DNA of 43,569 nucleotides from a virus. Position 1 is the stretch's first letter. Each line of letters opens with the position of its first letter. Of this stretch, positions 1 through 43,569 are shown piece by piece. The translations under genes and the position numbers were made by a program. Location: the IMG/VR virus record IMGVR_UViG_3300044844_000221, positions 1-43,569 of that record. One strand, given 5' to 3'. The notes under the pieces were generated by a model. That model was not told the origin of the DNA. It saw nothing but the letters and a program-made list of their open reading frames with translations, and ran no database searches.

Positions 1-1533
1 TACCTCAACTTTATCAATGCCAATACAGCTTGGGTTTATCCTAAAGATGTTGTAGATAAAATGGATCACGTTAAGGCCTCAACTATTGAGTATAGAAATG
101 GAGTTAAAGTTGAGACAGGTTTCTTATCAGAAATCATGGCTCTTACTTTTAAAGATAATGCAGATGCCGCAAGGGGTAAAGATGCTAGAGATGTAATCTT
201 TGAAGAGTCAGGAGCATTTGGTTCTCCTGGTCTTTTAAAGGCAGCATATAAAGCAACTGAGGACTGTGTTATGGCAGGGGACATTAAAACAGGTATGATT
301 ACTGTGTTTGGTACTTCAGGGGATATGGAAGGAGGTACTGCAGACTATTCTGAGATGCACTCTAACCCACTTAGATTTGGTATGCTACCATTCCAAAACA
401 TTTGGGATGAAGACTCTGAAGATATGAAGTGTGGTTTCTTCCACCCTATTAACTGGAATATGGAAGGGTACTATGATGCCCAAGGTAACTCAGATACAGA
501 AGGAGCTAAACAAGTAGAGCTTGCAAACAGAAAACTTCTTTTAGATAATGGAGCTACTTCTGCTGATATTCAACAAAGAATGCAAGAAAAACCATTGGGC
601 CCATTTGAAGCCTTTGGTATGGTTTCTACAAATAACTTCCCTGTTCTTGAACTTAAAAGACAACTTGAGATTGTCAAAGCCAAGAACTTACACATGATTA
701 TGGGTACTCCTGTCAAACTATTCTATGACTATGAGTCTAAGAAAGTTAAAGCAGAACCTATATTAGATGGCAGTGCCAATGTAATTTATAGACAAAAGCC
801 AGACAATACTTCATTAGAAGGATGTCCTGTTATTTATGAATACCCTGCTGAAGTGCCACAAAGAAATGCCTATAAAATTGGATATGACCCTTACAGACAA
901 GCACAAGGTACTTCCTTAGCTGCTGTTTATGTTTATAAGTCAGTAATTATTGGAGAAAGAACCAAAAGAATAATTGTAGCAGAATATGTAGGTAGACCTG
1001 GAGAAGCAGATGATGTAAACTACATTTGTAGATTATTTGCTGAACTTTACAATACTACTATTATGCATGAAAATGAGGTGACCCATGTCAAGGATTACTT
1101 CAGAAGAAGAAAACAATTACATTACCTAGCTTATCAACCTGATGAAGTTATTAAGAAGAATGTGAAGAATTCTAAAGTAAATAGACTTTATGGATGCCAC
1201 ATGAATGATCAACTTAAAGATGCAGGTGAAAAATACATTAAGTCTTGGTTACTTGATGTACAAGACTATGATGAAGAAGGGTTTCCAATAAGGTCTCTAG
1301 ACCAAATCTATTCTATAGGACTCTTAGAAGAATTAATTGGCTACAATAGAAAAGGTAACTTTGATAGGGTCATGGCACTTATGCAAGTAATGTTCCAAGA
1401 CCAAGAAGATTTACATGGTAAAGAGTATGAACCTAAATCTAATGGAAACAGAAAAGCAAAACAGCTATTAGCTATGATGGACACTATGTATGTTAAAAAT
1501 AATACTAGGAACTTGACACAGAGATTAAATTAA
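1..1533 (+). CDS. terL: Terminase large subunit (5'-truncated by window edge)
   Basis: The frame is open from base 1, so the true start lies upstream and about 510 C-terminal residues are visible. TerL is the ATP-driven motor and nuclease that packages DNA through the portal. A Walker B-like VIFEE lies at 193-207, and the coupling motif VFGTSGD at 304-324. The RNase H-like nuclease domain follows, with a probable first catalytic Asp in IGYDP (codon 886-888) and a late NFDRVMAL stretch (Asp codon 1363-1365) that resembles the third-acid motif. The Walker A motif must lie outside the window. Portal follows after 34 bases, the usual phage order. The first in-window ATG (61) is internal and should not be taken as the start. 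The family call is firm; the individual catalytic residues are my reading of the motifs. Confidence 0.92.
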   Translation, partial: YLNFINANTAWVYPKDVVDKMDHVKASTIEYRNGVKVETGFLSEIMALTFKDNADAARGKDARDVIFEESGAFGSPGLLKAAYKATEDCVMAGDIKTGMITVFGTSGDMEGGTADYSEMHSNPLRFGMLPFQNIWDEDSEDMKCGFFHPINWNMEGYYDAQGNSDTEGAKQVELANRKLLLDNGATSADIQQRMQEKPLGPFEAFGMVSTNNFPVLELKRQLEIVKAKNLHMIMGTPVKLFYDYESKKVKAEPILDGSANVIYRQKPDNTSLEGCPVIYEYPAEVPQRNAYKIGYDPYRQAQGTSLAAVYVYKSVIIGERTKRIIVAEYVGRPGEADDVNYICRLFAELYNTTIMHENEVTHVKDYFRRRKQLHYLAYQPDEVIKKNVKNSKVNRLYGCHMNDQLKDAGEKYIKSWLLDVQDYDEEGFPIRSLDQIYSIGLLEELIGYNRKGNFDRVMALMQVMFQDQEDLHGKEYEPKSNGNRKAKQLLAMMDTMYVKNNTRNLTQRLN

Positions 1534-1545
1534 TTAGTACTTTTG
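1513..1545 (+). promoter_or_regulatory. Candidate Bacteroidota-type promoter before portal
   Basis: TACTTTTG at 1538-1545 matches the -7 consensus TAnnTTTG of Bacteroidota sigma factors. A TTG (in TTGACA, 1513-1515, inside the terminase 3' end) lies 22 bases upstream, within the accepted 17-23 spacing. It is the only box in the window with a convincing upstream element. The implied transcript would start about 15-20 bases before the portal ATG. Confidence 0.5.
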
Positions 1546-1567
1546 TAAATACTTATTTTTAAGAAAA

Positions 1568-3985
1568 ATGAATCAACCTGTTACCCAACCTAAATCTTAT
1601 TCTACTGAAAGACTCAGTAGAAAAGAAAAAGAAGATCAAAACTTTCTGTGGTACAGAGAGAAGATTGACATGTATGATACTAAAGCTAACTTCTTATCTA
1701 TAGGATATGGAGGGGTTAATGAGTATAAAAGAATGAGGGTTAATTATGACCTATTCAATAACATTGTTGATTTATCTGATTTTGCTTATGTAGCAACTCC
1801 TTATGGTTCAGAGATGGGGGAACTTCCTGCTCAAATGGTTAACAGAGATATTTGCTCTTACAGAGTAAAAGCTTTGATTGGGATGGAAATGAAAAGACCT
1901 TTTGGGTATAGAATTATTGCTACTAACAAAGAAGCATCTAATAGAAAAGTAGAAGAAGAAACTAATAGAATCAGAGATTTTGTTATAGAGTCTATAATGG
2001 CTCCTATTAAACAAGAAACTGAAGCTAAGTATCAAGCTGAGATGAAAGGCAGAGAACTTACTGAACAAGAGATGCAAGAGATACAGCAACAAATTGAAGC
2101 TGAAATTGAAGCTAAAACTCCAGATAAAGTTAGGGCCTATATGAAAAGAGATCACAGAGACCCTGCTGAAGTACAAGGACAACAGTTATTAAATGCTCTT
2201 ATTAAAAAACTTGATGTAAGAAAGAAATTTAATAATGGTTGGAAACATGGTTTAATCTCAGCTTATGAGGTATATTGGTTAGGAATAGTCAATGGAGAAC
2301 CAGCAATGAAAGTTGTAAACCCTGTTAGATTTTCTTGTGATAAAGCTTCAGACCTTGATTACATTGAACAAGGAGAATGGGCAGCAGCAGAATATAGAAT
2401 GCATCCTTCTCAGATAGTTCAAACCTTTGACTTAGATGATAAAGAAATAGATACTCTTTGGAAAAACTACAATCATCACATTACTCAAAGAGTACATGAT
2501 AATCTATTTAACTTTGATGAGTATTTAACTTATGAAGATAAAAACTCAATCAGAGTTTTACATTGTGTATTTAAAGGCCTTAGAAAAATAGGTTGGTTAG
2601 ATTACATTGATGAAGATGGAGTTCTTCAAACTAAGTTTATGGTAGATGAGTCTTATAAACTTGACAAAGCTATGGGTGATGTTAAAATCACCTGGGAATG
2701 GATTCCTGAAGTATATGAAGGGTATAAAATAGGTATGCATATCTATAAAGAAATGAGACCTGTTCCAGGTCAATTTAAAGACCCAGACAACATCTACAAA
2801 TGCACTTTACCTTATTATGGTGCTATCTATGATAACACTAACTCTCAACCTACATCTGTAATGGATAGAATGAAAGTTTATCAGTACTATTACAACATAG
2901 TAATGTATAGACTTGAGTTACTTCTTGCTTCAGATAAAGGTAAAAAAATCTTAATGAACATCAATGCTATTCCTACTGACTCCGGGATAGACCTTAAGAA
3001 ATGGCAGTACTTCTTTGAAAGTACTCCTTTTATGTGGTACAATCCTGATGAAGAAGGAATGAACCAAAGTGATGTTAATACTATTGCTAAAACACTAGAC
3101 CTTTCATTGGCTTCTGACATTCAGAAGTATATCCAACTTGCTGATTACCTTGAACAAAAATGTGGTAAGTCAGTAGGTATTACTGACCCTGTTTTAGGGC
3201 AGACTTCTGTGTCTGAAAGAGTTGCTAATAACCAACAAAACCTTGTACAAACTTCACACATGCTGGAGCCATACTTTGACTTACATAACTGTATTAAAAG
3301 AAATGTACTTCAAGGTTTAATTGATCTAGCTAAAGTTGCTTACTCTACTTCTGATAAGAAATTCATTAATTACATTCTTGATGATATGTCACAAGAAATG
3401 TTGCAGATGGATGTTAACCTTTTAAATGAAAGTACTTTAGGGTTATTTATGGAAGACTCTTCTATGTCAGAAGAAATTAAACAAACTATTCAACAACTTG
3501 CCCATGCTGCAATGCAGAACCAAAAGATAGAACTTTCTGATGTTCTTAAAGTCATTAAACAAGATTCTATACAAGAAGCTGAAGAAGCATTACTTGTGTC
3601 TGAAGAACTTAGATCTAAAAGAGAACAAGAAAATGCTCAAGCTCAAACTAAAGCTAAAGCAGAGTCTGAACAAAAACAAAGAGATTGGGAGAAAGAAAAG
3701 ATGTCTATTGAACATTCTAATAACATGGAAGAGATTGAAGCTAAAGGAAACAAAGACATTCAAAAACAAGCTATGCTCTCTATGGGATTTGATCCTAATA
3801 AAGATGTAGATGATGATGGAATTCCTGATGTACTTGAAGTAGCTAGAAATGGAGTAGATGCTGAAATTCAAAGGTCAAAAGAAATAAGAGAAAATAGAAA
3901 ACTAGATTTTCAAATCTCTGATGCCAAAGAAAAAAATAAATTAAAAGAGAAAGAATTAGCTCAAAAAGGAGCAAATTCAAAATAA
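1568..3985 (+). CDS. Portal protein
   Basis: This 805-residue protein would form the dodecameric DNA channel at the capsid vertex and dock the terminase. It lies directly after terL and two genes before the capsid gene. Length and composition suit crAss-like portals: an N-terminal head-binding region, a Glu/Gln-rich helical insertion at about residues 140-185, and a long wing/stem/crown region. The C-terminal part is a charged helical coil (about 670-745). An oddity is a DxDxDGxPD calcium-loop motif at residues 746-754 (nt 3803-3829), followed by another basic helix. The start ATG at 1568 has no strong Shine-Dalgarno, normal for Bacteroidota. The family call rests on position, size and architecture, not on a catalytic motif. 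Confidence 0.87.
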   Translation: MNQPVTQPKSYSTERLSRKEKEDQNFLWYREKIDMYDTKANFLSIGYGGVNEYKRMRVNYDLFNNIVDLSDFAYVATPYGSEMGELPAQMVNRDICSYRVKALIGMEMKRPFGYRIIATNKEASNRKVEEETNRIRDFVIESIMAPIKQETEAKYQAEMKGRELTEQEMQEIQQQIEAEIEAKTPDKVRAYMKRDHRDPAEVQGQQLLNALIKKLDVRKKFNNGWKHGLISAYEVYWLGIVNGEPAMKVVNPVRFSCDKASDLDYIEQGEWAAAEYRMHPSQIVQTFDLDDKEIDTLWKNYNHHITQRVHDNLFNFDEYLTYEDKNSIRVLHCVFKGLRKIGWLDYIDEDGVLQTKFMVDESYKLDKAMGDVKITWEWIPEVYEGYKIGMHIYKEMRPVPGQFKDPDNIYKCTLPYYGAIYDNTNSQPTSVMDRMKVYQYYYNIVMYRLELLLASDKGKKILMNINAIPTDSGIDLKKWQYFFESTPFMWYNPDEEGMNQSDVNTIAKTLDLSLASDIQKYIQLADYLEQKCGKSVGITDPVLGQTSVSERVANNQQNLVQTSHMLEPYFDLHNCIKRNVLQGLIDLAKVAYSTSDKKFINYILDDMSQEMLQMDVNLLNESTLGLFMEDSSMSEEIKQTIQQLAHAAMQNQKIELSDVLKVIKQDSIQEAEEALLVSEELRSKREQENAQAQTKAKAESEQKQRDWEKEKMSIEHSNNMEEIEAKGNKDIQKQAMLSMGFDPNKDVDDDGIPDVLEVARNGVDAEIQRSKEIRENRKLDFQISDAKEKNKLKEKELAQKGANSK

Positions 3986-3990
3986 AAGCT

Positions 3991-4031
3991 ATTACATTTT
4001 AAATGAGAAGAGTTCATTTTTGAAATGTAAT
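3991..4031 (+). promoter_or_regulatory. Stem-loop between portal and scaffold genes
   Basis: ATTACATTT (3991-3999) pairs with AAATGTAAT (4023-4031). Inside it, AAATGA (4001-4006) can pair with TCATTT (4014-4019), leaving a GAAGAGT loop and a small asymmetric internal bulge. No T-run follows, so a classical intrinsic terminator is doubtful. It may tune transcript level or stability between portal (few copies) and scaffold/capsid (many copies). Confidence 0.5.
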
Positions 4032-4049
4032 TTATTAAATAATTAAACT

Positions 4050-4057
4050 TAAATTTG
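4050..4057 (+). promoter_or_regulatory. Candidate -7 promoter box before scaffold gene
   Basis: TAAATTTG matches TAnnTTTG, nine bases before the ATG at 4066. A transcript starting at the usual distance would be almost leaderless. No TTG lies at the proper upstream distance, so this could be chance or could be read by another polymerase. Confidence 0.3.
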
Positions 4058-4065
4058 TCACAGTT

Positions 4066-5241
4066 ATGAGTGGAACAGAGAAAACCATTGATCAATTTGG
4101 AGGTTGGGAAGAAGCATCTCAACAACATGATTTCTTCGGAGAAACTAATTTAAAAGAGGATGTTATAACTTCAGTTACTACTGATGATATAGAAGATCCT
4201 GCTAAAGTAGAAGCTGCTAAAGAAAAAGCAACCAAAGAAAAAGAAGAGCAAGAGTTAATTGAAAAACAATTTGAAACTTTTGCACCAACTTCAAAAGTAT
4301 CTTCAGAAGAAGATGATGATGAAGATGAAGGAGGACAAGGTAATGCAAGTGTAGAACCTGTAGCAGGAACTCCAAAAGCTACTTTATCTTTTTTAAAAGA
4401 AAGAGGTTTAGTAGAATATGAAGAAGACCCTGAAAAACCTTTATCAGATGAAGATGCTGAAAATCTAATAGAAGATTCTTGGGAAGCAGCTTTAGAAAAA
4501 GAAGTTGAAGCTACTATTAAAGAATTACCTGATGAGTTAAAACAACTTATTAAGTTTGCTTCTAAAGGTGGAGATGTAGGACAGTTACTAGGTAAGATGG
4601 TACAACATGCCACTTCAGGTATCAATAAAAATAGTGACATAGAAAATGAAGATGTTCAAGTTCTTGCTGTCACTATGGATTTAAGAAATCAAGGTCATGA
4701 CCAAGAGTATATAGATGCTCAAATTGAATTCTTAAAAGAAAAAGACAAACTTGAAGGAATAGCTAAAAAATCTTTTGATAAGATTGTAGCAGAACAGGAA
4801 GCTGAAACTGCAGGTCAAGTTGAAAGACAAAAGCAAATTCTAGAAAATAAAAAGAAAGCTGCTAGAGAGTATAAGACTAACATCACTACTCACATTAACA
4901 GCTTAGAAGATGCAGGTGGATTGCCAATCTCTAAACAAGACAAAACAATTCTTCCTACTTATATCTCAGAGCCAACTGTAGAATTACAAGATGGTAGATT
5001 TGTAAGTGAAATGCAAGCTGACCTATTTAAGGTTATGGCAGATAAAGACAAGATTGTTCTTTTAGCTAAACTCTTAAAATCAGATTTTGACTTTAGTGCT
5101 ATTGAAAGAAAGAAACAAACAGCAGCTTCAAGAGGAATCAGAGATGAAATCCAAAGAGCTGATAAGACACAAACTATAACAAGTTCATCCAGTGGAGGTC
5201 ACAAACCACAGAAGAAAGCAGTCTGGGACATGATAGACTAA
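4066..5241 (+). CDS. Acidic coiled-coil protein, probable capsid scaffold
   Basis: This 391-residue protein is very acidic and rich in Glu, Lys, Asp and Ala. It has a nearly pure acidic run at residues 81-88 (EEDDDEDE), long predicted helices (about 45-70 and 205-270), and a short Ser/Gly plus basic tail ending VWDMID. It sits between portal and major capsid protein, where tailed phages place the scaffold (and sometimes a head protease). I see no Ser-protease or other catalytic motif, so a scaffold without protease is the best reading. A basic C-terminal segment is what many scaffolds use to bind the capsid protein. Function is inferred from position and composition only. Confidence 0.55.
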   Translation: MSGTEKTIDQFGGWEEASQQHDFFGETNLKEDVITSVTTDDIEDPAKVEAAKEKATKEKEEQELIEKQFETFAPTSKVSSEEDDDEDEGGQGNASVEPVAGTPKATLSFLKERGLVEYEEDPEKPLSDEDAENLIEDSWEAALEKEVEATIKELPDELKQLIKFASKGGDVGQLLGKMVQHATSGINKNSDIENEDVQVLAVTMDLRNQGHDQEYIDAQIEFLKEKDKLEGIAKKSFDKIVAEQEAETAGQVERQKQILENKKKAAREYKTNITTHINSLEDAGGLPISKQDKTILPTYISEPTVELQDGRFVSEMQADLFKVMADKDKIVLLAKLLKSDFDFSAIERKKQTAASRGIRDEIQRADKTQTITSSSSGGHKPQKKAVWDMID

Positions 5242-5279
5242 ATATTTAAAAACAATTATTAACTTTAAACTAAATTGAA

Positions 5280-6737
5280 ATGGCTACATTAGGAAGTAGA
5301 CTTCTTGTAAAAGAGATGGAGTGGAATGCCAACATGACTGAGCAATCCCATTTGGGAGCAGCTTTGATTGCTAAACCACACCGTATCTTAGGAGAAATGG
5401 ACAAACTTTTCTCTGCTCAGAACTATTACTCTGACAACCCAATGTCTTCATTGTTGATGGGTAACTCCAAGACTGAAGAAACTATTGGTAACACAGAATG
5501 GGAATGGGAATTGAAAGGTGCCAACACTAGACCTCTAGTTGTTGTAGAAAATGTTGAAGCTCAGGGTAACAATACTCCAGGGAAATTCAAAAAAACATTT
5601 AAAATTAAACTTGATGAGAACTGGTATTTACCAGGGGATGTTATCATGCCGGGTACTTCTAACAAGAAATACCAAGTAAGAATCCAAAATCAAGGTGTGA
5701 AACATGGAGATGGAACAGTTTATACTGTTAGAATGAACTCAGATGACCCACAAGCATTTATGCCTGTTAAGTATTTGAATCCAGGACAACAATGGGGTAA
5801 ACTATTCTCTCAATATGAAGAAGCTGCAGAACAATCAGGTTCTACTGTATTCAGCTTACCTATTGCTTTCCGTAATAGAATGTCTAAGTACAGAAAAGAG
5901 TACAGAATTACTGACTATGCTTCAACTGAAGTATTAGCAGTAGCTATTCCTGATTCTAAAGGTGCTTATCATAACTCATGGATGAGATATGCTGAGGTTG
6001 AATATTGGCAACAATGGTATAGAGAAGTAGAAAGAGGATATTGGTATTCAAGATCTGCTGATACTGTATTAGGTGCTAATGGTAGACCAGTAAGAATGGG
6101 TCCTGGTATTCAAGAGCAATTAGAAGATTCTCATATTCACAGATATTCTCACTTGACTGCTAAGTTAATTGAAGAGTACTTACAAGATATTTTCTATTCA
6201 AGAGTTAAACCAGGTCAAGGCCGTCAAGTAAAAGGTTTCACAGGAGAGTATGGTATGTTACAATTCCACAGAGCTATCCAAGATTGGCAAAACAAATCAG
6301 GGTTTATTAAAAACATTGAAGTTTACACTAATAAAGTGACTAACTCAGTGCACACTAATTCCCTTGAAGCAGGTTACCAATTTGTGAAATACAACATGGC
6401 AAATGGTGCATCTCTTGAGTTAATCCACAATCCTCTTTATGATGATAGAGAGATTAACTTTGAAATTGATGAGGTTACAGGATTCCCTATTGAGTCACAA
6501 AGAATTACATTCTTAGACTTCTCAGGAGAAGCTAAAAATAGCAACATCAAAATCATGTGCAAGAAAGATGGTTTTGCATTTACTTATGTTGAAGGTATGT
6601 ATGGCCCTTATGGTCCTAAAAATGGAGGTAGCTCTGCTCACTCTGGTTCATACTATGAAATGCATGTTGAGAAGTCTTGTGGTATTCATATCCATGACAT
6701 CACTAAATGTGGAGAGTTAATCTTATCTCGTAACTAA
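5280..6737 (+). CDS. Major capsid protein (HK97 fold, crAss type)
   Basis: This 485-residue protein has the length and sequence character of crAss-like major capsid proteins: an N-terminal helical arm (to about 60), a long mixed central domain rich in Trp/Tyr (YWQQWYREVERGYW at about 240-255), and a Gly/Ser-rich end before a short C-terminal strand. It would form the hexamers and pentamers of the shell. It has more CGT arginine codons (for example in HRI, FRN, GRQ and SRN) than most neighbours, which mainly use AGA. This suits very high expression. Upstream is an imperfect TAACTTTA box at 5260-5267. A stem-loop follows the gene. Confidence 0.93.
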   Translation: MATLGSRLLVKEMEWNANMTEQSHLGAALIAKPHRILGEMDKLFSAQNYYSDNPMSSLLMGNSKTEETIGNTEWEWELKGANTRPLVVVENVEAQGNNTPGKFKKTFKIKLDENWYLPGDVIMPGTSNKKYQVRIQNQGVKHGDGTVYTVRMNSDDPQAFMPVKYLNPGQQWGKLFSQYEEAAEQSGSTVFSLPIAFRNRMSKYRKEYRITDYASTEVLAVAIPDSKGAYHNSWMRYAEVEYWQQWYREVERGYWYSRSADTVLGANGRPVRMGPGIQEQLEDSHIHRYSHLTAKLIEEYLQDIFYSRVKPGQGRQVKGFTGEYGMLQFHRAIQDWQNKSGFIKNIEVYTNKVTNSVHTNSLEAGYQFVKYNMANGASLELIHNPLYDDREINFEIDEVTGFPIESQRITFLDFSGEAKNSNIKIMCKKDGFAFTYVEGMYGPYGPKNGGSSAHSGSYYEMHVEKSCGIHIHDITKCGELILSRN

Positions 6738-6758
6738 GATTTATATAAAACTACTAAC

Positions 6759-6783
6759 AAGCTCCTGTAACAGGGAGCTTTTG
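6759..6783 (+). terminator. Stem-loop after capsid gene, possible weak terminator
   Basis: AAGCTCCTG (6759-6767) can pair with CAGGGAGCTT (6771-6780) through a one-base bulge and a TAA loop, followed by only a short T stretch (CTTTTGG). The GC-rich stem stands out in AT-rich DNA. It probably reduces read-through or protects the 3' end of capsid mRNA; the T-run is too short for full termination. Confidence 0.5.
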
Positions 6784-6815
6784 GTGGTAAAAGAAATAAC
6801 TAAATTTTTATTATT

Positions 6816-6974
6816 ATGGCAAAAAAAGTAAAAGATGATGGTAAGATGAAGGGGTCTCCTAATCTTCCAAGCAAACCTACTGTTGTTAGACCTGATTTTA
6901 AGGTCCCTAAACAAACTTCAGAAGATGCAAAAGCTTATGCTGGTATTTTAAAAAGTGGAGTATCTAAAAAATAA
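6816..6974 (+). CDS. Small basic protein, 52 residues
   Basis: The ATG at 6816 opens a 52-codon frame ending TAA at 6972-6974. It is Lys-rich at the N-terminus (MAKKVKDDGK), has a Pro-rich middle (SPNLPSKP...RPDFKVPK) and ends in KSGVSKK. The gap between the capsid gene and the next large gene is otherwise unexplained, and the frame has the same Lys/Pro/Gly character as the peptide at 16644. It could be a minor virion or capsid-binding peptide. No domain is recognised. Confidence 0.6.
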   Translation: MAKKVKDDGKMKGSPNLPSKPTVVRPDFKVPKQTSEDAKAYAGILKSGVSKK

Positions 6975-7014
6975 GCAGTAATTAACAAGTTCATTAATTT
7001 AAAGAGAAAAAATT

Positions 7015-7815
7015 ATGGGAGTTAAAGTTGAAGTAAGACCTATTGAGTCAAAAAGATGGCACAACAAAACAGGTCAAGAGTCTTTTACAAGACCAAAAAA
7101 AATTCAAGCATTAGTAGATGGTAATACTATGAGGTATGCCACAGGGTTAACTGCAGAAGACATTAAAGAGTTAACTAAAAAAGGGACTAAGTATGATCTA
7201 TCAGATCAGTACAATTCAGATGCCCCACACCCATTTTGGGATTCTAACATGGCAGTAGTTAAGTTAGAAAACAACACAATGTTCTTTGATACAGACAATG
7301 CCATTGACTTTATCAAAATTAGAATTATGAAAGCTAGTAAGTATGTGGCTAATTCTATGGCAGAGTATGAGCAAGGTGTATGGCCAGAAGCTACTCATGT
7401 TATTTATGATGAAGCAGAACAAGCTCAAGTATTGGCAAGTAAAGTAGAGCAAAAGAATACTGCTATCATTGAAGCTTCTAAATTAAGTTTAGAAAGAAAA
7501 ATTCAACTTATTTTAGTATTAGGTGGTAAGAATATGAAGAACCAATCTGCAGATTTTGTTGCTGTAGAATTAGATAAGATTATTCAAAAAGATGCCGGAG
7601 AATTTTTAAGATACTTGAATTTAGATAAGAAACAATTAGCATCACATGCTCTTGTTTTAGAAGCATTACAAAAATCAGTATTGAGAAAAGAAGGACAAAG
7701 AATTTATCACATGGATTCTCCTTTAGGTATTGATGAAATAGAGGTAGCTGAGTACCTTTCTAAGGAAGAAAATCAGGATATTAAATTGATGATATTGTCT
7801 AAGATTAATAACTAA
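7015..7815 (+). CDS. Conserved-type head-region protein, function unknown
   Basis: This 266-residue protein lies in the head module between capsid and connector genes, five bases before the next gene. The N-terminal third is mixed alpha/beta (KVEVRPIESKRWHNKTG...ATGLTAEDIKEL). The C-terminal two thirds are mostly helical (about 95-260), with Leu/Lys/Glu heptad-like stretches. There are no membrane segments and no catalytic motif. Genes in this position of crAss-like genomes usually encode small virion or assembly proteins. I do not recognise a named family. Confidence 0.7.
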   Translation: MGVKVEVRPIESKRWHNKTGQESFTRPKKIQALVDGNTMRYATGLTAEDIKELTKKGTKYDLSDQYNSDAPHPFWDSNMAVVKLENNTMFFDTDNAIDFIKIRIMKASKYVANSMAEYEQGVWPEATHVIYDEAEQAQVLASKVEQKNTAIIEASKLSLERKIQLILVLGGKNMKNQSADFVAVELDKIIQKDAGEFLRYLNLDKKQLASHALVLEALQKSVLRKEGQRIYHMDSPLGIDEIEVAEYLSKEENQDIKLMILSKINN

Positions 7816-7820
7816 GAGCT

Positions 7821-8522
7821 ATGACCACTAGGGAAATGCACTATGACTTCAAAAGGAAGTTTAATAAAATAGATAGTCAGAAGAACAGAAACTTATTAGT
7901 ACCTGAAATTGATTGGTTACTAAATGAGGCTGCTGAACTGTTTGTTAAAAAAGTGTCAAATCCTAAAACTGAAAATGGTCTTGGTTTTGAATCTAGTCAG
8001 AGAATCATTGATGACATTAAGAGTATTGTTATTCCTGGGACTTGGACTCCTGTGGTAAATAATATAATCTCTTTGCCTACAAATTACTTGTACTTTGTAA
8101 GATGTAGAGTAAGATTATCAAAAAAGAATTGCAAATCTCAAGAAGCTGTACTATACATTAGAGAGCACAGAGATTTGTTTGAAGAAAGTGCATTTTATAA
8201 TGCCTCATTTGAATGGAGAGAAGTCAATGGTGTTTATACAACCCAAGGTATTCAATCTTTTACAGATGGGACTTTTACAATAGATGAAGCTAAACTATCA
8301 TATATCAGAACATGGCCTTACTTTCATAATGCACAAGACTTCAGTGGAGGATCTTATGCAAACTTAAGTGGGGTTATCTTGACAGGTACAGTGCAATGTG
8401 ACCTCCCAGCTCATGTACACAGAGAGATAGTTGATATAGCAGTGATGCTTGCAGCAAGTGAAGTTCCAACTTCAGACTTTCAGCTTAAGGCAGGAAAGTT
8501 AGGTTTTAATCAGATTGTTTAA
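7821..8522 (+). CDS. Probable head-tail connector (ring) protein
   Basis: This 233-residue protein has an N-terminal helical pair (residues 1-45, with LVPEIDWLLNEAAELFVKKV), a central beta-rich domain (about 75-185, with INxLPTNYLYF-like strands), and a C-terminal helix (VHREIVDIAVMLAASEV) followed by a short tail. Helices, beta-domain, then a terminal helix is the common layout of adaptor proteins that stack under portals. The Pro-Thr-Asn-Tyr strand (LPTNYLYFVRCRVR) resembles strands in other connector proteins. Two other genes here, at 18502 and 23855, share this general layout. The assignment is an architectural inference; crAss-like tails contain several stacked ring proteins. Confidence 0.55.
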   Translation: MTTREMHYDFKRKFNKIDSQKNRNLLVPEIDWLLNEAAELFVKKVSNPKTENGLGFESSQRIIDDIKSIVIPGTWTPVVNNIISLPTNYLYFVRCRVRLSKKNCKSQEAVLYIREHRDLFEESAFYNASFEWREVNGVYTTQGIQSFTDGTFTIDEAKLSYIRTWPYFHNAQDFSGGSYANLSGVILTGTVQCDLPAHVHREIVDIAVMLAASEVPTSDFQLKAGKLGFNQIV

Positions 8523-8539
8523 TTAAATAACTAGAAATT

Positions 8540-9685
8540 ATGAGTAATCGTAACAATGATGTTTTTAGAGTGTTACCAGTTACAGACTGTGACCTCTTAC
8601 CAGCAGGAGATGCTATAGAAGATTTGAACATTGGTCAATTAGGTGCATTTGATGCAGCTACTAACTTGGCTATTGATGCAACTACTTCTCCAATGCCAAA
8701 AGAAATTTTCTTTGCTTTGGCTTATCAAACTGATGCTGGGAATACTGACTACAGATTTTCTGCAGGTCAAGTAATCCAAAGACAAGGTGTAGTAGGTTTT
8801 ACTGAAAAACTTTGTTCTCAAGGATCTCCAATGAAAGTTACTGTAGGTAACTTCAAAGCTGAGTGTGATACTGAGTATGGAGTAAGAGTAGAATTCCGTA
8901 ATGCAAAAATCAACAGAATTCAAGGGTATAACCAATTTAGCAAAGCTTACATGGTTAAGACTCCTTGTTGTGATGATTGTGCTGAAGGATGTGGTAGTTT
9001 AGATGCTAATGTATTGACTCAGCTATTTATAGCTAATATCAATGCTGATGAAGCAGGTTTAGTAACAGCTCAAGCTGTTGCAAGACAACCTTTGACTACT
9101 GCTACTCATGGTACTTCTGTGAACTATGCTACAGGTGCTGTAATGACTGCTGCAGATGTTGCACAATTAATTGTGTTCAACTCTACTGCTGTTCCTGCTG
9201 CTTTAGTGTTTGCTGATTTCCAATTAGTAAGCCAACCATTAAGTATTGGTTCTTTCTGCCAAGTTAACTTACACTACTACAAATTATTAGAAACAGTTTT
9301 AATTGTTTCTTTAATTGAAGGTTTTGGATGTTCAGGTGCAACTACTGTTAATACTTACCCTACTTATGCAGAAGGTACAGGAATTAACATTCAGCAAAAA
9401 GAATACCATGCTTCAGGATGGGCAGGTTCAGGACCTTACAAATTGTCTCAAGTAACCGGTACTGCTTATGGCAATATTGTTTACTTAGCTGACAAGAACA
9501 CTAATTATGACCAAGTTATCTTGGAATATAACCAAACTTCTGAGTCAGGATGGCAAGAGTATAGTAATCCACTAAGTACAGTTTTTGCATTCCCATGTGA
9601 TGATTGTGAGTTAGATGAGACTATCACAGACTTATTGAGAGCCTTTATCACTAACACTCCTTTAAGTGAAGCGGTAGCACCTTAA
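8540..9685 (+). CDS. Abundant virion protein candidate (possible auxiliary capsid protein)
   Basis: This 381-residue protein is mostly Ala/Thr/Gly/Val-rich beta sequence with no membrane or signal segment. It is the fourth gene after the capsid gene, the last before a strong terminator, and like the capsid gene uses some CGT arginine codons. All this fits a high-copy shell or tail component. As I recall, the auxiliary capsid protein of the crAss-like phage PhicrAss001 occupies a comparable place; I cannot check homology. A CC-DDC-AEGC cluster is at residues 143-151, and a second CDDC lies near the C-terminus (about 354-357); both could bind metal or form disulfides. A tail-tube-like role is the main alternative. 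Confidence 0.5.
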   Translation: MSNRNNDVFRVLPVTDCDLLPAGDAIEDLNIGQLGAFDAATNLAIDATTSPMPKEIFFALAYQTDAGNTDYRFSAGQVIQRQGVVGFTEKLCSQGSPMKVTVGNFKAECDTEYGVRVEFRNAKINRIQGYNQFSKAYMVKTPCCDDCAEGCGSLDANVLTQLFIANINADEAGLVTAQAVARQPLTTATHGTSVNYATGAVMTAADVAQLIVFNSTAVPAALVFADFQLVSQPLSIGSFCQVNLHYYKLLETVLIVSLIEGFGCSGATTVNTYPTYAEGTGINIQQKEYHASGWAGSGPYKLSQVTGTAYGNIVYLADKNTNYDQVILEYNQTSESGWQEYSNPLSTVFAFPCDDCELDETITDLLRAFITNTPLSEAVAP

Positions 9686-9706
9686 TTTAAGGAAAGGCTA
9701 TTAGAT

Positions 9707-9747
9707 AAAAACATCTCTATTTTTATAGAGATGTTTTTTATTTTTTT
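9707..9747 (+). terminator. Strong intrinsic terminator closing the head operon
   Basis: AAAAACATCTCTAT (9707-9720) is perfectly complementary to ATAGAGATGTTTTT (9725-9738) with a TTTT loop, followed by TATTTTTTT. A 14-bp perfect stem, tetraloop and T-tract make this the clearest terminator in the window. A promoter-like box follows directly at 9749. Confidence 0.92.
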
Positions 9748-9748
9748 G

Positions 9749-9756
9749 TATATTTG
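9749..9756 (+). promoter_or_regulatory. Candidate -7 promoter box of the fibre operon
   Basis: TATATTTG matches TAnnTTTG and lies just behind the terminator. Transcription from about 9762 would give a leader of about 16 bases before the ATG at 9778. No TTG at the expected upstream distance; the upstream DNA is the terminator arm. Confidence 0.45.
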
Positions 9757-9777
9757 AACCTGATAAATCTATTTACT

Positions 9778-10785
9778 ATGGCACTGAATTACACATACAT
9801 AAAGTATAAAGATGTCCATACTCTCCAAAATAATGAGGGTATAGATATGGATTATGAGATAATAAAAATTTCTTGTAATGCTTCTACTGTCTTAAGTACA
9901 GGGACTATGGTGCCAGGACAAACTATAACTTTAAATTTTGCTACAGATGGTAACTATACTATCAGTCTTTCTACAGCAAATGATGAAGATTCTTTTAGCA
10001 TTAAGTATTTTCAGAACTTACTTAAGTCTTTTATAACAGATGCTGAAAGAGTATTATGTGGTTGTGCTAAATGTGATGACTGTGCAGAGTGCAATGAGTG
10101 CCAAGATTACTTAGGGGCATTTATGAAGTCTTTTGCATTTAACTCTGTTAATGTTCCTCTTTATCAAGCTTATGTAGACTTAATTGCTCAGAGTGTAGTA
10201 TGTGATTTTACTGATGAAGTAATTTGCAGTTTAATACATGAAAAAGTATTTGGTTCTTCTTCAGTGAAAGAGCCTATGTTAAAAATACTGAGTTATTACT
10301 ATGCAGCTTTCTATTACAAAGATTACTATATGGCTGTAGATACTGAAGAAGAAAACTACATTACAACTAAGTACAAGTTTAATAAGATAGCTAAATGTAT
10401 TAAAAAATTAGGAGTAGATCCTGCAGAGATTATTGAGATATTTGAGAATGGAAGTATGGTATATTACTGGCAGTTAAACAATACACAAGATGACATTACA
10501 GATGTTATTCCTTTGCTTTCTCCAAATTATATTAGTGCAAAACCAAGTCTACTTCTTGAAACTTTTGAACAAGGGTATATTGTAAATTACTCTCAAGTAG
10601 GAAGAATTTGTTTTGCAATTATGCCAACTCAAATACAAAACTTTACTATTGAAGACAGCTTAAATAATGACATCACAAATGACTTTGATGTTCATTATGA
10701 AAGTGGTATGAGTTTAGCTCTGTTTGTATCTAAACTAGTGTACAGTTATAGTAATATTTACTTTAAATTTAAAAAAGGAATATAA
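9778..10785 (+). CDS. Cys-cluster virion protein, function unknown
   Basis: This is a 335-residue protein. I start it at ATG 9778 (MALNYTYIKY), not at the in-frame TTG 9754, because that TTG overlaps the promoter-like box TATATTTG. The first 75 residues are beta-rich (Thr/Ser/Asn-rich strands). Then comes a helix and an unusual cluster CGC-AKC-DDC-AEC-NEC at residues 94-108 with near-perfect CxxC spacing. The C-terminal half is helical and Tyr-rich, then beta. The stop overlaps the ATG of the next gene (TAATG), so the two are probably translationally coupled. It opens the fibre operon and could be a fibre base or adaptor. No known family recognised. Confidence 0.7.
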   Translation: MALNYTYIKYKDVHTLQNNEGIDMDYEIIKISCNASTVLSTGTMVPGQTITLNFATDGNYTISLSTANDEDSFSIKYFQNLLKSFITDAERVLCGCAKCDDCAECNECQDYLGAFMKSFAFNSVNVPLYQAYVDLIAQSVVCDFTDEVICSLIHEKVFGSSSVKEPMLKILSYYYAAFYYKDYYMAVDTEEENYITTKYKFNKIAKCIKKLGVDPAEIIEIFENGSMVYYWQLNNTQDDITDVIPLLSPNYISAKPSLLLETFEQGYIVNYSQVGRICFAIMPTQIQNFTIEDSLNNDITNDFDVHYESGMSLALFVSKLVYSYSNIYFKFKKGI

Positions 10786-12980
10786 TGAGTAACTTTAATA
10801 ATATTCCCACAGGGTTACTAGTACCTGCTCAAGTTCCTTTAGATGCTAAAAGGGTTGTATTAAACAATGCCATACTTCAAAATTTGGGGCCCGGTAATAA
10901 TTTAGCTTTTACTTATGAAGATGGGTTAGTTGTTTTTTCTGTAGCTACTAGAGAAAGTTGGGAGTGGAGACCAGTAAGACCTGTAGAACCTGGAATTGCT
11001 TTATTACCAACAGCTTTTGTATACCCTAATAATTTTATTGTTGCAGGAATAGACTACTCTTTAAAAGCTTATAACTTCTTCCGTAAAACAGAATCTCTAC
11101 CTTTAGCTAACTTAGGTACAGGTAAAAAAGTGTATAAAGGAATCAATGTTGTAAATGAAAGACATGAGTTTTATACTTTAGAGACTGATGGAAAACTTAC
11201 TCTCTCTTATCCTCAATCAGGAGGAGTAGAAACAGGAGTATTGTTATTTACTTTCCCTGGTTTTAGAAATCTTTCTCAAGTAGGGACTCCAATTTATAAA
11301 GGGTATGATGCAAGTGCTAATGAGTTTCAATTTTATACTATAGATTCTGCAGATATAAAAATAGAAACTAATCAAACTACAGGAGTAATTAGTCTTTCTT
11401 TACCTGAGAGTTCTTCTGTACCTAGTATCTATGTAAATCAAGATTATGTACCTACTTATGATGATTGGTTAAAAGCTAATAGAGCAGCAAATGGAGGAAC
11501 TCCTGTTGCTGGTTATCAATATAAAGGAGAAGGAACTTTAGCTAAACCTTTTACTAACACAGTTAGTTACACTTTAAATTCTCCTACACCTACTCCTGTT
11601 ACAACAACTATAAAGACTTCTATTCAAAATGGGATAGATTATTATGTTGGACCTAGTCCTACTTATAATAGACTTAATCCTCAAAGATGGGGACAAAAAA
11701 TACAAATTCTTTCTGCTATTAATGCTTATGAGTATGATGGAGATTTTAGTTACACTAACATAAATGTAGAAATATATGGTTATGTAATATCTAATACTAC
11801 AGGTAAGTTAATAGATATGGATAATCCAAATCACTTTGTAAATCCTGCTACTCCTACTTTTTTTTCTCAAGCAAAAATTTATATAGAAGAAGATGCTCAA
11901 TTAGAAATAAAAGGACTTGGGTTTTGGAATAGTGGTTATGATATACCTGTATCAAATTATACTTTTGCTAAGACTCTTTACTTGTATGGTAAAGGAAGGA
12001 TAGTATCTATTCAAGATGACATTACTAAATACATTATTAATTCTGGAATAAATCCTTCTTTACCTATACCTCCTACTGATACTTATAACAATGCTGGGTT
12101 TTTAACTTTTGAAATAACTTGTCAAATAACTAGTGGAGGAGCCAATGGAGGACAAGGAATAGTTCAAAATGGAGGATTAAGTAAAGTAGAATTTAGAGAA
12201 GGAGCTGTTATTAGTAGTGGAACCTTAGTTACTCCTACTAATGCAGCTTTAGAAGCCATTAAAATAACAGGTGGATGGATTAGAATATTTGATTCTATTA
12301 TTTCTTTACAAGGAACTAATAATGGTGCTTTAGATAGAGAAAGAGGAATTACATTAAATAAATCTGGTAATATAGATTCTCAACAAGGGCCTCAACTTTA
12401 TATAGTTAGTAGTAGTTTAAGAGGTCATGCTAAAAGATGGTTTGATAGAAAAGGAAATTGTGGAATTGTAATAATTTCAAATTGTAGTACTATATATTTT
12501 TCAGGAGGAGACTTAGTTACTTCTACTGGAAATCTTAATGTTTGGGGGCCAACTACTGCTGAAGGATATGTTTCTTTAAAGAATAACACTTTTGATTATA
12601 TTACTCTTGATACAGAGAAGATTGATCTTACTGTTGGAGGTTCTCAATCTGTTTCTAACATTATAGGACAAAACATAGTTCAATCTTTAAAAACTTTTTA
12701 TACAGTACAAGATGCTATTAATGCAGGAGTAACTAAAGGAAGTTTATATTTAAAAAGATATGCTATTAAAGACTTTACTGCTACTAGACTTGCACAACTT
12801 AAAATAGGAGATGTACTTAAAATAGGAATACAAGGAGTAGGACCAACACTTCAAGATTTTTCTACTATAGGAGCTCCTAATAATTTAGAAGGGACTGTCT
12901 TTGATTATAATGGTGTAGCTCTTACTTTTACAAGTAATGTAGCAGAGTTATGGTATGAACAAATTACAGTAATGACTTAA
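10785..12980 (+). CDS. Beta-helix tail spike or head fibre candidate
   Basis: This 731-residue protein begins with an anchor-like segment (IPTGLLVPAQVPLDAK at residues 7-22) of a kind seen in phage fibre proteins. A WRP-containing beta region and two repeats of a 'YKG-(x)n-EFYTL/QFYTI' unit follow (about 117-130 and 165-180). From about residue 270 to 630 runs a long stretch of short strands, turns and Asn/Gly (ITSGGANGGQGIVQNGG, IKITGGWIRIFDSI, LYIVSSSLRGHAK), typical of a right-handed parallel beta-helix as in pectate-lyase-like phage spikes. No catalytic residues can be assigned. Likely role: receptor or capsule binding. The gene is very AT-rich. It overlaps the upstream stop codon and is followed by a collagen-like gene. 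Confidence 0.68.
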   Translation: MSNFNNIPTGLLVPAQVPLDAKRVVLNNAILQNLGPGNNLAFTYEDGLVVFSVATRESWEWRPVRPVEPGIALLPTAFVYPNNFIVAGIDYSLKAYNFFRKTESLPLANLGTGKKVYKGINVVNERHEFYTLETDGKLTLSYPQSGGVETGVLLFTFPGFRNLSQVGTPIYKGYDASANEFQFYTIDSADIKIETNQTTGVISLSLPESSSVPSIYVNQDYVPTYDDWLKANRAANGGTPVAGYQYKGEGTLAKPFTNTVSYTLNSPTPTPVTTTIKTSIQNGIDYYVGPSPTYNRLNPQRWGQKIQILSAINAYEYDGDFSYTNINVEIYGYVISNTTGKLIDMDNPNHFVNPATPTFFSQAKIYIEEDAQLEIKGLGFWNSGYDIPVSNYTFAKTLYLYGKGRIVSIQDDITKYIINSGINPSLPIPPTDTYNNAGFLTFEITCQITSGGANGGQGIVQNGGLSKVEFREGAVISSGTLVTPTNAALEAIKITGGWIRIFDSIISLQGTNNGALDRERGITLNKSGNIDSQQGPQLYIVSSSLRGHAKRWFDRKGNCGIVIISNCSTIYFSGGDLVTSTGNLNVWGPTTAEGYVSLKNNTFDYITLDTEKIDLTVGGSQSVSNIIGQNIVQSLKTFYTVQDAINAGVTKGSLYLKRYAIKDFTATRLAQLKIGDVLKIGIQGVGPTLQDFSTIGAPNNLEGTVFDYNGVALTFTSNVAELWYEQITVMT

Positions 12981-13007
12981 TATTAAAACAATATAAAACA
13001 TAAAGAT

Positions 13008-15803
13008 ATGGCAGGTTTAGAAGAAAGACTAAGTAAATTAGAAAGTATACTTCACAGAGTATTGTGTTGTGATACTAATATATTTACAGGACCTCAAGGA
13101 CCACAAGGACCACAAGGTCCCCCTTGTGAACCATGTCCTCCTGGACCCCCTGGTCCTCCAGGACCTCCTGGGCCATCAGGTTTAAATTGGGAAGGAGAAT
13201 GGGTTCCTTGTGTAGTTTATTCTCAAAATGATGCAGTAGGTTATAATGGTGCTTCTTATTTTGTTATTTGTGAGACTAGTGATTCAGCTCCTTGTTATAC
13301 TTATGCAGTAACAGGAACAGGACTTTATACAGGAACAAATTGTGATGGAACTCCTTTTACTATTAGTGGAACAAGCTCTCCTCAATATATTTGTAGTTTA
13401 TTTGAAATACCTTCTACTGTTGGAGGATTAAATTTTGAACTTACTGATTTACCTCCAGCACCTATTGAAATTACATGTCCTTGTGTTAGAATTGAGTATA
13501 TAAGTGCCGGAACTTATGGAGGCACTTATCTTGATTGTGATAATGAGATACAAACTTGGAACATCACTGAGGCAGGGAATTCATATACAGATATTTGTAC
13601 TTTAGATCTTAATAGTATAATTACAAGTATAGGTGTAGATGATCCTGATTTTATTATAGTAAATGGTGAATGTGGTGATGGTTGTATTGCACCAACACCA
13701 AGTAATATGTGTTTCTTTATGGGAGGAGAAACTCCAGGAGGTAATTATTTTTGTAGTATTGAACCTGAAACAGGTTTAGTAAATGGAAAACCTTATTATA
13801 AATTATTTTTTCCAGACTGTACAACTCCATTTGCACCTGATAGTGAACCTGTATATGTATGGTTCTCTACATCAGGTGATTATGTAAATAAATGGGTTGT
13901 CTCTGAATTAAACAATGCAACAATAGGTAATGTATACTCATATATTCCTTCAGTTATCCAAGAGTATTTTCCTATAGGTGCTTGGCAAAATATTTTAGGA
14001 GATCAGTTTTTTGTATATGATTCTTCAACAGGAGATTGTTCAGAGACTATATGCTTTTCTATTTTTCAAGAATCTGAAGGGGATGAAAGTCCTCTTTTAG
14101 AGCAAATAGAATTACCAATATCAGGAAATGCTCCTTTTCAAAATGGTAGACCTGTTTATAATATTGAAGGACTTTCTCCTGGTACTGTATATTGGGAGAG
14201 TGGTCAATGGATTTATGCTTCTCAAGCTCTTCCTTCTATATTACAACCATTAAATAATGTTAATTACTATCCTATTGGTAATTATTCTGAATGGGGTGAT
14301 GCAACTCTAACAGGTTTAATGTATTCAAGTACATTAGGAGGTTGTCTTCCACCTGATACTTGTTTTACTTTTGGATTTGAAAGTCTAGGAGGACCTTCTG
14401 AATGTACTACACAAAGTTTAGGGTTTTATGCAAATAAACCTTATTATGAATTGTTACTTGATGATTGTATAACATCTCTTGGGTTATTTATTTGGTGGAA
14501 TGATTCATTAAATCAATGGAACATGACACCTGCTGTAGGAGATGATTCTTTTATAAGAATGTATAATGATTACCCGGGATTTACCCCAGAAAGTAGTTTT
14601 GCATATCCTTGGGTTTATGTAAGTGGACCAATCCTAGAACTTAATTCAACACTAGGACCATGTTTTTATCCTACTGAATGTCCTAGTACAGCATGTGCTC
14701 CTCCTGATATTAATCCTTGTTTTGCTTTACTTGCTAATCAAGGTGCTATAGGTCCACAAGGTCCTCCTGGAGTTGCAGGATTAAATGGTAATGATGGTTC
14801 TAATTCAGGAAGATGGAAATGGCATAGTGCTCAACCTGGTTTAGCAAATCCAGGTTCAACTTGGTTTAGAACAAGTAGTGTAAATTTTAATGCTCTTGAT
14901 AGAATTTATGTAAGTTTTAATGATATTAATAATACAGATTATGAAGATTGGTGGGTATTATTAAACAATCTTTACACAGATTATAATCCATTAATTTTTA
15001 TTCAAATAACTGAGGTGGGTTCTAATAATATTATTGGTATATACCAAGTAGATACTCAATTTCCTCTTCCTTTTGTTTTTTTTCCTGGTGCTTATGTAGC
15101 TATAAATTTAGAACCTATCTATGTAGCTAATGGAGTTTTTACTGCAAATAAAGACTACACTATTTCATGGTCTACACATGGAGGAACAGGTGGAAATGCT
15201 GCTTCTAAAACAGTAGGTAATATAATGGCTATCAATATGCCAGGTCAAGAACTTACTTATGATTTTAATATAGTTACATCAAGTAGTAAAACAGCTTGTG
15301 TTTATCTTCCTGATACAACTCAAGTAGGAAAAGAAGTAGTTGTGTTTTCTACAAAGACTGGAAATGTAGGGTTCTATGTTCAATCTAATTCTGAAATTAC
15401 AATAGACCCTAGTCTTGCCCTTCCTGTATCTACAGGATTTTTAACCACTCATGGTATAGAAGAAGGGGATAGTAATTATTTTGTTTACCCTTCTGGAAAC
15501 TATAAATTTACTTTCTTAGGTAATACTGCTGCAGGAGGTAAAGCTTTTTGGAATATGGAAGCACTACCTAATACTTATTTTACATTGACTCCTGGAGATA
15601 ATCTTGAAGATTCTTCTACAGAATTATTTGCTCAGTATTATACAGCTTCTACTGTTCCATTAAATAGTACTTCTTTGTATACACTTTTTCCTGACTTATT
15701 ACCTGGAGAACAAGTTTTTGCACCTTATCAACCTGGAGGGCCTAAGATATTTATTAAGACTCCTTTTAGTTGGTACTCAACAAATTTAACTATTGTAACA
15801 TAA
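13008..15803 (+). CDS. Collagen-like fibre with tandem Cys/Trp repeats
   Basis: This is a 931-residue fibre. Residues 1-22 (EERLSKLESILHRVLCC) are a short amphipathic coil ending in Cys-Cys, shared with the fibres at 19678 and 22714. Residues 28-58 are GPQ/GPP collagen triplets interrupted by CEPC. A CBM5/12-like module follows (W..VVYSQNDAVGYNGASYFVI, about 60-90). Then come Cys-rich beta domains, including three degenerate units starting near residues 259, 379 and 476. Each unit begins N-K/R-P-x-Y, has a central W..W pair, and ends C near a Y-P-I-G or Y-P-W block. A second collagen stretch (GPQGPPG) and a C-terminal beta domain follow. It probably binds host surface glycans. The stop overlaps the next ATG. 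Confidence 0.75.
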   Translation: MAGLEERLSKLESILHRVLCCDTNIFTGPQGPQGPQGPPCEPCPPGPPGPPGPPGPSGLNWEGEWVPCVVYSQNDAVGYNGASYFVICETSDSAPCYTYAVTGTGLYTGTNCDGTPFTISGTSSPQYICSLFEIPSTVGGLNFELTDLPPAPIEITCPCVRIEYISAGTYGGTYLDCDNEIQTWNITEAGNSYTDICTLDLNSIITSIGVDDPDFIIVNGECGDGCIAPTPSNMCFFMGGETPGGNYFCSIEPETGLVNGKPYYKLFFPDCTTPFAPDSEPVYVWFSTSGDYVNKWVVSELNNATIGNVYSYIPSVIQEYFPIGAWQNILGDQFFVYDSSTGDCSETICFSIFQESEGDESPLLEQIELPISGNAPFQNGRPVYNIEGLSPGTVYWESGQWIYASQALPSILQPLNNVNYYPIGNYSEWGDATLTGLMYSSTLGGCLPPDTCFTFGFESLGGPSECTTQSLGFYANKPYYELLLDDCITSLGLFIWWNDSLNQWNMTPAVGDDSFIRMYNDYPGFTPESSFAYPWVYVSGPILELNSTLGPCFYPTECPSTACAPPDINPCFALLANQGAIGPQGPPGVAGLNGNDGSNSGRWKWHSAQPGLANPGSTWFRTSSVNFNALDRIYVSFNDINNTDYEDWWVLLNNLYTDYNPLIFIQITEVGSNNIIGIYQVDTQFPLPFVFFPGAYVAINLEPIYVANGVFTANKDYTISWSTHGGTGGNAASKTVGNIMAINMPGQELTYDFNIVTSSSKTACVYLPDTTQVGKEVVVFSTKTGNVGFYVQSNSEITIDPSLALPVSTGFLTTHGIEEGDSNYFVYPSGNYKFTFLGNTAAGGKAFWNMEALPNTYFTLTPGDNLEDSSTELFAQYYTASTVPLNSTSLYTLFPDLLPGEQVFAPYQPGGPKIFIKTPFSWYSTNLTIVT
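13089..13181 (+). repeat. Collagen triplet block, GC-rich island
   Basis: This stretch encodes about ten Gly-x-y triplets (GPQ, then GPP/GPS) split by PPCEPCPP. The repeated GGxCCx codons make this one of the most GC-rich spots in the AT-rich window, with near-identical 9-base units (ggaccacaa) that could recombine or slip. Confidence 0.85.
13782..14690 (+). repeat. Three degenerate ~100-120-residue units in the 931-residue fibre
   Basis: Units begin at nt 13782 (NGKPYYKL), 14142 (NGRPVYNI) and 14433 (NKPYYELL). Each carries a W-containing strand pair and a later Y-P-I-G or Y-P-W block ending with G-x-C. The resemblance is at protein level only. They look like tandem beta-sandwich or lectin-like domains. 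Confidence 0.6.
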
Positions 15804-16627
15804 TGGCACTACTAGACTTAGAAAAAATTAAAAAAGACATCAACATACTATTTGGATATGTTAGATGTCTTATGGCTAAATCAGATGAGAATTGTCCTTT
15901 AGTGGCTACAGAGTGGTCAGCAAATCACATTAATGCTACAGGTAATCCTTATATTGCAGGTACTTATGTATTTTACAATGGTCATGTATACAAATGTCTT
16001 TTTAATAATGAAGGCATATTACCTACTAATACAACTTATTGGTTAGACTTAGGAGAAGGACACTTACTTGCTGAAGAACAAAGTGATTGGAATGCTACAG
16101 GAGGAAGAAGATTTATCCGTAATAAACCTACTAACACTTCTGACTTTATTAATGATGGAGAAGATGGTAGTAGTCCTTATGTGACTCAAGATGAGTTAAA
16201 TAATTCATTAGTTATTCAGAATCTTGATGAGGTATTAGCAGAAGGAGATCAAGCACCTACAAGAGGAGCTTACATAGAAGAAATAGGCTTTTGGGATAAT
16301 TTTTCTGCTCCTTTTGGTTATGCTAAAATTTATGCTGATAAAAGTAGAGTGTGGTTTAGGAGTAAACTTGGAAACAGTATGCTTTGGATAGCAGAAGGCA
16401 GTTTTGCTTTAGTTAAAAGTCCTTTTACTTTTACATTTAATACTCAAAATTTAACAAATAACAGAACTGCTACATTTAAAAATGAATCTGGAGTAGTAGC
16501 TTATATGAATGATATTCCTGGTCAGTATACTTTAGTAGAACATGCAGATAATGCAGCAGCTATTACAGCAGGATTACCTGTAGGTAGATTATATAGAACA
16601 GGAGATATAGTTAAAGTAGTTCATTAA
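15803..16627 (+). CDS. Short fibre protein with CBM-like module and YRTGD end
   Basis: This 274-residue protein starts at ATG 15803 inside the stop of the upstream gene (TAATG); an in-frame TTG at 15770 lies within the upstream gene and is rejected. The N-terminus is a short helix (LEKIKKDINILFGYVRCLM) recalling the anchor helix of the neighbouring fibres. Residues about 36-80 (IAGTYVFYNGHVYKC...TYWLDLG) look like a CBM5/12-type carbohydrate-binding module. The linker SDWNATGG..FIRNKPTNTSDFINDGEDG is a type common in phage fibres. The C-terminus (AAAITAGLPVGRLYRTGD) matches the short trimerisation-like end seen in many Bacteroidota phage fibres. Probable role: receptor-binding fibre or its adaptor. 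Confidence 0.7.
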   Translation: MALLDLEKIKKDINILFGYVRCLMAKSDENCPLVATEWSANHINATGNPYIAGTYVFYNGHVYKCLFNNEGILPTNTTYWLDLGEGHLLAEEQSDWNATGGRRFIRNKPTNTSDFINDGEDGSSPYVTQDELNNSLVIQNLDEVLAEGDQAPTRGAYIEEIGFWDNFSAPFGYAKIYADKSRVWFRSKLGNSMLWIAEGSFALVKSPFTFTFNTQNLTNNRTATFKNESGVVAYMNDIPGQYTLVEHADNAAAITAGLPVGRLYRTGDIVKVVH

Positions 16628-16643
16628 TTAAATACATATAACA

Positions 16644-16781
16644 ATGGCAAGTAAAGTTAACACAACATCATTTGAACCAAGTCCTAAAGTATCAAGACCT
16701 GGTGTTCATGCTAAGAGCAAAACCTCTTCTTTAAAAAGTTCTAAGAACTACAAAAAAGCTTACAGAGGTCAAGGAAAATAA
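16644..16781 (+). CDS. Small basic peptide, 45 residues
   Basis: ATG 16644 to TAA 16779-16781. The product is strongly basic (RPGVHAKSKTSSLKSSKN, then YKKAYRGQGK), with no acidic residue after position 11. I recall similar short Lys/Arg-rich proteins with a 'PGVHAK...NYKK-YRGQG' pattern in crAss-like and other Bacteroidota phages, but cannot verify. Candidate roles are DNA or RNA binding inside the virion. The gene is flanked by a fibre gene and a promoter-like box. Confidence 0.68.
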   Translation: MASKVNTTSFEPSPKVSRPGVHAKSKTSSLKSSKNYKKAYRGQGK

Positions 16782-16782
16782 T

Positions 16783-16790
16783 TATATTTG
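16783..16790 (+). promoter_or_regulatory. Candidate -7 promoter box before holin gene
   Basis: TATATTTG matches TAnnTTTG, 18 bases before the holin ATG at 16809. No TTG found 17-23 bases upstream. Confidence 0.4.
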
Positions 16791-16808
16791 TAACTCAAAG
16801 TTCAGGCT

Positions 16809-17393
16809 ATGAGAACTCTTTTATACCCTTTAATTGTATTAAAATTTTGTGCTATGGAATGGCTATCTCTTTACATTAAGTATTTTACTAAACTAGGAAT
16901 TAGTTTAAAAACAATGTCTTCAAGTCCTGCTACAGGAGTAACTGCAGGAACAGTAATTGCTGCTTCTGCTATGACAAATACTGAGAAAGCTATTTATCTT
17001 TTAATTGGATTTTATGTATTAGATTTTATAACAGGTATTCTTGCTTCTTGGAAAGAGAAACAAGAAGCTGAAAAGAAAGATCCAAAGCTTAAAGAAAAGA
17101 GTTTAATATCTTCAGAAAAATTAAAACTATCCGGAATAAAAGCTTTTACTTATGCTAGTGCAATACTTGCAGTATGGGGAGTAGAGAAAGTGTTTATCAT
17201 TAAGAGTTTTAAGTTTGATAGTTTCAGTGATCAAGATATGACTATTACTTTAGTCTTTATTGGATTCTGTTGTTCTGTAGAGTTTTACTCTATCTTTTTT
17301 GAGAATTTTAAAAGAGCAGGGTTTGATATTAGAAAGAAGTTTTTTGCAGTCACAGGAGAAGTGAAAAAGATAATTAACAAGATTACAACATAA
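16809..17393 (+). CDS. Holin (phage holin_4-like)
   Basis: This 194-residue membrane protein resembles the Cph1/TcdE-type holin family, which opens the inner membrane for the lysin at the end of infection. Residues about 52-72 form a hydrophobic segment with the family pattern YVLDFITGILASWKE. This is followed by a charged loop (about 75-100), the S-x-K-L-K-L-S-G-I-K stretch, a second hydrophobic segment (about 112-128) and a third (about 148-165). The C-terminal tail is basic. A start at the internal ATG 16854 (MEWLSL) would remove a further N-terminal hydrophobic stretch; I keep 16809 because a promoter-like box lies just upstream. No endolysin gene is visible in the window. Confidence 0.82.
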   Translation: MRTLLYPLIVLKFCAMEWLSLYIKYFTKLGISLKTMSSSPATGVTAGTVIAASAMTNTEKAIYLLIGFYVLDFITGILASWKEKQEAEKKDPKLKEKSLISSEKLKLSGIKAFTYASAILAVWGVEKVFIIKSFKFDSFSDQDMTITLVFIGFCCSVEFYSIFFENFKRAGFDIRKKFFAVTGEVKKIINKITT

Positions 17394-17405
17394 TACATAT
17401 TTTAG

Positions 17406-17413
17406 TATCTTTG
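17406..17413 (+). promoter_or_regulatory. Candidate -7 promoter box before nuclease gene
   Basis: TATCTTTG matches TAnnTTTG only five bases before the ATG at 17418. A transcript from it would be leaderless or start inside the gene, so the call is weak. No upstream TTG at the right distance. Confidence 0.28.
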
Positions 17414-17417
17414 TGAA

Positions 17418-18122
17418 ATGGAATTATTAACAAAGATACAGACTCCTTTTAGTAACCTGACTTTTGAAGAGAAAAGACATAAGTATTATGTTGAAGGTCA
17501 GCCTATAAACAAATCAGTCTCTGCTTTAATAGGAGAGTTTTATGAGCACTTTGATGCTCAACAAGTTGCCCCACACTCTGCTGCCAAGTTGGGATTAACT
17601 ACAGAAGAAGTTCTTGCACATTGGGCAGCTATTAATCAAGAGGCTAGAGATAGAGGACACAGAGTGCACAACTTTGGAGAAGTCTATCAGTTTAATAGAA
17701 ACTTGAAACCTTCCTGTCCACAGGAAGAAGCTATTGTAAAGTTCTGGCAAGATGTTCCAGAACACATACTTCCACTAGCTGCTGAACTTAGGATGTATCA
17801 CTTCAAACATCTATTTGCAGGTACAGCAGATATTATTCTTTTTGATACTAAAACACAAACATATATAATTGCTGATTACAAGACTAACAAAGACTTGTTT
17901 AAGAATTACATGGGTAAAACTATGATAGGTCCTTTTAGTCATTTATTGGATATGCCTTTAAATCATTATGTAATTCAGCTTTCTTATTATCAACTTCTTC
18001 TTGAACAAGTAGGAGTTAAGGTAAGTAAAAGAGTTATTATATGGCTTGGTTTAGATGGTAACTATCAGTTATTTGATACTGAAGATGTTACAGATATTTT
18101 AAAAATAACCTTAAACAGTTAG
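17418..18122 (+). CDS. PD-(D/E)XK family nuclease
   Basis: This 234-residue protein has the hallmark order of the PD-(D/E)XK (RecB/Cas4-like) fold: a His in the N-terminal helix region (HRVHNFGE, about 75-82), GTADIILFD with the metal-binding Asp (about 136-144), the ADYKT block (about 152-156) supplying the second acid and Lys, then QLSYYQLLLE (about 190-199), the usual helix after the active site. It should cut DNA with Mg2+. In crAss-like phages similar nucleases occur near structural genes; a role in packaging, end processing or host DNA breakdown is possible. It ends in TAG, with a second in-frame stop (TGA) two codons later, and is two bases from the next gene. Confidence 0.85.
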   Translation: MELLTKIQTPFSNLTFEEKRHKYYVEGQPINKSVSALIGEFYEHFDAQQVAPHSAAKLGLTTEEVLAHWAAINQEARDRGHRVHNFGEVYQFNRNLKPSCPQEEAIVKFWQDVPEHILPLAAELRMYHFKHLFAGTADIILFDTKTQTYIIADYKTNKDLFKNYMGKTMIGPFSHLLDMPLNHYVIQLSYYQLLLEQVGVKVSKRVIIWLGLDGNYQLFDTEDVTDILKITLNS

Positions 18123-18124
18123 TT

Positions 18125-18499
18125 ATGAAACATTTAGAATTACACAGATTTAAAAAAGCCATAGGTGCAGTTACCTTTGGTCTTTTCTTTCCTAATGAAA
18201 ATAAAAGATTAGATCAAAAACATGGTATTGGAAAACAACCTGACTTAGTTTTAGTATCTTTTCCTGAAGGAAAACAAACTAAAACTGTAAATGCTGTTAA
18301 AAAACTTACAGGTTGGACTGTAAAAAAAGCTACTGCTTTTGTTAAAGAAGGAGATTATCCTAAAGTAGTTACTTATAATGTAAATCCAAAAGGACTTGCA
18401 GAAGGAGAGACAGAAGAAGAAGGAGGAAATCAATATACTATTGAAAATATTGTTTTAGAGTTAAAAAATCAAGAGAACATTATTTTTGAAATCTATTAA
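18125..18499 (+). CDS. Small protein with a possible ribosomal L7/L12-like segment
   Basis: This 124-residue soluble protein lies two bases from both neighbours. Residues about 55-80 (KTVNAVKKLTGWTVKKATAFV) resemble the L7/L12 C-terminal pattern (K..vIk.vRe.TGLgLkeAK.lV), including the TG turn and the Lys/Ala helix. The match is short and could be convergence. The C-terminal third has an acidic linker (EGETEEEGG) and a beta-like end. I do not know its function; similar small proteins may be virion or DNA-associated. Confidence 0.65.
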   Translation: MKHLELHRFKKAIGAVTFGLFFPNENKRLDQKHGIGKQPDLVLVSFPEGKQTKTVNAVKKLTGWTVKKATAFVKEGDYPKVVTYNVNPKGLAEGETEEEGGNQYTIENIVLELKNQENIIFEIY

Positions 18500-18501
18500 T
18501 T

Positions 18502-19203
18502 ATGTTTATAAAAGAAGTCATAGAAAGAATCCAATCTCTTTATTCTAGAGGGGTATCTAGTGATGAGTCTAGGTTATCTGACAGACATGTCTATAACAAA
18601 ATCTTGTCAGTTAGGATGCAACTTATATCTCAGCAACTTAAAAAGAAGCAGAGAATAAGTGATTGGAACTATTCTATATTACCTTGTGTTGAACTAATTA
18701 AAGTTCCTAATCATGAATGCCCTTGTCTTGGAGATTTGGGTTGTGATGTTTATAGAACTAAATTTAAGATACCAAGAGTATTGACAGATTCTAATAGACA
18801 TTACATAGAGTTTGTAATGTCTGTTGAAAGTGGATTAAGAATAGAAGAAGTATCAAGACAAGGTGTACTTTATTTAAGAGGTAATAAATACACTGGGTTT
18901 AAACCTAAGTATCTTTTTGAAAATGGGTATTTGTATTTTCCAATACAGAAATCTCCAGGTGTAGTTAAGATTAAACTTCTTGCTGAAGATCCTCTAGAAG
19001 CTATGCACTATCCTTCTATTTGTGATGATTGTCAAAATTGTACAGATTGTATTCCTGCACCTGATCATGAATTTGCTATAGATGGAGATTTAATTGAGCC
19101 ACTAATTGATATATGTGTTGCAGAAATTATTGGTGTATTTGCAGGAAGAGGAGAAGATACTGCTAATAACTCAAGAGATATACAAAGACCTGAAGGTAGA
19201 TAA
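18502..19203 (+). CDS. Probable connector/ring virion protein with CxxC cluster
   Basis: This 233-residue protein has an N-terminal helical region (residues 1-55, EVIERIQSLYSRG...YNKILSVRMQLISQQLKKK), a central beta domain (about 60-160), and a C-terminal helix (EPLIDICVAEIIGVFAG) with a short polar tail. The helix-beta-helix layout and a position just before the IHF-like gene fit a head-tail connector of crAss-like phages. A regular cluster CDDC-QNC-TDC occupies residues 174-183, and a CPC-x5-C group is at about 74-81. These could bind Zn or Fe or form disulfides. The stop overlaps the next ATG (TAATG). Confidence 0.58.
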   Translation: MFIKEVIERIQSLYSRGVSSDESRLSDRHVYNKILSVRMQLISQQLKKKQRISDWNYSILPCVELIKVPNHECPCLGDLGCDVYRTKFKIPRVLTDSNRHYIEFVMSVESGLRIEEVSRQGVLYLRGNKYTGFKPKYLFENGYLYFPIQKSPGVVKIKLLAEDPLEAMHYPSICDDCQNCTDCIPAPDHEFAIDGDLIEPLIDICVAEIIGVFAGRGEDTANNSRDIQRPEGR

Positions 19204-19673
19204 TGCAAAAAACTGATTTAAACATAAGAAGCTCTTATAAGAGATACTCTGAAGAAATGAGGACTCCTGTTGAAGAGAAAGAGTTTATTACAATAGCAAA
19301 TGGCTACATGGAGTTTCTAATACAGAAAGTATTAGATGGAGAAGAAGTGACAATGCCGGCTAGATTAGGAACCTTGTTTATTCAAGGTGTCAAAAAGAAG
19401 TTAAAATTTAATAGAGATGGTATTCCTTTGTTGCCTCCTAATTGGGCAAAGACCAAGGAACTTTGGGATAGAAACCCTGAAGCAAAGGCTACAAAGAAGA
19501 TTGTCTACTGTTTAAATGAAGAAACTGATGGTGTAGTTTATAAGTTACACTGGTCTAAAAATAGAGTACCAATAGAGAATAAACTTTATTACAATTTTAT
19601 TTTGACTAGAGCTAATAAAAGAGCTATACATCAAAAGATAAAACAAAAGAAAGAATATATAATTAAATCATAA
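19203..19673 (+). CDS. IHF/HU-like virion DNA-binding protein
   Basis: This 156-residue protein is longer than bacterial HU or IHF (about 90-100). The HU-like pattern is seen at residues about 29-68: a helix ITIANGYMEFLIQKVLDGEEV followed by the strand MPARLGTLFIQGVKKKLKF, which corresponds to the 'V.l.gfG.F.v..r' core. The rest is basic, with a Trp/Lys-rich insertion and a basic helical C-terminus (RANKRAIHQKIKQKKEY). crAss-like phages are known to carry IHF-like genes in the tail/connector region. A role in binding DNA near the portal, or in tail assembly, is inferred. It is translationally coupled to the upstream connector candidate. Confidence 0.8.
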   Translation: MQKTDLNIRSSYKRYSEEMRTPVEEKEFITIANGYMEFLIQKVLDGEEVTMPARLGTLFIQGVKKKLKFNRDGIPLLPPNWAKTKELWDRNPEAKATKKIVYCLNEETDGVVYKLHWSKNRVPIENKLYYNFILTRANKRAIHQKIKQKKEYIIKS

Positions 19674-19677
19674 GATT

Positions 19678-21969
19678 ATGTCAAAATCTATTCAAGAGAG
19701 ACTTAAAAGATTAGAGTATCTATACAGATGCTTATGTAATAGACCATCAGAAGAAGGCCCTCAAGGTCCCCAGGGAATCCAGGGTATACAAGGGATTCAG
19801 GGTATTCAGGGTATACAGGGTGTACAAGGGCCTAATGGAAATGATGGAACAGGAGTAACTATCCTTGGTTCTTATCCTGATTATGCAACTTTAATTGCTA
19901 ATCATCCTACAGGAAATGTAGGAGATAGTTATATAACTTCTGACACAGGACATCTTTGGGTATGGAGTGCTACTTCAAATACTTGGGTAGATGTTGGTAA
20001 TATAACAGGACCACAAGGCATTCAAGGAATCCAAGGTCTAGAAGGCCCACAAGGAGTGCAGGGGATTCAAGGAATCCAAGGTCCTCCTGGCACTGGAGGT
20101 GGAGGAGAGTCTTGTCCTGATCACTTTAAGTTAGCTGCAGTATCAGGAAAATTTAGTTCAGATAGTGGCAACTCTCCTTCTAATTTAAAAAAGATGTTTA
20201 GTGGAAATCAGGAATTAGGTTGGTCTTATGGAGATTATAATGATACTACACCAAATGATACATTTGGTAATTTAATTTCTCTAAAGTTCACTGACAGTTA
20301 TTTTGGTATTCCTCTTCCTATAGATTTGAATGCAGGAGATACAGTAAGAATTTCTGGAATTGCATATATTATATTAGGACCAACAGACCCTGTAAATCCT
20401 AATTTTTATGTGACTGTTTCCCATTTTAATTGTTCAGATGTAAGTAGCAAAACTGACCCTACTCCTTTGTATACAATAATACCTGTTGCTAAATATGGGG
20501 TTCCTTTAGACACTTTAAAAGTTTGTTTTTCAGAATCTGTTGTTTTAAGTTCTGTATTGGCTGCAAATGAAACATTTTTTGTTGTAGGTTTAGGAATAGG
20601 TAATGATGATACTTTTGTTTCAGTTGATGTTAGATTTTCTTATTCATTAGATGTTACTCAGGTTTGTATTGGTACAGGAGAAAACTTATTTATTAGAAAC
20701 TGTTGTGACCCAGCTTACTCAGAAATTATTCTTAATAATGGAACCCCTGTTGGAGGTTCTTTTGTTGATGATGATGGAAACTGTTGGACTGTAGAAGCAT
20801 TAACAACAGATCCTGTAGACTCAGTTAGAACTTTAAGTAATTCTTATCAAACTTGTTCTGCATGTATTGCTAGTAATCCATGCCCTCAAAACTTTGCAAT
20901 AGAATCTTGCTGTGGAGATGAAAGTCAAACATTTTCAGCAGCTTTAATTGGTGTTAATGTGGGAGATACCTTTGTTGATACAAATGGTTTTTGTTGGAGT
21001 GCAAAAGAATTAACATCTCTTCCTATTACAAATGTAGTAGATGTAGATACAGTTTATCCTGAAACAACTTGTTTAAGTGCAGAATGTCAAACAGCTAATG
21101 ATTGTCCTACTATAGTAGAGATAAGATCTTGTTGTGGATCTTTAAGAGGAAATACTACATTAGAATTACTTCAAGCCGCATTACCTAGTCTTGTTTTAGG
21201 TGATACTTTTGTTGATACATTTGGAATGTGTTGGGAGATAAGAGACTCTCTTTATTCTTTCCCTGACTTATCATTTATTGTTCCTGTTACAGAATATCAA
21301 CCAGCGGGATTAATCTCTGGTTGTGATATTTGTGTAACAGCTAATGAGTGTCCACCTGAATTCTACTATACATTACAAAATTGTTGTACAGAAGAGATTG
21401 AAGTAGTTCTTTTACAACCTTTGTATAGTATAGGAGAAACATTACTAATATCATTTACAACAGGTTTTGGTTGCTATGAAGTATTATCTTGGAGTGACAC
21501 AGGAACAGCTACAGCTACTCCTGTAGATCTTGGAGGAGTATATGAAAATTGTGAACAGTGTACTGCTAATCTTAATCAGAATTTTACTCCATATTGTCCA
21601 GGAAAACTTCAATGTTGTAGTGACTATAAAAACCTTACTGAGGCAAATGAGTCTGGATTTATTACTGGTTATAAGTGTGATGGAACTTGGGTTCAAGATT
21701 TTGAACTAGCTCCAGGTGCAAGAATATGTATGGCACAAGTTCTTCGTAAGTCAGAATTTGTAACTAAAGTAGATTGTTGTGGATTTGATATTTTAAACCC
21801 TAGTTTAACTCAAAGTATGGTAGTATCTTATCAAACTTGTTTAGGAGAGGAAGGGAATCAAGAAATACCACCAAACACTTTATTATCTACTGTTATAGAA
21901 ACTTGTGTAGAGTGTGTTAGAAGATTAGATGATACTGATAATGACTTTGTATATGTACCTTGTACATAA
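19678..21969 (+). CDS. Collagen-like fibre with repeated Cys-Cys domains
   Basis: This is a 763-residue fibre. Residues 1-21 (SIQERLKRLEYLYRCLC) match the N-terminal anchor of the fibres at 22714 and 13008. Two collagen blocks follow at residues 27-52 and 111-138, flanking a module GSYPDYATL...LWVWSATSNTWVDVGN that also appears in the 22714 product. After a beta domain, the C-terminal half (from about 341) has six Cys-Cys doublets at residues 342, 411, 485, 569, 646 and 700. Most begin a unit with G-x-x-F-V-D-x-x-G-x-C-W in the middle and a CxxC near the end. It is a receptor-binding or head-fibre candidate. Disulfide or metal stabilisation is likely but unproven. Confidence 0.75.
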   Translation: MSKSIQERLKRLEYLYRCLCNRPSEEGPQGPQGIQGIQGIQGIQGIQGVQGPNGNDGTGVTILGSYPDYATLIANHPTGNVGDSYITSDTGHLWVWSATSNTWVDVGNITGPQGIQGIQGLEGPQGVQGIQGIQGPPGTGGGGESCPDHFKLAAVSGKFSSDSGNSPSNLKKMFSGNQELGWSYGDYNDTTPNDTFGNLISLKFTDSYFGIPLPIDLNAGDTVRISGIAYIILGPTDPVNPNFYVTVSHFNCSDVSSKTDPTPLYTIIPVAKYGVPLDTLKVCFSESVVLSSVLAANETFFVVGLGIGNDDTFVSVDVRFSYSLDVTQVCIGTGENLFIRNCCDPAYSEIILNNGTPVGGSFVDDDGNCWTVEALTTDPVDSVRTLSNSYQTCSACIASNPCPQNFAIESCCGDESQTFSAALIGVNVGDTFVDTNGFCWSAKELTSLPITNVVDVDTVYPETTCLSAECQTANDCPTIVEIRSCCGSLRGNTTLELLQAALPSLVLGDTFVDTFGMCWEIRDSLYSFPDLSFIVPVTEYQPAGLISGCDICVTANECPPEFYYTLQNCCTEEIEVVLLQPLYSIGETLLISFTTGFGCYEVLSWSDTGTATATPVDLGGVYENCEQCTANLNQNFTPYCPGKLQCCSDYKNLTEANESGFITGYKCDGTWVQDFELAPGARICMAQVLRKSEFVTKVDCCGFDILNPSLTQSMVVSYQTCLGEEGNQEIPPNTLLSTVIETCVECVRRLDDTDNDFVYVPCT
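19756..19833 (+). repeat. Collagen block 1 with 9-bp tandem units
   Basis: Six consecutive 9-base units of the form GGnATnCAr (19774-19827, one with GTA in place of ATn) encode GIQ/GVQ triplets. Near-identity at DNA level invites slippage, so length may vary between related phages. Confidence 0.9.
20008..20091 (+). repeat. Collagen block 2
   Basis: Gly-x-y triplets (GPQ, GIQ, GLE, GVQ, GPP) continue the fibre shaft after the LWVW module. DNA units resemble those of block 1 but are less uniform. Confidence 0.85.
20698..21969 (+). repeat. Tandem Cys-Cys units in the fibre C-terminus
   Basis: Cys-Cys doublets start at nt 20701, 20908, 21130, 21382, 21613 and 21775, that is 54-84 residues apart. 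The first three units clearly share GxxFVDxxGxCW; the others are degenerate. This is a protein-level repeat, not a DNA repeat. Confidence 0.75.
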
Positions 21970-22000
21970 TTAATAATGACAATTAACAACAATAGAAATC

Positions 22001-22441
22001 ATGCAAGAAAAACAAATTTTAAATAGAATTAGTAAAGCTGAACAAAGAATTGTAGATCTTTATAGAAAGCTAACAGGTAGTGGTGGTGGTGGTGGTAACT
22101 CTGGATATGATATTTATCAAGTTTTACTTTCTGCCTCTGAGAAATTTCAAACTCAAACAGTAGTAGAAATACAAAATACTTTAGGAGTACCTGTAACTTG
22201 GGGGTTTTCATCTGAAAGTCAAATTAAGGCAACTATTCCTGGAGGATGGAATTCAACTATAACTGGAGTTAATGTAGGCCCTTTAAATGATCAAAGTAGA
22301 GCTGTAGGTGCTGTTAAAGGGTATGAGGTAAATAAAGAAAGCGGTCTTAGTAATTTAATTATAACTGCTTTAGATGCAGCAGGACAAGCAACTGATGAAG
22401 CTTTTAAAACTACTTTAATTACTATCATTGTAAAAAAATAA
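22001..22441 (+). CDS. Small fibre-associated protein, function unknown
   Basis: This 146-residue protein begins with a coiled-coil-like helix (ILNRISKAEQRIVDLYRKL), then a flexible GSGGGGGNSG linker (encoded by a run of GGT codons near 22081-22095), then a beta domain of Thr/Ser/Val-rich sequence. The layout (helix, linker, beta domain) is a short version of the collagen-like fibres around it, so it could anchor to the same site. No family recognised. It sits three bases upstream of the next gene. Confidence 0.65.
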   Translation: MQEKQILNRISKAEQRIVDLYRKLTGSGGGGGNSGYDIYQVLLSASEKFQTQTVVEIQNTLGVPVTWGFSSESQIKATIPGGWNSTITGVNVGPLNDQSRAVGAVKGYEVNKESGLSNLIITALDAAGQATDEAFKTTLITIIVKK

Positions 22442-22444
22442 AAT

Positions 22445-22711
22445 ATGGCAGAGTTATTAAAATCAGCAAGGTTAGAATCAAAGAAAAGTTTTACCTTGCC
22501 TAAAGGAGCAACTGTAACAAAGAAAAATGTTTCTTTGACAGTAAGAGAAATTGAAAATGGTTATCTATTATCTAAGAGTTATGACATAGAATGGTCTGAT
22601 TCTAAAGGTAGTAATCACTATGAGTATTTTACTAAAGAATGGTTTAGTGAAACTAATCCAATAGAAATTAACATGCCTGATGAAAAATCATTAGCAGATA
22701 AACTAGACTAA
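22445..22711 (+). CDS. Small protein of the fibre block, function unknown
   Basis: This 88-residue protein has basic-to-neutral beta-like sequence (SFTLPKGATVTKKNVSLTVREI) and an aromatic, acidic C-terminal half (NHYEYFTKEWF). It has no signal peptide, membrane segment or known motif. It lies between two fibre genes with two- to three-base gaps, so it is surely co-expressed with them. A chaperone or fibre-joining role is possible but not shown. Confidence 0.65.
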   Translation: MAELLKSARLESKKSFTLPKGATVTKKNVSLTVREIENGYLLSKSYDIEWSDSKGSNHYEYFTKEWFSETNPIEINMPDEKSLADKLD

Positions 22712-22713
22712 CA

Positions 22714-23844
22714 ATGGGAAAGTCAATCCAAGAAAGATTAGTAGCTTTAGAGAGAAATCTAAGAGGGTTGTGTTGTAAAGTAGGAGAAGGAACTTCTACT
22801 CCAGGACCACAGGGAATACCAGGTCCTCAAGGTATTCAAGGTGTTCAGGGAGAACAAGGAATACAAGGTGAAACAGGTGCTGCTTTGACAGTGTTAGGTT
22901 CTTATCCTGACCTTCCTTCATTTTTAGCTGGTGCTGGTGGTAGTCCTGGTCTTCCAGGTACTGCATGGATTATAGAATCAGATGGTTCTTTATATGTATG
23001 GCACACACTAACTAATACTTGGGATGATGTAGGTGATTTGCAAGGGCCTCAAGGATTACAAGGTATTCAAGGGGTGCAAGGAGAGCAAGGTCCACAGGGT
23101 AATCCTGGACTACAAGGAATACAAGGACTATCAGGTTTTGAATGGGATCCTTCAAGAATAGGTTCAAATGGTTATTTAATTGGTGACATTGTAAATTACT
23201 TAGGTAACTATTATATATGTATAGCAAATAATGATGCATTGCTTCCTCCTTTTTCATTAGGAGTTTATTGGAATCCTTATTCCTTTGTAGGACCTATGGG
23301 TCCTCAAGGACCTCAAGGTAACCCAGGCCCTTCTATGAGTCTATTTGCTCAAACAGCTAATAGCACTATTGTTACAAATACAACAGCTGAAACAACAATT
23401 ATTGGTGCAGGTGTAGGAACATTGAGTGTTCCTGCTAATGGATTTACTGTTGGTGATAGTTTTAGAGCTGTTTTTGGTGGTGTTATGAATGCTAATAATA
23501 ATCAAACTATTAGAATTAGAATGAGAACAGGATCCACTCTTCTTTTAGATAGTGGTGTACAAAGTCTTGGAAGTAGTGTTGTAGATGATGTGTGGAGTTT
23601 AAATGTTGATTTTACAATTAGACAAATTGGAGGTACTGGTGTAGCATCTATTGTATCATTAGGTAGTTTTCATTACACAAAAACTAATAATGCTTCTGTT
23701 CAAGGATTTGGATTTAATGTGGTGAATAACACAACATTCAATACAACAATTATTAATACATTAGATGTCACTGTAGAATGGGGATCTGCTAGTACAGGTA
23801 ATAATATATACAGTGATATTTTTATACTAAACAAAACATATTAA
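22714..23844 (+). CDS. Collagen-like fibre, 376 residues
   Basis: N-terminal anchor SIQERLVALERNLRGLCC (residues 4-21) is close to that of the 19678 gene. Collagen block 1 (about 31-55) is followed by the module GSYPDLPSF...LYVWHTLTNTWDDVGD, collagen block 2 (about 111-140), a CBM5/12-like module (YLIGDIVNYLGNYYICIANN, about 155-175) and a third short collagen stretch (GPMGPQGPQGNPGPS). The C-terminal ~165 residues form a Thr/Asn/Val-rich beta domain (from about 210) of the kind that caps trimeric fibres. The likely role is host-surface binding. The C-terminal head is unrelated in sequence to that of the 19678 fibre, so the two may offer different specificities on one shared shaft. Confidence 0.78.
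   Translation: MGKSIQERLVALERNLRGLCCKVGEGTSTPGPQGIPGPQGIQGVQGEQGIQGETGAALTVLGSYPDLPSFLAGAGGSPGLPGTAWIIESDGSLYVWHTLTNTWDDVGDLQGPQGLQGIQGVQGEQGPQGNPGLQGIQGLSGFEWDPSRIGSNGYLIGDIVNYLGNYYICIANNDALLPPFSLGVYWNPYSFVGPMGPQGPQGNPGPSMSLFAQTANSTIVTNTTAETTIIGAGVGTLSVPANGFTVGDSFRAVFGGVMNANNNQTIRIRMRTGSTLLLDSGVQSLGSSVVDDVWSLNVDFTIRQIGGTGVASIVSLGSFHYTKTNNASVQGFGFNVVNNTTFNTTIINTLDVTVEWGSASTGNNIYSDIFILNKTY
22804..22878 (+). repeat. Collagen block 1 of the 376-residue fibre
   Basis: Encodes about eight Gly-x-y triplets (GPQ, GIP, GIQ, GVQ, GEQ, GET), similar in style to the block at 19756. Confidence 0.85.
23044..23136 (+). repeat. Collagen block 2 of the 376-residue fibre
   Basis: Encodes about ten Gly-x-y triplets (GPQ, GLQ, GIQ, GVQ, GEQ, GNP, GLS) between the LYVW module and the CBM-like module. 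Confidence 0.85.
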
Positions 23845-23854
23845 ATAGACTAAG

Positions 23855-24883
23855 ATGAATCAAAGATTTCAATATGTTACAGTAGATACAATCCTATCTA
23901 AGTATCTAAGAGACTTCAGAGGCAATGAGCTTAATGAAGATGATGCTATTGAATGGATAGGAGAAGCTTTAGGGCACATGAAAATGGCTACTCTTTCTGA
24001 GGAAGCCATTGCTTTTTTAGAGGTAAAAAACTATCAAGCTGCTTTACCAAATGGATTACACTATATAATTCAAGTAGCAAAGAATAATGCTTGGACACCT
24101 ACTGAAAAAGTAGTGTGTACTCCTCAAGCTATTATCACAGAATTAGTTCCAGAAACACCTCAAACAGGTTGTGGATGTTCTACTTGTTGTAGTACTCCTG
24201 CAAATGATATGGTATTATTGGATTGCCAAGGAGAGTTGATAGCTGATCCTGAAGTAGGTTATTACAGACCTTACTTTGATCTTCAATATGAATACTTGGG
24301 TTGGGTTCACTCTAAATCATTTAGAACTAAATTCACCCCGGTAAGGTTGGCTAATCACACTTTTTTTAATACCTTAGTGTGTCAAAATGTAGCCAGTGAT
24401 GGTCTATACAATAACACTAACTATCTTGCTGATGAGTACAGCATAGTTGAAGACCAACTTAGATTCAGTTTTAAAGAAGGACTTGTAGCTGTGGCTTATC
24501 TTAGAACTAAGGTAGATTTAGAAACAGGTTATCCTTTAGTTCCTGATGATGAGTCAGCTAAAGCAGCTATTACTTACTACTTAGGTTGGAAAGTAAAAGA
24601 AAGAGAAGCTTGGAATCATAGAGAAGGTGCTATGCAGATTGCACAAGTTGCTGAAGCAAGATGGTTAAAGTATATCAAACAGTTTAGAAACAAAGCCAAG
24701 ATGCCTTGGGGAACTGATGACTATGAAGACCTTATGGAACAAGGAAATTACCTATTGCCAAGAAACAAAAGATACTATGGTTTCTTTGGTAAATTAGGAA
24801 GAGCAGAAGATAGAATCTTTAATGATCCTACCTTCACAAACAAATACAGATACACATCAGGTAACTCAGCTTATATGAGATAA
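23855..24883 (+). CDS. Probable tail ring/stabilisation protein (P22 gp4-like role)
   Basis: This 342-residue protein begins with a helical domain (TVDTILSKYLRDFRGNELNEDDAIEWIGEALGHMKM) typical of crAss-like connector proteins. A beta-rich centre holds an inserted cluster CGC-STCC (residues 106-112), and the C-terminus is helical (AAITYYLGWKVKEREAW...AEARWLKYIKQFRNKAKMP), followed by a basic Tyr-rich tail. It lies two bases upstream of the giant muzzle gene, where crAss-like genomes place a tail stabilisation/ring gene. The name by analogy with P22 gp4 is structural, not a close sequence match that I can confirm. Confidence 0.68.
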   Translation: MNQRFQYVTVDTILSKYLRDFRGNELNEDDAIEWIGEALGHMKMATLSEEAIAFLEVKNYQAALPNGLHYIIQVAKNNAWTPTEKVVCTPQAIITELVPETPQTGCGCSTCCSTPANDMVLLDCQGELIADPEVGYYRPYFDLQYEYLGWVHSKSFRTKFTPVRLANHTFFNTLVCQNVASDGLYNNTNYLADEYSIVEDQLRFSFKEGLVAVAYLRTKVDLETGYPLVPDDESAKAAITYYLGWKVKEREAWNHREGAMQIAQVAEARWLKYIKQFRNKAKMPWGTDDYEDLMEQGNYLLPRNKRYYGFFGKLGRAEDRIFNDPTFTNKYRYTSGNSAYMR

Positions 24884-24885
24884 TT

Positions 24886-27800
24886 ATGGCTCAAGAAGAT
24901 AACAACCAAGATAGCAAAAAGACAAACCCTCTAGGAAATATTAATATCAGTGGAGGGTTAAATACTGACTCCTCTTTAGTAACTCAACCTGTAGGAACCA
25001 CAAGATTTGTGATGACAGGAGTAAATGAAACTAAAGAAGGAGATTATGGTTTTATAGCAAATGAAGAATCTAACCAAGAGTGTTATGATTTTAATGTTGG
25101 CACAATATTAGGTCCTGGCTATGTACCAATAGGTAAAGTGTATATTGGGGATGAGAATAGTTTAATATTTTTAGCTAACCCTAATGGAAACTCTGCAGGT
25201 ATTATTGTAGATAAAGACTGTAATGTAACTGTATCTTTTAGTGATAAAAATCAAACAGAGAAATTTGGTTTTAAAGTAACTGAACAGATTGATGCTACTT
25301 TTAGATTAAGAAGAGGTTGTGAAAGAGTTGTCTATTGGATTGACCCAAAACCTAGAATGTTTATTCTTGACAAAGAAGAAGAGTTTAAAGATCCTGTTAC
25401 AGGAGATTGGGATGTTTCTAAATTTAACTTGTTTAAAACTTACAAGAAGATTCCTGTTGTTGTAGATTTAGAAGTTATTGATGCAGGTGGAGTATTAGCT
25501 CCTGGTTCTTATAACTTCTCTTTTCAGTATCTTGATGAAGATTTTAATCCAACAGAATTTGTTACAAGTACTGAGACTATCATGATTTACAATACTCCTT
25601 CTACTTCTACTTACAGAGAGAAGAGAGGAGCTACAATGGAAAAGAATGATTCTTATTTAAACTTTGAAGTTAGTAATAAAGCTATAAAAATAGTTTTAGA
25701 TCCTAACTCTTTAGATACAACTTATCCTTTCTACAGAATAGCTATAACTGAATCTAATGCAGGAGGAGGATTAATTAGTGATACTAAGTTTACTTCTGAA
25801 ATTTCTACAAAGAACACCACCTTTTATTATACAGGACTTAACTATGAAAGTTCAGGTAGTCAAGCTGAAGTAACTATGTTTAACAACATAATTGAAAAAG
25901 CTCAAAGCATAGAACAGATTGAAAATAGATTAGTATTAGGAAATATAGAAGGAAAGCAAATTAATTACTGTAAACTTCAAAAGTATGCAAGTAAAATTAA
26001 TGCTGATGTAATTACTAAAACAATTACTGTTACTGAAGCTGACTCAGGTAATGCTAAAGATCCTTCTGCCCATTTTAATGGTATAGGTTATATGCCAGGG
26101 GAGATTTATTCTTTTGGTATTGTGTATATCTTTGAAGACAACTCTGTTTCTCCTGTGTATCATATCCCAGGTAAACCTGCTTCTCTTCCTGTAAATCACA
26201 TGTTTACAGCAGGACCTACTATTTATCCTATGAGTAATATTAATAATGCTTGTACTGATACAAGATATATTGATAATAATACTTGTGGTGAAGATAGTTA
26301 CTGGGGAGAAGATTCTCAAGGAAATTCATTATCTAATGATGCTGTTAGGCATCATAGGTTTCCTTTAAGAACTGACTATAACATTCCTTTTGTTACAAAA
26401 GTACCCACTAGTGTAGCTACTAATTTTGTTAAAACACTTATTATTTCTGTGACTAAAGCAGGAGCAATTTGTCCTGCAATTTGTTCTTCAACTGCTCCTA
26501 GTAGTTGTAGTGACACTTTAGCAAACTTTGGAGATCCTGTAAATAGAGGTCCATATACTTTTGATATAAATTTTACTGAAGATTTAGCACCAGGTGTTAT
26601 TACTACTACTATTGACCCTTATGTATGGAAAGTAGCAGTAGGAGATAATGTTACACATAATGTTAGTTATGATGCTCAATCAGGAGTATTATATGGAACT
26701 TCAGTTTTAATCACAAGTATTGTAGAAAATTTTGAATACCCTACCCCACCTACTACAGTAACTTTAACAGGACCTACTTTAGATCCTATTACTGGTTTTT
26801 ATTATTATACAGGAAATTCTCCTGACTCAGATATGACCTATAAGATTACTATAGCTATTGGTACACAAGATTTTGAAACTCCTTTATATACTGCTGAAAT
26901 TTTTGGTATAAATTTTTCTAATATCCATAAACCTTCTTTAGCAGATACTAATGGACAAGAAATAACTGGTTATTATATTGTTAGACATGAAAGAAAAGAA
27001 TCAGACAGAACTATTGTTGATAGTGCTGTTTTGACTTCAACTACTAAAGAAAAAAACTTTGTAGCTCAAGGTCTTTTATTTCCTCAATATGCTACTCCTG
27101 GAGAACAGACTGCAAGAATTAAAAAAGATACTGTAGGGTTAATTTATCCAGAACATAAATTTAATAATAGAAAGTACTCTACTTTTAGTAGGATTATCCA
27201 ACAAGGAAAGTTTGCTAAAGTAAAAACTATAGTAAGTAGAAGTAAAACTAGAGATGTTGCTGATGGTTCCGGGTATGTATCAGGTAAACATAAATCAGGA
27301 GAAAGTGATGATGATGGATTTACTTTACAGATTAAAACTAGAGATAACATTACTAAATTTACAGGTACACCTAATGGGTTTACTTTAGATAATACTAATA
27401 TAAAAGAGTTGTATTATTTATCTGCTTTAGAAGATAAGTTAACTCAAGACAGTGTTGATTTTGGAATTGATGTCTTTAACTTAGCTTGTGATAATAAAGT
27501 AGGTATCATTCACTTAAAACAAGATTATACTTTTGGTACTGTTTCTAGTTTACCTTATGTGTATTTATGTAGAGATATAGTAGAACCTTACTCTAATTTT
27601 AGATTAGACCCATATTACAAAGAAAGTAGAAACCCTGAGACTTTTAGTCCTATAACTAATTCTTCTACTACAGCTATTTGGAATGGAGATAGTTATATTA
27701 GTTCTATAAGATATGTAAACAGTGTTTACTTTGATACTAGAATGAAAAAAAGAGCAGGTAAGACTTCTGTTTGGAATTATATTATTGCTTTTGTACTTGT

Positions 27801-30753
27801 AGTAATAGCTGTAGTAATAGCTGTATTTACTTGGGGAGCAGGAACAGCAGGTTCTATAGCTTTAATAGGATTAGCAGCAGGTCTTGTAGGTGTTGCTACT
27901 ACTCTAGTTCTTTCAGGTATAAAACAAGATGCTTGGAACAAAGCATATAACATTTTATACAATCAAGGATTAAGAGTAACTATTACTGACTCTTATATGC
28001 AAGATGACACAGACCCTGTTTCAGGATATGCAAGAGGATTTAGAAAAAATCCTGAAGATGATGAAATACAATGGTTAGGAGATTGTGCTAATCTTTGGTT
28101 TGAGTCTTCAGTTAATATGGGTCTAAGACATGGTGCCACTGACAATACTCCAGACTTTTTAAATGCTCCTGGTTTAATTGAATCAGGAACAACTGTAGTA
28201 GAAGGAGAACATGAGTATTTTGGTATCTATTCTCAAAACATTAGTGAGATAGCACCAACTAATGCTCTTGATTTCCACATGCTTAAAAAACTAACTTATC
28301 TAGATGCAAATAGAAAAGGAGGTAGAGCTTACATTGGTTTAGCTGCTGCTGAAATTTATCTTTTGAATCCTGACTATACAAGAAGAAATAAACAAAAAAT
28401 GTATAACCACTTAGGGTTAGAATATGATTGTTGTTCAGATTGTGTAGAAACTTTTCCTCATAGATTTCACTGGTCAGAACAAGCTTTTCAAGAAGAAGTT
28501 ACTGATAACTTTAGAATGTTCTTACCTAATAACTATAAAGATCTTGAAGCTGAGACAGGTGAGGTTACTGACATTTACAGGATTCAAAATAATTTATATA
28601 TCCATACTGAAGAAGGTCTTTGGCATTGCCCTCAAACTTTCCAGGAAAGGGTTACATCTGACATTATATCTTTTATTGGAACAGGAGAATACTTTTCTAT
28701 TCCTCCTAGAAAGATTGTAGATGATAATAACTCTTCTGCAGGTAATATACATAAGTGGGCAAGAACTAAAACTAAGTTTGGAGTTCTTTTCCCATCTTGG
28801 AAAGAAAAGAAATGGTATTTATTTGATGGTCAAAACCTTAAACCTATTAGTGATAATGGTAATAGTAACTACTTTAAAACTCACATGGATTTTATAGTAG
28901 CACAACAATACTATTCAGCTAATTTTAGGAATTACCCATACTTAAATAACCCTTCTAATCCTATAGGAGTAGGGTTCTTATCTACTTATGATACTAATAA
29001 AGAAAGACTTATTGTAACTAAGAAAGACCTTAAGATTACTAACTTACCTACACAAAGTTATGAGATTTGTACTGAAGGGGGTCAAGTAATTATCTTTCCT
29101 AATATGGCTCAAGTAATAGCAGATAGACTTGCTGATGGTTGGAACTATGTAGGTATAGAAGATTGTAAGATGAAGTTTGAAAGAACTACTTATGAGACAG
29201 TAACTACTACTGCTAATCAATATACTTCTATTGCTAATGATATGGATATTTGGGCATTCTTTGATACTTCAGGTTCTTTCTCAGGTCCAGATTTAGCTCA
29301 AATAGATGCTAGTTTAGATGCTTGGATTCTTAATGATTTAGATCCTACACCTTGGGCAGGTAATGTTTATAAAGTAAATACAAATACAGAAAAATGGTTA
29401 GATTTTCCTAATCAAATACCTCTAGCAGACAGAGGTAAAGTTCTTCTTATTTCATTTGTAAATGAGGCTGAAGATTGGCCTGGGAATCCTTATCATGGAG
29501 GAGGGTTAAATTTTGCAGGTCAACCTACTTCCACTTATATAACTCACTATAATGCTTTTACTGGTGCAGGTGGTGTGTATTCTACCTTTACTAAATTTAT
29601 AGGTATAAATTATCCTATTGCTACAGTAGCTACTTCTAAAGCTTTTATACTTCACTCTTTAGCTGCTATTAAAGGATATGATTATAATATTGATGAAGTA
29701 AATGATTTAGTTGTAAATAATTATTTTTCTACAGCAGAGTGGACTTCTTTAAAATCTCAGTTGTTAAATAATCCTTATAAAACTTTATTAGCTCCTAATG
29801 GAGAACCTGGACTAGAACAATGGGGTTGGATTGTAAAACCTGACAGAAGTAATGCAGGTAGTCCTGCTAGTGCTAATTGTCCTGCTAGTACATTGATTAT
29901 TTCTCCTTGTCAGTTTGCTGAAGATATGAATGCAATTCTTGCTTCTCTAGTAGAAGTAATTGAAGTAGAAGTAACTAATGAATATCCTGTAATTGAAATT
30001 GAATATGAAGAAGGAGAAGTGTTTGTACCTCAAACTTTAAATAATGGTTACACTATGTCTTACTCTTTAAAAAGAGAAGAGTGGGTAGGATGGCATCCAT
30101 ATATTCCTAGTTTCTATATGCATGTTCAAGAGAAGTTTTATTCTTGGCCACAAGGTTCTAGATACTTATGGAAACATAATAGACCTAACCACTATCAAAC
30201 TTTCTATGGTACTTACTATCCTTTTATAGTAGAGTATGTAGATAACCCAAGTCCAATAACAACTAAGATATGGGATAGTTTAATCTTGCAAACAGAAGCT
30301 AAAAAATTTAGTACTGTACATGAAGAATACATAGATCAAAGATTTGTAACTTTTAATAAAGCTTTGTTTTATAATACAGAACAAATAAGTGGTGTTATTA
30401 CTTTGGTGCCTAAGCAAGATAGTAGTCTAACTTATCTTTCTCAGCAAACTAGTAATGCACCTGGAACAATGACTATTGATAGAAATGAAAGAGATTGGAG
30501 TCTTAACTCTTTAAGAGATATAAGAGTAAACACTACTATCCCTATGTTTTTAAAAGATCTTTCTTCTGTACAAAGTAATTACTACATAGATAAAGTAGTT
30601 AATCCTACTGCTATTAATTACAATAAGAGTTGGTCTGAATTAGAAAGTTTCAGAGATAAGTTCTTGGTAGTAAGGTTAATATTTGATAACTTTGCTGATA
30701 CAAGATTAATCTTTAACTTTTCAGCTTTACAGAAAGAGCAATCAGAAAGATAA
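24886..30753 (+). CDS. Giant tail 'muzzle' (tail tubular-like) protein
   Basis: This 1955-residue protein fits the crAss-like tail nozzle/muzzle protein, the beta-rich distal tail complex with a role like P22 gp10. The N-terminus (LGNINISGGLNTDSSLVTQP...YVVN-type start) and the long runs of beta-propeller-like sequence with YRI(A/T), W and Gly turns fit. Near the middle (residues about 964-1012, nt 27775-27921) lies a long hydrophobic stretch, IIAFVLVVIAVVIAVF followed by a Gly/Ala-rich second half, followed by a soluble domain (TITDSYMQDDTDPVSGYARGFR). A YDCCSDC group is at about 1181-1186. The C-terminal part has W-rich strands (SLKREEWVGWHPYIPSFYMH). Conformational release of the hydrophobic part during ejection is an attractive idea, not evidence. 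Confidence 0.78.
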   Translation: MAQEDNNQDSKKTNPLGNINISGGLNTDSSLVTQPVGTTRFVMTGVNETKEGDYGFIANEESNQECYDFNVGTILGPGYVPIGKVYIGDENSLIFLANPNGNSAGIIVDKDCNVTVSFSDKNQTEKFGFKVTEQIDATFRLRRGCERVVYWIDPKPRMFILDKEEEFKDPVTGDWDVSKFNLFKTYKKIPVVVDLEVIDAGGVLAPGSYNFSFQYLDEDFNPTEFVTSTETIMIYNTPSTSTYREKRGATMEKNDSYLNFEVSNKAIKIVLDPNSLDTTYPFYRIAITESNAGGGLISDTKFTSEISTKNTTFYYTGLNYESSGSQAEVTMFNNIIEKAQSIEQIENRLVLGNIEGKQINYCKLQKYASKINADVITKTITVTEADSGNAKDPSAHFNGIGYMPGEIYSFGIVYIFEDNSVSPVYHIPGKPASLPVNHMFTAGPTIYPMSNINNACTDTRYIDNNTCGEDSYWGEDSQGNSLSNDAVRHHRFPLRTDYNIPFVTKVPTSVATNFVKTLIISVTKAGAICPAICSSTAPSSCSDTLANFGDPVNRGPYTFDINFTEDLAPGVITTTIDPYVWKVAVGDNVTHNVSYDAQSGVLYGTSVLITSIVENFEYPTPPTTVTLTGPTLDPITGFYYYTGNSPDSDMTYKITIAIGTQDFETPLYTAEIFGINFSNIHKPSLADTNGQEITGYYIVRHERKESDRTIVDSAVLTSTTKEKNFVAQGLLFPQYATPGEQTARIKKDTVGLIYPEHKFNNRKYSTFSRIIQQGKFAKVKTIVSRSKTRDVADGSGYVSGKHKSGESDDDGFTLQIKTRDNITKFTGTPNGFTLDNTNIKELYYLSALEDKLTQDSVDFGIDVFNLACDNKVGIIHLKQDYTFGTVSSLPYVYLCRDIVEPYSNFRLDPYYKESRNPETFSPITNSSTTAIWNGDSYISSIRYVNSVYFDTRMKKRAGKTSVWNYIIAFVLVVIAVVIAVFTWGAGTAGSIALIGLAAGLVGVATTLVLSGIKQDAWNKAYNILYNQGLRVTITDSYMQDDTDPVSGYARGFRKNPEDDEIQWLGDCANLWFESSVNMGLRHGATDNTPDFLNAPGLIESGTTVVEGEHEYFGIYSQNISEIAPTNALDFHMLKKLTYLDANRKGGRAYIGLAAAEIYLLNPDYTRRNKQKMYNHLGLEYDCCSDCVETFPHRFHWSEQAFQEEVTDNFRMFLPNNYKDLEAETGEVTDIYRIQNNLYIHTEEGLWHCPQTFQERVTSDIISFIGTGEYFSIPPRKIVDDNNSSAGNIHKWARTKTKFGVLFPSWKEKKWYLFDGQNLKPISDNGNSNYFKTHMDFIVAQQYYSANFRNYPYLNNPSNPIGVGFLSTYDTNKERLIVTKKDLKITNLPTQSYEICTEGGQVIIFPNMAQVIADRLADGWNYVGIEDCKMKFERTTYETVTTTANQYTSIANDMDIWAFFDTSGSFSGPDLAQIDASLDAWILNDLDPTPWAGNVYKVNTNTEKWLDFPNQIPLADRGKVLLISFVNEAEDWPGNPYHGGGLNFAGQPTSTYITHYNAFTGAGGVYSTFTKFIGINYPIATVATSKAFILHSLAAIKGYDYNIDEVNDLVVNNYFSTAEWTSLKSQLLNNPYKTLLAPNGEPGLEQWGWIVKPDRSNAGSPASANCPASTLIISPCQFAEDMNAILASLVEVIEVEVTNEYPVIEIEYEEGEVFVPQTLNNGYTMSYSLKREEWVGWHPYIPSFYMHVQEKFYSWPQGSRYLWKHNRPNHYQTFYGTYYPFIVEYVDNPSPITTKIWDSLILQTEAKKFSTVHEEYIDQRFVTFNKALFYNTEQISGVITLVPKQDSSLTYLSQQTSNAPGTMTIDRNERDWSLNSLRDIRVNTTIPMFLKDLSSVQSNYYIDKVVNPTAINYNKSWSELESFRDKFLVVRLIFDNFADTRLIFNFSALQKEQSER

Positions 30754-30760
30754 GCTTAAC

Positions 30761-30776
30761 CTTTAATAAATTAAAG
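30761..30776. promoter_or_regulatory. Short palindrome before the 1119-residue gene
   Basis: CTTTAAT-AA-ATTAAAG is a perfect 7+2+7 palindrome ending four bases before the ATG at 30781. A two-base loop makes a hairpin strained, so a protein-binding site is as likely. AT-richness makes chance plausible. Confidence 0.25.
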
Positions 30777-30780
30777 CAAG

Positions 30781-33700
30781 ATGTTACCACCTAAAAAATC
30801 TAACAAGAAACCTTCACCGGCTAAGAAGTACAAGACTTCTCAGTCAGAAGTGGATTGGGATTTAGTTAGAAACATTAATGATAACCCTGCAGTTCAAGCA
30901 GCAAAAATGTTTGATCCTACAGGGATTAGTTCTTATCCTGATGTTTACTATGCAGCTAAAGATTTAGCTGAAGGTAAAGGTTCTTGGGCAGAATTAGGTA
31001 TTAATGTTCTTGGAGCTTTGCCTATGGTAGGTAAAGCTAAGGTAGCTTTTAGGTTAGCTAAAGCTGGTAAAGGAAGTAAGACTGTCAAGGCTACCCAAAA
31101 AGTTATGAAGACAGTAGAAAAAGTTGCTCAAAAAAGTAACAAGATTGTAAATGCTCCTATAAATAAAATAAAACCTTTAGCTAATTCTACTAAGGTAGTT
31201 CCAAAAGTAATTGGAAAAACTGCAGAAAAGACAGAACAATTAGCAAAAGCTATGGGAAAACCTTTAACACCTAAAGGACAAACTGTTACTTCAAAACAAA
31301 TAACTAAATCTGATGTAAAAAATGTGGCTGTAGATTTACTAGATATATCTAATGTTGCTGCTGATGTAAGTAATACTGTGACTGCTACTACTAAAAAAGT
31401 AAAAGAAGTTCAAGATAAAAAAGAAGCTGAAAGTTACCAACCTGTGCCTAAAAAAGTAGTTTACTACAATACAGATCCTAAAAGAGGAGAAGTAGAAAAG
31501 CCTGGTACAGATTCTAATGTTACTTATACTCCTGTAACTAACTCTGTCCAACTTAAAAAATGGAAAGAACAAAAGTTAGCTTTTGGAACAGGAAAAGAAG
31601 GTATAGAAGACCCTCCTACTAGACTTACTTTTGAAAATGAGTTAATGTCTAAAGTTATTACTGAAAGGAATAAAGATAAAAACTTTGTACAAAGAGCTTT
31701 AAATCCTTCTGATTATCCTGCAATAATAAATGAAGATGGTTCAGAGACAACTCATTTAATGGGATTATCTATAGATCAAGAAGGAAACCCTTATATAATG
31801 CCAACAGTTATTCAAAATAATTTAGGTCTTTTACAAAAATTACCTGATGAAGATACTGCTGTAGAATATGCAAAAAAAACTGGAGAAGGAATAGCAATAC
31901 CTGATATCCAATTAGCTAACTACTATACTCAGAATGGTTTAATAAAACATGGTTATGGTACTAACTCTCAAGGAATTATGAAAACAAAAATGAACCCTAG
32001 AAAAAGATATGCTAATGGCTCTGATGCCAAAGGTGTAAATCCTAATAATTATATACTTAGTCCTGCAGAAGCAGTTAATGATTATAATATTATGTTAGCT
32101 AAGGCTGAAGCTAAAGCTATAAGTAACCCTTGGTTACCTGTAGTAAGTATAGTAGGAGGTCTTGCTCAAAGTGCTTTAAGTTTAGGAAAAGCAAAATCTG
32201 CTGGAGGGGGAGACACAGGAGGAGATGGATCAGGTATTGATGCTTCTAATGATTTAGTAGGTGCTGTAGCAGCTAATGGTATGAATAATGTTCAAGCTGA
32301 TGTAGAAGTTGAAGGTGGAGAAATGTATGAAACTCCTCAAGGACAAGTAGGAGAGTTTCAAGGGCCTACTCATGAAGAAGGAGGTATTCCATTAGAAGTA
32401 GGGCAAGATGTAGAAGAAGGAACTAAAGTTTATTCAGATAGACTTAAAGTAGGTAAGAAGACTCTTGCTGAAAGAAAAGCAACAAGAGAAAGACAAGTTG
32501 CTAATCTTGAAAAAATTGCTTCTGATAATTTAGCTGACCAAGCTGTAAAGAATGCAGCTAAAAGAAAAATGCAAGCTATTGAAAAAGAAGAAGCTGCTGA
32601 CTTAGACTTTCAAGAAAAAGTAAACAATATGCAAAAAATGGCTGATACTATGGTAGAAGCTTTTGCTTGTGGTACAGGAATGAAAGGTATTCAAAAATAT
32701 CCTTTTGGAACACCTCCATTTGGAATTAAAAAGAATCCTTACGCAGACCCTGCAAATTATGATACTAACACTATTAAAAACTTACATGATGCTTTAGGTA
32801 TTGCTCCTACTGAAAAGGGTTATGGAACTGCTGTAGGGCCTAAAACATTAAAAGCTTATCAAGACTTTGCAACAAAGTACATGCAAGGACAAGGTTATCC
32901 AACTGCTAAGCCAAGTGATTTTTCTGATATTAGTAGATTTTATAAGAATGGTAAAGTAAATCTTCCTAATCAAGGAGAAGCACAAGCTTTAGGATTAACT
33001 GTGGAAGGAAATAAATACATAGGGCCTGACTCTAATTTTTATTCAGATATGGGCAAAAATGTCTCTGCTGATTTAGGTGTTCCAGAAATTACTCCAGAAA
33101 GTATGTTTCAAAATTATCAAGAAGCCACTAAAGTAGATCCTTTTGCTATGACTGCAGGAGAAGATTGGGCAAAAGCAAATCCTCTTCCTGAAGGAGTAGA
33201 AGCTCCTATGCCTGATAGTATAGAGTTTACTCCTAAGTATGCAACTGCAGAAACAACTACTGCAGATGCCGCAGATAAAAAAGGAACAAGTAAGTTTATG
33301 GGAGCTTTAGGAAAAGTAGGAGAAAGTGGTTTATTTGAACCTGGTAATATGACAAAACTTATTGGTAACTACTTAGGTATGACTGCAGGTATTAAAACTG
33401 CTGCTGAACAAAGAAGTACTGATGTTACTCACAGAAATGAGTTTATTAATGCTGGAAAAGAATCTCAAAAACTTCTTGACAATGCTAAACAAGGGATTGA
33501 AATAAGTAAGGCTCAAGCTATAGTTAAAGCCACTGATGTAGGAAGAGGAGGTAAAAGAGGAGGAAGAAATTCAGCTAGAGGAGTAAACCAAATGAGAGCT
33601 ATGGACTGGCTTTATGATACTGCTCTTCAAACTCAGATTGCAGATATTAGTGCTAAAGCTGCAGAACAAATTTCAGGTATTGATATACAAAAATCAAGTG

Positions 33701-34140
33701 TAGCTCTTAGTGCAGATCAACTTAGAGGAGAAGGACAAGTTAAAGCTAACATGGCTAATGAAGCTGCTAAAGATGCTTACTACACTGCTTTAGGTAAAGG
33801 AAGAAATCAATTTGCTGAAGGGTTAATGCAAACAGGTAAAGACTTAAATGATATGAAAGAAAACAAAATCATTGAAGGTTTAATGCAACAATATGGTACT
33901 TACTTTACTGGAGGTAAATCTGGAATTAAAGCTAAATCTTTTGAAGAAATTACAGGTGGAGATTCTACTAAAAATAGTACTGGAAATTCTTCTAAAAGTA
34001 GTACTAACTCTAACACAAATGACTTATCAGCATTTTTAAAAAGTATGAATTTAACTCCAGACAATAAAGGTTATGTAACATTACCTGATGGTACAAAAAT
34101 ATTAGAAAAAGATCTTTTAAAAAAATTTTCAAATAAATAA
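30781..34140 (+). CDS. Large virion cargo candidate, 1119 residues
   Basis: This is a Lys/Ala-rich protein of the capsid-stored, ejected type expected after the muzzle gene. Features in order: a basic N-terminus; DPTGISSYPDVYYAAKDLAEG and a hydrophobic helix (AELGINVLGALPMVGKAKVAF, about 71-92) reminiscent of pre-toxin/translocation segments; a domain with DGSETTHLMG and IMPTVIQ (about 295-400) of a kind shared by phage internal proteins; a second hydrophobic helix (about 449-470) and a Gly-rich linker; an acidic beta block VEGGEMYETPQGQVGEFQGP...HEEGGIPLEVG (about 508-553); a stretch resembling peptidoglycan-binding repeats (about 661-704, LHDALG...GPKTLKAYQDFA); a long Ala-rich helical region; and a Ser/Asn linker (about 1063-1080). 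Exact function unknown. Confidence 0.65.
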   Translation: MLPPKKSNKKPSPAKKYKTSQSEVDWDLVRNINDNPAVQAAKMFDPTGISSYPDVYYAAKDLAEGKGSWAELGINVLGALPMVGKAKVAFRLAKAGKGSKTVKATQKVMKTVEKVAQKSNKIVNAPINKIKPLANSTKVVPKVIGKTAEKTEQLAKAMGKPLTPKGQTVTSKQITKSDVKNVAVDLLDISNVAADVSNTVTATTKKVKEVQDKKEAESYQPVPKKVVYYNTDPKRGEVEKPGTDSNVTYTPVTNSVQLKKWKEQKLAFGTGKEGIEDPPTRLTFENELMSKVITERNKDKNFVQRALNPSDYPAIINEDGSETTHLMGLSIDQEGNPYIMPTVIQNNLGLLQKLPDEDTAVEYAKKTGEGIAIPDIQLANYYTQNGLIKHGYGTNSQGIMKTKMNPRKRYANGSDAKGVNPNNYILSPAEAVNDYNIMLAKAEAKAISNPWLPVVSIVGGLAQSALSLGKAKSAGGGDTGGDGSGIDASNDLVGAVAANGMNNVQADVEVEGGEMYETPQGQVGEFQGPTHEEGGIPLEVGQDVEEGTKVYSDRLKVGKKTLAERKATRERQVANLEKIASDNLADQAVKNAAKRKMQAIEKEEAADLDFQEKVNNMQKMADTMVEAFACGTGMKGIQKYPFGTPPFGIKKNPYADPANYDTNTIKNLHDALGIAPTEKGYGTAVGPKTLKAYQDFATKYMQGQGYPTAKPSDFSDISRFYKNGKVNLPNQGEAQALGLTVEGNKYIGPDSNFYSDMGKNVSADLGVPEITPESMFQNYQEATKVDPFAMTAGEDWAKANPLPEGVEAPMPDSIEFTPKYATAETTTADAADKKGTSKFMGALGKVGESGLFEPGNMTKLIGNYLGMTAGIKTAAEQRSTDVTHRNEFINAGKESQKLLDNAKQGIEISKAQAIVKATDVGRGGKRGGRNSARGVNQMRAMDWLYDTALQTQIADISAKAAEQISGIDIQKSSVALSADQLRGEGQVKANMANEAAKDAYYTALGKGRNQFAEGLMQTGKDLNDMKENKIIEGLMQQYGTYFTGGKSGIKAKSFEEITGGDSTKNSTGNSSKSSTNSNTNDLSAFLKSMNLTPDNKGYVTLPDGTKILEKDLLKKFSNK

Positions 34141-34142
34141 TC

Positions 34143-36347
34143 ATGGGACAGTTTTATAAAGGTGCAGATATATCATTTTTAGATAATGCAATGTTTAAAT
34201 TGCCTTATGAATTAATGGGGAAAGTTATTGATAAAAAAGATAAAGAGGTTCAAGATACTATTGATACAACTGTAGCCTTAAATTCTCTTTTACAAGCAAA
34301 AGGATTAAAAGTAGATGACCCTAGACTTCAAGAAATCATAGGAGGTTACACAGGCAAGATAGATGATCTTACTAAGAGTATCTATGGAGATGTGGGTAAT
34401 GCCATGACTTATATGCCTAAAGTTAATGAACTTAAAAGACAAATCACTAGTGATTGGAAAACAGGAGAAGTTTCTAAGATTGAAGGTAATCTTGCTTTGT
34501 ACAATGCTTGGGAAGAAGAGCAAAAGAAAAAATTAGAAAAAGAAGGTAAAAATATAAGTGAAGACCAATGGGCATTACTTAAAGCTAAAAAATTAAAAGA
34601 TTTTACCGGCACAGATTATAAAAATTCTTTGACTTATAACACTTTTGAAGGAGAAGCTTTATTAGGAGCTACTCCTGAAATGGATTTCATTGATGGAATT
34701 TTTAAAGAAAAAGTAGGAAATCTAAAAAGTGTATCTTGGGATAATGAAAATGGAAACTGGAGAATTCAAGGAGAAAGAGGTACAGCAGGTTTTACAGATA
34801 AAGAATTGAGAGATGCTTATAAAGCTGCAGTTATAGCAGATCCAGAAAGACTAAAAGCTTTAATGCAAAAAAATCAACTAGGAGTGCCAGGTTACCAAGC
34901 TCCTTTATTTGATAACAAAGGTCAAATTCTTATTGATTCTAATCAACCTAATGTTTTTTATAATGGTTTAAAATTAGCAGAAGAAAAATATGGTTTAACT
35001 GATGTTAAAAAAGCAGACAGTAAAACTTTAAGTTACACAGGACAAAAAGAAGTGGACTATGGTATTAAACAAAGAGATGAAGAACCTGTAGTAGGATTTA
35101 ACTTTGCAGATACTGAAAAGCATGATTTGACTTATGATTTTAAAACTTATGCTCAAACTAAGGCTGATATTATTGCTCAGAAGAATAACATCTTTACAAC
35201 TGTTGCTAATAAATTAAATCTTAAAGGAGAAGCAAGACAAAAACTTGCAGCTCAAATGGGTAGAGGAGATTACTCTGCTTTAAGGGGTATTTATGATGCT
35301 GACACTTACATTGAACAATTTAAAGATTTAAGAGCTAAACAAGTTTTACAAGAAGCTGTAGAAGCTGATTTTACAGCTTGGAAAGCTAAACAACCTAAAA
35401 ATGCCAAAGGAGAAGTAATTATTACTGTTGTTGGTAAAGATGGTAAGGTAACTAAACAAGCAGTAAATCCTAAAGATGCTCAAGGTCAAGAAGTTATGTT
35501 TAACAGATTCTCTTCTCAACCTGGATTTGTTAAGGAAAGAATTGATGATTACAGTGCTGATAATACTGAAGCTGGCCTTGATGCTAAAACTACCAAAGCT
35601 ATTGGAAAGACTCTTAATTCTTTAAAAGGTACTTTGTCTATTAGTTTACATACAGCTAAAGATCAAGCAACTGTATTTAAAAATCAAGATGGAGAAAATG
35701 TTAGATTAGTCACTCCTAAAAATGTAGCAGGATTAAAAGTAAGTAGTCATGCCAAAGTAAATGGTTACACTGTTTATGAAGATGCAGCAGGTAATTTTGT
35801 AATTCCTGCATTAAGTCCTGAAGGAAAAATTCAAGCTCAAAACTTGATTAACTTAGGTCTAGGACAAGGATTAGAATATTCTGCAGGTGCAGAAGGAGAT
35901 GATGAAGGAGATGGAGAAGAACCTGCAAGCACTACTATTACTGGTATGGTAATAAATGGTAAAAAAGAAAACTTAACTTTCCATTCTGCAGAAGCTAGAC
36001 TTGTAGATAAGAATGTAGGTGGTAAACCTGTATTTGCTATACCTGTTAAAGGAGGTAACTTTAGTGTTGTAGCTACTGTAGATGCTAATACTATTCAAGA
36101 AAAGCATGTTCAAGATTGGATAAATAGTCCTACTAGAATTGCTAATGCTAAATATGTAGATTGGAAAAAATCTGTACCTCCTACTTTACCAGCAACTACT
36201 AATAGACAAGCAGGTTATACTATTGGTAAAAGTCAAAAATTAGGTTGGTATGTAGTTACTAAATCAGGTAAGCAAATTAGTGCTGCAGCTGCAGGAAAAA
36301 CAGAAGCAGCTTTAGAAAAACTCTACTATGATGCAGTAAGGAATTAG
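34143..36347 (+). CDS. Virion cargo candidate, 734 residues
   Basis: Starts two bases after the previous stop. The N-terminal 180 residues are helical and charged (LMGKVIDKKDKEVQDTIDTTVALNSLL, YNAWEEEQKKKLEKEGKNI), then comes a mixed central region with KDGKVTKQAVNPKDAQG, and an acidic linker (EGDDEGDGEEP, about 584-594) before a C-terminal beta domain. It has no signal or membrane segment and no enzyme motif. The position between the muzzle and a giant frame is where crAss-like phages encode proteins packed in the capsid and ejected with the DNA. It ends in TAG, followed in frame by TAA three codons later. Confidence 0.65.
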   Translation: MGQFYKGADISFLDNAMFKLPYELMGKVIDKKDKEVQDTIDTTVALNSLLQAKGLKVDDPRLQEIIGGYTGKIDDLTKSIYGDVGNAMTYMPKVNELKRQITSDWKTGEVSKIEGNLALYNAWEEEQKKKLEKEGKNISEDQWALLKAKKLKDFTGTDYKNSLTYNTFEGEALLGATPEMDFIDGIFKEKVGNLKSVSWDNENGNWRIQGERGTAGFTDKELRDAYKAAVIADPERLKALMQKNQLGVPGYQAPLFDNKGQILIDSNQPNVFYNGLKLAEEKYGLTDVKKADSKTLSYTGQKEVDYGIKQRDEEPVVGFNFADTEKHDLTYDFKTYAQTKADIIAQKNNIFTTVANKLNLKGEARQKLAAQMGRGDYSALRGIYDADTYIEQFKDLRAKQVLQEAVEADFTAWKAKQPKNAKGEVIITVVGKDGKVTKQAVNPKDAQGQEVMFNRFSSQPGFVKERIDDYSADNTEAGLDAKTTKAIGKTLNSLKGTLSISLHTAKDQATVFKNQDGENVRLVTPKNVAGLKVSSHAKVNGYTVYEDAAGNFVIPALSPEGKIQAQNLINLGLGQGLEYSAGAEGDDEGDGEEPASTTITGMVINGKKENLTFHSAEARLVDKNVGGKPVFAIPVKGGNFSVVATVDANTIQEKHVQDWINSPTRIANAKYVDWKKSVPPTLPATTNRQAGYTIGKSQKLGWYVVTKSGKQISAAAAGKTEAALEKLYYDAVRN

Positions 36348-36356
36348 TTTTTTCCT

Positions 36357-36364
36357 TAAGTTTG
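36357..36364 (+). promoter_or_regulatory. Candidate -7 promoter box before the giant gene
   Basis: TAAGTTTG matches TAnnTTTG, 25 bases before the ATG at 36390, giving a leader of about 20 bases. It may start a separate transcript for the giant gene. No upstream TTG found. Confidence 0.38.
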
Positions 36365-36389
36365 TATATTAATTTTAATTTCACTCATA

Positions 36390-39300
36390 ATGGGACTGAA
36401 TCCTAAAAACCCAATTAGAACAGGTAAAAAAAATACTATTGATCCTTTTAGTGAAGCTGCTATACAAGCTGCTGCAGATAAGACAACTATAGGCCAATCC
36501 CTAAAAGGAACTTCTCTTGAAAATGAAGGAGACATTGCTACTCAAAGTATAGAAACTGATCAATTACAAAAGGTAGGAGGTGAAGGTGCTCAATCTATAG
36601 AAGCTAGTTATCTATCTAGTGCAAGTGATATTACTTCTCAAAGACAAAGTAATCAAACTGCAATAGCTCAATTTGAAGCTAAACAAGCTGCTCTTAAAGC
36701 TGCTAAGTTAGAAGCTATTGAAAAGAATGAGATTACTAAAGGAATGAAAGAAGTCATTCAAACTAAACAAGGTTTGAATGAAGAACAAGCTAATGAAAAA
36801 GTTTTAAAGTTTGCTAATGCTCAAGAAGAATTAGATAAACTTGAAAATAAAACTTTATGGGAAAGAACTAAAAGTTTTTTAGGAAGTTTTGTCCCTCTTG
36901 GTCCTGGTTTAGGACCTAATCCAGGGTTAATTAAAATGGCCACTGAAAATCTTTTTACTAATGGTATGACAGCCAAAGAAGAAAAAAGATATAATGAACT
37001 TCAGGCTTATAAGAAAAAAGAAATAGAACCTGTATTGGCTCCGGTTTCTGATAGAATAAACAAGCAAAGAGAAGCAGCTTTACTTAAAGCTGATGAACTT
37101 AGAAGAAAGAAATTAGAAGAAGATGCTCAACCTATGTTAGGTCCTGATGGTAGAGTAGGACCAAGAGCAGGAGTAAAAGGAGCACTAGGTTATATTGAAA
37201 ACACTACAGAAGATAATTATTCTCCTTATGCAGAAGAGAATTACTGGAGAGTTGTAGCCAGTAAGTATGAAGATATGCAAGAGAAAATATCTGATTACAG
37301 AACTGGCAATACAGATTTTTTTGCAGGTCTTTCTACTACAAGTAAAGATGTTTTTTCAGGAGGGTTAAAACCTTTGTGGAATGACATGAGAGCAAAAGAA
37401 ATAGTTGATAAAAAAGAAAGAATCTATGCTGCTGAAAAGAAGGGGCAAATACCTACTGAATCATTAAGTGATGCAGAAAATGCTGTATTAGAAGCTTATG
37501 GATTAGAAAATCAAGTGCAACAATTAAAATTGCATGAAAATAATTTAGGGTATAACCTTGGAGAAGGGGTAGGAGGATCTATTGGTTTTATGGCTCAAAT
37601 GCTGTTAACTAGAGGAGCTGGTAGTGTTGCAAAACAAGGAGTTAGTTCTTTTATTAGACAAGGTATAAAACAAGATGTTAAACTAGGACTTAGAAGTTTA
37701 CTAAAAGAAAATCTTAAAAAAGGAACTTTAAAATCTCTTGCTCAAACAGGTACAGAAATAGGGATAAGAAGTACAGCAGCAACTGCAGGTATCTTAGCTC
37801 AAGCTCCTTTATCTCCTTTCTTTTATAAAGCTTATGCTTCAGACCAAGTAGGTCAAGTAGAAATAGTAAAAGACAAAAATGGAGTAGAGAAAATTCTTGT
37901 AGGTCAAGAATTGTATGATGAAAAATCTGAACACTACAAAGAACAAATTGGTGCTTTAGACCAACTTATTGAAAGAGAAAAAGATCCTGCTAAAAAAGAA
38001 GAGTTTGAATCTAAAAGATTAGGTTTACAAGCAGAGTGGGACTCTATGATACCTAAGAGTGAAGCTAGTTCTTTAATGCATGCTACAGGAGAATACTTTA
38101 AAGAAGCTTTTTCTGAAGCTTATGCTGGTAGAGGATTAGGTGCTACTATGAAACAGACTGGTAAAGGTCTTAGATATGTAACTAGCAAATCTCCTTTCTT
38201 AACAAAAGTTGCAGATAACATTGGAGTAGCAGGTGAAATAGTAGGAAAAATTAATTCACCTTTTAGAAAAATAAACAATGCTGTCAATAATTTAACTTTA
38301 GGTAGGATAAGTGCTTCTCAAATAGGACAAAAAGCTGAAGGAGGATTAATTCAATCTATTCCTGAAGAAACTTTTGAAGAAATTTTTGTACAAGCTGTGC
38401 CTTCTTTAGGGAGAACTTCAGCAGAGAATAAAGTACAAAGAGAAGAGTTAGGTAAGATGAGTTTTTACAGAGATGTAATGGCTCAAACTGCTATTATGGG
38501 ATTAGGTTTTGGTTTTGTAGGTAAAGTTGCTTCTGCTAGAGCTTATAGAAAAGATAATACAGACTACAAAAAACTATTGAAATCTTTAAGTTTAACAGAT
38601 GATGAGCAAAAAGCTTTAGGTTATACTACAGGAAACAAGTTAGCTAGTCCTAAAGATTATAGAAGACTAAGTGCTAAGTTTAGAGAAGCTGGTAATGATG
38701 TTGTAGCAGATCAGTTAGAGCAAAGAATGTTTATTAATATGGCTCAACAAGCAGCTAGATTAGGTAAAATGGATTCTTATAAAGAATCTATAGCTAATCT
38801 TCAAACTAGAAAAGATATTCCCCCTAGTTTTATAATGAATGCTGTTGCTATTAGTAATCAAGTAGATGCTATTAATGAAGCATACCAAAATCATTCTGAA
38901 AAAGAAAACTTCAATGAAATATTAGATGCTACTGTTTATCAAGGTCTTCATGAAGATAACCTTAAAAAACTTGAAGCTGCTACTCCTCAATTACAGGAAC
39001 AAGCTAGAGCTGCTATTGAAGACTATAAAGCTAGAACAGGAAAATCTTTTGATTACTCTATTGAGACTCTTATGACTAAAGAGTTTCAAACTGAAGAAGA
39101 ACAAGAACAATACAAACAAGTTATTGGAGAACTTTTAAATGAAGAAACAGGAAGTCTTGCTGTACAAAATCTTATTGGAAACATAGAGATGAAAAGAGCA
39201 GCTAGAGTTGCTATTTCAGAAAGTAAACAAAAGTTAGATGAATCTTTGTCTCCAAAAAGACAAGAGAGATTAGATGCTAAAAGAGTTCTAAGAGAAGAGT

Positions 39301-42300
39301 ATGAATTATTAGAGAAAGATTTAGAGAGTGGAGAGATAGTTTTGCCTGGTGTAGATTTAGAATTCAATTATAATAATGAACTTCAGAAAGGAAGTTTAGC
39401 TTCAGTTAATGTAGCTGAAGCCATTATAAAACACATTGAAGATACTTATGGAGATATGGTATCTAAAGAAGACTTGCAAGAGTTAAAGATTCAAAAAATA
39501 GAGAAAGCTAAATCATTAAGACAAAATGCAATGTCTGAATTGCTAGTAGCTCAAGCTCAAAAAATCCAAGATTCACAAGAAGTAACTTCTCCCAATGCTA
39601 CACAACCTGCAGACCCCTTTGCTAGTCCTGATGTAGTTACAGACCAGGATAAATATGAAGATGATACTGAAAATCCAGTTAATGCTGCTAATGAAGATCC
39701 TACTTTAGATGCTGTATTTGGTATGGCTCAACAAGGATTTCAAGCTGATCCTCAAGTTGATCCTCAAGTAACAGCTCCTGTAGTTCCTGTAGTTACTATG
39801 ACTGCTGATGAACAAAAACAAAAAATAGAAGCTGAAAAACAAGAAGAGTTAAATGGTTACTCAGTTCAAACTAGAATGATAGATGCAGCTTTTCAAGCTA
39901 ATGCAAAAGAGTTTAAAAAAGTACCTTCTGCTTCTAGAACAGAATATGATTATCCAAAAGAAATAACTCATAATGGAGTTGTGTATAAACTTGGACCTCT
40001 TATTAATGACCACTTTACTGTTACTAATACTCAAACAGGATTTGAAACAAAACATACTTATGCAGCTATCTATAATATAACTGACCCTAAGTCTACTCAA
40101 TACAAAGATAGACAAGCAGAGTTAGACAAAGAACTTGCAAAAGTTGAAGCAAAATATCAAGAAAAGTTAAACCAAGTAGTAATTCCTATAAGCAATTCTA
40201 CTTCTTCTGTAAATGCTGCAGGTTCAATACAAATGGACCAAGATGGTTTTGTATTTGATGGAGATCCTATGCTTGGTAAAAGTTATCCTCCTGAATTTAT
40301 TGCAGAGATGGAAGCTTTGATGGAAGCTAGTACTCAACTTTATGAAGAGTCTACAGGTAACAGAATTACTTTCAAAGAAATCTTTGAGCATTATAAGAGC
40401 AAAGGTATTCAAGAAACTATGAAGAAAAACTTTGGAGCTATGTCTTCTGCTTGGATTAATCTTAATGCTAAGCATGGAGATAAAATGTACCCAATGGAAA
40501 ACTTTTTAGAAACTTTTAATAGTATCTACACTCCTAAAGGAATTTTTGATGTTTTTGATATTGATCCACAACCTAGACAAGTTCCTGTTAACACAGGTCC
40601 TGTAATGCCTACAACTCATCCTGATATTGAAGTAAGAGAAGAGAATGAAAAAATTGCTCAAGCAAGTCTAGTTTCTACAACACTTATAGGACAAGATGAA
40701 TCTAATAGAGAAGTAACTGTACAGACACCAGAAATCACTGTTGATGGTCAAAGAACTTCTAATGTACAACCTAAGATAGGTTATTCTTCTTTAGAGTATT
40801 CTGAAGTAAATGAAGATGGAGTTTACAGAAAAGTAAGTATTCCTATTTTAAATCCTTTAAAATCTAATGGAGTAGATATTACTCCTCTGTTAGATCCTAA
40901 TGGTTTACAGACAGGAGACACTCTTTCTATAGAAGTAGCTGCAGAAAAAGAATGGCCTACTATTACTGTATCTAATGGCAGAGATGCTAAAGGAATAAAA
41001 CAACTTACTACTTTTGATAAGTGGGTAAAAGAAAGACAAGATAAAGATCCTAACTTTAGAAATACAGCAGAGTTTCAAAATAAATTACCAATCTATTATG
41101 TTTCTGCAGGTAAAAGAGTAGGATCAGTAAATGATACTGATTGGTATGATGGGTATAATGTAGAAGATCCTACTGGCACTAACATTAATCCTCACAGACC
41201 AGGAGGAGAATGGGCAGCTATTATTGCTGCAGGAAAACAAAGTACTCAAGCATTAAGAAGTAATATTCTAAATGGAGGATTAAAACAAGTTACTATAAAA
41301 AGATCTCCAAGTTCTGTATATCAAACAGTTAATGAGGGAGAACTTGTTACTATAGCTGATAATAACCCTACTAGTATTCTAGCAGTACAAGTTGGAGAAG
41401 GTATTACTGTAGGTAATAGAGAACCTTTTACAGATGGTATAATCTTAAATGAAGAAATCTTTAAAGAAAGGATTGTAGATAAAGGTAAAAATAAATTAAG
41501 ATATGAAGGTAACACTTGGGAAATAAGAAGAGAAGGCAAAAAACAAATGCCTAATGGAGAATGGGTTAATACTTATAAAGCATACCATGTATCAAGAAGA
41601 GTCACTGAAGAACAATTAGAAACTGTTAAGTGGGCCCTGGGTGCCAATGCAGTACTAAGTAATTCTTATCTTTCTGGCAGTACTACTTGGACTTCTTTGA
41701 CTAAAGGTCAGGCTGAAGATATGAAAGAGCAAATATTAAACAGCACTGGCCTAGATATTTCTTTGCCTAATGAGTTGTTAATGTTTGTAGAAAGTTACTT
41801 GCAACTTAAAGATAAACCTTTAAGAGGAGCTACCAAAGAAAATGGTAAACCCTACACTACTTACATGTATTACCAAGATCAATTATTAAAAAATAATCTA
41901 GGTATAGATTCTGAAGGAGTAGAGTTTGTTCAGCACACTAAACAAGAACTTCTAAACAAAAGAAATTACAATACTGCAGTTCACATTATTGATGGACAAG
42001 TACAACCTTTGAATATGTCATACTCTGATTATTTAAAAAGTACTTTAAAAACTGATATTCTTTCTTTTAATATTGGAACTGAAGAAAAACCTATCTATGT
42101 TACTAGTATTCAACCAATTATAAATGTTTCTTATACTGCTGTTGAGATGGGGGTTCCTGTTACAGAAGCTGAGACTGTAATTGATAATGCTATTGAAAGT
42201 GCTCAAGAGCAAGTTCAAAGTGTAAATTATGAAGAGCAATATAAATTTGCTGCTACTTTAGGTCTTGATATAGATTCTTATATAGAATTTGAAGATGGAG

Positions 42301-43569
42301 AAGCTATGATTTCTAATAACTTAGCTCCTATTCAAAGTTTAGTCACTTCTATTGCAGGATTAACTACACCTCAAGAACATGATGTAAGACAGTATGTTAC
42401 TCAAGCTATTGCTGAGTATAAACAATATGTTGATGAAGAAGGCAGAGTTTTAAAAAGAAGCAAAAGACAAATACAACTAGAGGCTAAAAATAAGGTATTA
42501 GAAAAACTAACCAAAGCAAAAGAAGCCCTAGAAGCAAATCTTGCTATCATTAAGAGTACTGGTGCAGACACTGCAGAAAAAAGAGCTTTTGAGAAAGCTT
42601 ATACAGATGCTTTGACTAATATTCAATCTATTGAGACTGAATTCAATACTGTATTTGATAGAGCTTTAGAAGATTTTGAGAAGAGTTCTAAAACAGAAAT
42701 TGAAGAAGAAGAAGTAGAAGATGCTTTAAATGAAAAGAATTATAATAAAGACTCTGTTGAAGAAAACAGTAAGTTAAGTGTAGGTACTATTCTTAAGAAT
42801 TTCTTGCATGGTGTAGTCAAAAGAGATAGTAAAGGTATTCCTCAAACTGGTTACTTAAGTTTAGATAAGTACTATACTTTCAATGAAATCTTTAATGAGT
42901 TAACTAAAATTCTATCTATTGGTTCTGACTTACCTTCAAGTTATGAAGCTTTGATTAACAAGCTTGAAACAGCTTCTAAAGAAGGAGTACCTTTTGCTAA
43001 AGATGTACTTCTAAAATTAGAAGGAGCTGACAATCAAATTAGAAATCAGTTCTTGTATACTTTTGTAAAACATAGTATGAGTTCTTACTTTACTATGTAT
43101 CAAGAAGCTGGTAATGTTACAGAGATGAAATCTTTTGAAGCTAATGCTAATGAAGCTACTAGAGTTATTGAGAACAAATGGAAAAATAATAATAGAACTT
43201 CTGAGTTATACAACAGAAATTTATCTTTAAACAAAGCAGTTGCTGAAGATTTAATAGCTACTTACAATAATTGGATAGCTACTGGAACTAGTACACCTGA
43301 AGATCACAAAGCTTGGTTATCTAAATTAGGAATAAACTTTACAGATGCTGCTTGGGAAAAGATAGTAGCTGAAGGTATTAAAGACAAAGGTTATACTTAT
43401 GACAACTTACTTTATGATGATAGCAAAGGTATCTTTTTACCTATTGTTAAATTTTTAAATACAGCTGTTGCCACTCCTCAAAACTATTCTTATTCAGAAG
43501 ACAAGAGTATATTTAAAGATTTGTCTGCTATGTTTAAATCTGTAGCTAAAATTGAAGCTACTTACAATA
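36390..43569 (+). CDS. Giant virion protein, >2393 residues, 3' end beyond window
   Basis: The ATG at 36390 (MGLNPKNPIRTGK) opens a frame I translated by eye without a stop to the last base. It is very rich in Ala, Lys, Glu, Gln and Asn. The first ~1100 residues are mostly helical and charged, with two Gly/Ala-rich hydrophobic segments (near nt 37567-37660 and 38485-38540). Then come mixed beta domains (about nt 40000-41650, with SLEYSEVNEDGVYRKVSIP and WEIRREGKKQMPNGEWVNTYKAYH). Near nt 42420-42740 it is again a long coiled coil. In crAss-like phages, giant proteins at this place are capsid-stored cargo, and some carry an RNA polymerase; I see no complete polymerase active-site motif in this part (see rejected item). 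Confidence 0.8.
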   Translation, partial: MGLNPKNPIRTGKKNTIDPFSEAAIQAAADKTTIGQSLKGTSLENEGDIATQSIETDQLQKVGGEGAQSIEASYLSSASDITSQRQSNQTAIAQFEAKQAALKAAKLEAIEKNEITKGMKEVIQTKQGLNEEQANEKVLKFANAQEELDKLENKTLWERTKSFLGSFVPLGPGLGPNPGLIKMATENLFTNGMTAKEEKRYNELQAYKKKEIEPVLAPVSDRINKQREAALLKADELRRKKLEEDAQPMLGPDGRVGPRAGVKGALGYIENTTEDNYSPYAEENYWRVVASKYEDMQEKISDYRTGNTDFFAGLSTTSKDVFSGGLKPLWNDMRAKEIVDKKERIYAAEKKGQIPTESLSDAENAVLEAYGLENQVQQLKLHENNLGYNLGEGVGGSIGFMAQMLLTRGAGSVAKQGVSSFIRQGIKQDVKLGLRSLLKENLKKGTLKSLAQTGTEIGIRSTAATAGILAQAPLSPFFYKAYASDQVGQVEIVKDKNGVEKILVGQELYDEKSEHYKEQIGALDQLIEREKDPAKKEEFESKRLGLQAEWDSMIPKSEASSLMHATGEYFKEAFSEAYAGRGLGATMKQTGKGLRYVTSKSPFLTKVADNIGVAGEIVGKINSPFRKINNAVNNLTLGRISASQIGQKAEGGLIQSIPEETFEEIFVQAVPSLGRTSAENKVQREELGKMSFYRDVMAQTAIMGLGFGFVGKVASARAYRKDNTDYKKLLKSLSLTDDEQKALGYTTGNKLASPKDYRRLSAKFREAGNDVVADQLEQRMFINMAQQAARLGKMDSYKESIANLQTRKDIPPSFIMNAVAISNQVDAINEAYQNHSEKENFNEILDATVYQGLHEDNLKKLEAATPQLQEQARAAIEDYKARTGKSFDYSIETLMTKEFQTEEEQEQYKQVIGELLNEETGSLAVQNLIGNIEMKRAARVAISESKQKLDESLSPKRQERLDAKRVLREEYELLEKDLESGEIVLPGVDLEFNYNNELQKGSLASVNVAEAIIKHIEDTYGDMVSKEDLQELKIQKIEKAKSLRQNAMSELLVAQAQKIQDSQEVTSPNATQPADPFASPDVVTDQDKYEDDTENPVNAANEDPTLDAVFGMAQQGFQADPQVDPQVTAPVVPVVTMTADEQKQKIEAEKQEELNGYSVQTRMIDAAFQANAKEFKKVPSASRTEYDYPKEITHNGVVYKLGPLINDHFTVTNTQTGFETKHTYAAIYNITDPKSTQYKDRQAELDKELAKVEAKYQEKLNQVVIPISNSTSSVNAAGSIQMDQDGFVFDGDPMLGKSYPPEFIAEMEALMEASTQLYEESTGNRITFKEIFEHYKSKGIQETMKKNFGAMSSAWINLNAKHGDKMYPMENFLETFNSIYTPKGIFDVFDIDPQPRQVPVNTGPVMPTTHPDIEVREENEKIAQASLVSTTLIGQDESNREVTVQTPEITVDGQRTSNVQPKIGYSSLEYSEVNEDGVYRKVSIPILNPLKSNGVDITPLLDPNGLQTGDTLSIEVAAEKEWPTITVSNGRDAKGIKQLTTFDKWVKERQDKDPNFRNTAEFQNKLPIYYVSAGKRVGSVNDTDWYDGYNVEDPTGTNINPHRPGGEWAAIIAAGKQSTQALRSNILNGGLKQVTIKRSPSSVYQTVNEGELVTIADNNPTSILAVQVGEGITVGNREPFTDGIILNEEIFKERIVDKGKNKLRYEGNTWEIRREGKKQMPNGEWVNTYKAYHVSRRVTEEQLETVKWALGANAVLSNSYLSGSTTWTSLTKGQAEDMKEQILNSTGLDISLPNELLMFVESYLQLKDKPLRGATKENGKPYTTYMYYQDQLLKNNLGIDSEGVEFVQHTKQELLNKRNYNTAVHIIDGQVQPLNMSYSDYLKSTLKTDILSFNIGTEEKPIYVTSIQPIINVSYTAVEMGVPVTEAETVIDNAIESAQEQVQSVNYEEQYKFAATLGLDIDSYIEFEDGEAMISNNLAPIQSLVTSIAGLTTPQEHDVRQYVTQAIAEYKQYVDEEGRVLKRSKRQIQLEAKNKVLEKLTKAKEALEANLAIIKSTGADTAEKRAFEKAYTDALTNIQSIETEFNTVFDRALEDFEKSSKTEIEEEEVEDALNEKNYNKDSVEENSKLSVGTILKNFLHGVVKRDSKGIPQTGYLSLDKYYTFNEIFNELTKILSIGSDLPSSYEALINKLETASKEGVPFAKDVLLKLEGADNQIRNQFLYTFVKHSMSSYFTMYQEAGNVTEMKSFEANANEATRVIENKWKNNNRTSELYNRNLSLNKAVAEDLIATYNNWIATGTSTPEDHKAWLSKLGINFTDAAWEKIVAEGIKDKGYTYDNLLYDDSKGIFLPIVKFLNTAVATPQNYSYSEDKSIFKDLSAMFKSVAKIEATYN

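What the first reader, a model, noticed from the sequence alone, without database searches (positions are those of the whole stretch)
8966..28450. Regular cysteine clusters in many virion proteins
CxxC-type clusters occur in proteins at 8540 (C143-C151), 9778 (C94-C108, seven Cys in 15 residues), 18502 (C174-C183), 23855 (C106-C112), 24886 (C1182-C1186) and in the fibres. Their cores are alike (CDDC, CAEC, CNEC, CDDCQNC). Such repeated clusters in separate, adjacent structural proteins are odd for a phage assembled in a reducing cytoplasm. They may be Zn/Fe sites or redox-sensitive clasps holding shell, connector and fibre together.
Basis: partly seen in the sequence, partly recalled or inferred. 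Interest (0 to 1): 0.72.

Follow-up and report, generated by a model that had tools for sequence, protein, structure and literature searches.

The report
Disulfide-type cysteine clusters in crassvirus collar
This gut-crAssphage relative from a metagenome carries conserved clusters of cysteines in the proteins that join its tail, fibres and shell; they most likely form disulfide staples like those already seen in one crassvirus structure, while the proteins it injects are almost free of cysteine.

Summary
The cysteine clusters are real, at the stated places, and strongly conserved; one count was wrong (six Cys, not seven, in 15 residues). The window is a crassvirus fragment related to Flavobacterium phages Fpv1/Fpv3. 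The clusters sit in ring protein 1 (23855), ring protein 2 (18502), the probable fibre-docking hub protein (9754), the probable capsid auxiliary protein (8540) and the muzzle (24886). In the published cryo-EM structure of PhicrAss001, disulfides join hub to hub, hub to R1/R2, and R1 to R2. The outer Cys pair of the window's R2 cluster aligns with a pair that PhicrAss001 also has. The inner pair is present or absent as a pair, with at least five changes on the tree, which fits disulfides better than a four-ligand metal site. So "clasps between connector and fibre" is likely right, Zn/Fe is not supported, and "odd for a phage" is out of date. New here: an expanded thiol set (R2 four, hub loop up to six, an R1 insertion, auxiliary and muzzle clusters absent in PhicrAss001), fibres sharing a helix-CC tail, and almost Cys-free cargo proteins (0.02-0.14%). 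Not shown here: any bond or metal; hub identity rests on gene order and fold type.

The parts
8966..8992 (+). CCDDCAEGC cluster (C143-C151) of ORF 8540, probable capsid auxiliary protein (gp36-like)
   Evidence: Cys kept in 38-45 of 47 relatives; no cluster in Steigviridae gp36 homologues
8540..9685 (+). ORF 8540, probable capsid auxiliary protein (AUX)
   Evidence: gene order MCP/gp33-like/ring 3-4/AUX; profile match to gp36 family E=3e-5, probability 72%; structure search inconclusive
10057..10101 (+). CGCAKCDDCAECNEC cluster (C102-C116) of ORF 9754/9778
   Evidence: lies in a low-confidence loop between two helices of the model
9778..10785 (+). probable tail hub protein (THA, gp38-like); TTG start at 9754 also possible
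   Evidence: directly downstream of AUX like gp38; model = Ig-like beta domain + helical domain; no sequence match to gp38
18685..18744 (+). second four-Cys set C62/C73/C75/C81 of ring protein 2
   Evidence: 49-52 of 54 relatives; partly shared with PhicrAss001 R2
19021..19050 (+). CDDCQNCTDC cluster (C174-C183) of ring protein 2
   Evidence: outer pair 52-53 of 54, inner pair 40 of 54; 4<->2 changes at least five times
18502..19203 (+). ring protein 2 (R2, gp40 homologue)
   Evidence: Pfam CrAss_Ring_2 E=4e-37; PDB 7qog_C E=3e-14; profile-profile E=1e-39
24170..24190 (+). CGCSTCC cluster (C106-C112) in an insertion of ring protein 1
   Evidence: insertion relative to gp43; Cys number 0-6 among relatives
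23855..24883 (+). ring protein 1 (R1, gp43 homologue)
   Evidence: Pfam CrAss_Ring_1 E=2.5e-56; PDB 7qog_B E=2.8e-13; profile-profile E=9e-42
28429..28443 (+). CCSDC motif (C1182-C1186) of the muzzle protein
   Evidence: EYDCC-SDC in 40-44 of 44 relatives; absent from aligned PhicrAss001-group muzzles
24886..30753 (+). muzzle protein (gp44 homologue)
   Evidence: Pfam crAss_MUZ E=4e-32
13008..13070 (+). fibre N-terminal segment ending in CC, before collagen-like repeat
   Evidence: same N-terminus in relatives
19678..19737 (+). fibre N-terminal segment ending in CLC, before collagen-like repeat
22714..22776 (+). fibre N-terminal segment ending in CC, before collagen-like repeat
30781..43569 (+). 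cargo-position proteins C1, C2 and gp47-like RNA-polymerase-associated protein (partial): 1 Cys in 4,246 residues

Best explanation
The clusters are thiol donors for a disulfide-stapled tail collar of a crassvirus. R1 and R2 form stacked rings under the portal; the hub protein (probably ORF 9754) forms a collar on them and holds the fibres, whose N-termini carry a helix-like segment ending in CC or CxC. After lysis exposes the particle to oxidant, Cys in the loops of R1, R2 and the hub pair within and between chains and lock barrel, collar and fibres together. In PhicrAss001 such bonds were published as seen by cryo-EM (R1-R2, hub-R1/R2, hub-hub); here the same collar has a larger thiol set. 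Clusters in the auxiliary protein and muzzle are probably lineage-specific additions with a similar stabilising role. Shown here: sequence, conservation, identity of R1, R2 and muzzle, shared R2 Cys pair, paired change of the inner R2 Cys. Inferred: bond formation, partners, hub identity, timing.
For: (1) R1, R2, muzzle and MCP match crassvirus families. [quoted passage not shown]). (3) R2 outer pair C174/C183 aligns with PhicrAss001 C170/C178, and at least two Cys occur in this loop region in all nine Steigviridae R2 proteins examined. (4) R2 loop has 4 Cys in 38 and 2 in 11 of 54 relatives, only 3 with three and 2 with one; 4<->2 changes at least five times on the tree. (5) Hub: cluster plus helix-pair Cys add up to an even number in 36 of 40; odd clusters go with odd helix counts, Fisher P=6e-4, not corrected for kinship. 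(6) Cys is concentrated in outer tail, fibre and auxiliary proteins (2-5%) and nearly absent from cargo. (7) In Milano, fibre Cys38 residues form disulfides with baseplate proteins.
Against: No bond was observed here; residue pairs of the PhicrAss001 bonds (Extended Data Table 2) could not be read, so it is not known that C170/C178 are the bonded residues. The PhicrAss001 bonds could themselves form during aerobic purification. The hub assignment has no sequence support. The R1 cluster lies in an insertion absent from gp43 and is poorly conserved in detail. Auxiliary and muzzle clusters have no PhicrAss001 counterpart. PhicrAss001 fibre gp22 has no Cys in its docking tail. No THB (gp39) equivalent was identified.
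Confidence: 0.7

Rival explanations
1. Metal sites: the four-Cys loops (R2 CX2CX2CX2C, hub six-Cys loop, auxiliary CCX2CX3C) bind Zn or an Fe-S cluster that shapes the loops, as the lambda gpL-type hub does with an iron-sulfur cluster.
For: The spacing resembles ferredoxin- and zinc-type motifs (own knowledge); tail hub proteins with a four-Cys Fe-S cluster exist. The muzzle motif is followed by fairly common His (FPHRxHWS).
Against: Inner R2 pair changes as a pair at least five times with the outer pair retained, which removes a four-ligand site; spacing varies; hub cluster size is 3-6; muzzle His are not kept wherever the Cys are; no metalloprotein family match in Pfam.
Confidence: 0.13
2. 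Disulfides, but only inside single chains: each loop is a small disulfide-bonded knob that stiffens its own protein, with no cross-linking between proteins.
For: Even Cys numbers and paired change fit intrachain pairs equally well.
Against: Published PhicrAss001 collar bonds are between proteins; highly conserved isolated Cys in the hub (C41, C215) and R1 (C176) suit partners elsewhere.
Confidence: 0.14
3. No common function: Cys-rich loops arise from relaxed, repetitive Asp/Glu/Cys-rich linkers and look alike by composition.
For: Within-protein shuffles give only P=0.07 for R2 and 0.13 for the muzzle.
Against: Near-invariance of Cys in otherwise fast-evolving proteins (hub: 4 of 9 invariant columns are Cys at 27% mean column identity).
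Confidence: 0.03

Closest known systems
Disulfide-stabilised tail barrel and fibre-docking collar of Bacteroides phage PhicrAss001 (Bayfield et al. 2023, PMC10172136)
   Same: Homologous R1, R2, muzzle and MCP; similar structural gene order; R2 Cys pair in the homologous loop; Cys-rich protein directly after the auxiliary protein gene; Cys-poor cargo
   Different: R2 loop has four Cys instead of two; six-Cys loop in the hub candidate with no sequence match to gp38; Cys-bearing insertion in R1; clusters in auxiliary protein and muzzle absent there; fibres with helix-CC tails; no THB found; bonds not observed here
Flavobacterium phages Fpv1/Fpv3/FpV4 (Fipvunavirus)
   Same: Nearest annotated cultured relatives: R1 55%, R2 54%, MCP 81% identical; same clusters in R2, hub candidate, auxiliary and muzzle
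   Different: R1 cluster is shorter (CC); hub cluster has five Cys plus a compensating one in the helix region; different fibres
Agrobacterium phage Milano disulfide network (PMC10811340)
   Same: Cys-enriched structural proteins; disulfides lock tail parts; fibre Cys38 bonds to tail proteins
   Different: Contractile myophage; proteins not shown to be related
Fe-S tail hub proteins of the lambda gpL type
   Same: Four Cys in a virion tail protein
   Different: No sequence match found; the fourfold Cys set is not obligatory here

Membership tests
Crassvirales virion module | Crassvirus major capsid protein | tested here: met
   Pfam Crass_capsid E=1.8e-160
Crassvirales virion module | Ring proteins R1 and R2 | tested here: met
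   CrAss_Ring_1 E=2.5e-56, CrAss_Ring_2 E=4e-37; PDB gp43/gp40
Crassvirales virion module | Muzzle protein | tested here: met
   crAss_MUZ E=4e-32
Crassvirales virion module | Ring protein 3/4 | tested here: inconclusive
   CrAss_Ring_3_4 E=4e-5, 23 bits, below the 27-bit cut-off; gene order fits
PhicrAss001-type disulfide collar | Hub protein THA homologous to gp38 | tested here: inconclusive
   Same gene position and beta + helical architecture; no sequence match; gp38 not among the structure matches listed
PhicrAss001-type disulfide collar | Hub protein THB (gp39) | not tested
   No dedicated profile search was made; no obvious candidate ORF next to 9754
PhicrAss001-type disulfide collar | Cys at homologous positions of R2 | tested here: met
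   C62 and C174/C183 align with C60 and C170/C178
PhicrAss001-type disulfide collar | Disulfide bonds between R1, R2 and hub in the virion | not testable with these tools
   Needs mass spectrometry or cryo-EM
Four-Cys metal site (Zn or Fe-S, gpL-type) | All four ligand Cys retained among homologues (R2 loop) | tested here: not met
   Only two Cys in 11 of 54, at least five 4<->2 changes on the tree
Four-Cys metal site (Zn or Fe-S, gpL-type) | Bound metal | not testable with these tools
   Needs ICP-MS or density

The most novel reading that the evidence does not exclude
The virion is redox-partitioned: a Cys-rich outer collar, fibre anchors, shell and muzzle form a multi-protein disulfide-exchange network that is locked outside the cell and loosened by thiol exchange at the host surface to free the gate, while the proteins that are extruded have been purged of Cys so that they cannot be caught in the network or mis-oxidised on the way. 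The purge may be a general rule for ejected phage proteins.
Probability: 0.15. Interest if true: 0.75.

Novelty: new variant of a known kind. Interest (0 to 1): 0.5.

Why it matters
It extends a disulfide collar published for one gut phage to an environmental crassvirus lineage with a larger, conserved thiol set, and makes it testable in cultured relatives (Fpv1/Fpv3) whether virion disulfides set particle stability. The Cys-free cargo gives a simple sequence signature that may help to identify ejected proteins and constrains how giant RNA polymerases pass the tail and envelope.

Tried and rejected
Direct sequence link of ORF 9754 to hub gp38: hmmsearch, hmmsearch --max and profile-profile found none. 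Sequence and structure searches of the auxiliary protein in the PDB: no usable match; the gp36 assignment rests on a weak profile match plus gene order. Foldseek and VIA for the hub model listed mainly Ig-like domains over residues 1-80; gp38 was not listed, which excludes nothing. Pfam gave no family for ORFs 8540 and 9778. A scan with the C2 cargo protein found one relative, so cargo statistics came from ORFs downstream of the muzzle and from annotated phages. Cys numbers of auxiliary and hub clusters were tabulated per genome, but a correlation between proteins was not tested. Papers searched for an earlier report of Cys-free ejection proteins: none found in the held library, which lacks many journals. 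The argument that Cys-free cargo proves an oxidised virion was dropped: passage through an oxidising periplasm would explain it as well.

Full report
What the window is. The record is a 43.6-kb virus fragment. Its proteins match crassvirus families: major capsid protein (Pfam Crass_capsid, E=1.8e-160), ring protein 1 (E=2.5e-56), ring protein 2 (E=4e-37) and muzzle (E=4e-32). Ring protein 3/4 matches weakly, below Pfam's cut-off. The nearest annotated phages are Flavobacterium psychrophilum phages Fpv1, Fpv3 and FpV4 (R1 55%, R2 54%, MCP 81% identical).

Observation. All listed clusters exist at the stated residues. ORF 9754/9778 has six, not seven, Cys in 15 residues. A second four-Cys set in ORF 18502 (C62, C73, C75, C81) was missed. 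CxxC occurs 16 times against 4.3 +/- 2.0 in within-protein shuffles; the hub, R1 and auxiliary clusters are individually unlikely (P=0.0005, 0.006, 0.03), R2 and muzzle less so (0.07, 0.13), and the fibres 13008 and 19678 not at all.

Conservation. Relatives were collected from viral contigs with R1, hub, auxiliary and R2 queries. Among distinct full-length sequences, R2 keeps C62, C73, C75, C81, C174 and C183 in 49-53 of 54; the hub protein keeps C41, C102, C107, C110, C150 and C215 in 37-39 of 40 although its mean column identity is only 27%; the auxiliary protein keeps C143, C147, C151 and C264 in 42-45 of 47; the muzzle keeps CC in 44 of 44 and the third Cys in 40 of 44. R1 is looser: its cluster lies in a variable insertion with 0-6 Cys.

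Identity of the proteins. R1 and R2 match the solved PhicrAss001 ring proteins gp43 and gp40 (E=2.8e-13 and 3e-14) and their Steigviridae families by profile-profile comparison (E=9e-42 and 1e-39). ORF 8540 follows ring 3/4 as gp36 does and matches the gp36 family weakly (E=3e-5, probability 72%). ORF 9754 follows it in the position of the hub gene gp38; its model (mean pLDDT 85) is an Ig-like domain plus a helical domain and a further C-terminal beta part, with the six-Cys loop between two helices at low confidence. No sequence method linked it to gp38, so this is inference from gene order and architecture.

Mechanism. [quoted passage not shown] The outer R2 pair here aligns with gp40 C170/C178, and all nine Steigviridae R2 proteins examined have at least two Cys in that loop region. 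In 54 R2 relatives the loop has four Cys in 38, two in 11, three in 3 and one in 2, with at least five 4<->2 changes on a tree built without the loop; that tree has some long branches whose places are unsure. In the hub, cluster and helix-pair Cys sum to an even number in 36 of 40, and odd clusters go with odd helix counts (Fisher P=6e-4, not corrected for kinship). Paired change is expected of disulfides and not of a four-ligand metal site. Which Cys bond to which is not known.

Fibres. Fibre ORFs 13008, 19678 and 22714 begin with a short helix-like segment ending in CC or CLC before a collagen-like repeat, and related contigs share this start. In Milano, Cys38 of the short tail fibre bonds to baseplate proteins (PMC10811340). 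PhicrAss001 gp22 lacks such a Cys.

Cargo. Proteins in the cargo position are almost Cys-free: window 1 in 4,246 residues, Fpv1 3 in 7,357, PhicrAss001 7 in 7,478, phi14:2 6 in 6,990, cr85 2 in 5,374, DAC15 7 in 4,878, against 1.25-1.37% in sampled non-virion proteins of Fpv1, PhicrAss001 and phi14:2. Among relatives, 74 ORFs downstream of the muzzle hold 14 Cys in 57,461 residues; muzzles hold 1.01%. Ejected proteins of N4 (0 in 4,294), T7 (1 in 2,261) and P22 (0 in 1,309) behave alike. Avoiding cross-links while unfolding through the tail, or mis-oxidation in the periplasm, would both explain it; these are inferences.

Verdict. Most likely a conserved, enlarged version of a known disulfide collar. 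Metal binding is not excluded but is disfavoured for R2. Bonds, partners and any redox trigger remain to be tested.

Noticed in passing
30781-43569: Cargo-position proteins (C1, C2, gp47-like) have 1 Cys in 4,246 residues; the same depletion holds in other crassviruses (0.04-0.14%), in 74 ORFs downstream of the muzzle in relatives (0.024%), and in ejected proteins of N4, T7 and P22 (0-0.04%). No earlier report found in the held papers.
   Followed up: partly
19678-21969: Fibre protein with 40 Cys in 763 residues, with repeated units of the form CxxC...C...CC...FCW after a collagen-like repeat; possibly disulfide-rich tandem domains.
   Followed up: no
13008-23844: Several fibre genes share a helix-like + CC/CLC N-terminus, as if several fibres use one docking site.
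   Followed up: partly
18685-18744: Second conserved four-Cys set in ring protein 2 (C62, C73, C75, C81), partly shared with PhicrAss001.
   Followed up: partly
L052:11239-12513, L049:5189-6442: Hub candidates with a Ser/Gly-rich linker inserted inside the Cys cluster, which then has four Cys instead of six.
   Followed up: no
L002:13140-15131: Fpv1 fibre-like ORF begins with a Cys-rich N-terminus (6 Cys in 26 residues), a different docking tail from the window's.
   Followed up: no
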